Origin: an uncultured Flavobacteriaceae bacterium
GTDB taxonomy: Bacteria > Bacteroidota > Bacteroidia > Flavobacteriales > Flavobacteriaceae
Assembly (NCBI GenBank): GCA_947494695.1
Contig: CANLWB010000004.1
Coordinates: 248,001-312,000, forward strand
DNA length: 64,000 nucleotides
Direction of reading: 5' to 3'
Part shown: positions 1-64,000 of the stretch, one piece after another
How the letters are laid out: the number at the start of each line of letters is the position of its first letter
Numbering within the stretch: the stretch's first letter is position 1
Notes under the pieces: generated by a model
What the model saw: the letters and a program-made list of their open reading frames with translations, nothing else
The model's database searches: none
Told to the model about the DNA's origin: nothing
Program-made: the position numbers and the translations under genes

Positions 1-672
1 AATTGGCTCAAATTCTCCGTTATAGCGAGGTGTGGCCCGAACATCTATAACCATATAATCTTTGTCCTGTGAAACGTTTTCTACGTGGTCCATATTAACC
101 CGTGGAAGTAGCCATGTGGTTACAGGGTACAATGGAGCAACTTTAGGCGTTACCTTATCTGAATTTATAGGAAAATGAGCATTTTTAGCTTCCTGAATGC
201 CACCATTTAGAACCTGTACGTTTTCATGACCAATAGCCTTTAACATCCACCATAAACGAGCAGATGCATTGGCCCCTCCTTTATCATCATAAACAACAAC
301 ATGGCTATCTGGTGTCATGCCGAGATTGGAAATAGTTTGAGCAAAGTCCTCAATTTTCGGTAAGGGATGTCTTCCGCCATGAGCAGGGTCTTCGTGTATT
401 TCTGATAAGTCTTCATTCAAATCAAGGAAAAAAGCGCCATTTAAATGCTGTTTTTCATAATCGGACCGTCCGTTTGGACCCCCACCGGCATTTACAAGAA
501 TAACCTGGTTTGAATGCACTAATTCGAAAAGTTCTGATGCATCAATAATATGTTTAAATGTTGTTTTCATAGTATTCTTGCGTACTTTTAAGCTTGTTTC
601 TTGTTGCGCATTGGTTTTGTTGAAAGAAACCAGAACAAATAATGTGTATAAAATTAGTTTGAAATTGGTCAT
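1..672 (-). CDS. exported sulfurtransferase (rhodanese family), 3' end outside window
   Basis: An open frame runs from ATG 672 to the window edge (224 codons seen). It starts with a hydrophobic signal peptide ending TNAQQE, so the protein is probably periplasmic. The mature part reads as the N-terminal rhodanese domain of a thiosulfate/3-mercaptopyruvate sulfurtransferase, with GAFFLDLNEDLS, HPLP, VVVYDD, ASARLWWML, VLNGG, and then the start of the second domain with DVRATPRYNGEFEPI. The active-site Cys lies beyond the window. A shorter in-frame ATG exists at 570, but the signal peptide favours 672. It begins one base after the CoA-transferase stop and so is the last gene seen of that operon. 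Its link to the pathway is unclear; sulfur trafficking is a guess. Confidence 0.85.
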   Translation of the reverse strand, partial: MTNFKLILYTLFVLVSFNKTNAQQETSLKVRKNTMKTTFKHIIDASELFELVHSNQVILVNAGGGPNGRSDYEKQHLNGAFFLDLNEDLSEIHEDPAHGGRHPLPKIEDFAQTISNLGMTPDSHVVVYDDKGGANASARLWWMLKAIGHENVQVLNGGIQEAKNAHFPINSDKVTPKVAPLYPVTTWLLPRVNMDHVENVSQDKDYMVIDVRATPRYNGEFEPI

Positions 673-673
673 T

Positions 674-1855
674 TTATTCTGTTTTTATAATGCCTTCTGC
701 CGCCATTTTAGCAATAGTGTCATCATCTATATTTAAACTTTTTAGGACCTCTTTAGTATGTTCTCCAATTTTTGGAGGGTCTAAACGCTTTTCTATACGC
801 GTTCCTTTATATTCTAATGGGAATTTTGGTAACTTGGTAGTAATACCATCGTTCATAGTAACTTCCATTAAACTGTTGCCTTCATTTAATTGTTCGTCTT
901 CAAACAAATCTTCTGGTTTACTTATAGGAGCAAATGGAATATGGCCTTTATCACAACGTGCTATGATGTCACTTTTCGTAAAACCTTTAACCCGTTCGTC
1001 TAGAGCTGTTAGAAACCAATCACGTTCATCAATTCTTTTATTGTTAGTATCTAATCTGTCATCGTTGGCCCAATCATTCCACTCAAAAACTTCGCATAAA
1101 CGCTCCCAGTGTTTCTCACTTATGATACCAATAAAAACCTTATCGTTGTCTTTGGTATCAAATACTTTATAAATAGACCAGGCGCTAACGCGAGAAGGCA
1201 TAGGAGGAATTTGATAATCTATTTGGGAAGAATATGCCATATGTTGCCCCATTAAAAAGGCACATGTTTCAAATAAAGCAGATTTTACAAATCCTCCTTC
1301 GCCCGTTTTTTCTCGCTCTAAAAGCGCTATTAATATACCTATGTATCCAAACATACCACCTGTAATATCTATTACAGAGGTTCCTGCACGCAAGGGGTCG
1401 CCTTCGCGCCCTGTCATATAAGCCAGGCCACCCATCATCTGTACCACTTCATCCATGGCGTGACGTTTTTCATAGGGGCCGCTTAAAAACCCTTTTAAAG
1501 AGCAGTATATAAGGCTGTTGTTATATGATTTTAGTTTTTCATACCCCAAGCCCAATCTATCCATTGTTCCTGGTCCAAAATTTTCTACAACAACATCATA
1601 GTCTTTTACCAGTTTATAGATAAGTTCTAAGCCTTCCTTGGATTTTAGGTTAACGGCCAGACTTTTTTTATTTCGATTATAAAACCAAAAATAGCCAGTA
1701 CCAAAACCTTTTAAACGTCTGGTGCTATCTCCATTAATAGGCTCAATATGTAGTACTTCTGCGCCCATATCGGCCAACATCAAACCTGCGCACGGTCCCA
1801 TAACAGCGTGAGTGAATTCTAATACTTTTATATCTTTTAATGGTGCGTTATTCAT
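674..1855 (-). CDS. CaiB/BaiF family (class III) CoA-transferase
   Basis: At 393 aa this is full length for the family III CoA-transferases, which move CoA between carboxylic acids. The N-terminal block VLEFTHAVMGPCAG, the NRNKKSLAVNL strand and VVENFGPGTMDRLGLGY are typical. The likely catalytic Asp is D135 in HAMDEVVQMMGG. It lies directly after the hydratase and HMG-CoA-lyase-like genes, with no gap to the upstream AhpD-like gene. Known relatives activate citramalate, itaconate or mesaconate with succinyl-CoA. I infer that this enzyme makes the CoA ester of a substituted malate for the lyase at 4166-5068; the exact acid is unknown. Confidence 0.85.
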   Translation of the reverse strand: MNNAPLKDIKVLEFTHAVMGPCAGLMLADMGAEVLHIEPINGDSTRRLKGFGTGYFWFYNRNKKSLAVNLKSKEGLELIYKLVKDYDVVVENFGPGTMDRLGLGYEKLKSYNNSLIYCSLKGFLSGPYEKRHAMDEVVQMMGGLAYMTGREGDPLRAGTSVIDITGGMFGYIGILIALLEREKTGEGGFVKSALFETCAFLMGQHMAYSSQIDYQIPPMPSRVSAWSIYKVFDTKDNDKVFIGIISEKHWERLCEVFEWNDWANDDRLDTNNKRIDERDWFLTALDERVKGFTKSDIIARCDKGHIPFAPISKPEDLFEDEQLNEGNSLMEVTMNDGITTKLPKFPLEYKGTRIEKRLDPPKIGEHTKEVLKSLNIDDDTIAKMAAEGIIKTE

Positions 1856-2416
1856 TTACTTTTTATTTACAGATTTATAAAATGAATTTGGAGCATCTTC
1901 GATTTGAGTATTTAATGTGGAATTCCATCTATTCAAAAACCCAAACATTGAAATAACTCCCACAATTTCAACGATCCCCTCATCATCAAAATATGTTTTT
2001 AAGATGTCAAAATCTTCATCTTGAGCACCATTAGGAATCATACTTGCCTTTAACGCTAAATTCAATGCAGCTTTTTCTGCTTCAGAAAACAACGATGAGG
2101 TTTTAAACTCCCATAGTTGTTCTAGTTTTTCTTTTGACACCCCTTGTTTACCCGCACCATACATAGTATGGGCGCTGCAATACAAACAACCACTGGCGGC
2201 ACTGGATATGTAACCAATCATTCGTTTTAATCCGGAGTCTATTTTTCCTTCTGCGTATATGGCTTTTGCTAACTCGAAAAAGGTAGTGAGCATGTCTGGT
2301 TTATGCGCCATAATAAGGCCGTCATTAGGTAAAAACCCCATAAATGACTCAGCATTTTTGAATAACTGACTAAGATCGTCTTGTTCTATATGTGTTTTAG
2401 GTGCAACTCTACTCAT
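1856..2416 (-). CDS. carboxymuconolactone decarboxylase / AhpD-like protein
   Basis: This 186-aa all-helical protein carries the AhpD-type redox signature CLYCSAH (C77, C80, H83), as in the CMD superfamily of peroxidase-related proteins. AhpD members use the CxxC pair to reduce peroxiredoxin-type partners; other family members are decarboxylases without the pair, so a redox role is more likely here. It sits between the hydratase small subunit and the CoA-transferase with gaps of 3 and 0 bases. A peroxiredoxin lies elsewhere in the island (47144). The substrate cannot be told from sequence. Confidence 0.75.
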   Translation of the reverse strand: MSRVAPKTHIEQDDLSQLFKNAESFMGFLPNDGLIMAHKPDMLTTFFELAKAIYAEGKIDSGLKRMIGYISSAASGCLYCSAHTMYGAGKQGVSKEKLEQLWEFKTSSLFSEAEKAALNLALKASMIPNGAQDEDFDILKTYFDDEGIVEIVGVISMFGFLNRWNSTLNTQIEDAPNSFYKSVNKK

Positions 2417-2419
2417 AAT

Positions 2420-2929
2420 TTATAGTGAATAATTTCCATGTTTGATTAAATAATTAACGAGCCCGCCTTCATTTAAAATATCTATCATAATATCGGGAAG
2501 TTTAGTTGCTTCATAGGTTTTTCCAGTACTTAGATCTTTAACAATACCGGTTTTTAAATTAACATCCAATTCGGCATCTTTTTGAATATTATGATCTGCA
2601 ATTTCTAATACGGGAATGCCAATGTTTATGGCATTTCTAAAAAAGATTCGTGCAAAGTCTCTAGCTATTATAACCGAAATACCAGCTTGTTTTAATGCCA
2701 ATGGAGCTTGCTCTCTGGAAGAGCCGCAACCAAAATTTATACCTGCAACCAAAATATCACCGGGTTGTACAATTTTATTGAAATTAGGATCTAAATCCTC
2801 TAAAACATGATTTGCCAATGTAGATAAATCCAATGTTTTAGTATATTTTCCCGGAATGATACGGTCTGTATCTATATGATCACCGTAAACGTGTGCTTTC
2901 GCCTTAATATTTGTTTGTACTCCACTCAT
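2420..2929 (-). CDS. aconitase-family hydratase, small (swivel) subunit
   Basis: This is the small subunit of an IPM isomerase/dimethylmaleate hydratase type enzyme. It has the canonical GDHIDTDRIIPGKY near the N-terminus and NFGCGSSREQAPLAL, the loop that binds substrate carboxylates. I choose ATG 2929 (169 aa), which lies right after the large-subunit stop at 2931. An in-frame ATG at 2968 would overlap that gene by 38 bases and add residues not seen in the family. The length suits DmdB/LeuD-type small subunits. No leuA or leuB is nearby, so leucine synthesis is unlikely. Confidence 0.85.
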   Translation of the reverse strand: MSGVQTNIKAKAHVYGDHIDTDRIIPGKYTKTLDLSTLANHVLEDLDPNFNKIVQPGDILVAGINFGCGSSREQAPLALKQAGISVIIARDFARIFFRNAINIGIPVLEIADHNIQKDAELDVNLKTGIVKDLSTGKTYEATKLPDIMIDILNEGGLVNYLIKHGNYSL

Positions 2930-2930
2930 T

Positions 2931-4166
2931 TTAGACCATGTATTTTTTAGGGTTAGTAATGTGTCCATCGAGAGCAGATGCCGCTACTGTTGATGGTGCT
3001 CCTAAATAGATATTTGAATTGGGATTTCCCATACGACCTCTAAAGTTTCTATTAGCGGCAGAAATCACAACTTCACCATCGGCTGGAACGCCTTGATGTG
3101 TTCCAACACAAGGACCACAACCAGAGGTGATTAAAGATGCTCCGGCTTCAATTAAAGTATTCATTGTGCCATTATTCATAGCATCTAATAATACACGTTG
3201 TGATGCGGGAGCAATAATCATGCGCACATCAGGGTGTATTTTTTTCCCTTTAAGAATCTTGGCAGCTATATCTAAATCTTCTAAACGGCCGTTACAACAA
3301 GTACCTATAAAAGCATAATTTATTTTGGTACCCTCATAATTTGAAATGTTGTGAACATTATCGGGAGATTCTGGTGCACTAACCTGAGGTTCTAGGCCAG
3401 AAACATCAAAATTAAAGGTCTTAATATATGTGGCATCTTCATCCGGGGCAATGGGATCGAAATCATAATCCAATTGTAACCCTTTGGGATGTACAATACC
3501 GGTTTTTGCCCCCATTTCAGAAGACATGTTTGCTATAGTCATTCTACTGGCCAGGCTTAGGCCTTCAAAAGCTTCTCCACAAAATTCAATGGCTTGGTAA
3601 GTGGCTCCGGAAACGGTTACTTTACCTACCAGGAATAAGATAAGATCTTTTGCGGTAACGCCATCTTGCAAGGTGCCGGTACAGTTAATTTTTATAGTTT
3701 GTGGTACTTTTAGCCAAATTTTTCCGGTCATCATGGTAGCGGCTAAATCTGTTGAGCCAACACCACAAGCAAATGCATTTAAAGCCCCATAGGTAGGCGT
3801 ATGAGAATCGGCTCCAATAAAAATATCGCCTGGTTTTACATATTGATTTTCCACCATAACCTGATGGCAAATACCTTCGCCTATTTCAAACAAGCGCATG
3901 CCCTGCTCTTTAGCAAAATCGCGCATCATTTTATGCAAATTTGCAATACGCTCGTTAGGTGAGGGCGCAGCGTGATCTATTATAAAAGCACATCTATTGG
4001 GATTAAATACGTTTTTACCTCCCATGTCTTGAAATGCTTTAATAGTTAATGGCGCTGTGGTATCACTAGCCATTGCAGCATCCACTTTACTCACAACCAA
4101 TTCACCAGCATATACTTTACGGCCTACATGGTTTGAAATTATTTTTTCTGATATTGTTTGTCCCAT
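2931..4166 (-). CDS. aconitase-family hydratase, large (4Fe-4S) subunit
   Basis: At 411 aa it matches the compact LeuC/DmdA type. Predicted 4Fe-4S ligands are C290 (GTCCNGRLED), C350 and C353 (SGCGPCVG). GADSHTPTYGALNAFACGVGSTD and the C-terminal NRNFRGRMGNPNSNIYL are family landmarks. Its start overlaps the HMG-CoA-lyase-like stop by one base (TAATG), implying coupled translation. The family hydrates cis-alkenedioates such as isopropylmaleate, dimethylmaleate or citraconate. With a CoA-transferase and an HMG-CoA-lyase-like enzyme beside it, I infer that it makes a citramalate-like tertiary alcohol from an alkylmaleate. Confidence 0.87.
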   Translation of the reverse strand: MGQTISEKIISNHVGRKVYAGELVVSKVDAAMASDTTAPLTIKAFQDMGGKNVFNPNRCAFIIDHAAPSPNERIANLHKMMRDFAKEQGMRLFEIGEGICHQVMVENQYVKPGDIFIGADSHTPTYGALNAFACGVGSTDLAATMMTGKIWLKVPQTIKINCTGTLQDGVTAKDLILFLVGKVTVSGATYQAIEFCGEAFEGLSLASRMTIANMSSEMGAKTGIVHPKGLQLDYDFDPIAPDEDATYIKTFNFDVSGLEPQVSAPESPDNVHNISNYEGTKINYAFIGTCCNGRLEDLDIAAKILKGKKIHPDVRMIIAPASQRVLLDAMNNGTMNTLIEAGASLITSGCGPCVGTHQGVPADGEVVISAANRNFRGRMGNPNSNIYLGAPSTVAASALDGHITNPKKYMV

Positions 4167-5068
4167 TATATCATTTTAATGTCTTGATTATCTATTAATT
4201 GGTACAACTGTCCTGGGAGTTTATAGCCCAGAGTTGCTTCCATGTCTTTACTAATGGTTGCTATTTTACTTATGTCTAACCCCGTTTCATATCCCACTTG
4301 TTGAGCAAAATGAGCAGTGTCTTCTGTAGCAATATTGCCTGTGGCACTCTTTATAAAAGGGCAACCCCCTAAACCTCCAAATGCGGTGTCAAAAATTTGA
4401 ACGCCCGCCTGTAGGGCAGCATAAAAATTAGCATAGCCTTTATTTTCGGTATTATGTAAGTGCAAGATCACGGGAATAGGGCCTGCTTTTTCAACAACTT
4501 TAGACATGAGTTCTCCTAGTGCTTTGGGGTTTCCCATTCCTGTAGAATCGGCTAAAGCTAATTCATCTATACCAGCATCTAAATGATGATCCACCATATC
4601 TAAAACATGATGTGCGTCTATTTTGCCTTCATATCTGCAACCAAAAGCGCATTGAATACCACCTCTAACGGTAATATCATTATCTTTTGAAAGTTTTACC
4701 ATATCTTTAAAAGAACTCTTCGCTTCGTTTAAGGTGAGTCCTGCATTTTTCTGACTGTGGGTAGAACTTGCCGAAATAGAACAAGCCAGATGATTTAAAT
4801 CTGCCTCTACAGCTCGTTCAACCCCCTTTAGATTAAGAACTAAACCACTATAAATCACACCGTCTTTCTTTTCTACACGTTTGCAGAGCGCTTCGGCATC
4901 TGCCATTTGTGGTACTAATTTAGGATGTACAAAAGAGGCAATTTGTAACCGTGTTACTCCAGCATCTACCAAACGATCTATGTATGCCAGTTTTTTTTCT
5001 GTCGAAATAACCTGTGGCAAAGTTTGAAAACCATCTCTTAAACCTTGTTCTTCAAGAATTACTCTCAT
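4166..5068 (-). CDS. HMG-CoA lyase-like enzyme
   Basis: This 300-aa TIM-barrel protein has the HMGL landmarks: LRDG (R11, D12), HLHN with metal-ligand histidines H203 and H205, and the active-site loop GGLGGCPF with C236. The family cleaves 3-hydroxy-3-methylglutaryl-CoA; close relatives could cleave other tertiary 3-hydroxyacyl-CoAs such as citramalyl-CoA. It is the first gene of the leftward operon under the operator at 5176-5204. The next gene is an aconitase-type hydratase and a CoA-transferase lies downstream, so cleavage of an alkyl-citramalyl-CoA to pyruvate plus an acyl-CoA is a reasonable inference. Leucine degradation is the alternative, but no leucine-pathway genes are present. Confidence 0.85.
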   Translation of the reverse strand: MRVILEEQGLRDGFQTLPQVISTEKKLAYIDRLVDAGVTRLQIASFVHPKLVPQMADAEALCKRVEKKDGVIYSGLVLNLKGVERAVEADLNHLACSISASSTHSQKNAGLTLNEAKSSFKDMVKLSKDNDITVRGGIQCAFGCRYEGKIDAHHVLDMVDHHLDAGIDELALADSTGMGNPKALGELMSKVVEKAGPIPVILHLHNTENKGYANFYAALQAGVQIFDTAFGGLGGCPFIKSATGNIATEDTAHFAQQVGYETGLDISKIATISKDMEATLGYKLPGQLYQLIDNQDIKMI

Positions 5069-5175
5069 AAAAATTATATTCTTTTAAAATCTTTTTTTAA
5101 ATTGATAATCAGGGGTGTAATACTAATTATAGACCTGATTTTTGTAATTAAAATATAAAAGTACAAAAAAATAAG

Positions 5176-5204
5176 TTAATATTATTAATAATTAACATAG
5201 TTAA
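5176..5204. promoter_or_regulatory. operator A, tandem TTAAYnnnRTTAA palindromes, divergent promoters
   Basis: TTAA tetramers lie at 5176, 5185, 5192 and 5201 (offsets 0, 9, 16, 25), making palindromes 5176-5188 and 5192-5204. On the right, TAACTTTG at 5217-5224 fits the Bacteroidota -7 element TAnnTTTG, 12 bases from the operator edge. On the left strand, TACTTTTA at 5163-5156 is also 12 bases away. The operator thus lies over the -33 region of both the lyase/hydratase operon (minus) and the aldehyde dehydrogenase gene (plus). Confidence 0.75.
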
Positions 5205-5259
5205 CTAATTTTTTTATAACTTTGGAAATAGTTATATTAATTAAATAAGACTAAACCTT

Positions 5260-6672
5260 ATGAAAATTAGAAACCCCAGAACAGGGATATATGATTATAA
5301 TTTATTGGTTGACTCAAATGATGTTATAGCAGCAAAATCTACCGAAATTAGAAACGCTCAAAAAGCTTGGAATGAAAATGGTGTAGAAAAACGGGTTGCT
5401 GTTGTGCAAAAGTGGTTAGAGAGTTTAAAGAAATATCAAAATGAAATAGCAGAACAATTAAGTGTTGATACGGCTCGAAAAAGTATTTCATCTGTTGAGG
5501 TTACAGGTGTTTTAGGGCTATTACAAGCATGGTGTTATAGAGCGCCTCAATTATTAGCTCCAGCAAATGAACGGCCATCAATGTCTGCCAATACCGTAAT
5601 GGTGCAACAACAATGGATTCCTTATGACGTGATAGGTGTTATAAGTCCGTGGAATTTCCCTTTATTATTAGCATTAATAGACACAGTGCCTGCATTGTTA
5701 GCTGGTTGTGGGGTGTTATTAAAACCTAGTGAAGTCACACCGCGTTTTATGGATGGCCTTGAAAAAAGCATTAATGAGGTACCTGAATTAAACAAAGTTT
5801 TAAAGTTGGTACGTGGTGGAGCAGAAGCAGGAAAGGCAGTAGTACAAAATGCCGATGCTATTTGCTTTACAGGTAGTGTGCCTACAGGTAAAAAAATAGG
5901 TGCTGTTTGTGCGGAGCGTTTTATTCCTGCGTTTTTAGAATTAGGGGGTAAAGATCCTGCTGTTGTTTTGGCTGATGCCGATTTAGAAGTGGCTACAGAT
6001 GCGGTTTTGAGAAGTTGTGTTGGAGCTACAGGACAAGCATGTCAATCTTTAGAGCGTATTTATGTAGATCAAACTATTTATGATGATTTTGTGCATTTAA
6101 TTACTGATAAAGCTGAAAAAGTAACCTTAACCACCGATCCTGAAAACGGACAAATGGGGCCCTTGATTTTTCAAGCGCAAGCCATAAAAATACAAGAACA
6201 AATTGATGATGCAGTTTCTAAAGGAGCCCAAATTTTAGCAGGAGGTAAGGTTGAAACTATTGATGGTGGGTTGTGGTGCAGACCAACGGTTTTAATACAT
6301 GTAGATCATCGTATGAAAGTAATGACTGAAGAGACTTTTGGGCCAATAATACCAATCATGGCTTTTTCTACAGAAGATGAAGCGCTAGAGCTAGCTAATG
6401 ATAGTATTTATGGATTATCATCGTCTGTGTTTTCAGCCAACAAGGAAAAAGCTATTGAAATAGCATCTAAAATGGAAGTTGGAGCCGTAAGTATAAATGA
6501 TGGGAGTTTAACCAATAAAGTTTTTGATGCCGAAAAAAATTCCTTTAAAGAATCTGGAATTAATGGCTCTAGAATGGGAGATGCAGGTTTTTTAAGGTTC
6601 TTTAGAAAGAAAGCCATGTTAATACAAACAGCAAAACCAGAAACCATGGCGAATTTTGAGGAAAAACAGTAG
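5260..6672 (+). CDS. NAD(P)-dependent aldehyde dehydrogenase
   Basis: At 470 aa it is full length for the ALDH superfamily. It shows SPWNFPLLLAL (N132), FTGSVPTGKK, the general base E227 in FLELGGKDP and the catalytic C261 in GATGQACQSLERI. The family oxidises aldehydes to acids. It is a single-gene transcript driven by the right-hand promoter of operator A, and its stop is five bases from the convergent reductase gene at 6678. The ASKETCH-free C-terminus and short N-terminus resemble semialdehyde dehydrogenases, but the substrate cannot be assigned. Confidence 0.88.
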   Translation: MKIRNPRTGIYDYNLLVDSNDVIAAKSTEIRNAQKAWNENGVEKRVAVVQKWLESLKKYQNEIAEQLSVDTARKSISSVEVTGVLGLLQAWCYRAPQLLAPANERPSMSANTVMVQQQWIPYDVIGVISPWNFPLLLALIDTVPALLAGCGVLLKPSEVTPRFMDGLEKSINEVPELNKVLKLVRGGAEAGKAVVQNADAICFTGSVPTGKKIGAVCAERFIPAFLELGGKDPAVVLADADLEVATDAVLRSCVGATGQACQSLERIYVDQTIYDDFVHLITDKAEKVTLTTDPENGQMGPLIFQAQAIKIQEQIDDAVSKGAQILAGGKVETIDGGLWCRPTVLIHVDHRMKVMTEETFGPIIPIMAFSTEDEALELANDSIYGLSSSVFSANKEKAIEIASKMEVGAVSINDGSLTNKVFDAEKNSFKESGINGSRMGDAGFLRFFRKKAMLIQTAKPETMANFEEKQ

Positions 6673-6677
6673 TATTT

Positions 6678-7679
6678 TTAAAGTTTCACTACTACTTTTC
6701 CACAACTCTTTCCAGCTAGTAAATATTCTGAAGCATCAATAATAGACGCAATACCGTTAAATTTTACAGGGTCTACTTTTACTTTAAGTAGACCTTTTTG
6801 ATATTGATTAAATAAAAAATCTCTGGCCTCAGGGTGTTGATCCTTGTATAAGTGATTCATAAAACAACGCACAGAAGCACCTTTCCAATAGATACTTTCA
6901 TAAACTCGTGGAGCAGTGATTTCTTGAAATTTGCCTTCATTAATTTCGGTAGCTAAACCGCTAACAACCAATCGTCCTAAAGGCGCCAGATTGTTTAAAA
7001 AAGCATCAAACATATGCCTTCCAACAGAATCAAATCCTACATTAATTTTAGAGGCATAATGATCATTTAAATAGGCTTCAATGTTTTGTTTTTTATGATT
7101 TAATATAACATCGCAGGCGTTAAGACTTTTTAGTAAAGCTTCCTTTTGAGAGGATCCGCAAATACCAACAACATGACAGCCTTTTTGCTTAGCCAATTGC
7201 ACAAGGATATGTCCTAAACCGCCAGCAGCGGCAGACACAACTATGGTTTCACCAGGTTTTAGTTCTGCTACATTTTTTATGGCTAAATATGCGGATACCC
7301 CAGTAGGGTTTAGTGTGAGGTATTCTGGAGTGGCTTCAGGAATTTCAATATATTCTGCCTCCGTAATGACTTGATATTCTTGATAAGCGGTGCCTACTTT
7401 TACGGTTGAAACAGTATGACCTACTTTCACTTTTTTTATATTTCTACCAACCTCTATAACTTCTCCAACGGCTTCTACACCATATACATAAGGAAAGGTA
7501 ATATTGATGTAAGGCACATGACCTCTGTATAATTCTCGGTCGTATAGCGCATTTATACCAACGTACTTGTTTTTAACTAATATTTCGTTAGCATGTATTT
7601 TAGGTATAGGGTTTGAAATTAAACGTGTTGCATTTCTAATATCATTAGAAAATGATGAGATGACCAGTTGATTATTCAT
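6678..7679 (-). CDS. quinone oxidoreductase-like MDR reductase
   Basis: This 333-aa protein of the medium-chain dehydrogenase/reductase superfamily has the GroES-like N-terminal half (NKYVGINALYDRELY, VEAVGEVIEVG) and a nucleotide-binding motif AAAGGLGHILVQLAK. I see no structural-zinc Cys cluster, so it belongs with zinc-free quinone oxidoreductases and enoyl reductases, which use NADPH. It is the last gene of the leftward operon 11456-6678, two bases from the next reductase. Reduction of an activated C=C bond in a pathway intermediate is likely; the substrate is unknown. Confidence 0.8.
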   Translation of the reverse strand: MNNQLVISSFSNDIRNATRLISNPIPKIHANEILVKNKYVGINALYDRELYRGHVPYINITFPYVYGVEAVGEVIEVGRNIKKVKVGHTVSTVKVGTAYQEYQVITEAEYIEIPEATPEYLTLNPTGVSAYLAIKNVAELKPGETIVVSAAAGGLGHILVQLAKQKGCHVVGICGSSQKEALLKSLNACDVILNHKKQNIEAYLNDHYASKINVGFDSVGRHMFDAFLNNLAPLGRLVVSGLATEINEGKFQEITAPRVYESIYWKGASVRCFMNHLYKDQHPEARDFLFNQYQKGLLKVKVDPVKFNGIASIIDASEYLLAGKSCGKVVVKL

Positions 7680-7681
7680 GG

Positions 7682-8716
7682 TTATAGGTGTATTGGTTCT
7701 GCTATTTTAACGAGTTGCTTTCCTTTATTTTTTCGTTCAAAAAGACGATTTAATGCATTTGGCATTTGTTCTAAACCTTCTAATACGTCTTCTTGGTAGG
7801 ATAATTTGCCTTCTAAAATCCATTGTGTCATATCTTCTTCGGCCTTAGGAAATTGGTCTTCAAAATCATAAATAAAAAACCCTTGCATTTTAGACCGTGT
7901 TGCTCCTATTCTATGCCAGTTTTTTAATGCATATTCTGGAGAGCTTTGTAAGGTTTTTTCATATTGTGAAATTCTTCCGCAGATCACTACTCTGGAATAG
8001 CGTTGTAATTTACTCAAGGCGATATCAAGAATTTCACCGCCAACATTATCAAAAAATATGTTGATGCCCTTAGGAAAGAAATGATCTATACGTTCACTAA
8101 CATTTTCTTTTTTGTAGTTAATGGCGCCATAGTAGCCCAGTTTTTCGGTTAGGAGTTTACATTTTTCATCGGTGCTGGCTAAACCAACGGCCTTGGCATT
8201 CTTAATTTTTGCCAGATTTCCTATACTTGAACCGACACCCCCAGTGGCTGCCGAGACCAAAACGTTGTCCTTGGCTTTTAATTCACCAACATGATAGAGT
8301 CCAAAATAGGATGTAAAACCGGTCATACCTAAAACACCCAAAGCCGTAGAATAGGGGACTTTGTTTTGTTTTATTTTATACATCATATGATAGGGGGTGC
8401 CATCACAAATTTTATATTCTTGCCAGCCGCATTTACCCTGAACGACATCGCCAACCTTGAAATTTGAATTTTTACTTTCAATAACCTGTCCAACACCACG
8501 TCCCCGCATGGTTTCTCCCAATTCTAAAGGGGCTTCAATGCCTGCGCCATCTATCATATAAAACTTCATTACTGGTGCAACAGACAGGTATAAAATTTTA
8601 ATAAGAAACTCTTCATTTTTTAAAGGGGGAAGCTCTACCTCGTCCATTTTAAAATTGGAGTTTTTTATTAACAAACCTGTTGGGCGTTCGGCTAGCACTA
8701 AGCGTTTATTTTTCAT
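7682..8716 (-). CDS. NADP-dependent 2-alkenal/prostaglandin reductase-like (CurA/PTGR family)
   Basis: At 344 aa, with LAERPTG at the start, YLSVAPVMKFYM, MRGRGVGQVIES, and a dinucleotide site SAATGGVGSSIGNLAK, it matches the leukotriene B4 12-hydroxydehydrogenase/CurA branch of MDR enzymes. These reduce alpha,beta-unsaturated ketones or aldehydes with NADPH. The C-terminal YDFEDQFPKAEEDM and GLEQMPNALNRLFERKNKGKQ are also typical of the family. It lies in an operon with an MFS carrier, a CpeT-like protein and a lipoprotein. Having two C=C reductases in tandem suggests stepwise saturation of a conjugated molecule. Confidence 0.82.
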   Translation of the reverse strand: MKNKRLVLAERPTGLLIKNSNFKMDEVELPPLKNEEFLIKILYLSVAPVMKFYMIDGAGIEAPLELGETMRGRGVGQVIESKNSNFKVGDVVQGKCGWQEYKICDGTPYHMMYKIKQNKVPYSTALGVLGMTGFTSYFGLYHVGELKAKDNVLVSAATGGVGSSIGNLAKIKNAKAVGLASTDEKCKLLTEKLGYYGAINYKKENVSERIDHFFPKGINIFFDNVGGEILDIALSKLQRYSRVVICGRISQYEKTLQSSPEYALKNWHRIGATRSKMQGFFIYDFEDQFPKAEEDMTQWILEGKLSYQEDVLEGLEQMPNALNRLFERKNKGKQLVKIAEPIHL

Positions 8717-8722
8717 AACAGA

Positions 8723-9484
8723 TTATTTTTTTGTAAGTATAAAAAGGCTGTCGGGTAATGTTTCATTTACCTCAAAATCATCCCAGAAAATCTCATTAGT
8801 CAGCTTGTTGTTGTAAAAAAGAGATACTTTACCAGACTGCAACCAGCTGTATTTTTCTTTTTTGAAAAAATCTGAATATATCCGATGATGCCATCCCTTG
8901 GGAGTTTGAAAGGCTACTTTTAAAATTTTATAGTCTTCTTTTGCAATACCAAAAAACGTTTCTCCTTTATTGGGATCAATAACTTTTATGTGGTGCACGG
9001 GTTTATTAGAAATCGTGTCGTCTGGCATTAATTCTAGTTGATATCCCTGGTCTAATGCATGTCTAATAACACCAAAACCAAAATTAGATGCCCAATTTTT
9101 ATCTGCGCTGGATTGTTCTTGTTTACCCGTTAAATCATAAGTGTTTTTACCATCAAACGTTATTATAAATGCGGGGTTACCGTTTTTAAAAGATTCAATT
9201 CTAACTTTACCGTTAGCAGTATGGGCATTCTCTTTAGTGTTTTCAAAAACCCGCCACATATTGTGCTTTTCATGTATAACGGGACCGTCATAGTAGAAAA
9301 CACCGTGCCCTTTTAATGTTAAACTATGAGGCCTACGCCAAAATGCTCCACCTGCTTTTTCATGGGCTTTCTTTATGATATATTTTGCCGAAATCGCTTT
9401 ATTTTCCTTCTCCCTTTTCTTCTTAGGACTAGCACAATTGCACAAGAAAATAAGAGAAGTTAGGCATGCTAAAGTTGTTTTCAT
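8723..9484 (-). CDS. lipoprotein of unknown function, LolA/LolB-like appearance
   Basis: This 253-aa protein starts with a lipoprotein signal peptide whose lipobox ends at C17 (FLCNCAS). The rest is beta-rich with alternating strands (SLTLKGHGVFYY, FIITFDGKNTYDLTG, VHHIKVIDPNKGETFF, KVAFQTPKGWHHRIYSDF), the look of LolA/LolB-type half-barrels that carry hydrophobic ligands between membranes. I do not recognise a named family with certainty. It sits between a CpeT-like gene and the CurA-like reductase in one operon, so ligand handling in the periplasm or at the outer membrane is a guess. Confidence 0.6.
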   Translation of the reverse strand: MKTTLACLTSLIFLCNCASPKKKREKENKAISAKYIIKKAHEKAGGAFWRRPHSLTLKGHGVFYYDGPVIHEKHNMWRVFENTKENAHTANGKVRIESFKNGNPAFIITFDGKNTYDLTGKQEQSSADKNWASNFGFGVIRHALDQGYQLELMPDDTISNKPVHHIKVIDPNKGETFFGIAKEDYKILKVAFQTPKGWHHRIYSDFFKKEKYSWLQSGKVSLFYNNKLTNEIFWDDFEVNETLPDSLFILTKK

Positions 9485-9495
9485 GTTTGTAGTGT

Positions 9496-10209
9496 TTAGT
9501 TATCGCAATCTTTTTCTTTTAAATTTATGGTAGGTCCCTTGTCGTTTACTCCAAAAACCAGGTTACCATTTTTATCTACAGCCGTATCGTCCAATAAAAG
9601 CGCATCTTTTCTTAATATTAAAGTTTCATTTAAATATACCTGAGTGTTGAATTTTTTAGAAAAATAACTACAGGCATTAGGTTTAAGATAACCTTCAAAT
9701 TGGTTATTTTTCTTTTTCCAAAACACATCGCAACCAGGTTTTAAAAAGAAATCATCTTTACTTAGAGTTTTTAAAATTAAAGGTTCAAGGTGTAGGCCAA
9801 TGAGTTTATCGGGGTTTTTAGGCGTGTAAATCGTTAATCTTATGGCTTGTTCTTCTTCATCTATGGTGAATGCATAAATACGCTGTCTGTAAATATCATT
9901 TAAATTGTAGTGTTGCGATTGTTGTGCATATAAAAGTCTGCCAGGAATAAAATCAATCTTAACTGGTAAGAAGATATGATGTGTTTGCCTGTGACGTCTT
10001 TCTTGCGGAAGATCATTAACAGCTTCTTTGTACACCTGCTGGTGATTATCGTATTCGCCGGGAAACCATTCCAGTAGTTCTATAAGATCTTTTTCAAGTG
10101 ATGCATATGTTGCCTTTTTTTCTTCTTGCGCGTTTACTTTTATGCCAGCTAAAATTATGAATATTAGAGCATACAGTAATAAGAAGGTTTGCCTTATATT
10201 TTTCTTCAT
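9496..10209 (-). CDS. exported CpeT/CpcT-like protein (bilin lyase fold)
   Basis: At 237 aa it has a signal peptide ending near NAQEEK. The mature part follows the CpeT/CpcT plan: LLEWFPGEYDNHQQ, YAQQSQHYN, DIYRQRIYAF, PGCDVFWKKKNNQFEGYL, ALLLDDTAVDKNGNLVFG. In cyanobacteria and cryptophyte/red algal systems CpcT attaches phycobilin to Cys of phycobiliproteins. No phycobiliprotein is expected in this organism, so this exported relative more likely binds or processes a bilin-like or other ligand. Its start overlaps the MFS stop by four bases (ATGA). Confidence 0.78.
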   Translation of the reverse strand: MKKNIRQTFLLLYALIFIILAGIKVNAQEEKKATYASLEKDLIELLEWFPGEYDNHQQVYKEAVNDLPQERRHRQTHHIFLPVKIDFIPGRLLYAQQSQHYNLNDIYRQRIYAFTIDEEEQAIRLTIYTPKNPDKLIGLHLEPLILKTLSKDDFFLKPGCDVFWKKKNNQFEGYLKPNACSYFSKKFNTQVYLNETLILRKDALLLDDTAVDKNGNLVFGVNDKGPTINLKEKDCDN

Positions 10210-11456
10210 GTTTTTATCAATTTAATTTTAGGTATTAATACCATGACAATGCTGGCTGAAACAATATGCAAAAGCGCTACAATAATGAAAACAGGAGCAT
10301 AGGAGATCTCATCGACCAACCAGCCTATAAAAGGAGTGAATAGCATAGCACCAAAACTTCCGGCAGAACCGGATATCCCCCAAACAGAAGCGGCATCTTT
10401 TTTAGAAAATAAATCTATGGGCAAGGTAAATAATGCAGATTGTTTAAACTGAGTAGCAAAAAGGGCAAAACTAATTAAGCCTATGGCCCAGTATGGAGAT
10501 GTGGTGTTAAGGCAGCCTAAAACAGGAAGTACGAGTATGGCTCCAATCCAAATAATCCATTTTCTGGATGCATTTATGGATAATCCTTTTTTTATAAGTT
10601 TGGTTCCAGACCAACCTCCCATAAAACTCCCAATGTCTGAAAGTACAAAAGGAATCCAGGCAAATAGACCAATTTCAACCAAGCTAAATCCTTTTTCATC
10701 GGTCAGATAGGAGGGAAGCCAGAATACAAAAAAGTAAAAAACGCCATCTGAAACGAATCGAGATAATGCCACACCCCAAACTTCTTTATGTTTAAAATAA
10801 TGAAGCCATGGTGTTTTGGGGTGTTGCATTCCACCATTGCTTTCTTTTGAAATAAGGTTTAATTCTTCTTTAGATATTTTAGGATGCTTTTTGGGGACAT
10901 GATATATTTTTTGCCACAAAATCAACCATAAAAAGCCTATAGCACCCGTTATAACAAAAGCCATTTTCCATCCAAAAGATAGGATTAACCAGGCCATGAG
11001 TGGTGGTGCTATTATGGCGCCCATCCCAGGCCCCATGTTTAATATTCCAACGGCTTTACTACGTTCACTTTTAGGAAACCATTCTGAAATTACTTTCATA
11101 GCGGTAGGATAGTTTGCGGCTTCTCCAATCCCCAATAAAAACCTAAAAAGGCCTAAACTAGTAAACCCTCGACTAAAGGCATGCAGCATATTTGCCACAG
11201 ACCACCAAATTACAGCGATGCTAAAACTCTTTTTAGTGCCAATTCTATCAATAATAGGGCCTGAAACGAGTTGCATAATGGCATAAGCCAATAAAAAGAG
11301 ACTTACAATCCAGCCATATTGCTCATTAGAAAGCTGAAGATCTTTTTTAATTATAGGGGCTGCCACAGACAATGCCTGACGATCAATGTAATTAACAGTC
11401 GTCGCCAAAAAAATCGTACCTACAATGTACCACCTTAAATTAGTTTTAGTCGCCAT
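10206..11456 (-). CDS. MFS transporter, ACS/hexuronate-type anion symporter
   Basis: Start taken at ATG 11456 (MATKTNLRWY, 416 aa); an upstream in-frame ATG at 11507 adds 17 residues not typical of the family. Twelve hydrophobic segments and the motifs NYIDRQALSVAAP, GPIIDRIGTKKSF and RFLLGIGEAANYPTAMK match the anion:cation symporter branch of MFS, which carries sugar acids, phthalate-like and other organic anions. It heads the leftward operon with the CpeT-like protein and two reductases, and probably takes up an acidic substrate or intermediate across the inner membrane. Confidence 0.83.
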   Translation of the reverse strand: MATKTNLRWYIVGTIFLATTVNYIDRQALSVAAPIIKKDLQLSNEQYGWIVSLFLLAYAIMQLVSGPIIDRIGTKKSFSIAVIWWSVANMLHAFSRGFTSLGLFRFLLGIGEAANYPTAMKVISEWFPKSERSKAVGILNMGPGMGAIIAPPLMAWLILSFGWKMAFVITGAIGFLWLILWQKIYHVPKKHPKISKEELNLISKESNGGMQHPKTPWLHYFKHKEVWGVALSRFVSDGVFYFFVFWLPSYLTDEKGFSLVEIGLFAWIPFVLSDIGSFMGGWSGTKLIKKGLSINASRKWIIWIGAILVLPVLGCLNTTSPYWAIGLISFALFATQFKQSALFTLPIDLFSKKDAASVWGISGSAGSFGAMLFTPFIGWLVDEISYAPVFIIVALLHIVSASIVMVLIPKIKLIKT

Positions 11457-11507
11457 GTGTTTATTAATAGGTATTTGTTTAAGACTAAACCTGTAAGCAA
11501 AAGCCAA

Positions 11508-11528
11508 TTTGTATAGTCATTATACAAA
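11508..11528. promoter_or_regulatory. inverted repeat TTTGTATA-N5-TATACAAA upstream of MFS operon
   Basis: A perfect 8-bp inverted repeat with a 5-bp spacer lies 52 bases upstream of the MFS start at 11456. This operon lacks the RTTAAY operator, so the repeat is a candidate separate control site. It also abuts the terminator at 11525-11559, so it may only be part of that structure. Confidence 0.3.
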
Positions 11529-11559
11529 AAAGAATGGCCTATAATAGTACCATTCTTTT
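11525..11559 (-). terminator. rho-independent terminator after DUF1838 gene
   Basis: On the minus strand the arms AAAAGAATGG (from 11559) and CCATTCTTTT pair perfectly over ten bases and run into a T-rich tract. It lies 44 bases past the DUF1838 stop and separates that unit from the MFS operon. Confidence 0.75.
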
Positions 11560-11602
11560 AAGGCTAAAAATCAGTTAGTTATTAGTTAGAGTGTTATTTA
11601 AC

Positions 11603-12511
11603 TTATTTCTGTGTACTTACTTTTTTAAAATAGGTCCAACTAGTTTCATTTGGTGATGAATACGTTGTTGGAGCGTGTCTATATTCTGGGTTTTTGGCCA
11701 AAACGTATTCTGTTAATACTTTTGGCATGTTATTATAATTGGGTTCCATGAGTTTGTATCCTGCTCCCTGGTAAACCATATTCCCCGGTCGTTGTGCCAT
11801 TTTCATCCAAGGTAACCATGGCCCTAAACGCGTCCAGGAAATGGTACATGGAATACTAACCTGATTGGGATCATTCATCGCTTTTTCAGAGAAAAAAAAC
11901 TGAAATAATTCTGCTGCTTCATAGTCATCAGACTGTGAGTTTTCTGGAAAATCTTTAATAGGTAAAGGCGAAGGGTACTTCAAAAAGATATCGGCATTCA
12001 TACAAATTTGGTCATCTCCAAATTTTTGATGCGGTATGCCCCATTTACCGTACTTACTTTCCAGTGCTGCTTTTTGATTTACTGGAGAATTCCAAACATG
12101 AACGACATCGACTGTTTCACCTGTATAAGGGTTGTCATATGTTTCCAATACTTCACCTGTTTTTAAATCTGTATACAACAGGACTTCATTGGTTAATAAG
12201 GTATATTTGTTTTCATCAGTTTTAATATATTTACCAATATTATACATTTCAAAGCCCATTAGGGGTTTGTCTCTTTCTCCATCAACAAAACCATAAATTT
12301 TACCGTTGGCGTAGAAAATAACTTCTTCGCCATCTTTTAGAGACCCTCTCACTTTTATAAAAGCGGTCATATTATCTACCGGTTTATCTAAATCCAGATT
12401 TAGGGATTTAGGTGTTTGAGCTAATTCAGTTGAATTATGTTCTGCGCGTTCTTTACAAGAAAAGGTTAGAGATATTATTAGAAGTAAAAAGATTGATGAA
12501 AATGTCTTCAT
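11603..12511 (-). CDS. DUF1838-family lipoprotein
   Basis: This is a 302-aa member of DUF1838, a family with no assigned biochemical role. It has a lipoprotein signal with lipobox C19 (SLTFSCKER). Features shared with the other two copies here (44241, 46234) are an N-terminal ...IKVRGSL..GE/YANGKIYG block, TGEVLETYDNPYTGETVDVVHVWNSPVN, a central CTISWTRLGPWLPWMKMAQRPG and a C-terminal ETSWTYFKK. The repeated pattern of a weighed-in ligand site with many Trp and Tyr suggests binding or modification of an aromatic or flat molecule, but this is inference. It follows the TonB receptor gene across a 195-bp gap holding a hairpin. Confidence 0.8.
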   Translation of the reverse strand: MKTFSSIFLLLIISLTFSCKERAEHNSTELAQTPKSLNLDLDKPVDNMTAFIKVRGSLKDGEEVIFYANGKIYGFVDGERDKPLMGFEMYNIGKYIKTDENKYTLLTNEVLLYTDLKTGEVLETYDNPYTGETVDVVHVWNSPVNQKAALESKYGKWGIPHQKFGDDQICMNADIFLKYPSPLPIKDFPENSQSDDYEAAELFQFFFSEKAMNDPNQVSIPCTISWTRLGPWLPWMKMAQRPGNMVYQGAGYKLMEPNYNNMPKVLTEYVLAKNPEYRHAPTTYSSPNETSWTYFKKVSTQK

Positions 12512-12620
12512 GAGTTTTGTTTTAGGGATTTATGTAATTAAGTTTAATAAAGTTCTAGTCAAAAGAGCATAAAAGTTTAGGCTGTATTGTTTATTTGGAG
12601 ATCAATGCAGCTTTTAAGAA

Positions 12621-12658
12621 GATAATAGCAGAAGAATAGAGATTCTCCTGCTATTATC
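12621..12658. terminator. strong hairpin between TonB receptor and DUF1838 genes
   Basis: GATAATAGCAG at 12621-12631 pairs with CTGCTATTATC at 12648-12658, and the inner bases extend the stem with one mismatch. The flanking T tract is weak in both directions. It may terminate or attenuate the receptor transcript, or stabilise its 3' end. Confidence 0.5.
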
Positions 12659-12706
12659 AAGTCAAAACACTTAACGATTGACTTTTGAATATATCATCTA
12701 TGGTGT

Positions 12707-15325
12707 TTAGAAACTATATCCTACAGTAAATAATACTCTTTTTGGGTTTTGGAATGTTGACCAGGCTAAACGTCCAGTTGGATCTGGATTGTTTTGTCTT
12801 TCCAATAATACACTATCATCACCACTAGATACGAATAAATCTTGTGGGCTCTCACCATCAAAAATATTTTTAACTCTCAAGCTTAATTTTAGTTCATTAT
12901 CATCCATAGGGAAAGTAATGTAAGCTCCAAAATTATAGATTGAAAGGTCTGGTTTGTCATAAAGATTGAAAATATCTGCATAAGCACCAGTATAGGTGAA
13001 ACCACCAAAATCTACACCCCATCTATCAGCTCTATAACCAATATTAAAGTTGTAAATATTTTTTGGAGTTTCTTGAACTTGAAGTCCTCCAACGTCAATG
13101 GCAGTTCCATTTTCTACAGCTGTTAAACCAAACAAATTATTCAAGTCTGCATTAACGTCACCAGAACTATTTGTACTTAAAGGAACAATAAAGTCTACAT
13201 ATTCAGAGTTTTGGCGTGTATAACTAGCTCTTACTAAAAGTCCTCTTATTGCTTTAGGCTCATATGATAAAGCTATTTCTGTACCTATAATTTTGTTTGA
13301 TCCTGCTGGTCTTAAAAGAAATTCTGCAAGGTCGGCATCAAATATACTAGCTACTCTATTGTTGATTCTTGTACTAAAAAATGTAGCATCAACGGTTAAA
13401 TCACCAAGGCCTGCTCTGTAACCAATTTCAAAATTATTAATGACTTCATTTTCTTCTGGAGCTTCTTGATTTACATTAGTAACTGAAGGTAAAGAGAAAG
13501 CTCTTAAGAAATTAGCATAAATGGCTGAAGATTCTCCTAATAAATAATTAGCACCTACAGAACCAGATAAGTCATTAAATTTAACTTCATTTTCAACAAT
13601 TGTAGCAGGGTCATAATCTATGTTTCTAGTACGTATTTCGTCTGGATTGTTTGAAAAAGTTCCTGTTAACCAATCATAGCGTAATGCTAAATTTATACTT
13701 AACTTTTCATTAATTACCATTTCGTCTCCAAAGAAGAGCGCTGTACTTGTTTCTTTTCTATTAGATGTTGTACCAGAAATAGAAAAAGTATTTGATAACG
13801 GAGATGGTGGACCAAAAAAGCCTCCAAAGAAACTTGGTCTTGGACTAACACTAGATCTATATAAGTAATTTAAACCTAATCGATCACGATCTGAATCTCC
13901 AAAATAGAAACCAAAACTAATATTATGATCGACGTTGTCTCCATCAATAAATTTAGATAATCTGGTTTCAGAAATAATATCTCTTACTTGACCTTTTGCA
14001 CCAGATTGAAATCTTAATATATTACTTTCTGCTGTAAAAAATCCAGTTAAACCTATTTCATTAATATCATCAAAGTTAAGGTCTTGATATTTAAATTTTT
14101 GATTGAATGACCAACCACTTCCCAGGTCAAATGTAGCATCAATACCTATATGTCCTCCTGAAACTTCCTCTCTGTTATCTGCTGGATTATTAAGAATTCT
14201 ATTGCCATTAACGTCCAGTACTGGTTGACCACCAGCTGCCGCAAAAGCACTAGGGTTGTCTAGAGCGCTTGGGTCGTTATAAAAAGTGTTATAGGTACTC
14301 CAACCTTCGGCAATTTTATTAGTTGAAAGATCGTAGACGGCATCGGTTACGTTCTGAAATTGGTTATTTAAATAACCACCATAAAAACGAATTTTAGTAT
14401 TATCTGAAATTAACCAATCGAAATTAGCTCGTATTTGTGCTCCTACATCTTTATTGGCCTGTTCTTTTCTACCGGAATCGTTAATAACATAACCACCTAT
14501 ATTGTAACGTAATTTATCATTTACAGGACCATTAAAATTAATATCGGCTCTATAATCAACGTCCCCATCATATTGGTGTCCTTCACCAGATACATTGTTA
14601 TATTTTGTAAAGGAAATTTCACCTCCATGCTCTTCGCCACCTGTACGAGAGATAATATTTACAGCACCTGCTGCGGCTGCTCTACCAAATAATGTTGCAG
14701 CGGCACCTCTTACAACCTCAATACGTTCTACATTTGGATCGATACCGTAAAATTCCTGAGTACCTGCAGATAAGTTTGACGTGTTAGATGCAGGTAAACC
14801 ATCTATTAAAGTGGTCGTATAAACGTTTCCTCCGGGGAAACCTCTAATCCGGAACGTTCCTTTTCTACCTGAAGAATTATCTACGGTAATCCCTGGTGTA
14901 TTCTCGATAGCTTCAGTAAAAGATTCTGGTTTTATAAGATTCATTTCAGCAGGACTAATGCTATTGATAGCAGTAGTTGCCTGTAGTTTTCTTACAGGTT
15001 TTCTTGAAGATGAGATTATAACTTGATCCAGTTCTCCAACACTAGGTTCCATAATAACATTAACAGTTTTTCCGGAAACGGTTATTCGTTGTGTAATGTA
15101 TCCTATATAAGAAAAGGATAGCACATCTCCGGAAGAGGCATTAATACTAAATTTTCCATCGAAATCGGTTACTGCTCCGTTATTGGTTCCTTTTACAATA
15201 ATATTTGCTCCAGCGATTGGAGTGTTGGAATCATCAGTTACTTTTCCTGTAACGGTTTGAGCAAAAGCTCCCGTTAGACTGAAAAATAAACCGATTAAGC
15301 AGACAAAATTTAAGATTTTTTTCAT
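12707..15325 (-). CDS. TonB-dependent outer-membrane receptor
   Basis: At 872 aa it has a signal peptide (GAFAQ), a carboxypeptidase-regulatory-like domain (VTGKVTDDSNTPIAGANIIVKG, residues about 24-100), a plug domain with RIRGFPGGN, LIDGLPAS and VEVVRGAAATLFGRAAAAGAVNIIS, and a 22-strand barrel ending in aromatic Phe (TVGYSF). No SusD-like partner is next to it, so it is a simple TonB receptor, as for siderophores, cobalamin, heme or other small ligands, not a SusC glycan importer. Operator B lies 122 bases upstream, so it is probably the outer-membrane port for the island's substrate. Confidence 0.93.
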   Translation of the reverse strand: MKKILNFVCLIGLFFSLTGAFAQTVTGKVTDDSNTPIAGANIIVKGTNNGAVTDFDGKFSINASSGDVLSFSYIGYITQRITVSGKTVNVIMEPSVGELDQVIISSSRKPVRKLQATTAINSISPAEMNLIKPESFTEAIENTPGITVDNSSGRKGTFRIRGFPGGNVYTTTLIDGLPASNTSNLSAGTQEFYGIDPNVERIEVVRGAAATLFGRAAAAGAVNIISRTGGEEHGGEISFTKYNNVSGEGHQYDGDVDYRADINFNGPVNDKLRYNIGGYVINDSGRKEQANKDVGAQIRANFDWLISDNTKIRFYGGYLNNQFQNVTDAVYDLSTNKIAEGWSTYNTFYNDPSALDNPSAFAAAGGQPVLDVNGNRILNNPADNREEVSGGHIGIDATFDLGSGWSFNQKFKYQDLNFDDINEIGLTGFFTAESNILRFQSGAKGQVRDIISETRLSKFIDGDNVDHNISFGFYFGDSDRDRLGLNYLYRSSVSPRPSFFGGFFGPPSPLSNTFSISGTTSNRKETSTALFFGDEMVINEKLSINLALRYDWLTGTFSNNPDEIRTRNIDYDPATIVENEVKFNDLSGSVGANYLLGESSAIYANFLRAFSLPSVTNVNQEAPEENEVINNFEIGYRAGLGDLTVDATFFSTRINNRVASIFDADLAEFLLRPAGSNKIIGTEIALSYEPKAIRGLLVRASYTRQNSEYVDFIVPLSTNSSGDVNADLNNLFGLTAVENGTAIDVGGLQVQETPKNIYNFNIGYRADRWGVDFGGFTYTGAYADIFNLYDKPDLSIYNFGAYITFPMDDNELKLSLRVKNIFDGESPQDLFVSSGDDSVLLERQNNPDPTGRLAWSTFQNPKRVLFTVGYSF

Positions 15326-15446
15326 TTTTTTAAGTTTTAGTCTCTGATTTACAGTGTTTGTTAATTAGTTTTAAGTTGTTTGTTATCAATACATTATAGG
15401 TTAATTCTTGATTTCTGAGGGGAAGAATATTTTTTAAATATAATGA

Positions 15447-15475
15447 TTAATAATGTTAATTGTTAACTAAATTAA
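15447..15475. promoter_or_regulatory. operator B, tandem TTAAYnnnRTTAA palindromes
   Basis: TTAA at 15447, 15456, 15463 and 15472 gives the same 0/9/16/25 layout as operator A. On the minus strand TATATTTA at 15442-15435 is a possible -7 element for the TonB receptor gene, only four bases from the operator edge. The 15326-15741 intergenic region otherwise holds the cytochrome operon terminator and no gene. Confidence 0.7.
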
Positions 15476-15671
15476 CTATTTTTTTTCAAAAAAGCAATAT
15501 TAATATAATTTTTGACCGAAAAAAATGATCATTAGGCTATTAAAGTAGTAAATTCCTACAAGTTTATAGTTGTATTTTCGTTTTTTTAGATTAATTTTTT
15601 TTATTAATCTGTTATAGGTTAATTGTTTGAGTTTTTAACAAAGTGTTGAGACGGATCGTATTTGGGGTTAA

Positions 15672-15712
15672 CAAAAAAAAGAGGCCTAAAAAGATGTAAA
15701 CTTTTTAGACCT
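15672..15712 (-). terminator. rho-independent terminator of the cytochrome c operon
   Basis: On the minus strand, AGGTCTAAAAAG (from 15712) pairs with CTTTTTAGGCCT with one mismatch, loop of seven, followed by a run of T (A-run 15672-15680 on the plus strand). It lies 30 bases past the cytochrome stop. Confidence 0.8.
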
Positions 15713-15741
15713 TTCCAAACAAAAGTAGAAAACAAAGGAAA

Positions 15742-16215
15742 CTACTTACTCGTTTCGTTTTTTAAATACTTAATTAAAGCATCCTGTTGTTCTTTTTTGG
15801 TTATACCAATAAAGGCCATGGTTGTTCCTGGAACATACTCTGATGGTTTTTCTAACCAGTTGCGTATATGGTTTTCATCCCAGACTATATTTGACGTTTT
15901 AAGGGCATTAGAGTAAATAAACCCTTTATAGGTACCGGCCTTTCTTCCAAAAACACCATGCAAGTTTGGACCAACTTTGTTAGGCTCTCCTTTTTTTAGA
16001 TTATGGCAGGCTGCACATTGTATAAATAGTTTAGCTCCTATGGAACGTTTTTTTACAGGTTCTTTTTCTTTTTTCTCTTTATCAGGTTGAACAATGTCTT
16101 CATAAATAGAGGTTTCCTTTTTCTCAGTTTTGTTTGCACATGACAGTATAAAGAACATTAATAGTATACATATACCAGTAAAGTTTATGTGTTTTGTGTT
16201 AAGTAGTTCTTTCAT
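15742..16215 (-). CDS. c-type cytochrome lipoprotein (class I, c-550/c-552 like)
   Basis: Start taken at ATG 16215 (157 aa), since the longer frame to 16257 would overlap the CpeT-like gene. It has a hydrophobic leader with lipobox C26 (FFILSCANK), a charged linker, then a heme-c site CAACH (C67, C70, H71), the VGPNLHGVFGRKAG block and the axial Met M133 in GTTMAF. It is an electron carrier anchored on the periplasmic side. As the last gene after the SUMF1-like, flavin oxidase and CpeT-like genes, it may take electrons from the exported oxidase. Confidence 0.9.
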   Translation of the reverse strand: MKELLNTKHINFTGICILLMFFILSCANKTEKKETSIYEDIVQPDKEKKEKEPVKKRSIGAKLFIQCAACHNLKKGEPNKVGPNLHGVFGRKAGTYKGFIYSNALKTSNIVWDENHIRNWLEKPSEYVPGTTMAFIGITKKEQQDALIKYLKNETSK

Positions 16216-16234
16216 TTTATAAAGTTTACCTCGT

Positions 16235-17236
16235 TTATTTGGTTTTATTACAAACACAGGATGCCCATCCCATTTGAAATCCTGTTTTTTGGGGACTTGG
16301 TTCAGACAATATGATGGCCTTTGAGGCTAACTGCCCTTTTTCTTTAAATCTCAACATGAAAAAGTCTGATCCTTCCTTATAAAAAGGATATTGTTTTTCT
16401 CGCAATTGAATACCATAGGTTTTACCGTCAATAGGATTGTCAAACCATTTTATCCCCCCTTGATTATGAATACGAATATTGTTAAACCTTTTATCTTTTT
16501 CGGTTGGCATGTAATAAGCTTTTTCATGAAAGGCTACATTACAATTGTAATAGGTAACTTTTCTCATTTTGTGAGGAATGTTGTTAGGGTGTCCTTTATA
16601 AAAAGAATCGTCTTTAGTCAAAAATGTTCTATCTACCCGCCAGTATTGATTTTCAGAGATAATCATATCATGAACAGAATATCTTTTTAATTCATCTTTA
16701 CCAAATTGACAAGCTTTAGCTTTCATGCTGCCATGATATTGTTCTCCCATTCTTTTGAAAAAGACATTACAACCATCTAGCCCAAATAGGTTCTCTTTGT
16801 TAAATCCGTTAAATATTTCGGGGTTTTTATAAGCGCCTAAGTATTTTTTAGAATCTCTTAAAAAATAGAGTTCCATTTCAATAGTTTCCTCGGGAGCATT
16901 ACTTTTAAAAGAAACGATTCTTTGGCGACCAACATTTGCGGGGTCATCATTAGTATATTCTTCTATATAAAACACATATTCACCAATATCTTTTGCATCA
17001 ATACGGATGTGGATGGTATGAATACGTTCATGTTTTTCTTGTTCTTTCCCAGTCCAACTTCCTCGATTTTCAAACCATAGTTGTGAATCATTATCGAAAG
17101 CACCTTCAAACCAGTTGGCTAATAAAACAAGATCTCTGGCATTGGGATCATTTTTTTGAGCAAACAATGTTGTTGAAACCAATGAACCGCTCAAAATTAA
17201 AAAAAGATAAAATGTTGTTTTTTTAGAGTGTAACAT
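16235..17236 (-). CDS. exported CpeT-like protein with C-terminal extension
   Basis: At 333 aa it has a signal peptide (LVSTTLFAQ) and a CpeT/CpcT-like domain over roughly residues 30-215: LLANWFEGAFDNDSQ, VFYIEEYTNDDPANVGRQRIVSF, LDGCNVFFKRMGEQYHGSM, WRVDRTFLT. A further segment of about 110 residues follows, with IHNQGG, YGIQLREKQYPFY and a Cys-rich end GFQMGWASCVC. The same extension occurs in the CpeT-like protein at 43162. It is placed 12 bases after the flavin oxidase gene. It may bind the chromophore that the oxidase or cytochrome acts on; that is inference. Confidence 0.72.
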   Translation of the reverse strand: MLHSKKTTFYLFLILSGSLVSTTLFAQKNDPNARDLVLLANWFEGAFDNDSQLWFENRGSWTGKEQEKHERIHTIHIRIDAKDIGEYVFYIEEYTNDDPANVGRQRIVSFKSNAPEETIEMELYFLRDSKKYLGAYKNPEIFNGFNKENLFGLDGCNVFFKRMGEQYHGSMKAKACQFGKDELKRYSVHDMIISENQYWRVDRTFLTKDDSFYKGHPNNIPHKMRKVTYYNCNVAFHEKAYYMPTEKDKRFNNIRIHNQGGIKWFDNPIDGKTYGIQLREKQYPFYKEGSDFFMLRFKEKGQLASKAIILSEPSPQKTGFQMGWASCVCNKTK

Positions 17237-17248
17237 AATTTATCATTT

Positions 17249-18751
17249 CTATGATTCCATAATAATTTCAAGAGCAGCTCTTTCACCTGATTCAAAAGCA
17301 CCCTCCATACCTCGTTCCATAATTGCCGTGTGTTCCCCACAAAAATGAATGTTTCCATGTCTTGGGCGCATGTGGTTTCCAAATTTTGTAACCTGTCCTG
17401 GTTGCCAGTATACCCAATCTCCTGCGCCATGAATATCACGTTCGCAAGATTGAATTAAAATGGGTTTTAATGTACCCTTCATAGAAGGACGTAATTGAGC
17501 CAGTTTTATTTGACAATATGTAAAAACCTGTTCATCGGTCATTAATCTAAATTTTAAAGATTCCGGACCATTAATAAAAACCACTAATGCATCGGGGTCA
17601 ACTTTATTTCTTTTGGTTCTTACTGCTATTCTTTCCAATTCTCCATCCGTCCACATATTTGGCGCCAGGCCATCTTTTTCCCAGTAAGGCTCCATAACCT
17701 GAAAGTGTACCTGAATAGATAAACCATAGCCAATATGGTCTATGGCTTCAGCAGAAACTCCTTTAATCAGAGGTTCAAAGGTTACATTTTTTAAAACAGA
17801 GATAGGGATGCTACAAATGACATGGTCTGCTTTATAAGCTGTGCCATCTGTACAACTTATTTCTGTTACATTATTTTTTTCTCTAAAAGCAACTACTGTT
17901 TTGTTTAAGAGCACGTCGTTATTTAAGCTTTCTGCCATTGCTTTGGGTAAAAGAGAATTACCTCCCTTTATCATTTTCCAACCCGTACCATCAGGAAATT
18001 TCAACTTAGAGTTAAAATCCATTACATGGTACCTTCTTAATTCGTTTAAAGCAGAAGTTCTATGCATGCCTCCAGAATGGATAGTGACATTCATTAGTCT
18101 TATGGTTTCTTCATTGACACCTTGCGATCTCAAATATTCATCGTGAGGGATATCATATTTTTGATACTCTGGTTTTAACCAGGCATCCAAGGGTTGATCT
18201 TTAAGCGGGTTGTTATGATTAGAAATGGTACTTAAGTATCGACTAGGCAATAAATCTCTAAATTCTCCTGTTTGTGGGTTTAATGCATGTGACGACCAAT
18301 CTTTCGCGGTAATAAATTCGCCTTTAATATGGTACATCCAGGGGCGATTATCGTTATTCATTTCTGGAGTAAACATTTCGAGACCTAACTGATGTACCAT
18401 GTTAATCATACGAGCATAATTACCGCCAATCCATTCTCCGGCAGCTTCTGGTTTTCCAGGTACATTGTCTAAGGTGTATACTCTACCGCCTAAACGTTTT
18501 CTGCCTTCTAAAACTAGAACGTCTAATCCTGCTTCTTCTAAAAGAATAGCTGCTTGAAGACCAGAAAGACCAGCACCAACAACAATAGCATCATACTTTT
18601 CTTTAGCAGGTCCTTTAAGTTGTTTTGGAGCCAAGGGAGCAGTTTCTTTGGTGTCTTTTTTAGAAGTTTCACAGCCAACGACACCTAAAAGACCAATAGC
18701 CGCTGTTGTTCCTGCAATCTTTTTTACAAAGTTACGTCTTGTTGTTTTCAT
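17249..18751 (-). CDS. Tat-exported flavin monoamine oxidase-family protein
   Basis: This 500-aa protein starts with a twin-arginine signal (TRRNFVKK, R5-R6) and a lipobox-like C27 (GVVGCETS), so it is exported folded with FAD. The dinucleotide site VVGAGLSGLQAA (about 57-68), LEGRKRLGGRVYTL and the C-terminal FCGEHTAIMERGMEGAFESG are the amine oxidase/phytoene desaturase family signature. The family oxidises C-N or C-C bonds. It lies between a SUMF1-like and a CpeT-like gene and shares the operon with a cytochrome c. A smaller paralogue is at 31974. The substrate is unknown. Confidence 0.88.
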   Translation of the reverse strand: MKTTRRNFVKKIAGTTAAIGLLGVVGCETSKKDTKETAPLAPKQLKGPAKEKYDAIVVGAGLSGLQAAILLEEAGLDVLVLEGRKRLGGRVYTLDNVPGKPEAAGEWIGGNYARMINMVHQLGLEMFTPEMNNDNRPWMYHIKGEFITAKDWSSHALNPQTGEFRDLLPSRYLSTISNHNNPLKDQPLDAWLKPEYQKYDIPHDEYLRSQGVNEETIRLMNVTIHSGGMHRTSALNELRRYHVMDFNSKLKFPDGTGWKMIKGGNSLLPKAMAESLNNDVLLNKTVVAFREKNNVTEISCTDGTAYKADHVICSIPISVLKNVTFEPLIKGVSAEAIDHIGYGLSIQVHFQVMEPYWEKDGLAPNMWTDGELERIAVRTKRNKVDPDALVVFINGPESLKFRLMTDEQVFTYCQIKLAQLRPSMKGTLKPILIQSCERDIHGAGDWVYWQPGQVTKFGNHMRPRHGNIHFCGEHTAIMERGMEGAFESGERAALEIIMES

Positions 18752-18773
18752 GATGAACTTTTAAATAAGGTTA

Positions 18774-19721
18774 CTAATTTTTATCTGTTTCAGCAGCTAC
18801 TCGAAAACCTAACATAAAGCTTTTATAATCGACTCCATCTCTAGATCTTACAGCGGCTCTAGACCAGCTAATACCACTAATCCAACTACCACCTTTTGGG
18901 GTTCTGGCTTCACATTCTTCATGGGTTCCAGTATAGGCAGAACCGTTAAGAGGGACGTTGGTTAAATCTTTTTTAAAACAGTCTGCTGTCCATTCCCATG
19001 CATTTCCTACCATATCATATAATCCAAAATTATTAGGTTTAAACCGGCCTACTTTGGTGGTGAAAACATAACCATCCGTACAAGGAAAGGACGCTCTTGT
19101 TGGAAATTTATTGGCAAAAGTTTTATCTCCAATATTGGCAAATTCACATGCTTTAGAAGGATCGCTTCCCCAAAACCAGGGGTTGGAGCTACCAGCTCTG
19201 GACGCGTATTCAAATTCTACCGATGAGGGCACTCTATAATTGCGCCCTGTTTTTATGGTTAGCCAGTCTGCATAGGCTTTGGCATCACTATAGCTAACAC
19301 ATACCACAGGATCTGATTCTCGTTGAGGATACCCTGGATTTTGCCAGTTATGTGCTGCCACGTAACCATAGCTTTTACCGTCAAAATAATTACACCCAAC
19401 TAAGGGGGCTCCTTTATAAAAAGGCACTTTAGATTTGTATTTAGTTTCTTCCATGAAGATTCTATATTGCCCTAAAGTAACTTCGGTTTTGGCCATAGCA
19501 AACGCTTTGTTTATAGTTGCTAAAACTCTATCGCGTTCACCTTTTTTTCTTCCAATTTCTTCTTTGTATGAGCCTATATTTACTGTGCCTTCAGGTATTA
19601 TGACCATATCTGGACATGCATTGCAATCTTTAAAGGTTTTAACATGCTCTTGAGCTCTTGTGTTTTTATAAAAGAACAACAGGCTCAATATTATGAATGA
19701 TATTAACCTTGTTTTCGTCAT
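18774..19721 (-). CDS. exported SUMF1/FGE-fold protein lacking the catalytic Cys pair
   Basis: At 315 aa it has a signal peptide (FYKNTRAQEH) and a formylglycine-generating-enzyme fold: IPEGTVNIGSYKEE, EVTLGQYRIF, VCVSYSDAKAYADWL, YRVPSSVEFEYASRAG, YDMVGNAWEWTADCF, GGSWISG, LGFRVA. In true FGE a Cys pair follows the GGS region; here the segment GISWSRAAVRSRDG has none, so sulfatase activation is unlikely, and no sulfatase lies nearby. It is the first gene of the exported redox operon under operator C. A structural, binding or other oxygenase role is possible. Confidence 0.85.
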   Translation of the reverse strand: MTKTRLISFIILSLLFFYKNTRAQEHVKTFKDCNACPDMVIIPEGTVNIGSYKEEIGRKKGERDRVLATINKAFAMAKTEVTLGQYRIFMEETKYKSKVPFYKGAPLVGCNYFDGKSYGYVAAHNWQNPGYPQRESDPVVCVSYSDAKAYADWLTIKTGRNYRVPSSVEFEYASRAGSSNPWFWGSDPSKACEFANIGDKTFANKFPTRASFPCTDGYVFTTKVGRFKPNNFGLYDMVGNAWEWTADCFKKDLTNVPLNGSAYTGTHEECEARTPKGGSWISGISWSRAAVRSRDGVDYKSFMLGFRVAAETDKN

Positions 19722-19786
19722 AATAACATCATGGTATTTTAGTGTAATTGTTTAAAATTCAGTGATTAAATATATAAAATATTTAA

Positions 19787-19815
19787 TTAATATTATTAAT
19801 AATTAATCTGATTAA
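19787..19815. promoter_or_regulatory. operator C, tandem TTAAYnnnRTTAA palindromes
   Basis: TTAA at 19787, 19796, 19803 and 19812 (0/9/16/25). On the minus strand TATATTTA at 19774-19767 lies 12 bases from the operator, matching the geometry at operator A, and would start the SUMF1-like operon about 40 bases upstream of its ATG. The divergent hydrolase gene at 19976 starts 160 bases to the right and may also respond. Confidence 0.75.
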
Positions 19816-19975
19816 CTAAATTTAACTATTAATAATGAAGTAAGAAGCGTTTTAAATAAATTAACAATTATATAGTGAGCAAAATTTGTTATTATAGTAA
19901 AGCATGAGGTTTTGTATGAATTGAATGGTTTAAAAGCGAAGGAAATAATAAACAAAACAATAAAAATAGAATGTT

Positions 19976-20866
19976 ATGAAATTACGTCTTTCCACTATTA
20001 TTTTATTCTCAAGTTTAATCACTTTTATGAGTTGTAAAGAAAAAGTAAAGACTATAGAATCTGTAGATAGTAAAATGCCTGAAGCTCCTCAAGAGCTGTT
20101 AGTTAAGTCTTCAGAAGGAGATGTTGATATTCATTATACTATAGAAGGCAATGGAAATGCTGTTATTGTTTTTATACATGGTTGGTCTTGCGATCAGACG
20201 TATTGGAGAGAACAGGTAGCTTATTTTAAAAATAATTATAAAGTGGTAACCATTGATTTAGGAGGACATGGTAAGTCTGGCATTAACCGAACAGATTGGA
20301 GTATGGCATCGTTTACAACGGATGTTTTAGATGTTATAAATACAGTAGACTTTAAAAGCTTAAATATAATAGGTCATAGTATGGGGGCTATGGTCGCGGT
20401 AGATGTGGCTTCAAAAATCGATAAAAATGTAAATACTTTAGTTTGCGTAGATTATTTAAAAACATCTTTACCAGTGTTTCCCCCAGAAGTCACAGAGCAA
20501 ATGGTAACACCATTTCGTGCAGATTTTGTAAATTCAACTAAAGGATTTGTAGGCACGATGTTTTTATCTGATTCAGACTCTACACTGATTGCAGATATTT
20601 CTAACAAGATGTCTAAGGCACCTGCCGAAGTTGCTATTATGGCTATGAAAGGTTTGGTAGAAAGAGATTTTAGCTCAGATTTTGAAAAACTTTCAGAAAA
20701 AAATATAGACAGACATATAATAAACTCTAATATGCAACCAACAGATGAAGTACATTATCAATCTTTAGGTTTCAAAATACATATTATAAAAGATACTGGT
20801 CATTTTGTAATGATTGAAAAAGTCACCGAATTTAATGCTCTGTTAGATGAAATTTTAAAGCCGTAG
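19976..20866 (+). CDS. alpha/beta hydrolase lipoprotein
   Basis: At 296 aa it has a lipoprotein signal with lipobox C20 (ITFMSCKEK). The fold shows the oxyanion strand VIVFIHGW, DLGGHGKSG, the nucleophile elbow GHSMG (S135) and the catalytic His in DTGHF (about H276). Such enzymes cleave esters, amides or C-C bonds (meta-cleavage-type). It is anchored outside the cytoplasm, most likely facing the periplasm. It stands alone between operator C and the convergent amidohydrolase gene. A role in cutting side-chain esters off the imported compound is possible but not shown. Confidence 0.83.
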   Translation: MKLRLSTIILFSSLITFMSCKEKVKTIESVDSKMPEAPQELLVKSSEGDVDIHYTIEGNGNAVIVFIHGWSCDQTYWREQVAYFKNNYKVVTIDLGGHGKSGINRTDWSMASFTTDVLDVINTVDFKSLNIIGHSMGAMVAVDVASKIDKNVNTLVCVDYLKTSLPVFPPEVTEQMVTPFRADFVNSTKGFVGTMFLSDSDSTLIADISNKMSKAPAEVAIMAMKGLVERDFSSDFEKLSEKNIDRHIINSNMQPTDEVHYQSLGFKIHIIKDTGHFVMIEKVTEFNALLDEILKP

Positions 20867-20934
20867 GATTTAATTAAAAGCTATTTGTATTTAGGAATAT
20901 CTTAAAAAGATATAACCTTACGGAGAATAATAAA

Positions 20935-22389
20935 TTACTGTTGCTCAAGCTTGGATTTTAAACTATCTAACACTTTTCTATCGTGTAATTTCCCGTCTTT
21001 AATAACAGATTCTATTTGTGTAGTATTTCTAATATCTTTTAAAGGGTTGGCATTAAGTAAAATTAAATCGGCTATTTTACCTTCTTCAATAGTCCCTATC
21101 TTATCATCCATTTTAAAATAGGCAGCTGGTTGTACGGTGGCAGCATCTAGGGCTTGCATTGGTGTTAGTCCGCTTTTAACTAAAAGTGCTAATTCTTCAT
21201 GTAAACTATATCCAGGTGTTAAGAAAAAAATAGGAGTATCTGTACCCGCCATAATCTTAACTTCAGCATCATATAATTCTTTAGTTGTTTTTAGCATCCA
21301 GTTTCCGTAACTAATCGTTTCTTCTCTTTTAGGAATTTTTAAAAATTTCCCTAAACGTTCTAACCAAGCCTGTTCAATGCCTTTGGGTAATAGTTTAAAA
21401 GTAGCTTTCCATTCATCTGTACCAAAAAATTGTAAAGAAGCAACTGTCATAATAGTTAATGTTGGTACTTGCCAGGTTTCATTGTTTTTAAGAGTTCTAA
21501 ACACTTCTTTTTTTCTTATGGTGTCTACATTGGCTAACGCATAAGCTCTCTGAGACCTGTGTATGCCAGATCTTAGTGTCATGCCTATTTTATCTTTCCC
21601 TTTAGAAAGCATATTTCTGCGTACCAATAGCAAACTATCCCAGTTTTTAGAAAAAGCCAATTCTAGGTTTCGTAAATGCTCCATGCTTCTCATACCAGCA
21701 TGAGAAGCTTCTATAGCATCTATACTTAACGGCACATGACCTGTAACAGGAATGTTGAGACTATCTGCCATTTGTATGAGGGCCGTAAAAATCTCTGGAG
21801 ATAACATCTCGTAAAGTTTAATTATATCAACATTGGCGTTATTCAAGAGATCAATTTGCTTTTTAGCTTCAGATACATTAGATACACCTGTACCCAATTT
21901 AGGGGAGTTATTAGTGCCATTATAAATTGTAGGAACACCATCTAATAAGGGACCAGTAATAGTAACACGCGGTTTGCTTTTGGGATCTTTATCAGCTTCT
22001 TTTTTTAAAGTACGCACCAAGTGTAGCTCACCTCCAGTGTCTCTAATGCTTGTTATACCGTAAAGCATAAACAGATCAAACATTACTGGAGTAAGTTCTT
22101 TATTGTAAGTTAAATGCACATGAGTATCCCATAAACCAGGAATAAGAAATTTTCCAGAACCATTAATTACAGCATGCTTGTTAGTATTTGCAAACGTATT
22201 TGTTGTATCTACTTTTATAATATGGTTGTCCTTAATATGAACGCTGCTATTTTTTCTTAAACCATTTTTAGAATCTATTAAACTAACGTTGGTAATTGTT
22301 AAATCTGCAGTAATGCTCTTTTTAGAACAACCAAAAATAGTTGTATTTAAACATACCACTAATAGTATTATATGGACTTTAAGCTTCAT
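20935..22389 (-). CDS. exported amidohydrolase-family lipoprotein
   Basis: At 484 aa it has a lipobox at C21 (TTIFGCSKK). Metal-site motifs of the amidohydrolase superfamily are present: WDTHVHL (HxH), a candidate bridging Lys in DIIKLYEML, VTGHVPLS, RSMEHLRNLE and MAGTDTPIF (Asp). The closing KIGTIEEGKIADLILL is typical of the prolidase/imidazolonepropionase-like group. It hydrolyses a C-N bond, such as a cyclic amide or peptide-like bond. Operator D and a TATATTTA element (22417-22410) lie just upstream, so it belongs to the shared regulon. Confidence 0.85.
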   Translation of the reverse strand: MKLKVHIILLVVCLNTTIFGCSKKSITADLTITNVSLIDSKNGLRKNSSVHIKDNHIIKVDTTNTFANTNKHAVINGSGKFLIPGLWDTHVHLTYNKELTPVMFDLFMLYGITSIRDTGGELHLVRTLKKEADKDPKSKPRVTITGPLLDGVPTIYNGTNNSPKLGTGVSNVSEAKKQIDLLNNANVDIIKLYEMLSPEIFTALIQMADSLNIPVTGHVPLSIDAIEASHAGMRSMEHLRNLELAFSKNWDSLLLVRRNMLSKGKDKIGMTLRSGIHRSQRAYALANVDTIRKKEVFRTLKNNETWQVPTLTIMTVASLQFFGTDEWKATFKLLPKGIEQAWLERLGKFLKIPKREETISYGNWMLKTTKELYDAEVKIMAGTDTPIFFLTPGYSLHEELALLVKSGLTPMQALDAATVQPAAYFKMDDKIGTIEEGKIADLILLNANPLKDIRNTTQIESVIKDGKLHDRKVLDSLKSKLEQQ

Positions 22390-22418
22390 AATGGCAAAAA
22401 TTACTTCAGTAAATATAG

Positions 22419-22447
22419 TTAATTATGTTAATTGTTAATAATATTAA
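22419..22447. promoter_or_regulatory. operator D, tandem TTAAYnnnRTTAA palindromes, divergent promoters
   Basis: TTAA at 22419, 22428, 22435 and 22444 (0/9/16/25). To the right TATATTTG at 22459-22466 is a good -7 element 11 bases away, serving aceE. To the left TATATTTA at 22417-22410 adjoins the operator and would serve the amidohydrolase gene. Confidence 0.75.
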
Positions 22448-22523
22448 CTATTTTTTTTTATATTTGAAACTCCTAACAAGAAGTAATTAAAAAAAACTAA
22501 ACCATTCATTAAAGTTTATTATT

Positions 22524-25196
22524 ATGATTATGAGTGAAATAACTAAAGATTCGCAGCAAGAATTAGAAGAATGGATAACCTCCCTGGAAGAATTTATAGA
22601 TGACCAAGGAGATGAGAAAGCTGTAAGTTTAATACATGAATTACGTTCTTTTGCACAAAGAAAAGGAGTGAAATTAGCTGGTGAAGCTTTAAATTCACCA
22701 TATATAAATACTATTAATGCAAAAGATCAACCCTCGTATCCGGGCGATACGGTAATGGAGAAAAAGATTGAAAATATTAATAGATGGAATGCCATGGCTA
22801 TGGTATTACAGGCCTATGATGGAGGAGAAGGATTAGGTGGACATATAGCTACTTATGCATCGGCAGCAAGTATGTACGAAGTTGGGCAGAACCATATTTT
22901 TAGAAAAAAATCTAAAGATTATGGAGGCGACTTAGTGTCTTTTCAACCCCATGCTGCTCCCGGGATTTATGCAAGAGCTTTTTTAGAAGGTAGATTAACA
23001 GAGAAACATTTAAAAAACTTTAGAAGAGAGCTTCAAAAAGAAGGTGGTTTACCATCATATCCACATCCCAGAAGAATGCCCGATTTTTGGGAAATACCAT
23101 CGGCTTCTATGGGATTAATAGGTGTAAGTGCTATTTATCAGGCTAGATTTCAGAAGTATTTAGAAAATAGAGGTTTAAAACCTAAAAAAGGCGGTATGGT
23201 ATGGGCCTTTGTAGGCGATGGTGAAATGGATGAACCTGAGACCTTAGGAACTTTAAATATAGCCGCAAGAGAGCAGTTGGATAATTTTGTTTTAGTTGTT
23301 AACTGTAATTTGCAACGTCTAGATGGGCCTGTAAGAGGAAACGGAAAGATTATTCAGGAATTAGAACGTAGTTTTATAGGTGCAGGATGGAATGTTACCA
23401 AAGTTATTTGGGGAAGCGAATGGGATGCGCTTTTAGCAAGAGATAAAGACGGTATTTTAGTTGATAGAATGGAGCGTGCTTTAGACGGAGATTATCAGTT
23501 GTATTCCGTACTTCCAGGAGATAAAGTAAGAGAACATTGGGTAGATGGTAACCCTGAGTTAGAGAAGTTAATGCAATCATTATCTGATGAAGAAATAAGA
23601 ACCATTAGAAGAGGAGGGCATGATTATAAAAAAATATTTGCGTCATTTAAAAAAGCTGTTAAACCTAATGGCAAACCAAGTGTTATTTTAATGAAAACCC
23701 TTAAGGGGTATGGCATGGGGAGTTCAGGTGAAGGTAAAAATACCACACACCAGAAAAAGAATTTAAATAGAGAAGAACGTATTGAAGCGGCAAAGAGATT
23801 TGGCATTCCTTTGAATGAAGAAGAAGCGGCTAAAGCTAAAATTTTTAGGCCTGCAGATAATAGTCCGGAAATGCAATATCTTAGAAAGCAAAGAGAATCA
23901 CTAGGAGGGTATTTGCCAGAGCGAAAAGATGAAAGCAAGCCAATTGTTTCTCCCGATGACACGTTGTTTGATGAGTTTTATGCTGGAACAGATGATAGAG
24001 AAGTGTCTACAACAATGGTGCTGGTGCGTATCATATCTAAGCTGTTACGTTATGAAAGTATAAAAGATTACATAGTACCTATAATTCCAGATGAAGCCAG
24101 AACTTTTGGTATGGATGGTCTTTTTAGACATGCTGGTATTTATCAACCTAAAGGGCAATTATATCAACCAGTAGATACAGGAAGTGTTTCCTATTACAGA
24201 GAAAGCACAGATGGTCAAATTTTACAAGAAGGGATCTGTGAAGCAGGGGCTTTGGCATCTTTTATGGCTGCCGGATCTGCATACTCGCTGCATAGCTTAC
24301 CAATGATTCCGTTTTATATTTTCTATTCAATTTTTGGCTTTCAACGCGTTGGAGATATGATTTGGGCCTGTGGAGATATGATGGTAAAAGGGTTCTTAAT
24401 TGGTGGTACATCTGGTAGAACAACCTTAAATGGTGAAGGCGTACAGCATCAAGATGGGCATTCACATGTTTTATCCAGTATAGTGCCTAATATGAAAAGT
24501 TATGATCCGACTTTTGCGTTTGAGTTGGCCGTGATAGTAAAAGATGGTATTTATCGCATGTATGAGAAGCAAGAAAAGATTTTCTATTACATAACCGTTA
24601 CCAACGAGAATTATACCATGCCTATGATGCCAGAAGGTGTTACAGAAGGTATTATAAAAGGCATGTACCGTTATCAAAAATCTAGTAAGAGAATTACCAA
24701 AGGAAGAAAAGCACACTTGATGGGGAGCGGTTCTATAATGATGCAAGTTATTGAAGCAAAAGCACTTTTAGAAGATCTGGGGATATCTACAGATATCTGG
24801 AGTGTAACCAGTTATACTGAATTGCAAAGAGATGCTTTAGCGGTTGAGCGCGAAAGAATGCTTAATACAACCAATAAGACATCTAAAAATTATTTAGAAA
24901 CCATATTAGAAAAAGAAGCAGGTGTTTTTGTATCGGCGTCAGATTATGTAAAACAATTGGGAATGGGAATTTCGAAATGGATACCTGGAAAGTACCATGT
25001 ACTTGGCACAGATGGTTATGGACTTAGTGAAGGAAGAAGCGATCTTAGAAATTACTTTGAAATAAGTGCTAAATATATTGCATTAAGCGCTTTGCAGTTA
25101 TTGCAACAAGATGGTGTAGTTACTTTAAAGGAGGTAAAAGATTTTATAAAAGCACATAAAATTAATACTAAAAAGGTGAATCCTGCGGGAGTTTAA
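22524..25196 (+). CDS. aceE: pyruvate dehydrogenase E1, homodimeric AceE type
   Basis: At 890 aa it is the size of homodimeric AceE. It shows the thiamine diphosphate site VGDGEMDEPETLGTLNIA..NCNLQRLDG, the early SYPGD and NRWNAMAMV blocks, and HQDGHSHVL. ATG 22530 (MSEITKDS) is an equally good start. AceE decarboxylates pyruvate and acetylates the lipoyl E2; relatives accept other short 2-oxo acids. Most Bacteroidota use a PdhA/PdhB-type E1, so an AceE copy inside a catabolic island under operator D suggests a dedicated enzyme for pyruvate or a homologue made by the pathway. No E3 gene is in the window. Confidence 0.93.
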   Translation: MIMSEITKDSQQELEEWITSLEEFIDDQGDEKAVSLIHELRSFAQRKGVKLAGEALNSPYINTINAKDQPSYPGDTVMEKKIENINRWNAMAMVLQAYDGGEGLGGHIATYASAASMYEVGQNHIFRKKSKDYGGDLVSFQPHAAPGIYARAFLEGRLTEKHLKNFRRELQKEGGLPSYPHPRRMPDFWEIPSASMGLIGVSAIYQARFQKYLENRGLKPKKGGMVWAFVGDGEMDEPETLGTLNIAAREQLDNFVLVVNCNLQRLDGPVRGNGKIIQELERSFIGAGWNVTKVIWGSEWDALLARDKDGILVDRMERALDGDYQLYSVLPGDKVREHWVDGNPELEKLMQSLSDEEIRTIRRGGHDYKKIFASFKKAVKPNGKPSVILMKTLKGYGMGSSGEGKNTTHQKKNLNREERIEAAKRFGIPLNEEEAAKAKIFRPADNSPEMQYLRKQRESLGGYLPERKDESKPIVSPDDTLFDEFYAGTDDREVSTTMVLVRIISKLLRYESIKDYIVPIIPDEARTFGMDGLFRHAGIYQPKGQLYQPVDTGSVSYYRESTDGQILQEGICEAGALASFMAAGSAYSLHSLPMIPFYIFYSIFGFQRVGDMIWACGDMMVKGFLIGGTSGRTTLNGEGVQHQDGHSHVLSSIVPNMKSYDPTFAFELAVIVKDGIYRMYEKQEKIFYYITVTNENYTMPMMPEGVTEGIIKGMYRYQKSSKRITKGRKAHLMGSGSIMMQVIEAKALLEDLGISTDIWSVTSYTELQRDALAVERERMLNTTNKTSKNYLETILEKEAGVFVSASDYVKQLGMGISKWIPGKYHVLGTDGYGLSEGRSDLRNYFEISAKYIALSALQLLQQDGVVTLKEVKDFIKAHKINTKKVNPAGV

Positions 25197-25227
25197 TCTC
25201 TGTTTTGATAATATAAAAGATACTATT

Positions 25228-26835
25228 ATGATTGAACTTAAGTTACCATCGCTAGGAGAAGGCATAGAAAAAGGAACTGTAATTGCTATTGCTGTAAAAG
25301 TAGGAGATGCTATAGAAACCGAACAACCACTTATGGAAGTTGAAACCGATAAAGTAGTTGTAGAGGTTCCAGCAGATGCGGCTGGAACGATCTCTAATAT
25401 TTTGGTGAATATTGGAGATGAAATTGGTGAAGGTACTCCAATAATTCAGTTAGCAGGAGAAGCAATAGAACAAGCAGATATTGAGATGCCTGAAACCGAG
25501 CAAGAAGACGTAAAAATAGCACCCATCGAAGAAGAACCTGTTCAAGAGGTTGTTATGGAAACGGGTGAACAATTAGAAACACAGCTAAAGTTACCATCTT
25601 TAGGAGAAGGTATAGAAAATGGAACGGTTATAGCAATTCATATTAAAGAAGGGGATCTTATAACCGAAGAACAAACTTTAATGGAAGTGGAAACCGATAA
25701 AGTTGTGGTAGAAGTACCTGCCGATATTGGAGGCGTGGTTAAAAACGTTTTGGTGAAGATAGGTGATGAGGTTGCAGAAGGTACACCCATTATAGATATA
25801 GAAATTAGTACTTCTAAACGAGTTGTGGATCGTTCTTTAAAAGAAAAAACAATTCAAATCAATGACATTGAAGTCTCTACAGAAATTAAAGAAGAAGTCG
25901 TTAAGGAATCTGTTCCTAACATGGGTTCTAAGCGTAGAGGTAAATTTAGAGCAACACCATTGGCTAGAAAAATGGCCCGGGAAATAGGTATAGATATATC
26001 ATTAATTACATTACCCGAAGGAAAATTTAGAATATCTGTAAAAGACGTTAAAGATTATGCTAAATTTTTAAATGAAAACAGAACGCCTGGTGTTGCTTCC
26101 AATTCAATAAAAATAGAACTTCCAGATTTCAGTAAGTGGGGGGATATTCGTAAAGAAAAAATGACTGGAATTGCTCAAGCAACCAGTAAAAATATGACCA
26201 CAACGTGGAGTCAAATTCCACATGCCTGGCTACAAGAAAAGGTAGATATAACAAGTTTAGAAACTAAAAGACAAATACATAAACATAGTATAAAAGAACA
26301 GGGGGGAGCTCTAACAATTACAAGTATATTGGTGAAGGCTGTTGCAAAGGCACTTGAAGAGTTCCCTCTTTTTAATACTAGTTTAGATAGTCATTCTAAT
26401 GAAATTATATTTAAGGACTATATAAATATAGGTGTTGCTGTAGACTCAGATAGAGGTTTAATGGTTCCGGCCATAAGAAATGCAAATGAAAAAGGGATCT
26501 TAAGAATTTCTCAGGATTTGGTGGCACTTTCAGGGAAGGTGAAAACCAAAAAAATTAGTCCGGAAGAATTACAGGGCGCAACATTTACAATATCTAACTT
26601 GGGAGGTATCGGTACATCGGCCATATTTCCTTTGGTTAATCATCCGCAAGTTGCCATTTTAGGAGTGGCCGGAAGTCAAAAAGAAGCGGTTTGGATTCAT
26701 GATACATTTGAACCTAGATTAATCATGCCTTTAACCATAGGGTTTGACCATCGTGTTATTAATGGTGCAGATGCCGCTAAATTTTTAAAATATATAAAGT
26801 CACTTTTAGAAGATTGGTTTTTGCTGAATCTTTAA
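25228..26835 (+). CDS. aceF: dihydrolipoamide acyltransferase (E2) with two lipoyl domains
   Basis: At 535 aa the order is: lipoyl domain 1 (K42 in VETDKVVVEVPA), acidic linker, lipoyl domain 2 (K158 in the same motif), peripheral-subunit-binding domain (RATPLARKMAREIGIDI), and catalytic domain ending GFDHRVINGADAAKFL with the active His. It follows aceE by 31 bases and is surely its partner, passing the acyl group to CoA. The E3 needed to reoxidise lipoate must come from elsewhere in the genome. Confidence 0.92.
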   Translation: MIELKLPSLGEGIEKGTVIAIAVKVGDAIETEQPLMEVETDKVVVEVPADAAGTISNILVNIGDEIGEGTPIIQLAGEAIEQADIEMPETEQEDVKIAPIEEEPVQEVVMETGEQLETQLKLPSLGEGIENGTVIAIHIKEGDLITEEQTLMEVETDKVVVEVPADIGGVVKNVLVKIGDEVAEGTPIIDIEISTSKRVVDRSLKEKTIQINDIEVSTEIKEEVVKESVPNMGSKRRGKFRATPLARKMAREIGIDISLITLPEGKFRISVKDVKDYAKFLNENRTPGVASNSIKIELPDFSKWGDIRKEKMTGIAQATSKNMTTTWSQIPHAWLQEKVDITSLETKRQIHKHSIKEQGGALTITSILVKAVAKALEEFPLFNTSLDSHSNEIIFKDYINIGVAVDSDRGLMVPAIRNANEKGILRISQDLVALSGKVKTKKISPEELQGATFTISNLGGIGTSAIFPLVNHPQVAILGVAGSQKEAVWIHDTFEPRLIMPLTIGFDHRVINGADAAKFLKYIKSLLEDWFLLNL

Positions 26836-26853
26836 TTATTTAAATCTTTAATT

Positions 26854-27573
26854 ATGACGGCCTTTTTAATTTTGAAATATGTTCACATTCTATTATTTGT
26901 ATTCTGGTTAGGTACAGATATGGGAACGTACTATTCAAGTAGGTTTGTTATTAATCCTAAATTGACTGGGCCGCAAAGAGCAACGGCGTTGCAAATATTG
27001 CTTGGTTGTGAGTTAGGTCCAAGAATGGCAATGCCTTTAATCATACCAACAGGTATTCATATGGCGATTTTAATGGGAATTGCAAAAGTAAGTAGTTTAG
27101 GTTTAGGACTAACTTGGTTTGCAGGACTTTTGTGGTTGAGATTGGTTTTATCAATTCACTTTGGAAAAGATGAAGCTAAAAAGGCAAAACTTTCAAAAAT
27201 GGATTTTTGGATGCGTACAATAATTGTTGTGTTCGTTTCTGCCTTTTCAATATATTCTCTTTTTGAGCCTAAATATCTTCTTATACCATATTTGGCATGG
27301 AAACTTTTAATAGTATGCGCATTAATTTTATGTGGTTTAGGAATTAGATACCATTTAGGAATATTTAAACCTGCTTTTAAGAAAATGACGGTAGGGCAAG
27401 ATTTAGAAAATTCAAATCAAGTTATTTCTAAAAAAATGGCAGCCTGTTTACCTTATGTATATGGAATTTGGATTGGACTTCTGGTTAATGCAGCTTTAGG
27501 TTTGCATTTAATTGAAGAAGGTAATCTCAATGAAAATCAAAATTATAAAAGGGTATATTCGCTATACAAGTAA
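26854..27573 (+). CDS. multi-pass membrane protein, unknown function
   Basis: This 239-aa protein has about six hydrophobic segments: residues near 4-28 (with YVHILLFVFWLGTD), 65-85, 90-110, 125-145, 147-175 and 198-218. Conserved-looking His residues sit in helix 1 (YVH), before helix 2 (TGIHMA) and in helix 6 (GLHLIE), the kind of pattern seen in small heme-binding or copper-type membrane proteins, but I cannot assign a family. It is 19 bases after the E2 gene, so it is probably cotranscribed. Confidence 0.7.
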   Translation: MTAFLILKYVHILLFVFWLGTDMGTYYSSRFVINPKLTGPQRATALQILLGCELGPRMAMPLIIPTGIHMAILMGIAKVSSLGLGLTWFAGLLWLRLVLSIHFGKDEAKKAKLSKMDFWMRTIIVVFVSAFSIYSLFEPKYLLIPYLAWKLLIVCALILCGLGIRYHLGIFKPAFKKMTVGQDLENSNQVISKKMAACLPYVYGIWIGLLVNAALGLHLIEEGNLNENQNYKRVYSLYK

Positions 27574-27586
27574 AAAGTAAGAGCGT

Positions 27587-27744
27587 ATGAATGCAGAGCG
27601 AGATAGAGAATTTTTCACGCTTACTACCAAAAGCGAAGGTACAATGGTCATGCAGGCACATTGTGAAATCGACGAAGAACCAAAGAAGTAAAGGACTATA
27701 TGCAGACTTATTACGAATTAAAACGTGTAGAGTATATGAACTAA
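27587..27744 (+). other. short frames that look like a decayed gene tail
   Basis: ATG 27587 opens a 34-codon frame (MNAERDREFFTLTT...) that stops at 27691. A different frame then reads KEVKDYMQTYYELKRVEYMN and stops at 27744. The switch of a protein-like reading from one frame to another suggests a remnant. No family is recognised and chance is not excluded. Confidence 0.25.
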
Positions 27745-27800
27745 GAACTCATAATTTTTATAAACTATGACATTTGTCATGTTTATTAAAAAAATAATAG

Positions 27801-27829
27801 TTAACTTTATTAATGATTAATAATGTTAA
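27801..27829. promoter_or_regulatory. operator E, tandem TTAAYnnnRTTAA palindromes
   Basis: TTAA at 27801, 27810, 27817 and 27826 (0/9/16/25), 33 bases before the DUF3598-like gene at 27862. I see no clear TAnnTTTG element between them. Confidence 0.7.
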
Positions 27830-27861
27830 TTAATTTAAAATAACAAAAACACAAGATTACA

Positions 27862-28374
27862 ATGAAAGAATTGAAACTATTTCCTAAGCATGAAGGTATT
27901 TGGGAAGGAACTTACAGAAGAATTGATGCCCACGGACAACTTGTAGACCAGTGGAAAAGTAGACTAACATGTGTTTTATTACCTGACAACAAATACCGTC
28001 AGGTGAATGAATATACATGGGATGATGGTTTTAAAGAATGTTTAGATTTTGGAGTATGCGCTTTTAATGAAGATGGAGAACTTATTTTTGAAAACCCCAG
28101 ACTTTCTGGTAAAGCGTGGGAAACAGGACGAAGTGTTGTATTGATATGGGACTATAAGCATAGACCCGGAATGACCTTATTTGAGCAAATTGATTTAATT
28201 GGTAATGATGACCACCGTATTAGAGTATGGAAGTGGTCTGAAGGTGATACTTTTAATGGTATAACTATGATTGAAGAACGAAAAGTTTGTGGTAAAGAGG
28301 GGATCGACCCTCAGTTTTGGGTAGATCTACCTAAAAATAGAACTAACGGACAAGAGTCTCGTTCGGATAATTAG
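27862..28374 (+). CDS. DUF3598/calycin-like protein
   Basis: At 170 aa it is cytoplasmic (no signal). The opening FPKHEGIWEGTYRRID, then DQWKSRL, KYRQVNEYTWDDG, FDGE-like NEDGELIFENPRLSG and VLIWDYKHRPG resemble the DUF3598 family, a lipocalin-like (calycin) barrel common in cyanobacteria and structurally related to CpcS/T-type bilin lyases. The assignment rests on motif memory and is tentative. It has its own operator (E) and is a single-gene unit ended by the terminator at 28396-28430. Ligand binding to a bilin-like molecule would fit, but fatty ligands are also possible. Confidence 0.55.
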   Translation: MKELKLFPKHEGIWEGTYRRIDAHGQLVDQWKSRLTCVLLPDNKYRQVNEYTWDDGFKECLDFGVCAFNEDGELIFENPRLSGKAWETGRSVVLIWDYKHRPGMTLFEQIDLIGNDDHRIRVWKWSEGDTFNGITMIEERKVCGKEGIDPQFWVDLPKNRTNGQESRSDN

Positions 28375-28395
28375 TTTATTGTGTTGATTGAGTTT

Positions 28396-28430
28396 AAAAG
28401 AGGCTGTCCTGAAAAGACAGTCTCTTTTTT
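28396..28430 (+). terminator. rho-independent terminator
   Basis: GAGGCTGTC pairs with GACAGTCTC (one G-T pair), extended by A and T runs, followed by TTTTTT. It ends the DUF3598-like transcript. Confidence 0.85.
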
Positions 28431-28470
28431 ATGTTATTAAATATCAGGATTTCTTATGTTAAATTAGGCT

Positions 28471-28503
28471 ATTAAAAAAGGCTCTTCTTTATGAAGAACC
28501 TTT
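28471..28503 (-). terminator. rho-independent terminator
   Basis: On the minus strand AAAGGTTCTTC pairs with GAAGAGCCTTT (one mismatch) around a 5-base loop and runs into TTTT. It ends the flavodoxin-fold/MFS operon. Confidence 0.75.
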
Positions 28504-28556
28504 ATTTTGCCACTGAATTAGGTGCTTTTTAACTTAGAATTCACCCTCCCTCTTTT

Positions 28557-29201
28557 TTAGAAATAGGCGTTTAAATAGTCTTTGTATGTGTTGAGCATTT
28601 TTTCTCTTTCTTCTTGAGAAACCCTGGAGACTCCAAATGAAACATGATTTGGTAAAACTTCAAAGCCAACCAATTCCAAAACACCTTTGTTTATGTTTAA
28701 TAGAATGTCGTCTATAGTTCTATAATGGCCACTATTTTTTTGATACAAAGACTCGGGACTTCCAGTTGTAACATTTAAAAAAGCCTTTTTACCCTTAAAT
28801 CTACCGTTTGGGCCCATGCCGTATGGTCCGCCATAGGCAAAACCATAGGCTAAAACTCGATCTATCCAACCTTTAAGTATAGCAGGAACACTAAACCACC
28901 ATAAGGGAAAATTAAAAATTAAAATGTCAACATCTTCAAGTGGTTTCATTTCTTTCTTTAGCTCATCACTAAAACCATCAGCCGTACTCGCATGTAGCTG
29001 TTCGTTTGCATACTTATAATATGGAGCATCCGATAACTGAGTAAAATCATGTTTGCCTCCAATAGGGTTAAATTTATTTTTATATAAATCTGAAACCTCG
29101 ACATGATGTCCTTTTTTTAAAAAGAACTTTTGCGCGATATCCAATAAGGCGCTACAGAACGAATCAGGGTTTTCATGGGCATGTATAATTAAGACTTTCA
29201 T
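28557..29201 (-). CDS. NAD(P)H dehydrogenase (quinone), flavodoxin-like fold
   Basis: At 214 aa it shows the flavodoxin_2 fold of KefF/MdaB/NQO-type reductases: [20 protein letters not shown] (phosphate loop for FMN/FAD), [26 protein letters not shown] and [13 protein letters not shown]. The family reduces quinones or similar acceptors by two electrons with NAD(P)H. It follows the MFS gene by seven bases under operator F. A role in reducing a conjugated intermediate or in quinone detoxification is likely. Confidence 0.85.
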   Translation of the reverse strand: [214 protein letters not shown]

Positions 29202-29208
29202 ATGAGGG

Positions 29209-30459
29209 TTATTCGTTAAATTTTCGATATTTCCCTAAAAACAATAACGGAAATGAACCAACTAAAAAAGCGATCATGGCATAACTTAAAATCGTGTCGT
29301 AACTGCCGGTACTGGTAAAGAATTTTCCAAAAATAACAGGTCCAAATCCTGCTCCCATAGCAAAGAACCCATAAAGAAACCCGTAAATAGCTGCGTAATT
29401 TTTCATTCCAAAATAACGTGATACTAAATAGGCCATTAAATCATATTCGACCCCAGCCCCAAAACCTAAAACGATTACTGCAATTAAGGCGTTAGCATAA
29501 CTTAAATCTGCACTTTGTAAAAGGTAACAAGAAAGTGCTGGAACACTTAATAAAACAAAAGCTACGGCGGGTGCCCAAAACCTATCCAATAAATAGCCTC
29601 CAATTAAACGTCCAATTAATACTGCATATCCAATAGAACTGGCAAGAATAACAGCATCTCCTATATCAAAACCTTTACTGCTCAGTAATTTTTCTAAATT
29701 GGGAATGGGGCCTCCTATAGCAAATGATATTAATATAAAGGAGAAGGCCAGTAGCCAGAACTTCCAGTCTTTTAAAGCTTGGGCAACACTTAAGCCTGTT
29801 TTATTACCTTTAGAATGATTAGGCACTTCTTTCTTTAATTTTGCAACTTTATCTGCGACCTTTGGGTCGTCTGTATCCCTAAAGAAAAAGTAAGCTACAG
29901 GTAAAGCAATTAAAAGAGGTAATAAGCCAACACCTAAGTACGCTATTTGCCATCCAAAATTTTCGATTAATGAAAAGGCGTATAGTTTAGCAAAAGCTCC
30001 AAACAAACCTGTTCCTAATAAAGAAAGTCCAAGAGCTAAACCTCTATTTTCATTAAACCAATTATTAATAGCTCTGGTCCAGGTCATTGGTAATGTTCCT
30101 GCTCCAGCAAATGCCATTGTTACCCATATGGCATAATATAATATAGGTGAGCCATTGTTAAAACTAAAAGCAATAAAGGTTAAACCAAATAAGGTTAATG
30201 ACCATAATGCAGTTTTTCTAGCGCCTATTTTATCTGCTACATAACCAATTAGAGGGCTAGAGAATAAAGCAGCAATAGTAAAAAAGGTTAATCCCCCCAT
30301 GATAACGTCCATGCCCCAACCAAATTTCCTGGATAAAGGAATGGCAAAAACCCCAATCGTGTAGAATGGTAACGGAGACATTCCTAAACCAATACCTAAA
30401 GTAGAGGAAAGTATCACTGGCCATCCAAATTTAAATTCTTTTAAGTTACGTTTTTTCAA
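29209..30459 (-). CDS. MFS transporter, monocarboxylate/OFA-like
   Basis: This 416-aa protein has twelve predicted membrane segments, with GYVADKIGARKTALWSL as the loop 2-3 motif and a GLALGLSLLGTGLFG block in helix 5, as in oxalate/formate antiporter- and MCT-like MFS carriers. It resembles the carrier at 49810 in layout. It is the first gene of the leftward unit under operator F, divergent from the second hydratase operon, so it likely moves a carboxylate linked to that branch. Confidence 0.83.
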   Translation of the reverse strand: MKKRNLKEFKFGWPVILSSTLGIGLGMSPLPFYTIGVFAIPLSRKFGWGMDVIMGGLTFFTIAALFSSPLIGYVADKIGARKTALWSLTLFGLTFIAFSFNNGSPILYYAIWVTMAFAGAGTLPMTWTRAINNWFNENRGLALGLSLLGTGLFGAFAKLYAFSLIENFGWQIAYLGVGLLPLLIALPVAYFFFRDTDDPKVADKVAKLKKEVPNHSKGNKTGLSVAQALKDWKFWLLAFSFILISFAIGGPIPNLEKLLSSKGFDIGDAVILASSIGYAVLIGRLIGGYLLDRFWAPAVAFVLLSVPALSCYLLQSADLSYANALIAVIVLGFGAGVEYDLMAYLVSRYFGMKNYAAIYGFLYGFFAMGAGFGPVIFGKFFTSTGSYDTILSYAMIAFLVGSFPLLFLGKYRKFNE

Positions 30460-30608
30460 AATATTGAATTTTAAGTTAGTAAATCGTGTTTTTAAAGGGA
30501 GGTTGATTAAATGTACTGATTATCAGCTGTTTCTCTCCTTTTTTTTATTGTAAAGTGGTGTTAGAAAATTATTTTTTTGAAATAAACTTTTATATTTAAA
30601 AAAAATGA

Positions 30609-30637
30609 TTAACTTTATTAATAATTAATATTGTTAA
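30609..30637. promoter_or_regulatory. operator F, tandem TTAAYnnnRTTAA palindromes
   Basis: TTAA at 30609, 30618, 30625 and 30634 (0/9/16/25), between the divergent MFS and hydratase operons. The rightward -7 candidate TATCTTAG (30653-30660) is imperfect and 15 bases away; the leftward one is unclear. Confidence 0.7.
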
Positions 30638-30691
30638 CTAAAATAAAATAAATATCTTAGACGACACAATTTTTAAATAAAAATTTACAAA

Positions 30692-31960
30692 ATGGGAATG
30701 ACCATAACAGAAAAAATAATGGCTCGCAATAGCGGAAGAGATAGTGTGGTACCGGGAGAATTGGTTTGGACAGATATACATTCTGTGATGACTATGGACT
30801 ATCTAGGGAAGACATGTTTTGATAAATTTAAATCTCTTGGGAAGCCGGAGGTTTTTGACAAAGATCGTGTGATTTGTGTTTCAGATCACCTGGTTCCTCC
30901 ACCAAATCAGAAGTTTGCAACGATGTTAAACGAGTGGCGGGACGTTGTGAGAGAACATGATATTACCAATTTTTATGACCTTGGAAGACAAGGTATTGCG
31001 CATCAAATTATGGTAGAGCAGGGGCATGTGTTACCAGGTACTATTAGTATAGGTACAGATTCTCATGCCAATACATATGGTGCGGCCGGAGCCGTTGGTA
31101 ATGCCATTGGGGTAACAGATGCCGCAGTAGCAATGGCAACAGGTAAAGCCTGGTTTAGAGTACCACAATCTGTAAAATTTAACATCACAGGAAAATGGCA
31201 ACCCTGGGTTATGGCTAAAGATTTAAGTCTTCATATTATGGGAATGATGCATTGGAACGGACACCTATTATATAAAGCACTAGAATTTACTGGTCCGGCC
31301 ATAGATAGTTTGAGTATGGCAGGACGAATGACTTTATGTAATATGACGGTAGATTTAGGGGCTAAAAATGGTATTGTTGCACCAGATAAAATCACCGAAA
31401 GATACCTAAGAAATAGAACTACAGATGCCTGGGAAATGATTGCGAGTGATGAAGATGCCAAGTACGATCAGGTATATAATATTGATGTATCGGACTTAGG
31501 GCCAACCATCGCCATGCCCGGAAAATTAGACGATACGCAGCCTATAGAAAAATTAATAGGGCAGAAGTTTAATAAAGCTTTTGTAGGAACCTGTACTAAT
31601 GGAAGACTTGAAGATTTTGCTGTAATGGCCGAAATAATGAAAGGAAAACAAGTGCACAGAGATGTAAATATGATTTTGGTTCCTGCCAGTCAAACAGTCT
31701 ATCTAGAGGCCTTAAGAGCCGGGTACATAGAAACACTTGTCGAAGCAGGAGCAGCTGTAGATACACCTAGTTGTGCCGCATGTGCAGGTATTCATACGGG
31801 TGTTGCTGGTGATGGGGATATCGTTTTAAGTGCTGGAAATAGAAACATGACAGGTAGAATGGGAAGCAAGAAGGCAGAGATTTATTTAACCTCTCCATCG
31901 GTGGTTGCAGCTTCGTCTATTAGAGGTGAAATAACAGATCCAAGAACATTCGATATTTAA
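30692..31960 (+). CDS. second aconitase-family hydratase, large (4Fe-4S) subunit
   Basis: At 422 aa it has predicted cluster ligands C301 (GTCTNGRLED), C361 and C364 (PSCAACAG), with GTDSHANTYGAAGAVGNAIGVTD and NRNMTGRMGSKKAEIYL. It is clearly different from the copy at 2931, for example in HIMGMMHWNGHLLYKALEF. It probably hydrates another cis-alkenedioate. The expected small subunit is not the next gene but the one after (33333), with a flavin oxidase gene between them. The downstream HpcH/HpaI aldolase suggests that its product is cleaved without CoA. Confidence 0.86.
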   Translation: MGMTITEKIMARNSGRDSVVPGELVWTDIHSVMTMDYLGKTCFDKFKSLGKPEVFDKDRVICVSDHLVPPPNQKFATMLNEWRDVVREHDITNFYDLGRQGIAHQIMVEQGHVLPGTISIGTDSHANTYGAAGAVGNAIGVTDAAVAMATGKAWFRVPQSVKFNITGKWQPWVMAKDLSLHIMGMMHWNGHLLYKALEFTGPAIDSLSMAGRMTLCNMTVDLGAKNGIVAPDKITERYLRNRTTDAWEMIASDEDAKYDQVYNIDVSDLGPTIAMPGKLDDTQPIEKLIGQKFNKAFVGTCTNGRLEDFAVMAEIMKGKQVHRDVNMILVPASQTVYLEALRAGYIETLVEAGAAVDTPSCAACAGIHTGVAGDGDIVLSAGNRNMTGRMGSKKAEIYLTSPSVVAASSIRGEITDPRTFDI

Positions 31961-31973
31961 AACTTAGTTTATA

Positions 31974-33320
31974 ATGAAGCGTAGGATTTTTATGCAGAAA
32001 GCAGCTCTGGGAGGAATAGCTACAAGCTTGTTACCGTTGAGTTGCGACGCCCCTAAATTGGACACCGAATTTTTAATTTTAGGTGGCGGTATTTCAGGAC
32101 TTTTTCTCGCAAATCTTCTTGAAAAAGCAGGGAAGGATTATATGCTTTTAGAAGGAAGTTCCAGGCTAGGGGGGCGTATGTTTACCAGAACAGATATGAA
32201 CAGAGATGTAGGAGGGAGAGGTATTGGAGATAAGTATCATAATTTATTGCCTTTAATAGAAGAAACAGGTGTTGAGATGATCGATATTTCAGATTTTATG
32301 AACGCTCCAAGCGCTATTTATCTGGAGGGTGAGATTAAATATCCCTGGCCAAAAGAGGAGGTGAAACCTTATATCCACCAATTTAAGGCACTTGGAAAAT
32401 CCGATTATTTATCGGGGTTAGATGCATGGTATCAGAATCCAGATTTTGATGAACCCTACAGTGAATTCTTAAAGCGAAGCGGGTTATCAGATGAAGAGAT
32501 TGCTTTGGCAGACATTAGCTTGAATTATAACGATATTTACGAAACATCGGCCATAAACGCACATCACAGTAGAGCTTTTGGTAAGTACAATGGGTCAAAA
32601 CGAGCACTTAATTTTAAAGGAGGGACTATTAATTTCATTAATAAAATTGTAGAAACTTTAAAGAAACCGATTTTAACAAATAAAATGGTTGTTAGAATTG
32701 ACGATTCCAAAACAGGAACCAGAGTTACCTGCGAAGATGGATCAAGCTATAAAGCCAAGAAAGTAATTTGCACGTTACCACTTACTACATTGCGAGATGT
32801 AAAACTAAATGTAAACCTTAATAGTAATCAAGCAAGAGCTATAAAGGAAATAGCCTATACTAACATTACACAAATTCACTTAGCTCACAGTGCTAAGTAT
32901 TGGGAAGACGATGGTATTCCAATGAGTATGTGGACAGATACTCCGTTAGAGCGTATTATGAATGTAAATTCATCAGCGGCCGAAAAGCAAATAGCGTGTT
33001 GGGTAAACGGTAAAGGCACTGCTTTTTTTGATAACATGTCTGAAAAAGAAATAGCAAACTATACCATAAAAAAAATGAATGAGATCAGGCCCGCCTCCAC
33101 AGGTAAAATAGAATATTTAGGGGTTCAAAATTGGGGGCAATACAAATACAATAAAGGCGCTTATATCGAATTTGCTCCCGGTCAAGCTTCCTGGTTTTTA
33201 GATATGGTAAAACCTGCCGGAAATATCCATTTTGCTGGAGAACATACAGCTCATGAAAATAGAGGAATGGAAGGTGCAGCAGAATCAGCTAATAGAGTTT
33301 ATAAAGAATTAATAAGTTAA
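31974..33320 (+). CDS. Tat-exported flavin amine oxidase-family protein, short paralogue
   Basis: At 448 aa it has an RR leader (MKRRIFMQKA, R3-R4) and a lipobox-like C24 (LLPLSCDAP). The FAD motifs are FLILGGGISGLFLANLL, LEGSSRLGGRMFTRTD and the C-terminal HFAGEHTAHENRGMEGAAESANR. It shares the INAHHSRAFG/ALNELRRYH region layout with the oxidase at 17249. An exported protein encoded between two subunits of a cytoplasmic hydratase is odd and implies close functional linkage. The substrate is unknown. Confidence 0.85.
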   Translation: MKRRIFMQKAALGGIATSLLPLSCDAPKLDTEFLILGGGISGLFLANLLEKAGKDYMLLEGSSRLGGRMFTRTDMNRDVGGRGIGDKYHNLLPLIEETGVEMIDISDFMNAPSAIYLEGEIKYPWPKEEVKPYIHQFKALGKSDYLSGLDAWYQNPDFDEPYSEFLKRSGLSDEEIALADISLNYNDIYETSAINAHHSRAFGKYNGSKRALNFKGGTINFINKIVETLKKPILTNKMVVRIDDSKTGTRVTCEDGSSYKAKKVICTLPLTTLRDVKLNVNLNSNQARAIKEIAYTNITQIHLAHSAKYWEDDGIPMSMWTDTPLERIMNVNSSAAEKQIACWVNGKGTAFFDNMSEKEIANYTIKKMNEIRPASTGKIEYLGVQNWGQYKYNKGAYIEFAPGQASWFLDMVKPAGNIHFAGEHTAHENRGMEGAAESANRVYKELIS

Positions 33321-33332
33321 AATAAATAAGAA

Positions 33333-33857
33333 ATGATGAGAGGAACATGTTGGGTCGCAGACGACTACGTTATGGCCTACGATATTATAATTCAAGAGTA
33401 TTGGACATCTGCCATAGATCCCGAAGATAACAGCAAATGGGTTATGGCCGGAGTAAAAGAAGAATTTAATAAAGAGAACGGATTCAAAGAGAACGGGCAT
33501 ACCTTTATTGTCGCAGCACACAATTTTGCCGGCGGAGGTAAGTCTATAGAACACGTTATTACAGGGTTGATGGGGGCCGGAATTCAGGCCGTTTTTGCAA
33601 CAAGTTTTGCAAGGTTGCAGTTTAGAAATGCCATTAATTACGGATTGCCTTTTGTAACTTGTGATAACATAGACAAAGGTTGCGAAACAGGTGATGAGTT
33701 AGAATACAATCCGGAAACAGGCCTTATAAAAAACATAACCAAAGGCACCGAATTTCAATCTGTACCAGCAGCACCATTTGTTGCCGAAGTTGGAGAAGCA
33801 GGGGGCTTAATGAATTATGTTAGAAATAAGATTGCAAAAGGAGAAACTATTGAATAA
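33333..33857 (+). CDS. divergent aconitase-family small (swivel) subunit
   Basis: This 174-aa protein keeps the swivel-domain outline: an N-terminal CWVADDYVMAYDIIIQEYW, HTFIVAAHNFAGGGKSIEHVITGLMGAGIQAVFATSFARLQFRNAINYGLP split over the core, and GGLMNYV near the end. The usual DxIDTDxIIP and GSSRE motifs are replaced by DDYVMAYDI and GGGKSIEH, so the loop that grips substrate carboxylates differs. It starts 12 bases after the flavin oxidase gene. It is probably the partner of 30692-31960, with altered substrate choice. Confidence 0.75.
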   Translation: MMRGTCWVADDYVMAYDIIIQEYWTSAIDPEDNSKWVMAGVKEEFNKENGFKENGHTFIVAAHNFAGGGKSIEHVITGLMGAGIQAVFATSFARLQFRNAINYGLPFVTCDNIDKGCETGDELEYNPETGLIKNITKGTEFQSVPAAPFVAEVGEAGGLMNYVRNKIAKGETIE

Positions 33858-33863
33858 AGAACC

Positions 33864-34628
33864 ATGAGAGAAAATCAACTTAAAAAAAGAATAGAAGAAG
33901 AAGGTAAAGCCGGTTTAGGCGTAATTTCTCCAACAATAGATCCTACAATTTGTGAATACGTAGGACTACTGGGAATGGATTTTTATATGATTGATGGAGA
34001 ACATGGTGCTATTTCGGCTTCAGATATAACGAATTTAGTAAGAGCCTGTGAACTTAGAAAAACAACACCTCTGGCGAGAATAAGGAGTGTAGATACCAAA
34101 CTTATTCTTCAATATATGGATGCAGGTATCATGGGGGTTATGATGCCCACTATCGATAATGTAGAAGACGTAAAACAGTTGGTTGAAGCTATAAAATATC
34201 CGCCGCTTGGAAAAAGAGGTTTAGGCCCTGTAAGAGCAGCAGATTATATGCAAGGGCCAATGAGTCAGGCTGCTTATGTTAAGTTCGCCAATGAACAAAC
34301 CCTTGTGCTTCCACAAATAGAGACTATGGAATGCGTTAAAAACCTTCCAGAACTATGTAAGATAGATGGAGTAGACGGGTTTATCATAGGCCCAAGGGAT
34401 TTAGCCATGTCTATGGGGTATTATGATGGACCGGGACATGATGAAGTAAAAGAGGTTTTAAATGACATTTTTACCACGATTCTAGAATCGGGTAAATGGT
34501 TTGGTACCGTAGCCGGAAATGCAGAACAAGCTGAAGCTTTAATTGAGCGAGGTGCTTCTTTAGTAATGAATTCAGTACAAGGTTTAATAAAAGCATCAGG
34601 AAGTGCTTTTCTAAAAGCAAGACAGTAA
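33864..34628 (+). CDS. HpcH/HpaI aldolase family protein
   Basis: At 254 aa it is the normal size for class II pyruvate aldolases of this family. Active-site features are MIDGEHG (catalytic His), LARIRS (Arg binding pyruvate), and metal ligands Glu in PQIETMECV and Asp in GPRDLAMSMG. The family splits 4-hydroxy-2-oxo acids, or malate-like compounds in related branches, releasing pyruvate. It follows the small subunit by six bases. I infer cleavage of the hydratase product to pyruvate plus a second fragment. Confidence 0.87.
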   Translation: MRENQLKKRIEEEGKAGLGVISPTIDPTICEYVGLLGMDFYMIDGEHGAISASDITNLVRACELRKTTPLARIRSVDTKLILQYMDAGIMGVMMPTIDNVEDVKQLVEAIKYPPLGKRGLGPVRAADYMQGPMSQAAYVKFANEQTLVLPQIETMECVKNLPELCKIDGVDGFIIGPRDLAMSMGYYDGPGHDEVKEVLNDIFTTILESGKWFGTVAGNAEQAEALIERGASLVMNSVQGLIKASGSAFLKARQ

Positions 34629-34643
34629 TAAAAACAAAATAGT

Positions 34644-34955
34644 ATGGCAGCACTAGTAGTATTGTTTAACTTGAAAGATGAAAGCGCAAGAAGTGCCTAT
34701 GAAAGTTGGGCTAATGAGATAGATGTTCCCACCGCATCAAGTATGACTTCAGTAGATTCATTTAAAGTGTTTAGACTTGGAACTATTATGGGAACAGAAA
34801 AAACGTCACCGTATCAATATTGTGAAGTCTTAGAAATTAATGACATGGAAAAATTAGGAGAAGAAGTAACCTCTAGAGCCATGCAAAAAGTAGCGGCACA
34901 ATTTGAGGCCTTTGCAGATAACCCAATGTTTATAATTTCAGAACAAATTGCTTAA
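34644..34955 (+). CDS. RedY/HapK-like small protein (dimeric alpha/beta barrel)
   Basis: This 103-aa protein reads VVLFNLKDESARSAYESWA, DVPTASSMTSVDSFKVFR, SPYQYCEVLEINDM, MQKVAAQFEAFADNPMFI. This matches my memory of the REDY-like/HapK family, named after genes of the prodigiosin (tripyrrole) clusters but also widespread in other clusters. The fold is probably a ferredoxin-like dimer that binds a small hydrophobic molecule. It sits between the aldolase and the SDR gene. The pyrrole link is suggestive only. Confidence 0.6.
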   Translation: MAALVVLFNLKDESARSAYESWANEIDVPTASSMTSVDSFKVFRLGTIMGTEKTSPYQYCEVLEINDMEKLGEEVTSRAMQKVAAQFEAFADNPMFIISEQIA

Positions 34956-34956
34956 C

Positions 34957-35790
34957 ATGTATAATTTAGAAGGAAAAACAGTCATTATAACAGGGTCTGG
35001 AAGACGCAAAGGTATAGGTGAAGCTATTGCCTTAAGATTTGCCTCAGAAGGATGTAATGTTGTTATAACCGATATAGGCGTGCCATCAGGAGATAAGTTT
35101 AGCAAAGAGCATATTGGTACATCTGAAGATATGGAAACCATAGTCGAAGATTGTAAAAAAGCAGGAGGAAATGCTATAGCGGTTGCCTGCGATATACGTT
35201 TTGAAGACCAGGTGCAAAGCTTGGTTCAAAAGGCAAAAGAAGCTTTTGGAACATTAGATATTTTGGTAAATAATGCTGGTGTGGGCTATATCATGGAACC
35301 CTTTACAGAATTTAGTGAAGCCAGTTGGGACGCCGTTTTAAGTGTAAACCTTAAAGGGGCGTTTTTATGTTCTAAACATGCGGCTTCTTTAATGATAGAA
35401 CAAGGTCATGGCGGCGCCATCATTAATGTGGCGAGTCAAGCGGCTAAATCCGGGTTCCCATATGCCGCGGCATATACAGCTTCAAAGCATGGAATGATCG
35501 GGTTAACACGTTCCAATGCAGTCGAACTAGGCAAAGATAAAATACGTGTTAATGCTGTATGTCCAAATCATATAACAACAGGGTTAGGACATTGGCAGAA
35601 TAAGTTTTTTAGCGATAAGCTAGGGGTGAATTATGATGATTATTTGCAAGACATTGTAGATAAAAACCCATTAAAAAGAACAGGGCTTGTTGAAGATATA
35701 GCTAAGGCCGTGGTGTTTTTAGCATCAGATCAAGCCGATTATATAACAGGAGAGGCCATGAATGTCTCTGGAGGAGAAGAATATCATTAG
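34957..35790 (+). CDS. short-chain dehydrogenase/reductase (SDR)
   Basis: ATG 34957 follows the previous stop by one base and gives 277 aa; the longer frame would use an internal TTG at 34948. Classic SDR motifs are ITGSGRRKGIGEA (cofactor site), NNAGVG, catalytic Ser in NVASQAA, YTASK (Tyr and Lys) and the closing ITGEAMNVSGG. It interconverts an alcohol and a ketone with NAD(P). It is translationally coupled to the RedY-like gene and ends the first part of the operon. Confidence 0.88.
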   Translation: MYNLEGKTVIITGSGRRKGIGEAIALRFASEGCNVVITDIGVPSGDKFSKEHIGTSEDMETIVEDCKKAGGNAIAVACDIRFEDQVQSLVQKAKEAFGTLDILVNNAGVGYIMEPFTEFSEASWDAVLSVNLKGAFLCSKHAASLMIEQGHGGAIINVASQAAKSGFPYAAAYTASKHGMIGLTRSNAVELGKDKIRVNAVCPNHITTGLGHWQNKFFSDKLGVNYDDYLQDIVDKNPLKRTGLVEDIAKAVVFLASDQADYITGEAMNVSGGEEYH

Positions 35791-35873
35791 TCACATGGGG
35801 TTATTTTAAACCCGGGGCCAATTTTAAACATATGGAACATCTATTATTAAAAGTTTAATCACAGAGCGAAAAT

Positions 35874-35898
35874 GGTTATATAGATGCTATATGTGACC
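35874..35898. promoter_or_regulatory. inverted repeat in the 131-bp gap before hyuA
   Basis: ATATAG-ATG-CTATAT (35878-35892) flanked by GGT and ACC forms a short imperfect palindrome 24 bases before the hyuA start. The 35791-35921 gap holds no RTTAAY operator. The repeat may be a control or processing site, or chance in AT-rich DNA. Confidence 0.3.
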
Positions 35899-35921
35899 TC
35901 TAAAAAAATGAATATAAGCAC

Positions 35922-37994
35922 ATGAAATTAGGAATAGATATAGGAGGAACGTTTACAGACTTTGTATTGTTTGATGACGATAGCAATCAATTATATTTTG
36001 CTAAAACCTTAACAACATACCCCGATCCAACAGTGGGTATCTTTAACGGAATAGAAGACATTGAAACCAAATTTGGTTTTAAAGTAAAAAACATGGGAGG
36101 TATCGTTCATGGTACAACCTTGGTAACTAATGCAGTGATAGAACGCAAGGGGGCTAAAACTGCTTTTATAACAACCAAAGGTTTTGAAGATGTTTTAGAA
36201 ATTGGGCGTGAAATGAGATATGATATTTATGATATCTTTTTAACCATGCCAAAACCACTAGTACCAAGAAACCTAAGAATGGGGATTTCAGAACGTGTTG
36301 ACACACATGGTAATGTTCTAGAACCCATAGACAAAGAGGCATTGCATGCATTAGCCAAAACTTTAAAAGATAATGGTATAGAGGCTGTTGGTGTTTGTTT
36401 GTTAAATTCGTTCGCTAATACATCTCATGAAAAAGCTTTGGGCGATTTTCTTTCGGAAAATGTGCCTAATATTTATTATAGCCTCTCTTCTGAAATTATG
36501 CCAGAAATTAGAGAGTACGAACGTAGCTCTGCTACAGCTATGAATGCGTACGTACAACCCATAACAGACAAATATCTTAAAGATTTTGAGACACAGTTAA
36601 GAACCTCGGGTTTTGAAGGAAACATAAATATTATGATTTCCAGTGGTAAATTAACCACGATTGATGGCGCTCGTAAATCACCCATACACTTATTAGAATC
36701 CGGGCCTGCGGGAGGTGCCATGGCCGGTGTGTTTTTTGGAACTCACTTAGAAGAAGAAAACCTGCTGTGTTTTGATATGGGAGGAACAACGGCTAAAGCT
36801 TGTGTGATATATGAAGGGAAACCAGAAATAACCAATCACTTTGAGGCAGGACGTGTTAAACGATTTAAAAAGGGGAGTGGTCTTCCGGTACGTATTCCAG
36901 TAATTGATTTAATAGAAATTGGTGCCGGTGGTGGAAGTATTGCACGGGTTAATACGATTGGTTTGTTAACAGTAGGACCAGATTCGGCATCTTCAACTCC
37001 GGGACCTGTATGTTATAATAGAGGCGGAGAAGACCCTACAGTTACCGATGCAGATTTGGTACTTGGGTATTTAAATGCCGATTACTTTTTAGGTGGCGAA
37101 ATGCAATTAAGTGTGGAAGCCGCAAGAAAGGCTATAGACATAAAATTAGCACAACCCTTAGGTATCTCTATTGAAGATGCGGCTATGGGAATTCATAAAA
37201 TAGTGAATGAAAACATGGCCAATGCAGCCAGAGTTCACGTATTAGAAAAAGGTATGGATCCCCGCCATTTTAATATGGTAGGTTTTGGAGGCGCAGGACC
37301 AGTTCATGCTTTTGGAGTTGCTAAATTATTAAACGTTAAAAGACTAATTATTCCTGTAGGAGCAGGAGTTACTTCTGCATTAGGGTTTTTAGTATCTCCA
37401 GTAGCCAGCGAAAAAATACATTCATTTATTGGAGAATTAGATAGCTTAGATTGGAATGAAGTAAACGTCTTCTTATCACATATGGAAGAAGATGGATACC
37501 AGTTCTTAAACCAATCGGGAATAGATAAAAAAGATGCCATTGTAGAACGTATTGTAGAAATGCGATATGCCGGTCAAGGACATGAAATAACCATTGAATT
37601 ACCAGAAGGTGAATTGGGGATAGATAGTATCCCGGAGATTGAAAAACGTTTCAAAAAGGAATATGAGTTTAGATACAATCGCTCTATAGAAGGTATGGCT
37701 TTAGAAATGGTGACATGGCGTGTTGTTGTACAAGGCCCTATACCAGAAATGAACGTAAAGCAGTTTTCTACAACGGCTTCAGATGTTGAGGCTTACAAAG
37801 GAAAACGTAAGGTGTATTTTGAAGAAACTGGATATTTAGATTGTCCTGTTTATGATCGTTATGCTTTAAAACCAAATGAAAAATTTGATGGACCTGCAAT
37901 TATAGAAGAAACAGAAAGTACGACTGTAATAGGAATTAATAGTACAGTTCAGGTAGATAAAGACAAAAATATAATAATCGATTTACATCAATAA
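35922..37994 (+). CDS. hyuA: HyuA: hydantoinase/oxoprolinase A subunit
   Basis: At 690 aa it has the N-terminal GIDIGGTFTDFVLFDD phosphate motif of the ASKHA ATPase fold, HGTTLVTNAVIERKG, LLESGPAGG, DMGGTTAKA and GPGPVCYNRGG-type segments. HyuA/HyuB enzymes use ATP to open cyclic amides or imides (5-oxoproline, N-methylhydantoin, caprolactam) or carboxylate ketones. Its B subunit is encoded at 39546 under its own promoter. I infer action on a lactam or imide ring of the island's substrate; acetone-type carboxylation is the alternative. Confidence 0.9.
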   Translation: MKLGIDIGGTFTDFVLFDDDSNQLYFAKTLTTYPDPTVGIFNGIEDIETKFGFKVKNMGGIVHGTTLVTNAVIERKGAKTAFITTKGFEDVLEIGREMRYDIYDIFLTMPKPLVPRNLRMGISERVDTHGNVLEPIDKEALHALAKTLKDNGIEAVGVCLLNSFANTSHEKALGDFLSENVPNIYYSLSSEIMPEIREYERSSATAMNAYVQPITDKYLKDFETQLRTSGFEGNINIMISSGKLTTIDGARKSPIHLLESGPAGGAMAGVFFGTHLEEENLLCFDMGGTTAKACVIYEGKPEITNHFEAGRVKRFKKGSGLPVRIPVIDLIEIGAGGGSIARVNTIGLLTVGPDSASSTPGPVCYNRGGEDPTVTDADLVLGYLNADYFLGGEMQLSVEAARKAIDIKLAQPLGISIEDAAMGIHKIVNENMANAARVHVLEKGMDPRHFNMVGFGGAGPVHAFGVAKLLNVKRLIIPVGAGVTSALGFLVSPVASEKIHSFIGELDSLDWNEVNVFLSHMEEDGYQFLNQSGIDKKDAIVERIVEMRYAGQGHEITIELPEGELGIDSIPEIEKRFKKEYEFRYNRSIEGMALEMVTWRVVVQGPIPEMNVKQFSTTASDVEAYKGKRKVYFEETGYLDCPVYDRYALKPNEKFDGPAIIEETESTTVIGINSTVQVDKDKNIIIDLHQ

Positions 37995-39421
37995 TGCAGT
38001 ATGATATATTAATAGTAGGAGCGGGAACTTCGGGTATGGCATGTGCTATAACCGCAGCAGAACGTGGCCTAAAAGTAGGAGTTGTTGAGAAGGTAGACTA
38101 TGTGGGCGGTGCATTGCATTGGTCGGGTGGCCATATGAGTGCCGGTGGTGTGAGGTTGCAAAAAGAAAAAGGTATTGAAGATTCACCAGAACAACACTTG
38201 GAAGAGATTTATAAAATCAACAATAAATCTGGTGATTTAGACCTTATAGAAAAAGCCGTTTTCGAAGCTCCTAAAACCATTGAGTGGTTAGATGAATTAG
38301 GTATGGAATGGGCTCCAGAGTGTCCAAGAATTATCTATGGTCATGTGGCTTATGAAACTCCAAGGACCATTTATGGCCCAGAAAAAGCTTTGAGCATTTA
38401 TAAAGTTATGCTACCTGTTTGGGAAAAATATGTAGCCAATGGACAGATCGAAATTCATTTCAATAGCTCATTCGTAGGTCTTGGAAAAACAAATAACCGA
38501 TTTGATACGGTTATATGTGATACGCCTGACGGGGAAAAACAACATTTAGGAAAAAATATAGTCATTACAACTGGAGGTTATGGTAGTAACCCTGCCTATT
38601 TTCAAGAAAAACACGGAGACATACCTTTGGTAAGCAGTTGTTACCCGACAGCTACAGCAGATGGACATCAAATTATTGAAAATCAAGGCGGCCAGTTTAG
38701 ATTTGGAACCTATCATTTGCCAAGCTTGGGCGGTATTGAACAGGAAGAAGGGAGTGGGCGTGTAGATTTCAATAAAGCCTGGGCTATGGTTTTAACTTCG
38801 GTATATCGTCAACCAAGAGATATTTATGTAAATGCTCATGGAAAACGATTTATCAATGAAGACGAGATAGATGCCGAAACGCGAGAATTAACAACCATGA
38901 AACAACCAGATTGGAGTTTTTGGATTGTTTTTGATGAAAAGGCGCTGGTTACTAAAGATGCTAACGGAAATTATAACCCTTTAATAATAGGTTGGAGTAT
39001 AGAACAGATAAAAGAAGAGGCCACTAAGAACCAAGCCTTGAAAACAGCGCATACTATTGAAGATTTAGCTTTAAAAACAGGATTACCAGTTGATAATTTG
39101 AAAGCAACCGTAACGGACTACAACCAAATGGTAATCTTAAAGAAAGACCAGGAATTTGGAAGAACATATCTGGAAGATGCTATTACAGAAGCACCATTTT
39201 ATGCTTTAAAAGTACACGCATCGGTATTGGTTACTTTTGGTGGAATTAAGGTAAATAAAGGGCTTCAAATATTAGATGTCGAAGGACAGCCCATGGAGGG
39301 CTTATATGCCGCCGGGGAGTTTTTAGGACTTGGAGCAACCAGCGGAAGTTCATTTTGTAGTGGAATGGCCATAACACCAGCATTGGGCTTTGGCCGAATT
39401 TTGGGAAGAACACTTAACTAA
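37994..39421 (+). CDS. FAD-dependent reductase/dehydrogenase (fumarate reductase/ketosteroid dehydrogenase fold)
   Basis: At 475 aa it begins with an FAD motif (DILIVGAGTSGMACAITA), VEKVDYVGGALHWSGGHMSAGG, and has VNAHGKRFINEDE and the C-terminal GLYAAGEFLGLGATSGSSFCSGM typical of the FAD_binding_2 family (fumarate, urocanate and 3-oxosteroid enzymes). It adds or removes hydrogens across an activated C-C bond. Its ATG overlaps the hyuA stop by one base, so the pair is translated together. No signal peptide is seen; it is cytoplasmic. Confidence 0.85.
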   Translation: MQYDILIVGAGTSGMACAITAAERGLKVGVVEKVDYVGGALHWSGGHMSAGGVRLQKEKGIEDSPEQHLEEIYKINNKSGDLDLIEKAVFEAPKTIEWLDELGMEWAPECPRIIYGHVAYETPRTIYGPEKALSIYKVMLPVWEKYVANGQIEIHFNSSFVGLGKTNNRFDTVICDTPDGEKQHLGKNIVITTGGYGSNPAYFQEKHGDIPLVSSCYPTATADGHQIIENQGGQFRFGTYHLPSLGGIEQEEGSGRVDFNKAWAMVLTSVYRQPRDIYVNAHGKRFINEDEIDAETRELTTMKQPDWSFWIVFDEKALVTKDANGNYNPLIIGWSIEQIKEEATKNQALKTAHTIEDLALKTGLPVDNLKATVTDYNQMVILKKDQEFGRTYLEDAITEAPFYALKVHASVLVTFGGIKVNKGLQILDVEGQPMEGLYAAGEFLGLGATSGSSFCSGMAITPALGFGRILGRTLN

Positions 39422-39509
39422 AGATTAGATAATATATTAATAATAGACAAAACCTATGCTTAAATAGCTAAGTTTTGTATTGAAACACAGTTTTTTAAAT
39501 AAAAATTAG

Positions 39510-39522
39510 TTAACTTAGTTAA
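39510..39522 (+). promoter_or_regulatory. operator G, single TTAAYnnnRTTAA palindrome with -7 element
   Basis: Only one palindrome is present (TTAA at 39510 and 39519). TAATTTTG at 39524-39531 is a perfect TAnnTTTG -7 element directly next to it, so bound protein would block the polymerase. The hyuB start is at 39546, 24 bases after the G. Confidence 0.7.
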
Positions 39523-39545
39523 CTAATTTTGAGAGTGCTTAAATT

Positions 39546-41165
39546 ATGCAAGTAACACAAACTAAATTTGATCCAATTGCCTTGAGTATTTTATGGTCGA
39601 GGCTAATAAGTATAGTAGATGAAGCAGGTACAACGCTTCAACGTACATCATTTTCAACAGTAACACGAGAATCTAATGATTTTGCAGTGGTATTAATGGA
39701 TAAAAAAGGAAGATCCATTGCGCAATCAAGTGTTTCCGTACCGTCGTTTTTAGGGGTATTGCCTATGTTAACAAAGGCTTTATTAAAAGATTATTTTCCC
39801 GAAAATACTTGGAAAGACGGTGATGTTGTCATGACAAATGACCCCTGGTTATGTGCGGGACACAAACCAGATATAGGTATTGTTTCTCCAATATTCTATA
39901 AGAAAAAGTTAATTGGTTTTATTGGTACCATAGCGCATTCACCAGATATGGGCGGTGTGCTTTGGGGAGCTGGTTCAAGAGATTTATATGAAGAAGGGCT
40001 CATGGTACCACCAACAAAATTAATTTCAGAAGGAAAACCAAACGATACGTTGTTCAATATTTTAGAGCATAACGTACGAGCAGCAGACCAAACGGTAGGT
40101 GATATTCGTGCGCAAATTGCGGCTAACGATCAAGGTATAAAATCCTTAATGAAATTAATGGAAGAGAATAACCTAGAGGACCTTCAGGACTTGGCAGATG
40201 CCGTAATTCATGCTTCAGAAAAAGCCATGAGAGAAGCATTGCTTGCTGCGCCAGACGGAAGTTATACGTATGAATATGATACGGATGGCGACGGACGGGG
40301 AAACAAATGTCATTTTGAAATCACCGTAAATATTAAAGGAGATGAAATTCATGCCGATTATACCGGAACGTCAGGAGCACACCCTTTGAGTATTAATGCG
40401 GTGTTGAATTACACGTATGCGTATACGGCCTACCCAATTAAATGTACGTTTAGTCCAGATGTTCCAAATAACGATGGCTCATTCTACCCAATAAAGGTAA
40501 CAGCGCCTAAGGGATGCCTGGTAAATGCACAAAAACCATCACCACTAGGAGCCAGGAATATTACCGGGAATATGTTACACTCTGTAGTTTTTGGAGCTTT
40601 GGCAAAAGCCGTTCCAGAACAAGTTCAAGCCGATTGCGGTAGCGCTTGTTGGTGCATTGTACTAAATGGAGAACATAAAGGCAAAGAGTTTGTCGAATAT
40701 TTCTTTTTAAATGGAGGCTATGGAGCCAGACCAAATATGGACGGGGAACACGTATTGAGTTTCCCAACCAATGTGGCCAATGTCCCCATTGAAGTACTCG
40801 AAACAGATATTGCTGTGTTAGTAACCGAAAAATCGCTAGTGCCCAATTCTGGAGGACAAGGTAAGTTTAGAGGCGGTTTAGGGCAACGTTTTAGTTTTAA
40901 AAATGTGGGAGAACATCCATTAAACATATCGTTACTAACAGAAAAAACGCAAACATCAGCTAAAGGAATATTGCTAGGTGAAGATGGTCAAATGGGATCT
41001 ATGGAGATTATTCCAAAAAGAGATTTTCCTCCTAAAGGATTAGATAAATTACATCCTGGGGAAGAATTAATATTAACTTTACCAGGAGGTGGAGGGTATG
41101 GAGACGCGTCAAAGCGAGATAAAAGCTTGATAGAAGAAGATAAAGCATTAGGTTATATAAATTAA
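39546..41165 (+). CDS. hyuB: HyuB: hydantoinase/oxoprolinase B subunit
   Basis: At 539 aa it is full length for HyuB. It shows DPIALSILWSRLISIVDEAGTTLQRTSFS at the start, VMTNDPWLCAGHKPDIGIVSPIF, the metal-site stretch GTIAHSPDMGG, and PGGGGYGDASKRD at the end. It works with HyuA (35922) on a cyclic amide/imide. It lies 124 bases after the FAD enzyme behind operator G, so the B subunit can be expressed apart from A. The methyltransferase gene follows after 11 bases. Confidence 0.9.
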   Translation: MQVTQTKFDPIALSILWSRLISIVDEAGTTLQRTSFSTVTRESNDFAVVLMDKKGRSIAQSSVSVPSFLGVLPMLTKALLKDYFPENTWKDGDVVMTNDPWLCAGHKPDIGIVSPIFYKKKLIGFIGTIAHSPDMGGVLWGAGSRDLYEEGLMVPPTKLISEGKPNDTLFNILEHNVRAADQTVGDIRAQIAANDQGIKSLMKLMEENNLEDLQDLADAVIHASEKAMREALLAAPDGSYTYEYDTDGDGRGNKCHFEITVNIKGDEIHADYTGTSGAHPLSINAVLNYTYAYTAYPIKCTFSPDVPNNDGSFYPIKVTAPKGCLVNAQKPSPLGARNITGNMLHSVVFGALAKAVPEQVQADCGSACWCIVLNGEHKGKEFVEYFFLNGGYGARPNMDGEHVLSFPTNVANVPIEVLETDIAVLVTEKSLVPNSGGQGKFRGGLGQRFSFKNVGEHPLNISLLTEKTQTSAKGILLGEDGQMGSMEIIPKRDFPPKGLDKLHPGEELILTLPGGGGYGDASKRDKSLIEEDKALGYIN

Positions 41166-41176
41166 AAAACGAGATA

Positions 41177-42361
41177 ATGGCTAAGAATTTACCACCAGTT
41201 TGGAACAAAATTGCAAAACATGCAATGCTTCCGGAAACATCGCACGATGAAAGAGCCAGATATAATTTTTTGGCCAATTTAAATAAGCATTTGGCTCATG
41301 TTTCTCAAGGAAATAAAATAGCCTATGAGACACGTGTGGAACCAAAATTTAAAGAAAAACACGGCAGATCAATACAAGATACTAAAGAGTTAGGACAAGA
41401 AATAGGGAAGGATCCGCATTACCAAATATGGTCATCTTTACGCAGAAGTACGATGGAAATGCGTCAGCAAGCAGGACGTTCTATTGTATTGAGACAAGCC
41501 GAATCACTTAGAGATAAAGCAAGAGCACTTAATGCGGGTAAGGATACATTGGTATTAGATACTGCATGTGAAGTACCACCGTATTTGCTGGCTGTGGATA
41601 ACCACTTAATGCCCGGGAGCTATCATACCGAGTTAATTGAAGACGATGTAACGCCGGCGGCAAATTACGATTCCGGAATTTTTGTAACGACAGCAGGGCT
41701 TCTAGGACGATATAATGATGGTGGAGGAAAGGCGATATCAAATTGGGTGAAGAGAAATTACCAGGATTTTAAACCAAAACGTATACTAGATATTGGCTGT
41801 GGCATGGGGCATAATGTATTACCGATTGCAAGAGCTTTCCCTGATGCAGAGGTTATTGCAATTGATACAGGAGCTCCTATGCTTCGCTATGCACATGCCA
41901 GGGCGATGGATTTAGGTATTACTAATGTTAAATTCATGCAAATGGATGCAGCGAAAACAAGTTTTGAAGATGAGTCTTTCGATTGGGTGCAATCCACCAT
42001 GTTCTTTCATGAAACAGGTGGAAAGTCCATTTACAAAATAATGAATGAGGTTTATAGAGTATTAAAACCTGGTGGACTAACACTTCATATAGAGCAGCCT
42101 CAATATACAGACGATATGAGTTTGTTTGAAAAGTTCATTAGAGATTGGGATGCCTTAAATAATTCAGAACCATATTGGTCTAAAATGCATGATATAGAAC
42201 CTTTAGATCTTATGAAAGCTTCAGGATTTAAAGAAAAAGATTTTATGCAAATTGGCGCAAAAGCCGAAAATGATTTAGACGATGGCAGCCAAAACGCAGA
42301 TGAGCCTGAGGATCATGGAAGGTCGCCAATTTGGAATGTCTTTGGTGCTGTAAAAAATTAA
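41177..42361 (+). CDS. SAM-dependent methyltransferase (class I)
   Basis: At 394 aa the C-terminal half carries a Rossmann methyltransferase: ILDIGCGMGHNVLPIARAFP (motif I), VIAIDTGAPMLRYA, FMQMDAAKTSFEDESFDWV and a post-motif VLKPGGLTLHIEQPQ. The N-terminal 190 residues are helical and family-unassigned. It might methylate a carboxylate or hydroxyl of an intermediate, or act in reverse in demethylation with a partner. The next gene (42372) overlaps no bases but starts after 10. Confidence 0.82.
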   Translation: MAKNLPPVWNKIAKHAMLPETSHDERARYNFLANLNKHLAHVSQGNKIAYETRVEPKFKEKHGRSIQDTKELGQEIGKDPHYQIWSSLRRSTMEMRQQAGRSIVLRQAESLRDKARALNAGKDTLVLDTACEVPPYLLAVDNHLMPGSYHTELIEDDVTPAANYDSGIFVTTAGLLGRYNDGGGKAISNWVKRNYQDFKPKRILDIGCGMGHNVLPIARAFPDAEVIAIDTGAPMLRYAHARAMDLGITNVKFMQMDAAKTSFEDESFDWVQSTMFFHETGGKSIYKIMNEVYRVLKPGGLTLHIEQPQYTDDMSLFEKFIRDWDALNNSEPYWSKMHDIEPLDLMKASGFKEKDFMQIGAKAENDLDDGSQNADEPEDHGRSPIWNVFGAVKN

Positions 42362-42371
42362 AAAGAAAGTT

Positions 42372-42725
42372 ATGATTGATTATATAAAATTAGCGTCTAG
42401 CAAATCAAAAGGAAAACGTCCATATTTTCATGATGACCCGGCAGTAGAGCGTGTGCTTAATATTACTATGGCTGTTGCTGGTGAATTAGCGGTTATGCGA
42501 GAACGTATGGATAGTATTGAACGTATTCTTGAGAAAAAAGGACTGGTTTTAAGAGAGGAAATTGAGAATTACGTACCAGATTCAAAAGAGATTGAAGAAG
42601 AACGTCAAACCTGGCATAGCGAATATATTTCAAGAATACTTCGTATAGTACAACAAGAAATGGAAGAACTTGAAAATCCGGATAAAAGTGTTGAGGATAT
42701 TGCCAATGATATAAATAACATGTAA
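42372..42725 (+). CDS. small acidic helical protein, unknown
   Basis: This 117-aa protein has no recognised domain. It is rich in Glu and Arg with heptad-like stretches (AVMRERMDSIERILEKKG, EIEEERQTWHSEYISRIL), so an alpha-helical, perhaps coiled-coil, accessory subunit is likely. Its stop overlaps the next ATG (TAATGG), and it sits just behind the methyltransferase gene, suggesting a partner of either neighbour. Confidence 0.7.
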   Translation: MIDYIKLASSKSKGKRPYFHDDPAVERVLNITMAVAGELAVMRERMDSIERILEKKGLVLREEIENYVPDSKEIEEERQTWHSEYISRILRIVQQEMEELENPDKSVEDIANDINNM

Positions 42726-43144
42726 TGGCAGAACTTCATGATAGAATTACAAAATTCTTCAATGCTATCATAGATCGCGATATTGAAGAAATTAAAAACG
42801 GCTACTGTCAGGATGAAAAGACCTATGTCGTTTTAGAAGGTCCGCGTTATAGCACCAAAGGGTTTAACTTAATTGCTAAAGGATGGTCGGATTTTACAAA
42901 TTCACCCATTGCGATGACCAAAATTGTATGGACTGAAGGGCCTTTTGAAGAAATTGTTGGAGATATGGGGTGGATTAGTGGCATTACAGAATTGTATTTA
43001 GATGTAAAAGGCAAAAAAGTATTTAATACGTTTAGAGCCTCCTTTGTATTTAAAAGAGAAAATAATGACTGGAAAATTAGACATGAACATGTATCGGCAC
43101 CTCACCCCGATCCATACGGAGTAGGTGATTGGCTTGAAAAATAA
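42725..43144 (+). CDS. NTF2/SnoaL-like protein
   Basis: This 139-aa cone-fold protein shows ITKFFNAIIDRDIEEIKNGY, YSTKGFNLIAKGWSDF, NTFRASFVFKRENNDWKIRHEHVS, the layout of SnoaL/DUF4440-type NTF2-like proteins. Members are small-molecule isomerases, hydratases or binding domains. Its start overlaps the previous stop by one base. The HEHVS end places a His in the usual pocket. Confidence 0.75.
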   Translation: MAELHDRITKFFNAIIDRDIEEIKNGYCQDEKTYVVLEGPRYSTKGFNLIAKGWSDFTNSPIAMTKIVWTEGPFEEIVGDMGWISGITELYLDVKGKKVFNTFRASFVFKRENNDWKIRHEHVSAPHPDPYGVGDWLEK

Positions 43145-43161
43145 AATAACCAAAAATTGAT

Positions 43162-44235
43162 ATGAAACCCATTAAGAAAATAACAATAACCCTTATTTCT
43201 TTAATGGGTTTTTTTGTGTGCACTGCCCAAGGCTCTAAACCGGATAAACCATTATCTAGTTCTCCAGAAATGGGGAAAACGTCTGCGACTAAAAATAAAC
43301 GTCTAAAGTCTGTAGTACAACCGGATAAAACGTTTTCTTACCCAGAAAGAGAATTGGATTATCTTTTACATATTTGGGAAGGTGAATATGATAATGTAGA
43401 GCAGTTAGATTTTGACAAGATTCAAAATAAAAAAGCACAAACAGGTAAGCACAATCGTATGCACGTATCTGTAAAACAATTTCAAAATTCTAATTTTGGA
43501 GTTGGTGCCGTTTATGTCGAAGAATATCAAGATAATAATCCATTGAATATTACCAGGCAATGTATTTATCAGCTCCTTCCAGATGATGACATTAAAGGGC
43601 TAAAGGTTAAAGTGTACCATCTGAAAACTAAAAAACCGATATTATCAATTGGAGAAAATTTCGATGCAATAAGTAACTTAAAGCCAGATTCTAAATGGCT
43701 TGTTGAAGGGTGTTCTTTAGCATTAAAAAGAAAGGGGAATGGCTTTTTTGCCAAGACAAACCATAACGAATGCCAAAATAAAGAATTAGAACATTTAGAT
43801 TATCAATTTGAAATAACCGAAAACACCTTCAACGTTCTTGAAAGTGATTCTAATAAAGCAGGGAAAACACCTTTTATGTTAGAAAAAGCAAGGTGTTTTA
43901 GCTGTATGATAGATTTTCCAAATGAAACTAATGGGAGACCAACCATTACAAAGCATTATGTTGATATCTATGACCAGGGAGGTGAGTTTTTGTTCGACTA
44001 CCCGGATGGACGTAACATGCTTTTAGGTATGCGAAATACATGGTCTTTTGGAATGCACAGAGAAACCTTTGTAATCTATATAATAGATAAGGCGACCCAT
44101 AAAACCTTAATCTATTCCTGGGGAAATCCAGGAGCAGATCGTATTGGTTTTAATCCGGGGTGGATTCGTGTACAATGTGATTTAAAAACTCCTAGAAACA
44201 TTAAGCTTCAGAAGGAATTGAGACCTGGATCTTAA
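43162..44235 (+). CDS. exported CpeT-like protein with C-terminal extension (second copy)
   Basis: At 357 aa it has a signal peptide (FFVCTAQG), a low-complexity linker to about residue 60, then a CpeT-like domain: LLHIWEGEYDNVEQ, VYVEEYQDNNPLNITRQCIY, VEGCSLALKRKGNGFFAKT, ITENTFNVLESDS. A further 110 residues match the extension of the protein at 16235: CFSCMIDFPN, IYDQGGEFLF, LLGMRNTWSF, RIGFNPGWIRVQC. It is the last gene of the hyuB operon and convergent with DUF1838 at five bases. A terminator-like hairpin lies over its first codons. Confidence 0.7.
   Translation: MKPIKKITITLISLMGFFVCTAQGSKPDKPLSSSPEMGKTSATKNKRLKSVVQPDKTFSYPERELDYLLHIWEGEYDNVEQLDFDKIQNKKAQTGKHNRMHVSVKQFQNSNFGVGAVYVEEYQDNNPLNITRQCIYQLLPDDDIKGLKVKVYHLKTKKPILSIGENFDAISNLKPDSKWLVEGCSLALKRKGNGFFAKTNHNECQNKELEHLDYQFEITENTFNVLESDSNKAGKTPFMLEKARCFSCMIDFPNETNGRPTITKHYVDIYDQGGEFLFDYPDGRNMLLGMRNTWSFGMHRETFVIYIIDKATHKTLIYSWGNPGADRIGFNPGWIRVQCDLKTPRNIKLQKELRPGS
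43165..43215 (+). terminator. terminator-like hairpin inside the start of the CpeT-like gene
   Basis: AAACCCATTAA (43165-43175) pairs perfectly with TTAATGGGTTT (43201-43211) and is followed by a run of T to 43215. It begins one base after the ATG. It may attenuate the distal gene unless ribosomes keep it open. Confidence 0.5.
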
Positions 44236-44240
44236 TCGAA

Positions 44241-45164
44241 TTATTGTTCTCCTTCACGTAATTTTTTGTAACTCTTATATGTGCTTCTTCTGCCTTTCCA
44301 GGGCGTTTCTTCTTTAAAATAATTCGGTTGTACTTTTTTAACGTAGTGTTTCATGGCATCTGGAATTTCAGAAATATCCATTATTTTTCTACCTGTAGCA
44401 CGCCACATAACAAACCCCTCTCTTTGTCTCATGCGTAACCACGGTTCCCATGAGTTAACCGCCGTCCAGAAAAAACTTTGATCGCATGAAGGCAATGTAT
44501 CATTAAAAAGCTCATCTGCATTGGCTATATAAGTTGTAGACGAGCCAAAGTGCAATTGCTCCCCTGCCGAAGAAATAGGCCATTCATCTGGCTGGATAGG
44601 GTTTTTAAAACTATGGGAACCATACTCATCCAACCAAACCTGATTGCCGGATTGTATCCAATTGGTTTTATAAGGTTTTATATTTTCCCCAGACTTTATT
44701 CCTTGAGGGGTGTAAACTGTTTTATGACCTCCACCGTACATAAAATGAAACGGTTTAACCGTTTCGTTAGTATATGGATTTTTCCAGGACTCTAAAACGT
44801 TTCCAGTTTCTAAATCACCAAAAAAACCAAGGTCAAAACTCTCTTTGGTTATATGTTCACCTTCTATACGCCAGTTGCTTTTAGCTAATCCTTGAAGAGT
44901 AGTAAGAGGTTTTGGTGCTTCATTAGGAATAATACCCCATAAATAACCAGAAAACCAACTGTAAATAGTTGCAGGTTCTAAACTACCCATAAAGCGTATG
45001 TACGTTTTAAATGTGTCATCATTAGACATTTTTAAAGCGGGAAAATTGTTGGTGTTTGTCAAAAGGTTAGCGGCATAGCCTAATGTGGGAAGCGCAACCA
45101 GAGGTAATGCTCCGGCCGCATTAATAAAGGCCCTTCTGTTCATTTTATGTTTTAATGTTGCCAT
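44241..45164 (-). CDS. Tat-exported DUF1838 protein
   Basis: At 307 aa it has a twin-arginine leader (MNRRAFINAAGALPL, RR at 10-11; the inner ATG at residue 8 is also a possible start). It shares the DUF1838 blocks with its paralogues: LTTLQGLAKSNWRIEGEH, LETGNVLESWKNPYTNETVKPFHFMYGG, SWEPWLRMRQREGFVMWRATGR and the C-terminal ETPWKGRRSTYKSYKK. Export by Tat suggests that it folds, perhaps with a cofactor, before export. It is driven leftward from operator H. Function unknown. Confidence 0.8.
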   Translation of the reverse strand: MATLKHKMNRRAFINAAGALPLVALPTLGYAANLLTNTNNFPALKMSNDDTFKTYIRFMGSLEPATIYSWFSGYLWGIIPNEAPKPLTTLQGLAKSNWRIEGEHITKESFDLGFFGDLETGNVLESWKNPYTNETVKPFHFMYGGGHKTVYTPQGIKSGENIKPYKTNWIQSGNQVWLDEYGSHSFKNPIQPDEWPISSAGEQLHFGSSTTYIANADELFNDTLPSCDQSFFWTAVNSWEPWLRMRQREGFVMWRATGRKIMDISEIPDAMKHYVKKVQPNYFKEETPWKGRRSTYKSYKKLREGEQ

Positions 45165-45201
45165 ATGTAAAAAGATTAATTTCTTAAAGATATAAAAATA
45201 A

Positions 45202-45230
45202 TTAACATAATTAATAGTTAATTATATTAA
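45202..45230. promoter_or_regulatory. operator H, tandem TTAAYnnnRTTAA palindromes, divergent promoters
   Basis: TTAA at 45202, 45211, 45218 and 45227 (0/9/16/25). TATCTTTA at 45192-45185 (minus strand) is nine bases away and would serve the Tat DUF1838 gene; TATCTTGC at 45240-45247 (plus) is an imperfect -7 element for the VOC operon. Confidence 0.72.
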
Positions 45231-45265
45231 CTAATTTAGTATCTTGCTTAAGAATTAAAAGTAAG

Positions 45266-46222
45266 ATGTTTAAACTAAAGACCATTTTAGAGGTTGTTTA
45301 TAGTGTTGGTAGTATGGAAAAGGTGACTCATTTTTTCTGTGATTACGGCGGATTGGATATTGTTGATCATTATGAAACAGACAGAACGGTTTTAGATTTT
45401 TGGAATTTAGATGCTCATGTTACAGCTTCAGAGAAACTCATACGGTTTAATAATCACGAAGCAGGTTCTATTAGATTGATTAAATACCATAATATATCTC
45501 AGGAGTATAGTCGCTCATCTCAAAACCCCTGGGATATTGGTGGTATTATGGATATTAACCTTAGAGTGCCAGAAGTAGCCCAAACGTTTAACGATATTAG
45601 AGAATTAGGGTTTCACGGGTTAAGTGATCCGTTGCTTCAAAAAATGGGACCTTTTGAGCTGTATGATATTTTAATGAAGGGATACGATGATATTATTATA
45701 GCGTTTACACATAGAGTAAAACCCCCATTAAAACTTCCAGAAGGATATAAAATTCCTTCGCATGTTTATAATTCCTCAATAACAGTAAAGAACCTTGATG
45801 AAGCAAAGCATTTTTATGTTGATGTTTTGGGTTTTTCACTTTTAAATGAATATGAAGTGAAGAAAGATGCTCCTATAGAGAACATGTTTAATATTCCTAT
45901 GAATATGATTGAAGATGTCACCTGTAAGGTTAATATGTTTTCTTTAGATGGGGCTCGAGATGTGATGTTTCAAGTCTGTGAGTTTGATGGAATAACTGGT
46001 AAGGACTTTACCCAAACAGCAATACCACCAAATAGAGGTTTACTTTTATATAGGTGTGAAGTAGAGGGCATAGAAGCCTATTATAAAAGCCTATTAAAAA
46101 CAGGTATAGAGATACATCAAGAACTTCAAAACCTAACCATTGAACCTTACGGAAACGCACTATGCTTTTCAATTAAGAGTCCCAATGGTGTATTGTGGGA
46201 ATTTTTAGAAAGGAATAATTAA
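45266..46222 (+). CDS. two-domain VOC (glyoxalase/extradiol-fold) protein
   Basis: This 318-aa protein has two VOC modules, about residues 5-150 and 165-315 (YNSSITVKNLDEAKHFYVDVLGFSLL; LCFSIKSPNGVLWEFLER). At the usual metal positions I see S/N and L where His is expected; only the last Glu (WEFLER) is plain. It may therefore bind or isomerise a ligand and need not be a ring-cleaving dioxygenase. It heads the rightward operon that runs to the MFS gene at 49810. Confidence 0.8.
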   Translation: MFKLKTILEVVYSVGSMEKVTHFFCDYGGLDIVDHYETDRTVLDFWNLDAHVTASEKLIRFNNHEAGSIRLIKYHNISQEYSRSSQNPWDIGGIMDINLRVPEVAQTFNDIRELGFHGLSDPLLQKMGPFELYDILMKGYDDIIIAFTHRVKPPLKLPEGYKIPSHVYNSSITVKNLDEAKHFYVDVLGFSLLNEYEVKKDAPIENMFNIPMNMIEDVTCKVNMFSLDGARDVMFQVCEFDGITGKDFTQTAIPPNRGLLLYRCEVEGIEAYYKSLLKTGIEIHQELQNLTIEPYGNALCFSIKSPNGVLWEFLERNN

Positions 46223-46233
46223 ATCAATTAAAA

Positions 46234-47139
46234 ATGAAAATTAGAATCACTTTGTTACTATGCATTACGCTTGTTTTGGGAATACAAGCTCAAGAAATGA
46301 CATTTGAAGGCGAAAAAGCTTTAGAGATGAGACAAAAAATGTCTTGTCATACCTTAGAAGAAGGAAAACCCATGTATAGTATGTGGGAAGGACGAATTTA
46401 CAGCCGTGTACAAGGTGAAAAAGATCGTCATTTATTTAATGTTATTGGCTTTAATATTCGTCAATGTGAGTGTGTAGAAGATCCAATTAGAGGTAAAGGG
46501 TTTAACCTGGTAGGGCGCGAGATTATGATGTACTTAGACCCTAAAACCAACGAAATAATTGACGAATGGGAAAACCCATGGACAGGAGAAATGGTTAACG
46601 TTGTTCATGTAGCAAATGATCCCGTAAACATGAGAAGTACAATTTACGGAAAAGATAAAGATGGAAACTCTACAGCAAAAACAAGCTTTAGAAAATATGG
46701 AGAGGTAGGGGTAACCTCTCATGAAATTCCTTTGTTTTATAAAAACCCTTTAGCAGGCGATTATCAAAAATATGTAGGAGGAACATACCATGCCATGGAA
46801 ATTTTCAATACGTACTATAATGCAGAAGAGTTGACCAATTCTAAAATTAAAAATATTAGCCAATCTAACATTTCATGGCAACGCATGTCGCAATGGTTAC
46901 CATGGATGGAAATGGGAAGCAGGCCAGGTTGGGTAATTGCAAACGCAACAGGGAAAAGTGTTTTAGAAAAAGATGAAATCTGGCCTCGAATTCAAAAGAT
47001 ATTAGATGAACGTTACCCCAAGTATAAAACGCCACAAGCATTAGGGGATAAAAGACCAAACGAAACTTCCTGGACTGTTTTTAAGAAGTATTTAGAGGAC
47101 AATGAAGGTAAAAGAAAAAAAGAAAAAACAAGACATTAG
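46234..47139 (+). CDS. Sec-exported DUF1838 protein
   Basis: At 301 aa it has a Sec signal (LVLGIQAQEM). The DUF1838 blocks are MWEGRIYSRVQGEKDRHLF, YLDPKTNEIIDEWENPWTGE split across residues 110-130, NVVHVANDPVN, ISWQRMSQWLPWMEMGSRPGW and ETSWTVFKKY. It is closest in layout to the lipoprotein copy at 11603. It lies 11 bases after the VOC gene. Three copies with three export routes in one island suggest steps at different places on the same compound; that is inference. Confidence 0.8.
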   Translation: MKIRITLLLCITLVLGIQAQEMTFEGEKALEMRQKMSCHTLEEGKPMYSMWEGRIYSRVQGEKDRHLFNVIGFNIRQCECVEDPIRGKGFNLVGREIMMYLDPKTNEIIDEWENPWTGEMVNVVHVANDPVNMRSTIYGKDKDGNSTAKTSFRKYGEVGVTSHEIPLFYKNPLAGDYQKYVGGTYHAMEIFNTYYNAEELTNSKIKNISQSNISWQRMSQWLPWMEMGSRPGWVIANATGKSVLEKDEIWPRIQKILDERYPKYKTPQALGDKRPNETSWTVFKKYLEDNEGKRKKEKTRH

Positions 47140-47143
47140 AACA

Positions 47144-47611
47144 ATGCCAATACTAAAACAAGGAGACAAGGCGCCAGACTTTAAACTAATAGGTACAGAT
47201 TTAGAACCAATACGATTAGATGCTTATAAGGGCAAAAATCTCATTCTTCATTTTTTTCCATTGGCGTTTACCAGCGTATGTACCGAACAATTATGTACTG
47301 CAAATGGTGAAGAGAATGATTATGCGTCTCTTAACGCGGAGGTCGTTGGAGTTTCGGTAGATTCTCCTTTTGTACTTGATAAATTTTCAAAAGAAAACCA
47401 TCTAAACTTTCCATTAGGTTCAGATTTTAATAGAAAAGTAAGTGCAGACTACGGCGTACTCTTTGATGGCGATTTTGCAGGTATGACTGGGTTTTCAATG
47501 CGTTCTGCTTTTGTTATTGATAAAAAAGGAATGGTTAGATATGCCGAGATAACTGATGGGAAATCATTACCAAGTTTTGAAAATATTAAGCAGGCTTTGG
47601 CTCAACTATAA
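47144..47611 (+). CDS. peroxiredoxin (AhpC/TSA family, AhpE/BCP-like)
   Basis: ATG 47144 lies five bases after the DUF1838 stop and gives 155 aa; the longer frame from 47102 would overlap that gene and add only Lys-rich residues. It has GDKAPDFKLIG, the peroxidatic Cys in FTSVCTEQLCT, and FVIDKKGMVRYAE. It removes peroxides in the cytoplasm, perhaps ones made by the island's oxidases. The AhpD-like protein at 1856 could be a reducing partner. Confidence 0.88.
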   Translation: MPILKQGDKAPDFKLIGTDLEPIRLDAYKGKNLILHFFPLAFTSVCTEQLCTANGEENDYASLNAEVVGVSVDSPFVLDKFSKENHLNFPLGSDFNRKVSADYGVLFDGDFAGMTGFSMRSAFVIDKKGMVRYAEITDGKSLPSFENIKQALAQL

Positions 47612-47626
47612 ATTCATATAATTACA

Positions 47627-48157
47627 ATGAAATCAACGTATTTAAATAAAATTACATCGTTTTTCTTCTTTTTTATGTTAATGATTAATATGGCATTTAG
47701 TCAAGAAGAAGGAGATACTATAACCAGAGAAGTTCACTTGCAACGAAGTTCTATTTTAGTATCGAATTTAGATAAATCTTTGCAAGTTTATAGAGATATT
47801 TTAGGTTTTAAAGTAGCGGCTATAGCAGAATCCGATAGCACATCTTATGCCTATACCGTTTTCAACATACCTAAAACGGCTAAAATTAGAATGGCGACTT
47901 TAAATTCTACAGATCAAAAAAGAATCATTAATTTAAAAGAAGTTACTGGTGTTAAATTACCTAAACCGCCATTAAAACCTTATATGAGTACAGTACTTAT
48001 TAGGGTAGATAATATTGAAGTCATAATGGAAAAGATAAAAGATTTAGGGCTGAAACATACCAGACAACATGTTGTTAAAGGTTCCAGGATTAGCTATAAA
48101 GAACAAGCGTTCGTTGACCCAGATGGTCATTTAGTAGCGGTTTATCAATTGTTATAG
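47627..48157 (+). CDS. exported single-domain VOC protein
   Basis: At 176 aa it has a signal peptide (MINMAFSQEE) followed by one VOC module: SSILVSNLDKSLQVYRDILGFKV ... FVDPDGHLVAVYQLL. The first metal position is Arg (HLQRSS) and the last is Val/Tyr where Glu is expected, so a metal site is unlikely. It resembles the cytoplasmic copy at 52871. It probably binds a ligand in the periplasm. Confidence 0.78.
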   Translation: MKSTYLNKITSFFFFFMLMINMAFSQEEGDTITREVHLQRSSILVSNLDKSLQVYRDILGFKVAAIAESDSTSYAYTVFNIPKTAKIRMATLNSTDQKRIINLKEVTGVKLPKPPLKPYMSTVLIRVDNIEVIMEKIKDLGLKHTRQHVVKGSRISYKEQAFVDPDGHLVAVYQLL

Positions 48158-48220
48158 TGCCGGCTTACATATAGAATAAAAAACGATGCTGAAAATGGAA
48201 AATAAAACATTTAAGAATTT

Positions 48221-49219
48221 ATGAAAACAACATTAAATACACCAAAAGGGATAGGTAAAGGTGCATTAACAAGTTATATACACACCGCCACAATTTGTAC
48301 AACAGATTTGAATGGCTATAAGTATTTCTATGGAGAGGTTATGAAAATGAGTTATGATAAAGTATCTCTAACAGAAAAAAACAAAGCTCAGCAACGTGCT
48401 TTATGGGGTATCCCGGAAGCTGTAGATTACGATATGTATCACTTTTATCGTTCTACAGTACCCAGCTTAATTCAACTTAGGGTTTTACACTTAAAAACAC
48501 CAACACCGCATATACATAAAAGCTATAATTCTTATGAATTAGGGTCTTTTTCATTAGGTTTTCCAACCTCTAATGCCAAAAAAATGGACAATAGAATGCA
48601 AGATTATGGTATTAGCGCAATGGCTCCTACGCAATTAGGTGACATTGATAATGGAGACGGTACATCAAGACAATATTTGGAAACCATTTATCAAGGACCA
48701 GACTATTTGCATTGTGTGGGTATTGAAAGGGTAAATCAGCAACAATTAGCACCTTGTGACCCTAATGATGGTTTTGGTGGCCCTGGATATTCGGCATTCG
48801 TAGCTAAAGATAGTGATGCCGAGGTTGCCTTTTATACAGATGTGCTGGAGCATTACATTTTATTTGATTCTGTTTGGGAAGCTGCTGAAGGTGGTGCTCT
48901 GGGAATAAATACGGGCACACCATTTAGGTTTTGTGGTATATATGCTCCCGAAGCAAAACAAAATCATTTTTTATTATTAGATTTTAAAGATGGAAATATG
49001 ATTGATACCAAGGTGCAGAGTTGTGTGCCTAATCAAGGACTGGGCATGTATACATTTCAAACCAGTAATATTGATAAAGTCATGCAAAATGCCAAGGATA
49101 AAGGCATTAAAATCATATCAGAAATACAAGAGGTATCCGATTATATTTTAGGTACAGGAAAGGCCTGTGTTTTAGAAACACCAAACGGGTTGTATATAGA
49201 AATTTTTCAAGAAAACTAA
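48221..49219 (+). CDS. two-domain VOC protein
   Basis: This 332-aa protein has two VOC modules (YIHTATICTTDLNGYKYFYGEVMKM; YSAFVAKDSDAEVAFYTDVL) and ends TPNGLYIEIFQEN with a possible Glu ligand. The first His (IHTA) is present, the middle one is not obvious. The distantly related copies at 45266 and 54713 share the length. It overlaps the start of the next gene by one base. Catalytic or binding role cannot be decided. Confidence 0.76.
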   Translation: MKTTLNTPKGIGKGALTSYIHTATICTTDLNGYKYFYGEVMKMSYDKVSLTEKNKAQQRALWGIPEAVDYDMYHFYRSTVPSLIQLRVLHLKTPTPHIHKSYNSYELGSFSLGFPTSNAKKMDNRMQDYGISAMAPTQLGDIDNGDGTSRQYLETIYQGPDYLHCVGIERVNQQQLAPCDPNDGFGGPGYSAFVAKDSDAEVAFYTDVLEHYILFDSVWEAAEGGALGINTGTPFRFCGIYAPEAKQNHFLLLDFKDGNMIDTKVQSCVPNQGLGMYTFQTSNIDKVMQNAKDKGIKIISEIQEVSDYILGTGKACVLETPNGLYIEIFQEN

Positions 49220-49782
49220 TGGATAAAGTATTAAAACGATTTACAGATATTCTGTGTGGGACATTAGATAATAAAGCACAAATAGAAGCTGAAAAAAAGG
49301 CAGGGAAACAGGTACATCCCTATGCAAAACATGTTACAGATTTGTTTAGCCATAGAGTACTTAACAGGCCAAAAGAACACGAAGGTATTTATGTTTTAGA
49401 AGAAAGCTATTACACCTATCCTGGTGAGGAAACTTCCATAAAACCACTTTTGTTTTATTTGCGTTCAGACGGAGAACGTAAAGTGTTTTTACAATCTGTT
49501 CAAATACCAGAAAAATTTAGTGCAGAAGACGCTACAAATGCCAATGAAGCTTTCATTTTAGATTTTAATGAGTTATCAATAAGACCTTTTGGTATAGCTG
49601 AATATATTTTGATGGAGACTGATGAGTTTACTACAAATCATATTGGTATCGTAGGTCCGGGAATGACATTTCAGCTTACCGAAACACTTTCTGATCACCA
49701 GTTATCTGTTCTAGAAATTTTAAGAAAAGATGGGGTGAAATTAACACCATATGATACACCAATTATTTACAAGAAAATTTAA
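49219..49782 (+). CDS. small cytoplasmic protein, possibly CpeT-like
   Basis: This 187-aa protein has no signal. RFTDILCGTLDNKAQIEAE looks like the CpeT opening (L..G.fDN..Q), EGIYVLEESYYTYPGEETSIKP like the middle strand pair, and FILDFNELSIRP then TFQLTETLSDHQLSVLEIL like its end. The typical GCD/GC motif is missing, so the link is tentative. It is translationally coupled to the two-domain VOC gene. Confidence 0.5.
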   Translation: MDKVLKRFTDILCGTLDNKAQIEAEKKAGKQVHPYAKHVTDLFSHRVLNRPKEHEGIYVLEESYYTYPGEETSIKPLLFYLRSDGERKVFLQSVQIPEKFSAEDATNANEAFILDFNELSIRPFGIAEYILMETDEFTTNHIGIVGPGMTFQLTETLSDHQLSVLEILRKDGVKLTPYDTPIIYKKI

Positions 49783-49809
49783 AGAAACGTATAATTTAAA
49801 AGAAAGATT

Positions 49810-51033
49810 TTGACAAAAAAAGACGAATCATTTATAAAGGTTTTAGGAGTAGCAGTATTAGGGGCCATACTTTTAATTGTGACTAACGGATTGACATTTT
49901 CGGGTATTACAATTTTTGATGAAGCCATATTAAATGAATTTGGTTGGACAAAATCTCAACTGAAGTTTCGAGACCTGGTCAATTTAATTGCAGCATCCTT
50001 TATAATGCCATTTGTAGGAGCTATCATAGATAAATATGGTGTAAAAAGAATGATGATTATTGGTTTAGCAATGATTGCCATTCTGTATTATCTATACTCT
50101 TTGATTCAAACGACGTTTCATATGTATGCCATTCATTTTGCATTTGCATTCGCAGTTTCTGGTGCAGGAACTTTAGCAACTATAATCATGGTTTCTCAAA
50201 GAGTAACAAAATACAGAGGAACTGCTATAGGAATTGCAATTGCAGGAACATCAGCTGGTGGAATTATTATTCCGCAAATAGGAAAACCTTTATTAGAATC
50301 TTTTGGTTGGCGTACTGCATTTCAATATGAATCTGTATTACCAATTATAGTACTCATTTTACTAGCCATATTAGTAAAGCCCATTAAATATAAAAAGAAG
50401 ACATCTGGGAAAGACGTTAAAAAAGATGAAGAAACTGGTTTGGTGGAAATTAAATTTGCACAGGCACTAAAGTTACCCGTTTTTTGGGCCATTTGTTTTG
50501 CTGGAATTTTTTGTTTTTATAGCATCATGGGGATTATTAGCAATCTGTTTTTGTATTTACGAGAGCTTAATTTTTCTGTTGAAGGAGCAGCAAATGCTTT
50601 TAGTATTTTCTTTGCTATAATTTTAGTTGCCAAGTTAATATCTGGTGTGGTGGCAGAATTAATCAATGAACATATGTTGTTTAAAATACAGGTGGCAATA
50701 ATGGCATTAGGCACTGTAGGAATAGCAATGAATTCAACATCATTGGTATGGCCTTCTTTAATTGCTGTTGGAATTGGTTGGGGAGGACTTTATACGCTAC
50801 TTAACTATATCATAATAACCACTTTTGGAGTTAAATCTGCAGGTAAAATAGGCGGTATTATTTCGGTTTTTGAAGGGGTTGGCTCTGGATTAGGAGCTTG
50901 GCTTACTGGCGTTATTTCGGATAAAACAGGAGATTATAGTACTAGCTTCTGGGTAGTTGTGGTACTGCTTTGTATCGCTTTTCTAGTAAGCTTTTTTATA
51001 AAACCCGTGACTTCAACAGAAACAACCAGTTAA
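49810..51033 (+). CDS. MFS transporter, OFA-like
   Basis: This 407-aa, twelve-segment carrier has FVGAIIDKYGVKRMMIIG in loop 2-3 and GIAIAGTSAGGIIIPQIG in helix 5. A TTG at 49810 is the best start; the next ATGs are far inside. It resembles the carrier at 29209 and ends the operon begun at 45266. A fragment of a close relative lies just downstream (51113). It likely carries a small carboxylate. Confidence 0.82.
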   Translation: MTKKDESFIKVLGVAVLGAILLIVTNGLTFSGITIFDEAILNEFGWTKSQLKFRDLVNLIAASFIMPFVGAIIDKYGVKRMMIIGLAMIAILYYLYSLIQTTFHMYAIHFAFAFAVSGAGTLATIIMVSQRVTKYRGTAIGIAIAGTSAGGIIIPQIGKPLLESFGWRTAFQYESVLPIIVLILLAILVKPIKYKKKTSGKDVKKDEETGLVEIKFAQALKLPVFWAICFAGIFCFYSIMGIISNLFLYLRELNFSVEGAANAFSIFFAIILVAKLISGVVAELINEHMLFKIQVAIMALGTVGIAMNSTSLVWPSLIAVGIGWGGLYTLLNYIIITTFGVKSAGKIGGIISVFEGVGSGLGAWLTGVISDKTGDYSTSFWVVVVLLCIAFLVSFFIKPVTSTETTS

Positions 51034-51112
51034 GTTTATCCTTAGATTCTTTTTAAGAATTAATGTCATAAGGTTGTGAAAAATTTACATGGCACTTTTA
51101 TCTTATCTGTTT

Positions 51113-51345
51113 ATGGTAGCTATAACGCTCTCAGTAACTGATTCTCTCACAGTTAATTATAGTGCATATAACAGGTTGCAGAAAAAAAGGGAATGGCTAA
51201 TTGCCATGGCTTTAGCTGGATCTTCTGCTGAAGGGATTATAATTCCTTAGATAGGGTGCCATTATTAGAAAATTTTGGAAGATGAGTGGCTTTCAGTGCG
51301 AAGCGATATTACAAATACCAGCGGCCATAGTGTTAATCATTTTTT
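51113..51345 (+). pseudogene. remnant of an MFS transporter related to the 49810 gene
   Basis: A frame from ATG 51113 ends IAMALAGSSAEGIIIP and stops, matching GIAIAGTSAGGIIIPQIG of the intact carrier. After frameshifts the downstream text reads GFQCEAILQI and IVLIIF, matching AFQYESVLPI and IVLILL in the same order. This is a decayed partial copy. Confidence 0.65.
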
Positions 51346-51359
51346 AGTAAAAGGTACTT

Positions 51360-51754
51360 TTGTAGTATAAATCCATAGTTGGTCTCCAACACGTTTATCT
51401 TTTGTTTTTTCCTGGTGCCGTAATGTTTCCTGATACTACAATATCGTTATTGGAAAGCATAACTACATCAGTAAGTCGGTCTTTACCGGAAGTGCCTTTA
51501 GGTCATTCTCATTCTTTTTTAAAAGTGCAGGATAATTTAATAACCCAGGCATCTTTGTTGTCTCCTCATAAAGCACTTTCTTCGGCTAAAATGTAATGCC
51601 CATACTGGTCTTTAATCATTGCACGAGTACCATTGTTATTCGAATCTCCAAATGTTATATCGACTTTTTCTGATTGACCAATTATCGTTACAGAAGAAAA
51701 GAGTCAAATACATCTGAGTACAAACCGTTTTAATGGTTGGATTTTTGTCCTCAT
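51360..51754 (-). pseudogene. remnant of a repeat-type secreted protein
   Basis: From ATG 51754 on the minus strand, with stops and frameshifts, the text reads VTIIGQSEKVDITFGDSN, MIKDQYGHYILAEES, GDNKDAWVIKLS, DVVMLSNNDIVVSGN. This resembles the repeated D..DAWVIKLS..G units of Bacteroidota beta-propeller secreted proteins. The frame is broken at least three times. The 51034-51811 gap holds only this and the MFS remnant. Confidence 0.45.
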
Positions 51755-51811
51755 GATGTTATATTTTAATTAGGATTGTTTTAATGCCTAATTGAAACTT
51801 AGAAAAATATG

Positions 51812-52228
51812 TTATGATATGCTTTCATCGAATGAAGGCTTTCCTGCACCGTTGAATAAAAGAAATAGGCTCATGGCCAACATTACAGATGCGGGCATGG
51901 TCTCGCTAATGCCATGATCTTTTGGAACATGATATACAAAAACGGCTACCATGAAATAAATAATTTCAATTGCAGCAGCGAAACGAACTTTCCAACCTAT
52001 AATTATTAAAATATGGGCTATAAAAATGCTGTAGGATGCTAGATATCCCATTAATGTTGAGGCAGGAATACCCATCCCTGCCAAATTTTCACCGAATTTT
52101 TCGGCATTACTGGGTAAGTATACTTCTGCTTTTATTGCCAAAATAAGATATAGAAAAAAAATAAAACGGATTGGTATTGTGGCATAGGCTTTATAAGTAT
52201 TTAGTTTGCCTAAAATTTTTAAAATCAT
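51812..52228 (-). CDS. DoxX-like membrane protein
   Basis: At 138 aa it has four hydrophobic segments (around 17-35, 57-75, 82-100, 110-128) and the DoxX pattern FGENLAGMGIPAS, YSIFIAHILIIIGW and a C-terminal FLLFNGAGKPSFD. DoxX proteins are small inner-membrane proteins linked to quinone or thiosulfate oxidation and stress, with the role often unclear. It is the last gene of the leftward operon from 55702. Confidence 0.8.
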   Translation of the reverse strand: MILKILGKLNTYKAYATIPIRFIFFLYLILAIKAEVYLPSNAEKFGENLAGMGIPASTLMGYLASYSIFIAHILIIIGWKVRFAAAIEIIYFMVAVFVYHVPKDHGISETMPASVMLAMSLFLLFNGAGKPSFDESIS

Positions 52229-52266
52229 GATTTTGACTTTTGTTTAGTAATTCTGAAATTGTACTG

Positions 52267-52866
52267 TTACAAGTTATCAAGCAGCTTATTAAATTCAATG
52301 ATATACCCATCTGGATCATAAAATATAGCCACAATAACGTTAATCGGTTGCCCACCTTCATAGGCAGGGTATGTTGTTAATGTTGGCTCTTTTATCATTT
52401 CTATAGTTTCAAGTTTTTTTATCGCCTCTAATTTAGTTTCCTGGTCTTTACTATTGAATAATAAAATGGTGTTTTGAGCAGTGAACCCTTCCTTTCTTAT
52501 GGGGTTATTAACTTTCTTTGAATTTCCAAAGTCGTATTCCATTAAACCAAGTACACCATTAAAATTACTTGTAGCTTTTAAAAAGACTAAACGTACTACT
52601 TGGTCTCTGTCTTCTTTTGGGTGAGGTCTGGTAAGTTTATTGTCATAAATAACTTCCATACCTATAATGTCTTTATAGAGCTCCAGAGACTTTTCGATGT
52701 CTCTAACAATAAGTGTTGTTCTGCGAAAGATTAAATGGAAATCTTTAGGTTGTGTGATTTCCTTTTCATCATTACTCTTTTGTTGGGTGTCATTAGTTTG
52801 CCCAATGCATGTATATGACCCCAAAAGAGCTATTGAAGTTGCCATAACAAGAATGATTGTTTTCAT
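52267..52866 (-). CDS. exported single-domain VOC protein
   Basis: At 199 aa it has a signal peptide (SYTCIGQTND) and a VOC module: LIFRRTTLIVRDIEKSLELYKDIIGMEV ... FYDPDGYIIEFNKLL. Arg stands at the first metal position; the final Glu (IIEF) is kept. It is longer than the other single-domain copies and carries TFNGVLGLMEYDFG-like text in the middle. A periplasmic binding or isomerase role is possible. Confidence 0.78.
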   Translation of the reverse strand: MKTIILVMATSIALLGSYTCIGQTNDTQQKSNDEKEITQPKDFHLIFRRTTLIVRDIEKSLELYKDIIGMEVIYDNKLTRPHPKEDRDQVVRLVFLKATSNFNGVLGLMEYDFGNSKKVNNPIRKEGFTAQNTILLFNSKDQETKLEAIKKLETIEMIKEPTLTTYPAYEGGQPINVIVAIFYDPDGYIIEFNKLLDNL

Positions 52867-52870
52867 AATG

Positions 52871-53305
52871 CTATTTTTCTATTAATTGATAAAGAACAAT
52901 TAAGTGCCCATCATAATCAACAAAGGCTTGCTCAATAAATTTCGCATATTCGTTTTCGTCTGTTTTTATAGCAGTAGTTTGTAAATCAAGTGCTTTGATT
53001 TTCGTAATCACATCATCTAAATCATCTACCTTTATAACCGATGCACTCATATGAATGCCATTATGTTTTGGCAATTCAACGCCTTTTACCTCGGTTAAAC
53101 CAAAAGTACGTTCTTGAGTAGGGCTATTCAGGGTTGCAAAATTCAAATCAGCTTCATTTGGAATATTAAAAACAGGGTAAGAGAATGAGTCTTTTTCTGA
53201 GAGTTGAATATAGTTAACAGTAAACCCTAAAATATCTCTGTAAATTTTTAGTGACCGTTCTAAATCTGCAACGCAAAGTGTAATTCTTTTATACAATACT
53301 GACAT
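52871..53305 (-). CDS. single-domain VOC protein
   Basis: This 144-aa protein has no signal: YKRITLCVADLERSLKIYRDILGFTV at the start and FVDYDGHLIVLYQL at the end. Lys/Arg and Val replace the usual metal ligands. It is closest to the exported copy at 47627, so the two may be cytoplasmic and periplasmic versions of the same binder. The upstream gap (53306-53338) carries a partial RTTAAY pattern. Confidence 0.78.
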   Translation of the reverse strand: MSVLYKRITLCVADLERSLKIYRDILGFTVNYIQLSEKDSFSYPVFNIPNEADLNFATLNSPTQERTFGLTEVKGVELPKHNGIHMSASVIKVDDLDDVITKIKALDLQTTAIKTDENEYAKFIEQAFVDYDGHLIVLYQLIEK

Positions 53306-53338
53306 GTTTAAGTAATTTAATAGTTAATAATTTATAAT

Positions 53339-53536
53339 TTATTGGTTTCCCCATCCAGAACCAGCCCTGGCATCTACCCAAACTTGAAATGGCTTTGGAG
53401 CGTTGAGATACGACGTTTTTCTGTCCGTATTGACACTTTCTTCCGGTGTTGGCGTGCTTGTGGCTTCGGTTTTTGTATGGCATGCTACTAAAAAGATGAG
53501 TAGCAAAACTTGAAAATGTTTTAAATGCGTATTCAT
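53339..53536 (-). CDS. small lipoprotein, unknown
   Basis: This 65-aa protein has a clear lipoprotein signal (lipobox C19, FLVACHTK), a Thr/Pro/Glu linker, and a short end PKPFQVWVDARAGSGWGNQ. No family is recognised. It lies 14 bases from the nitrilase-like gene in the same direction, so it is probably cotranscribed and may tether or assist that protein. Confidence 0.65.
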   Translation of the reverse strand: MNTHLKHFQVLLLIFLVACHTKTEATSTPTPEESVNTDRKTSYLNAPKPFQVWVDARAGSGWGNQ

Positions 53537-53550
53537 AAGTACACGTATTT

Positions 53551-54702
53551 TTAATTGGCTGTTTTAGGTGGGTTATATCTACTTATACTATCCATAAGTG
53601 ATTTCATTTCTACACCCGTTTTCGGTAGAGAAGTTTTATCCATATCCAAATGATTTATCGGAATTTCTTGTTTGTATTGCTCAAAAACAGGTTTTGTTAT
53701 TTCCAAAGCATAGTTAGGGATGGTTCTATCTTTTCTAAAAGCAGCTATAGGTATTTTGGCTTCAACAATACCATCGTCTTCTTTACTTGGATGTTTGGCA
53801 AGTATATCTCCATTTGGTCCAACGATAACCGATTCACCGGCGTTATAACCTGTACTAACTGGTAATGTGAAATTTGCCATAGCTGAGTAAAAATCATTAC
53901 TCCACGCGGTAAATACAACATCTTCTTCAGCAAATAGGGTAGCGGTTCGCAGCATGATTTCGGTGCCTCTCATAGCAAAAGCGGCATAAATAAAAGGATC
54001 AAATTGTACAGTGCTCACGGCAATATTTCCAAATTCGGTTCTAAGTACAGGAAACTCTTCTTCTATACCGTATTTCGCTCTATAAGCATCCCGAACCGCT
54101 TCAATAGTGGTTGTAGTTATTTCTCTGTCTTTATAAATGCGTTTTATATTTCTCGATTTCCAGAAGGTTTTAGCAATCTTACCATCTCTTCCCATCACAG
54201 TATTTATACTCAAAATATGATCTGGCCAATTTTGGTCTCGTACATAACTCCCAAAAATGACATAACAATCGCATGCTTGTGCAATTTTTCCAATCCTTAT
54301 GGTTTCAGGACCTGGTACTTCAATGGTGAATGGTAATTTTTCTTGACGTGTTCCAGAAGAATATCCGGTTAAGGGAAACTCATGAAATAAAATAATATCA
54401 GGTTTATGACCTTCATTTTGAGCCTGAGATGCCATGTGTTCCATGTAACTAAGATTTTCTTCAAGGCCTTCTTCAATAGAAGGAAAACTGGAAAGCGACT
54501 TAACTCTGGTTTGCATGACCTTTAAAACAATGGTATCTTTTTCAAGCTGTACTTTTTTATAAGTGCCGTCTGGTTCGACCAAAGTTGTTTTGTTTGTATC
54601 GGTTTTTATATCTACAGTGTCTTGATGCGGTTCTGCTTGTTTACAAGAAGAATACATAAGCATTAGACATATGGTTAATACAAATGGCTTTAGTATTTTC
54701 AT
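53551..54702 (-). CDS. carbon-nitrogen hydrolase (nitrilase-fold) lipoprotein lacking the catalytic Cys
   Basis: ATG 54702 (383 aa) gives a proper lipoprotein signal with C20 (LMYSSCKQA); the longer frame to 54747 overlaps the VOC gene. The nitrilase fold shows the Glu motif LFHEFPLTGYSSG, a Lys region FWKSRNIKRIY, and NGDILAKHP. Where the nucleophile normally lies (GVLICYD), this protein reads IAVSTVQFDP, with no Cys nearby. It may be a pseudoenzyme or bind amides without cutting. Its operon starts at operator I. Confidence 0.78.
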   Translation of the reverse strand: MKILKPFVLTICLMLMYSSCKQAEPHQDTVDIKTDTNKTTLVEPDGTYKKVQLEKDTIVLKVMQTRVKSLSSFPSIEEGLEENLSYMEHMASQAQNEGHKPDIILFHEFPLTGYSSGTRQEKLPFTIEVPGPETIRIGKIAQACDCYVIFGSYVRDQNWPDHILSINTVMGRDGKIAKTFWKSRNIKRIYKDREITTTTIEAVRDAYRAKYGIEEEFPVLRTEFGNIAVSTVQFDPFIYAAFAMRGTEIMLRTATLFAEEDVVFTAWSNDFYSAMANFTLPVSTGYNAGESVIVGPNGDILAKHPSKEDDGIVEAKIPIAAFRKDRTIPNYALEITKPVFEQYKQEIPINHLDMDKTSLPKTGVEMKSLMDSISRYNPPKTAN

Positions 54703-54712
54703 ATTAGGAATG

Positions 54713-55702
54713 TTAAAGTGATTGTATAAATTCAATCCAGACGCCATCAGGAGAAAGCACCGAGAATATTTTTAGTTGTCCATAAGGTTCAACAGTTAAA
54801 GATTGTACTTCACTGTTTAGTGTTATACCGTTTTCAACCAGACGAGCTGCATAGGCATCGGCATTTCTTACAGGGAAGCGATACATTAAAATACCTAGGT
54901 TTGGTGGTTGAGCTAAGTGTGCACAGTTTTTTCCTTTTAAACCAACGGTTTCCAGTAATTCGAGGGAACCATCATTTTCGCCATTTGGATGTAGAATACA
55001 AACAGGAACAGTGATATCGCCGTTAATGCTGGGGGGGACTCCTATTACGTTTGGACCATGACTTCTATTAGCTCCTTCGGTTTCATAGTAAAGCTTAAAT
55101 CCTAATTTGTTAATAAAAAAATCTTGAGTTTTTTTATAATCATTACATATGGTAGTAGAATTAAAAATACGACTTGCTTTCTCAAACTTGAAGCCTTCTA
55201 ATGGCGGGTTAAAACGTTGCATGATAGCAAAAGTGATACCATCTGGCCCTTTTATAAGTACTTCAGAAACATCAAAATTACCGAAGGTAAAGCGGATAGG
55301 GTCTGTATACCCATTCCAACCTTCCATTTGAAGTTTCTTATACATGCTGTTAATGTCTTTAACACGAACATTGACATCAAAAACACCTCCAGAATCCCAT
55401 ACTTGTGTACCAGAACGAATTTGTTCCTGTTCTATAGTATTGAATCTTACTAAACGTAAGAAACCTGTCTTATCCTCTGGGTTTATAAGTAAGGCTTCTT
55501 CGATATCAATAGAAGGGTCTAAATGCCATAAGGTCTTTAAATCGTTACTTCCGGCACCTTGGTGAACCAGCTGCCAACCAAAAATGTTTTTATAAAATGT
55601 AATGGCGCGATCTAGGTTAGAAACGCTAAAAACGATTTCTTGAAAACCTTTAATATCGGGGTCTTGTGCGGAAAAATTGAGATTGTGTTTTAATCTACTC
55701 AT
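54713..55702 (-). CDS. two-domain VOC protein
   Basis: At 329 aa it has two VOC modules (EIVFSVSNLDRAITFYKNIFGWQL; FNSTTICNDYKKTQDFFINKLGFKL) and ends LSPDGVWIEFIQSL. Gln and Ser stand at the first metal positions. It has the same organisation as the 45266 protein, which also follows an operator. It heads the leftward operon from operator I. Confidence 0.8.
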   Translation of the reverse strand: MSRLKHNLNFSAQDPDIKGFQEIVFSVSNLDRAITFYKNIFGWQLVHQGAGSNDLKTLWHLDPSIDIEEALLINPEDKTGFLRLVRFNTIEQEQIRSGTQVWDSGGVFDVNVRVKDINSMYKKLQMEGWNGYTDPIRFTFGNFDVSEVLIKGPDGITFAIMQRFNPPLEGFKFEKASRIFNSTTICNDYKKTQDFFINKLGFKLYYETEGANRSHGPNVIGVPPSINGDITVPVCILHPNGENDGSLELLETVGLKGKNCAHLAQPPNLGILMYRFPVRNADAYAARLVENGITLNSEVQSLTVEPYGQLKIFSVLSPDGVWIEFIQSL

Positions 55703-55771
55703 GTCTTGTGGATTCTATTTTTTTGATTTTGATTGACTTTATATTTAAGACTATAAAGTTAATAAAAATAG

Positions 55772-55800
55772 TTAACATAATAAATGATTAACATAATTAA
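55772..55800. promoter_or_regulatory. operator I, tandem TTAAYnnnRTTAA palindromes, divergent promoters
   Basis: TTAA at 55772, 55788 and 55797 with TAAA at 55781 in place of the fourth (0/9/16/25 with one mismatch). TATATTTA at 55812-55819 (plus) is 11 bases away and would serve the propionyl-CoA carboxylase operon; TAACTTTA at 55761-55754 (minus) is 10 away and would serve the VOC operon. Confidence 0.7.
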
Positions 55801-55856
55801 CTATTTTTTAATATATTTACACCATCGAAATAAAAGTTTGTTCATAATACATAACC

Positions 55857-56336
55857 ATGAATGATTATTTAATTAAAGTTAACGAAGAAGAGTTTCCTGT
55901 AAAAAGAAGCCATATTGAAATTTTAGATATTATAAAAACAGGTGATTTAGATTATCACGTATTGCAAGACAACAAAGCTTACAATATAGAATTACTTGAG
56001 ACCGATTTTTTAAATAAAAGGTTGCATATATCTGTTAATGGCAATAGTTACAAAATAGAAATAGAGGATGCGTACGATATGCAAGTTAAAGATATGGGCT
56101 TGTTCACGGTGACTTCGCAAAAATTAAATTCTATTGAAGCGCCAATGCCTGGGTTAATCATTGATATCATGGTAGAACCGGGACAAGAGATAACAGAAGG
56201 CACGCCACTTTTAATTCTATCAGCAATGAAAATGGAAAATATCATTCTCGCTGAAGGTGATGGTGTTGTAAAAGCTGTAAACGTTGCAAAGAATGAAGCC
56301 GTAGATAAGGGACAACTTATTATTGAAATGGAATAG
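55857..56336 (+). CDS. biotin carboxyl carrier protein of an acyl-CoA carboxylase
   Basis: This 159-aa protein carries the biotin-attachment domain at its C-terminus: EAPMPGLIIDI, then the biotinylated K125 in SAMKMEN. The N-terminal 85 residues are beta-rich as in BT/BC-linker domains. It is the first gene of the propionyl-CoA carboxylase operon, 34 bases before the biotin carboxylase. Confidence 0.9.
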   Translation: MNDYLIKVNEEEFPVKRSHIEILDIIKTGDLDYHVLQDNKAYNIELLETDFLNKRLHISVNGNSYKIEIEDAYDMQVKDMGLFTVTSQKLNSIEAPMPGLIIDIMVEPGQEITEGTPLLILSAMKMENIILAEGDGVVKAVNVAKNEAVDKGQLIIEME

Positions 56337-56369
56337 AAGGTCCAGTTTTTTAAAATTTATCATATTAAA

Positions 56370-57842
56370 ATGAGGAAAATATTAGTAGCCAATCGTGGAG
56401 AAATAGCCTTAAGGGTTATGAAAACAGCAAGAAAAATGGGTATAAAAACCGTGGCTGTGTATTCTGAGGTGGATAGAAATGCGCCCCATGTAAAGTTTGC
56501 AGATGAAGCCGTTTTACTAGGGAAAGCGCCTTCTTCAGAATCATATCTGGTCATGGAAAAAGTGATAGAAGCCGCCCAGTATACTGGTGCAGAGGGTATT
56601 CATCCCGGCTATGGGTTTTTAAGTGAGAATGCCACATTTGCAAAAATGGTTGAAAACAACGGGATAACATTTATAGGGCCAAAATCGCATGCCATTGAGG
56701 TTATGGGAAACAAACTAGCAGCAAAAGAAGCCGTTAGAGACTATGAGATTCCAATGGTACCTGGTATTGAAGAAGCTATTACCGATATAGAACTAGCAAA
56801 AAAAATAGCCATCGAAATTGGATTTCCCATTTTAATTAAGGCCTCCGCCGGAGGTGGAGGAAAGGGGATGCGCGTGGTAGAACATATCGATGATTTACCC
56901 GAACAAATGGAGCGCGCCATTAGTGAGGCCGTGTCAGCATTTGGAGATGGTGCTGTATTTATAGAAAAATATGTTGGGTCTCCAAGACACATTGAAATAC
57001 AAGTACTAGCAGATACCCATGGTAATATTGTACATCTGTTTGAAAGAGAGTGTAGTGTGCAACGTAGGCATCAAAAGGTGGTTGAAGAAGCGCCATCTGT
57101 AGTCTTAACACCAGAAATACGAGCCAAAATGGGTGAAGCCGCCGTAAAAGTTGCAAAAGCATGTGATTATGTAGGGGCCGGAACGGTAGAGTTTCTTCTA
57201 GATGAACATAAAAACTTCTACTTTTTAGAAATGAATACACGCTTACAAGTAGAGCATCCCGTATCGGAGATTATTTCGGGAGTTGACCTTGTAGAGCAGC
57301 AAATAAAAATAGCTAGAGGAGAGGCTTTAGCATTTACACAAAACGACTTGGAAATTAAGGGACATGCCCTTGAAATTAGGGTTTATGCCGAAGATCCCTT
57401 GGAAAATTTTATGCCCAGTATAGGTACGCTTTCAACTTATAAACCACCAGTAGGAGAAGGGATTAGAGTAGATGATGGCTTTGAAGAAGGTATGGAAGTG
57501 CCTATTTATTACGACCCTATGCTCTCTAAATTAATAACCTTTGGGAAAAATAGAGCAGAAGCTATTCAATTCATGATAAAAGCCATTGATAATTATAAAA
57601 TTGAAGGTATTGAAACAACGCTTTCTTTTGGGAAATTTGTTTGCGAACATGAGGCGTTTATATCTGGGAATTTCGACACGCATTTTGTGAAAAATTACTA
57701 TGCGCCAGAGATGTTAAGTGCTAAAACTTTAGAAGAGAGAAAGGTTGCGGCAATGGCGGGGTTAAAAATATATCTTGAAAATAAGAAAACCCTAAAAGTA
57801 CCTCGTGTGAATAGTCATAATTGGAAGCAAAACAGGAGTTAA
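56370..57842 (+). CDS. biotin carboxylase subunit (AccC/PccA type)
   Basis: At 490 aa it is full length: [33 protein letters not shown], the ATP-grasp [31 protein letters not shown] and [14 protein letters not shown]. It carboxylates the biotin on the carrier at 55857 with ATP and bicarbonate. Being separate from the carrier domain is common in this phylum. Confidence 0.92.
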
Positions 57843-57870
57843 TTTAAGAATCTATTTTGAAAACGTAATA

Positions 57871-59412
57871 ATGAAAAATAAACAACAGATACTTGAAGAT
57901 AAATTAGCGGATTCTAGATTAGGAGGCGGACAAGAGCGTATTGATAAACAACATGCTAAAGGCAAATTAACGGCCAGAGAACGTGTTCATTTTTTGCTAG
58001 ATGAAGATTCTTTTGAAGAAATAGGAGCTCTGGTTATCCATAGAGCCAAAGATTTTGGAATGGATAAACAAGTCTATTACGGAGATGGTGTTGTAACGGG
58101 GTATGGCACTATCAATGGAAGACAGGTTTGTGTTTTTGCACAAGATTTCACGGTTTTTGGAGGTGCATTATCTGAAACACATGCCGAGAAAATCTGTAAA
58201 ATAATGGATTTAGCCGTAAAAATAGGGGTGCCTGTTATTGGGTTAAATGATAGTGGTGGTGCCAGAATACAAGAAGGTGTGCAGTCTTTAGGAGGGTATG
58301 CCGATATTTTTCATAGAAATGTTCAGGCCTCGGGTATTGTACCACAAATTTCAGCTATTATGGGGCCATGTGCTGGAGGTGCCGTGTATTCACCAGCCAT
58401 GACAGATTTTACCATTATGGTGGAAAATTCCAGTTATATGTTTGTAACCGGACCTAATGTAGTAAAAACGGTGACCAATGAAGATGTAACTTCCGAAGAA
58501 TTAGGAGGTGCATCTACACATGCGAAAAAGTCTGGTGTAGCACATCTAACGGCGGCTAATGATATTCAATGTATAAATAGTATTAAGCAAATGGTAAGCT
58601 ACATGCCTCAAAATTGTGAGGACACTGCTGCAGATTTGCCTTATGAATTGCTAGATGAAACCCGCGAGGTTTTAGAACGTATTGTACCAGAAAACCCTAA
58701 TCAGCCTTATGACATGAAACATGTTATACAAGGTGTTATTGACGAGGATTCTTTCTTTGAAATTCATAAAGACTATGCCGATAACATTATTGTTGGCTTT
58801 GCCAGATTAGCGGGTAAAAGCATTGGTATAGTGGCCAATCAACCCATAAGTCTAGCCGGTGTTTTAGATGTAGAAAGTTCCAGAAAGGCAGCACGTTTTA
58901 CACGGTTTTGTGACGCGTTTAATATACCGTTACTCGTTTTGGTTGATGTTCCCGGATTCTTGCCAGGTACAGACCAGGAGTGGAATGGTATTATTACTAA
59001 CGGTGCTAAATTATTATATGCTTTGAGTGAAGCTACTGTACCAAAAGTAACTGTGATTACCAGAAAGGCATATGGAGGAGCCTATGATGTTATGAATTCT
59101 AAACATATTGGAGCAGATATGAATTATGCATGGCCCGGTGCAGAAATTGCTGTTATGGGGGCAAAGGGTGCCAGTGAGATTATTTTCAGAAAGGAAATTA
59201 TGTCTGCTGATGATCCCGAGGTAAAATTAGCCGAAAAAGAAGCCGAATACGCAAATAAATTTGCGAACCCATATAGTGCTGCCGAAAGAGGTTTTATAGA
59301 TGAAGTGATCCTTCCAAAAGATACCAGAAGTAGGTTAATAAAGGCCTATGCGATGCTGGAAAATAAGACCACAGCAATGCCTAAGAAAAAACATGGGAAC
59401 ATTCCTTTGTAA
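57871..59412 (+). CDS. pccB: propionyl-CoA carboxylase carboxyltransferase subunit
   Basis: This 513-aa decameric-type carboxyltransferase shows [14 protein letters not shown], the oxyanion-forming [14 protein letters not shown] and [25 protein letters not shown] and AYGGAYDVM. With methylmalonyl-CoA mutase directly downstream, propionyl-CoA is the natural substrate, giving methylmalonyl-CoA. Confidence 0.92.
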
Positions 59413-59418
59413 AACCAT

Positions 59419-60789
59419 ATGACCATGAATAATGATTCTTTTTTTAGTGGTTTTAACTCCATTTCTGCAAAGACATGGGAGGAGAAAATAAACGCCGATT
59501 TAAAAGGCGCAGATTATAGCGAGACTTTAATTTGGGAATCACCAGAAGGCATTCCTGTGCATCCCTTTTATCAGTCTGATGACCAAAAAGATGTTTTTAA
59601 GATCGAAAAGACTTCAAAGACGTGGTTAATTTGTCAGTCCATCACTGTTCAAAATGATGCGGTTGCGAATGCACAATCAAAAGAAGCCATAAAAAAAGGA
59701 GCGGAAAGTCTTCATTTCATAATAACCTCAGAGAAAACTAAAATAGAAGTCCTTTTAGAGGGCATAAATACCAAGACGATTCAAATTTATTTTGAGTTTC
59801 AGTGTTTTTCTATCGCGTTATACGAGTCCATTATCAGCTTTACAAGTGATGTAAAAGACAAGATTCATTTATCAATAGATCCAATTGGACATCTTGCCAG
59901 AACAGGAAATTGGTTTAATAGTTTTGATAAAGATATTGAGGTGCCCGAGGCCATTTTAAAGGTCAATACAGAGACATTATGTGTAGATGTTTCGGTATAT
60001 CAAAATGCAGGAGCCAATATATTACAGCAGTTGACATACGCATTATCTCATGCCAATGAATATTTAAACATGTTACCTGGTAAGCAGGCTACAAGAAAAA
60101 TGTATTTTAAAGTAGCCGTAGGTACGAACTATTTTTTCGAAATAGCAAAATTGAGAGCCCTTCGTATGCTGTGGTGCATTCTGGCAAAAGCGTATAACAT
60201 AGAAGAAGAATGTCATATTATCGCCGTACCTACAAGACGCAACAAAACCTTATATGATTATAATACCAATTTACTTCGTAGCACAACAGAGTGCATGTCT
60301 GCGGTTTTAGGTGGAGCAGATACAGTTTGCAATGTGGCTTACGATGCCATTTATAAAAAAGACAATGAATTTGGGACGCGTATTTCGTTAAATCAGCTGT
60401 TACTACTTAAAAATGAAAGCTATTTTGATAAAGTGAACAACGCAGCAGATGGAGCTTATTATATAGAAAGATTAACACATCAGCTTGCTGAAAAAGCTTT
60501 GGGACATTTTAAGTCTATTGAGCAAAAAGGAGGGTTTTTAAAGCGATTAAAACAGGGGAATATTCAAGAAGAAATAAAAGAAAGTGCGTTAAAAGAGCAA
60601 GAGCGTTTTAACCAGGGAGAGGACGTCTTAGTGGGAACCAATAAGTACGTAAATGAGACGGATAAAATGAATGAAAATATTGAGCTGTACCCTTTTATTA
60701 AAACGAATCGGAGCAAAACAGCCGTTGAGCCTATTATGGGCAAACGATTGGCAGAACTTATAGAACTAAAAAGGTTGAGTGATGAGTAG
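59419..60789 (+). CDS. mutA: methylmalonyl-CoA mutase small subunit
   Basis: At 456 aa it is a mutase-barrel protein without the C-terminal cobalamin domain, which is common for the Bacteroidota beta subunit. Landmarks are [30 protein letters not shown] and the [11 protein letters not shown] region. It forms a heterodimer with MutB. ATG 59419 or the ATG two codons later may start it. It overlaps mutB by eight bases. Confidence 0.9.
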
Positions 60790-62950
60790 GAAAGATTTAC
60801 AACATATAAGTTTAAAAGACCTGGAATCGAAGGTTAAGCATCTTCAAGTAGATTCGGTGTCTTTGGAAACGTTTCAAACTGCTGAACGCATTGATGTAAA
60901 ATCGACCTTTGATAAAAAAGATATTGCTCATGTTGAACATTTAAACTTTGCTGCGGGCATTCCACCATATCTTAGAGGACCTTATTCGACTATGTATGTG
61001 AGAAGACCGTGGACGATACGACAGTACGCAGGGTTTTCTACGGCAGAGGAAAGTAATGCCTTTTATAGAAAGAATTTAAAAGGCGGACAAAAAGGCTTGT
61101 CTGTCGCTTTCGATTTGCCGACCCACAGGGGGTACGATAGCGATCATGAACGCGTTATTGGGGATGTAGGGAAAGCAGGTGTAGCTATAGATTCCGTGGA
61201 AGATATGAAGGTCTTATTTGACGGTATCCCGTTAGATAAAATGTCGGTGTCCATGACCATGAATGGGGCCGTATTGCCCATAATGGCGTTTTATATTGTA
61301 GCGGCCGAAGAGCAAGGTGTAGACAAAGCTTTATTAGCGGGAACCATTCAAAATGATATTTTGAAAGAGTTTATGGTGAGGAACACTTACATCTATCCGC
61401 CAAAACCATCTATACAAATCATTGCAGATATTTTTGAGTACACCAGTAACTTCATGCCAAAATTTAATAGTATCAGTATTTCAGGGTATCATATGCATGA
61501 AGCAGGCGCGTCTGCAGATATAGAACTAGCATATACTTTGGCAGATGGATTAGAATATATAAGAACAGGGCTTAAATCTGGTTTAAAAATAGATGATTTT
61601 GCACCGCGTTTATCCTTTTTTTGGGGGATTGGTATGAATCATTTTATGGAAATAGCAAAAATGCGTGCCGCAAGAATGCTCTGGTCAAAATTGGTAAAAC
61701 AATTCAATCCTAAAAACCCAAAATCACTGGCATTAAGAACCCATTGTCAAACCAGTGGATGGAGTTTAACCGAGCAAGATCCGTTTAATAATGTAGCAAG
61801 AACGGTTATAGAAGCTACAGCTTCGGTATTTGGAGGTACGCAAAGTTTACATACCAATGCATTAGATGAAGCTATTGCCCTTCCAACAGACTTTTCGGCG
61901 CGTATTGCCAGAGAAACACAGATTTTTTTACAAGAGGAAACTAAAATTACTAAGACAGTTGATCCCTGGGCGGGGAGTTATTATGTAGAATACTTAACAG
62001 ACCAATTGGTGAAAAAAGCCTGGGCTTTAATAGAAGAAGTTGAAGAGCTGGGAGGTATGACCAAAGCTATTGAAGCTGGTATTCCAAAACTGCGCATAGA
62101 GGAAGCGGCTGCAAGAAAACAGGCTAGAATAGATAGTGGAGAAGATGTTATTGTTGGGGTTAATAAATACAGATTAGAGCAAGAAGATGAGCTTCATATT
62201 TTAGAAGTAGATAATGAAGAGGTAAGAAGGCAACAATTAGAACGTTTAGCATCACTTAAAAAAGAAAGAGATGAGGTAGCGGTTAAAAAGGCTTTAGAAG
62301 ATTTAACCAATCTAGCTAAACTTAAAATGGAAGATGATAATACCAATTTAAAGTTAGAGCAGAACCTGTTGGCATTAGCCGTAAAAGCAGCAAGGTTAAG
62401 AGCCACTTTAGGAGAAATAAGTATGGCTTTAGAGAATGTTTTTGGACGTCATAAAGCTATGGTAAAATCGTTTTCGGGAGTGTATTCAAAAGAAATAAAA
62501 GAAGATAAAAGCTTTAAAGAAGCTAGAAGGAAAGCAGATGTTTTTGCAGAACAAGATGGACGAAGACCAAGAATTATGATTGCAAAAATGGGGCAAGATG
62601 GTCATGATCGAGGCGCAAAAGTAGTCGCAACGGGTTATGTAGATATTGGTTTTGATGTAGATATTGGTCCCTTGTTTCAAACCCCTAAAGAAGTCGCAAA
62701 ACAAGCGGTAGAGAATGATGTGCACATTTTAGGCGTATCTTCGTTAGCTGCAGGTCATAAAACTTTGGTTCCAGGGGTTATAGAAGAATTAAAAACCTAT
62801 GGTAGAGAAGATATCATGGTAATTGTAGGAGGCGTTATTCCAAAACAAGATTATCAGTTTTTATTTGATGCAGGGGCTGTGGCTGTTTTTGGTCCAGGAA
62901 CCAAAATTAGTGACGCGGCTATTCAAATATTAGATATTTTAATTGATTAA
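60782..62950 (+). CDS. mutB: methylmalonyl-CoA mutase large subunit, cobalamin-binding
   Basis: ATG 60782 (722 aa) is favoured over a GTG at 60779. It has [35 protein letters not shown] and AARMLWSKL in the barrel, and the C-terminal B12 domain with [16 protein letters not shown] (axial His about 606) and PGVIEELK. It turns methylmalonyl-CoA into succinyl-CoA, completing propionyl-CoA use and supplying a CoA donor for the CoA-transferase at 674. Confidence 0.94.
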
Positions 62951-62967
62951 GAGAATAAAAAATAGAT

Positions 62968-64000
62968 TTGAAGCAGATTATTAAATCCATACTTGGTAAA
63001 GATTCTAAAAAGATGAAACCCTCATCGTTAGAAGCGTATTTTGAAAAATTTCGAAATAACATTGTTGGCGGGAATCAGTATTTCGAATCACCATACGGAA
63101 CGCGAAGAATTATTTATGCAGATTGGACGGCTAGTGGACGATTGTACAGGCCTATTGAAGAAAAGCTGCTAAACCAAATAGGACCTTATGTGGCTAACAC
63201 ACATACGGAAACATCAATAACAGGGTCTTCAATGACTTTGGCTTATCATGATGCGAGAGCAATTATTAAAAAACATGTTAATGCTTCTCAGGATGATGTG
63301 TTAATTACTGTAGGTACAGGAATGACAGGGGCAATTAATAAATTTCAGCGTATTTTAGGGTTGAAACTCAATGAAAATTTAAAAGAAAACACTACCATAC
63401 CTGAAGAAAAAAGACCTATAATTTTTGTGTCTCATATGGAGCACCATTCTAACCAGACGTCATGGTTAGAAACCATTGCAAATGTGGAGGTTATTCCTTT
63501 TAATAAAGAAGGATTACCTTGTTTAAATGGGTTAAAAAAGCTTATAGATAAATATAAAGATAACCCCATAAAAATAGCAGCGGTAACAGGTTGTTCTAAT
63601 GTAACAGGTATAAGAACAAATTATCATGAAATTGCAAAAATAATGCACAAAAATAATGGGTTGTGCTTTGTAGATTTTGCATGTTCTGCGCCTTATGTGC
63701 ATATTAATATGCACCCCGAAAGGAAAGATGAATATTTAGATGCCATTACATTTTCGCCTCATAAATTTTTAGGAGGTCCAGGAGCATCCGGCGTATTAAT
63801 TTTCAATAAAAAATTATATAAAAATCTGGTGCCAGATAATCCAGGAGGGGGTACAGTGAAATATACTAATCCTTGGGGAGATCATGACTATATTGATGAT
63901 ATTGAAACTCGTGAAGATGGAGGCACTCCTGGCTTTTTACAAGCAATTAAAATAGCGTTGTCTATAAGGTTGAAAGAAGAAATGGGGGTTCAAAATATAC
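62968..64000 (+). CDS. class V aminotransferase-like PLP protein, cut by window end
   Basis: An open frame from TTG 62968 (or ATG 63013, in frame) runs to the end. It reads ADWTASGRLYRPIEEKL, SHMEHHSNQTSWLE, AVTGCSNVTGIRTNYHEIAKIM, DFACSAPYVHINMH and the PLP-Lys motif SPHKFLGGPGASG, as in cysteine desulfurase/isopenicillin epimerase-like class V enzymes. It follows mutB by 17 bases. Whether it is a desulfurase, lyase or transferase cannot be decided. Confidence 0.82.
   Translation, partial: MKQIIKSILGKDSKKMKPSSLEAYFEKFRNNIVGGNQYFESPYGTRRIIYADWTASGRLYRPIEEKLLNQIGPYVANTHTETSITGSSMTLAYHDARAIIKKHVNASQDDVLITVGTGMTGAINKFQRILGLKLNENLKENTTIPEEKRPIIFVSHMEHHSNQTSWLETIANVEVIPFNKEGLPCLNGLKKLIDKYKDNPIKIAAVTGCSNVTGIRTNYHEIAKIMHKNNGLCFVDFACSAPYVHINMHPERKDEYLDAITFSPHKFLGGPGASGVLIFNKKLYKNLVPDNPGGGTVKYTNPWGDHDYIDDIETREDGGTPGFLQAIKIALSIRLKEEMGVQNI

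What the first reader, a model, noticed from the sequence alone, without database searches (positions are those of the whole stretch)
5176..55800. One operator architecture at nine promoter regions
Four RTTAAY half-sites at offsets 0, 9, 16 and 25 (two TTAAYnnnRTTAA palindromes) occur at 5176, 15447, 19787, 22419, 27801, 30609, 45202 and 55772 (one mismatch), and a single palindrome at 39510. All 17 palindromes keep Y and R at the inner positions. They lie between divergent operons or just upstream of operons and nowhere inside genes that I saw. This defines a regulon spanning 50 kb. I know no described Bacteroidota regulator with this site.
Basis: seen in the sequence. Interest (0 to 1): 0.88.

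Follow-up and report, generated by a model that had tools for sequence, protein, structure and literature searches.

The report
MarR-type operator governing pigment-breakdown genes
The repeated DNA pattern is real and is very probably the binding site of one MarR-type switch protein, encoded just outside the window, that controls an unusually large, conserved gene cluster which may let these bacteria digest light-harvesting pigments (bilins).

Summary
All nine sites exist; the double palindrome TTAAYnnnRTTAA, centres 16 bp apart, occurs 7 times exactly in the window and 0 times in 1000 intergenic shuffles. Ten of 12 genome hits (up to 1 mismatch) lie in one 64-kb stretch. The refined unit is TAGTTAAY-N3-RTTAACTA.

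The regulator is very probably a MarR-family protein 12.5 kb left of the window (L005:7016-7525, minus). Close homologues (82-100%) occur in the same 3 of 60 genomes that carry the operator. A single palindrome lies upstream of its transcription unit in 24 of 27 loci. Four other genomes have 11-16 sites before largely the same genes. Another family keeps one weaker operator in the cluster, with a 45-48% MarR in two of three genomes.

The regulon is a catabolic supercluster: TonB receptor, CpeT/CpcT-like proteins, lactamase-like HyuAB, two homoaconitase-type hydratase sets, propionyl-CoA carboxylase- and methylmalonyl-CoA mutase-type enzymes; imidase- and maleamate-amidase-like genes lie among them without an operator of their own. 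My boldest reading, bilin breakdown, rests on gene families alone. Repression is inferred.

The parts
5176..5204 (.). double-palindrome operator between HMG-CoA-lyase-type operon (left) and aldehyde dehydrogenase (right)
   Evidence: exact; operator or two separated singles at the same promoter in 5 of 5 genomes
15447..15475 (.). double-palindrome operator upstream of TonB-dependent receptor operon
   Evidence: exact; 5 of 5 genomes; alignment
19787..19815 (.). double-palindrome operator between FGE/amine-oxidase/CpeT/cytochrome c operon and alpha/beta hydrolase
   Evidence: exact; FGE side in 3 of 5 genomes, hydrolase side in 1
22419..22447 (.). double-palindrome operator between amidohydrolase and pyruvate-dehydrogenase-type E1/E2 genes
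   Evidence: exact; E1 side 5 of 5, amidohydrolase side 3 of 5; alignment
27801..27829 (.). double-palindrome operator upstream of DUF3598 gene
   Evidence: exact; 5 of 5 genomes; in three genomes of another family the one outstanding double lies between DUF3598 and MFS_b
30609..30637 (.). double-palindrome operator between MFS/Flavodoxin_2 operon and second homoaconitase-like operon
   Evidence: exact; MFS_b side 5 of 5, LeuC_b side 3 of 5
39507..39525 (.). single extended palindrome TAGTTAACTTAGTTAACTA upstream of HyuB operon
   Evidence: exact; 5 of 5 genomes
45202..45230 (.). double-palindrome operator between DUF1838 gene and VOC-family operon
   Evidence: exact; VOC_b side 5 of 5, DUF1838b side 4 of 5; alignment
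55772..55800 (.). double-palindrome operator (1 mismatch) between VOC/CN-hydrolase operon and biotin-dependent carboxylase/methylmalonyl-CoA mutase operon
   Evidence: BCCP side 4 of 5 genomes, VOC_g side 2 of 5
674..5068 (-). CoA-transferase III, CMD, LeuD-like, LeuC-like (homoaconitase family), HMG-CoA-lyase-like
5260..6672 (+). aldehyde dehydrogenase
6678..15325 (-). TonB receptor, DUF1838, MFS transporter, CpeT/CpcT-like protein, unknown, two zinc-binding-dehydrogenase-family reductases
15742..19721 (-). FGE-sulfatase-domain protein, FAD amine oxidase-like, CpeT-like, cytochrome c
19976..27573 (.). alpha/beta hydrolase (+), amidohydrolase (-), AceE-type E1 and lipoyl E2 (+), unknown (+)
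27862..28374 (+). DUF3598 protein, used as a cluster marker
28557..30459 (-). MFS transporter and Flavodoxin_2 protein
30692..39421 (+). LeuC-like, amine-oxidase-like, LeuD-like, HpaI-family aldolase, HapK/REDY-like, SDR, HyuA (caprolactamase/hydantoinase-like), FAD_binding_2
39546..44235 (+). HyuB, methyltransferase, unknown 117 aa, SnoaL-like, CpeT-like
44241..51033 (.). DUF1838 (-); VOC, DUF1838, AhpC, VOC, VOC, unknown, MFS (+)
51812..55702 (-). VOC-family protein, carbon-nitrogen hydrolase, two further VOC-family proteins, DoxX-like; the last three follow a 245-bp gap, so their place in the same operon is uncertain
55857..62950 (+). biotin carrier, biotin carboxylase, carboxyltransferase, methylmalonyl-CoA mutase small and large subunits

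Best explanation
The sites are operators of one MarR-family winged-helix regulator (169 aa, G000:C4:235016-235525 = L005:7016-7525, minus strand, 12.5 kb left of the window). A dimer recognises the 19-bp palindrome TAGTTAAY-N3-RTTAACTA; at most promoters two dimers bind side by side, centres 16 bp (about 1.5 helical turns) apart, over or next to the core promoter, and keep the promoters on both sides of a divergent pair shut until a pathway metabolite releases the protein. The regulator represses its own unit (CN-hydrolase, then marR) through a single palindrome. Shown: the sites, their statistics, their presence before orthologous genes, co-occurrence with this MarR. Inferred: direct binding, dimer stoichiometry, repression, small-molecule induction. 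The regulon is a catabolic supercluster; the most likely substrate (inferred) is a bilin/tetrapyrrole, opened to lactams and substituted maleimides, hydrolysed to maleamates and maleates, hydrated by two homoaconitase-type enzymes and cleaved to 2-oxo acids plus propionyl-CoA. The confidence below is for the MarR-operator-regulon part, not for the substrate.
For: Chance excluded. 10 of 12 genome hits are in the cluster; the extended single form shows an exact site in front of the marR unit, C4:236630. MarR at 82-100% identity is in the same 3 of 60 genomes (own included) that have the exact operator; the next match by E-value is 28% identical (Fisher 3e-5, ignoring relatedness). Of 397 family genomes (own included) the close MarR is in 5 and any exact double in 6, both in 4 (Fisher 7e-8); the four with four or more doubles are these four. 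In 27 MarR loci an extended single (up to 1 mismatch) lies 1.0-1.5 kb upstream of marR in 24 and a double (up to 2 mismatches) 3-6 kb upstream in 24; reversed single-pattern control 0 of 27. 63 sites in five genomes, 61 within 330 bp of a mapped gene start. A -7-like box TAnnTTTG (5 of 6 or better) begins 12 nt past the operator on 14 of 90 gene-facing sides (shuffled flanks: highest count at any offset, mean 4.5, maximum 7; the sides are from related genomes and not independent), or overlaps its CTA end. MarR Pfam hits over cut-off; Foldseek hits shown for the model include HpaR, MepR, MexR, SlyA, MarR and ZitR. In another family (f33) a matrix finds one outstanding double, between DUF3598 and MFS_b, in 3 of 3 genomes, and a 45-48% MarR in 2 of 3, the third being a 24-kb contig.
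Against: No binding or expression data. L057 has the MarR but neither upstream site, and its genome (G185) has no exact double. G104 and G126 have one exact double each but no close MarR; probably chance, not tested. In f33 no extended single with up to 2 mismatches was found before the marR unit, and the doubles there score only 10-22 bits against 34-45 for the exact or one-mismatch G000 and G366 doubles. Two genomes of a third family carry much of the gene set with neither MarR nor operator in the 20-40 kb read. The predicted MarR model has a mean pLDDT of only 63.
Confidence: 0.87

Rival explanations
1. The sites are bound by the same MarR but it activates: at many promoters the operator lies where a -33 element would be, so the dimer could recruit RNA polymerase instead of blocking it.
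For: At a number of promoters the operator ends about 12 nt before a -7-like box. Whether a -33 box lies within the operator was not tested; some sites contain TTG in the middle.
Against: In the HyuB and CN_hyd1-marR promoters of G000 the -7-like box overlaps the CTA end of the operator, which suits occlusion; one operator serves two divergent promoters; repression is the common MarR mode (recalled).
Confidence: 0.15
2. An unlinked regulator binds the operators and the MarR is merely part of the cluster.
For: No binding data; L057 keeps MarR without nearby upstream operators; in f33 the marR unit has no recognisable operator.
Against: The marR unit carries the operator in 24 of 27 loci and 5 of 5 clusters; no other regulator gene was recognised in the 84 kb read (56 window proteins and 10 of the L005 proteins scanned with Pfam, the rest by eye).
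Confidence: 0.06
3. The regulon serves a substrate other than bilins: another N-heterocycle such as a pyrrole alkaloid, chlorophyll fragments or a nicotinate-like compound.
For: Imidase and maleamate-amidase steps are also used in nicotinate catabolism (PMC9304392, PMC5806882 passages); the HapK/REDY-like protein recalls prodigiosin-type pyrroles (recalled); many NCBIfam matches lie below their cut-offs, so reactions are not assigned.
Against: Four CpeT/CpcT-like proteins, two of which have CpcT phycocyanobilin lyase as their only PDB sequence hit; HyuAB and imidase suit lactam and imide rings; two parallel hydratase sets ending in propionyl-CoA metabolism suit the two maleimide types from bilins (inference).
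Confidence: 0.45
4. AT-rich coincidence or a nucleoid-protein motif.
For: The sites are almost wholly A and T.
Against: 0 of 1000 intergenic shuffles give a double; reversed pattern 1 against 12 genome-wide; exact double absent from 57 of 60 genomes.
Confidence: 0.01

Closest known systems
ZitR/AdcR (MarR-family zinc repressors), operator TTAACYRGTTAA
   Same: MarR family; 5-bp inverted repeats TTAAC/GTTAA; one or two palindromes per promoter, overlapping the -35 and -10 boxes in zit (PMC6372160, passages)
   Different: Here the spacer is 3 bp instead of 2, outer TAG/CTA is conserved, two palindromes are usually set 16 bp apart, and the targets look catabolic, not zinc uptake
HpaR, MarR-type regulator of homoprotocatechuate degradation
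   Same: MarR-family regulator of a catabolic operon; sequence hit E 5e-6 (the best sequence hit is YetL, E 1e-9); an HpaR is the top fold hit
   Different: About 23% identity in the fold alignment; different pathway
Bilin lyase CpcT/CpeT (PF06206)
   Same: Cluster CpeT proteins pass the family cut-off; CpeT_b hits CpcT 4o4o at E 2e-7
   Different: Several paralogues in a catabolic cluster of a flavobacterium, with signal-like N-termini (by eye), three of them with an extra C-terminal part
Nicotinate degradation (HxnM cyclic imidase; NicF maleamate amidohydrolase)
   Same: PuuE/imidase-type and NicF-type genes lie side by side at L005:16622-19155 (PMC9304392 and PMC5806882 passages)
   Different: Here set among homoaconitase-type hydratases, lyases, HyuAB and propionyl-CoA metabolism

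Membership tests
MarR family of transcriptional regulators | MarR domain by sequence | tested here: met
   PF12802 40.9 bits (cut-off 27) and PF01047 37.6 bits (cut-off 24.6)
MarR family of transcriptional regulators | winged helix-turn-helix fold | tested here: met
   helix 76-88 and hairpin 92-96/104-108 at pLDDT about 75-87; Foldseek hits shown are MarR-type regulators by the titles that name a family
MarR family of transcriptional regulators | helical dimerisation part | tested here: inconclusive
   helices predicted but pLDDT about 45-66 towards the ends; dimer not modelled
MarR family of transcriptional regulators | palindromic operator at its own promoter | tested here: met
   24 of 27 loci; 5 of 5 clusters; not found in f33
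MarR family of transcriptional regulators | binds DNA as dimer and is released by a ligand | not testable with these tools
   needs biochemistry
ZitR/AdcR subgroup | operator TTAACYRGTTAA with 2-bp centre | tested here: not met
   gap-3 palindromes 18, gap-2 only 2 in the window
ZitR/AdcR subgroup | controls zinc uptake genes | tested here: not met
   none of the targets annotated is named as a zinc transporter
ZitR/AdcR subgroup | zinc-binding residues | not tested
   only a weak ZitR sequence hit, E 0.009
CpcT/CpeT bilin lyases | CpeT sequence domain | tested here: met
   4 cluster proteins over cut-off
CpcT/CpeT bilin lyases | attaches bilin to phycobiliprotein | not testable with these tools
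   needs biochemistry

The most novel reading that the evidence does not exclude
The regulon is a complete, regulated pathway by which these Flavobacteriaceae, several of them from seaweeds, take up and mineralise phycobilins or other tetrapyrroles: secreted CpcT-like proteins capture or strip the chromophore, a TonB receptor imports it, rings are opened as lactams and maleimides, and two homoaconitase-type branches (for example methyl-homoaconitate from hematinic acid) yield 2-oxoglutarate or 2-oxobutyrate plus propionyl-CoA, all gated by one MarR sensing a pigment breakdown product.
Probability: 0.48. Interest if true: 0.85.

Novelty: new member of a known kind. Interest (0 to 1): 0.64.

Why it matters
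It gives one regulator, twelve cluster operators and their genes as concrete targets: a gel shift and one marR deletion would settle the regulon. It also points to a candidate tetrapyrrole-degradation route; how bacteria break bilins down beyond the linear tetrapyrrole is poorly known to me (recalled). My searches of the held papers found no such pathway or regulon: searches returned nothing, one search listed 15 of 2,749 papers and two, of which I saw the listings only. One operator per cluster in another family against twelve here would also make a case of a MarR regulon that changed size around a conserved site.

Tried and rejected
AT-rich coincidence: rejected. The two intragenic bare palindromes (32629, 40146): rejected as operators; not among the extended sites, number expected by chance. 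ZitR/AdcR membership: rejected on operator spacing and targets. A fold for DUF1838, to see whether it is another bilin-binding barrel: AlphaFold gave pLDDT 42 with three rows; no fold search was made and nothing is concluded. DUF3598 against PDB sequences: no hit at E 0.1. As a control, 9 loci of distant MarR homologues (L024-L032) held no double with up to 2 mismatches, but each is only about 3.3 kb. Paper searches for bilin, phycobilin or hematinic acid catabolism by bacteria and for CpeT with MarR (15 of 321 listed) listed nothing on this cluster. Habitat: of the 27 MarR loci, 6 are MAGs whose names fit the sample code of PMC10233909 (my inference): 5 begin with R, 1 with L (Ulva). R is a red alga, but the methods say Gelidium and Table 1 says Grateloupia. 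One isolate, 4-528 (L062), comes from Gelidium, though the same paper (PMC12313589, passages) reports its highest read recruitment on Ulva. Baseline counts per alga were not available; this is suggestive only, and the habitat of the window's own organism is unknown.

The first genome search used a wrong spacer (2 instead of 3) and returned 0; repeated correctly.
Full report
The observation. Every listed site was read from the sequence. Seven are exact double palindromes TTAAYnnnRTTAA-N3-TTAAYnnnRTTAA, 55772 has one mismatch, 39510 is single. In the window 18 bare palindromes occur against a mean of 2.1 in 200 dinucleotide shuffles; in intergenic DNA (22 segments, 5476 bases) 16 against 0.48, and 7 exact doubles against none in 1000 shuffles. 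All 7 close pairs have offset 16. Two bare palindromes lie inside ORFs (32629, 40146); that number is what chance gives.

Whole genome. The window is C4:248001-312000 of a 5.49-Mb genome in 77 contigs. With up to one mismatch the double pattern has 12 places: 10 in C4:239937-303800, one on C3 and one on C5; reversed control 1. The extended single pattern TAGTTAAY-N3-RTTAACTA with up to one mismatch has 11 places, 9 on C4 and 2 overlapping the same C3 and C5 sites; control 1. It shows an exact site at C4:236630. Counting doubles and separate singles, the G000 cluster has 12 sites. The C3 site (L007 3212-3243) precedes a VOC-like gene (3335..4366 +) that resembles, by eye, VOC_a of the cluster; the C5 site (L008 3382-3410) lies 94 bp before a thioesterase-like gene (named by eye; distance). 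These two are candidates only.

The regulator. The only transcription factor I recognised in the 84 kb read (window plus L005) is a 169-aa MarR-family protein at L005:7016-7525 minus, the gene after a carbon-nitrogen hydrolase; 56 window proteins and 10 of the L005 proteins were scanned with Pfam, the other L005 proteins were judged by eye, and ORFs under 80-90 aa were not listed. The single palindrome at C4:236630 ends about 30 bp before the start codon of that two-gene unit, and a double (one mismatch) lies at the head of the longer presumed operon ADH-aminotransferase-VOC-hydrolase-marR. Among 60 genomes (own included) the exact double occurs in 3 (8, 8 and 4 copies) and a close MarR (82-100%) in the same 3, the next match by E-value being 28% identical; Fisher 3e-5 (ignoring relatedness). 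Among 397 family genomes an exact double occurs in 6 (8, 6, 5, 4, 1, 1 copies) and the close MarR in 5; the four genomes with four or more copies all have it, the two singletons do not, and G185 has the MarR but no exact double; Fisher 7e-8 for any double against MarR. In 27 loci of the close MarR (titles name Aquimarina, Maribacter, Croceitalea, Muricauda and unnamed Flavobacteriaceae) an extended single (up to 1 mismatch) lies 1.0-1.5 kb upstream of marR in 24 and a double (up to 2 mismatches) 3-6 kb upstream in 24; the reversed single control is 0 of 27. Two of the three misses of the double are contig ends (L050, L065); L057 misses both; L046 and L054 miss the single only. Some of the 27 loci coincide with G006, G036, G366 and G185.

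Conservation. Seventy cluster proteins were compared with stretches of four other genomes, G006 of the same genus and three of other genera. Most have a match of 50-97% identity, in blocks of kept order (by eye); exceptions include RidA and the aminotransferase (no match in G036, G248), DUF1838a and CpeT_b (only paralogue-level matches in some), and the carboxylase/mutase genes (not in the 80 kb of G036 read, only partly in G248). 63 sites (12, 12, 11, 16, 12) were found; 61 lie within 330 bp of a mapped gene start; 11 first genes carry an operator in 5 of 5 genomes: CN_hyd1-marR, abhyd_a, ADH_a, ALDH, HMGL, TonB, E1, DUF3598, MFS_b, HyuB, VOC_b; DUF1838b and BCCP in 4; FGE, Amidohyd and LeuC_b in 3; the other eight in 1-2. 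At the HMGL/ALDH promoter three genomes have two separated singles instead of the double. In alignments of six promoter regions the operator stands out as a conserved block (at HyuB the end of the preceding gene is conserved too).

Wider distribution. The marker DUF3598 is in 4 of 397 family genomes, the same four that have four or more operators, and in 6 of 395 phylum genomes: G000, three of family f33 and two of f62. In f33 a core of the gene set was found, with a 45-48% identical MarR beside CN_hyd1 and the PuuE-like genes in G440 and G458; G548 is a 24-kb contig without it. A matrix from 44 double sites finds one outstanding site in each of the three f33 genomes (G440 21.9, G458 14.0, G548 9.8 bits; next best -10.5, -1.1, -16.2), each time between DUF3598 and MFS_b. 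These are weaker than the G000 and G366 doubles (34-45 bits), and no single was found before the f33 marR unit with up to 2 mismatches. In f62 neither MarR nor operator was found in the 20-40 kb read. The operator thus seems older than the family, and the regulon larger here; the direction of that change is inference.

How it probably works. MarR proteins are dimers (recalled) and the 19-bp palindrome suits one dimer; two palindromes 16 bp apart (about one and a half turns) would place two dimers on roughly opposite faces (inference). A TAnnTTTG-like -7 box begins 12 nt past the operator on 14 of 90 gene-facing sides (highest count at any offset in shuffled flanks: mean 4.5, maximum 7), and at HyuB and CN_hyd1 in G000 it overlaps the CTA end. 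A larger peak at offset 1 (49 sides) comes from the operator's own CTA and the T tract and was not counted as independent evidence. Occlusion of RNA polymerase, hence repression with release by a metabolite, is the best reading; activation is not excluded, and a -33 box was not looked for. The closest described operator is that of ZitR/AdcR (PMC6372160, passages); spacing and targets differ.

What it controls. Families and PDB sequence hits give: a TonB receptor; MFS transporters; four CpeT/CpcT-like proteins, of which window:9496-10209 and 16235-17236 have CpcT phycocyanobilin lyase as their only PDB hit (E 2.4e-7 and 2.5e-4); a PuuE/cyclic-imidase-type pair; an isochorismatase-fold amidase whose hits include 3ot4/3uao, called NicF maleamate amidohydrolase in PMC5806882 (passages); HyuA/HyuB like caprolactamase and N-methylhydantoinase; two LeuC/LeuD pairs of the homoaconitase family (over the subfamily cut-offs for the two LeuC), one with an HMG-CoA-lyase-like enzyme (over its subfamily cut-off) and a CoA-transferase III, one with an HpaI-family aldolase (below the NCBIfam cut-off); AceE-type E1 (over cut-off) and E2; a biotin-dependent carboxylase; methylmalonyl-CoA mutase (large subunit over cut-off). 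The caprolactamase, PuuE, amidase, CoA-transferase and carboxyltransferase matches are below NCBIfam cut-offs, so exact reactions are not assigned. The imidase link to the PuuE family rests on PMC9304392 (passages). PF06206 is found in 6 of 60 genomes: 3-5 copies in the three operator genomes and one each in three others; those single copies, and one in G006, score much closer to the family model.

Substrate inference. Bilins are cleaved to maleimides of two kinds, hematinic acid and methyl-ethyl or methyl-vinyl maleimide (recalled). Imide and amide hydrolysis of hematinic acid would give a methyl-homoaconitate, the kind of substrate a homoaconitase-type hydratase takes; lyase cleavage would give 2-oxoglutarate and propionyl-CoA, and the regulon contains propionyl-CoA-type carboxylase and mutase genes. 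Lactamase-like HyuAB suits the lactam rings. This is chemical reasoning from families; no activity is shown. The PuuE/amidase/RidA genes have no operator directly in front of them; the nearest upstream one, at 5176, heads the HMGL-to-CoA-transferase operon about 5.5 kb away, so their membership of the regulon is not shown.

Verdict. The finding is real, its regulon reading is supported, the regulator is identified with high probability, and the pathway it may control is the more surprising part. As a regulatory device it is a new member of a known kind.

Noticed in passing
L005:16622-19713 (minus strand), left of the window: Two PuuE/cyclic-imidase-like genes, a maleamate-amidase-like gene and a RidA gene lie in a row, two of them (PuuE_b, amidase) 89-95% identical in all four compared genomes, yet without an operator directly upstream.
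   Followed up: partly
L007 3212-3243 and L008 3382-3410 (contigs C3 and C5 of the same genome): Two operator-like sites far from the cluster, before a VOC-like gene and a thioesterase-like gene.
   Followed up: partly
window 9496-10209, 16235-17236, 43162-44235; L005:14625-15611: CpeT/CpcT-like proteins with signal-like N-termini (by eye); three have an extra C-terminal part, which in CpeT_a and CpeT_d matches a separate lipoprotein-like protein (L005:13015-13767).
   Followed up: partly
G002, G006 (C11), G020, G040: Single CpeT genes of a type closer to the family model (E 4e-43 to 3e-46) outside the cluster; the G020 one has an internal stop.
   Followed up: no
L057 (genome G185 by position): Carries the close MarR but lacks both upstream operators, and G185 lacks the DUF3598 marker; one extended palindrome lies 7.8 kb downstream.
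   Followed up: no
L104-L106 (G695, G751): A third family holds much of the gene set (LeuC_b 75-78% identical) with no MarR or operator in the 20-40 kb read; its regulation is unknown.
   Followed up: no
PMC10233909: Sample letters H and R are assigned to Grateloupia and Gelidium in opposite ways in the methods and in Table 1.
   Followed up: yes
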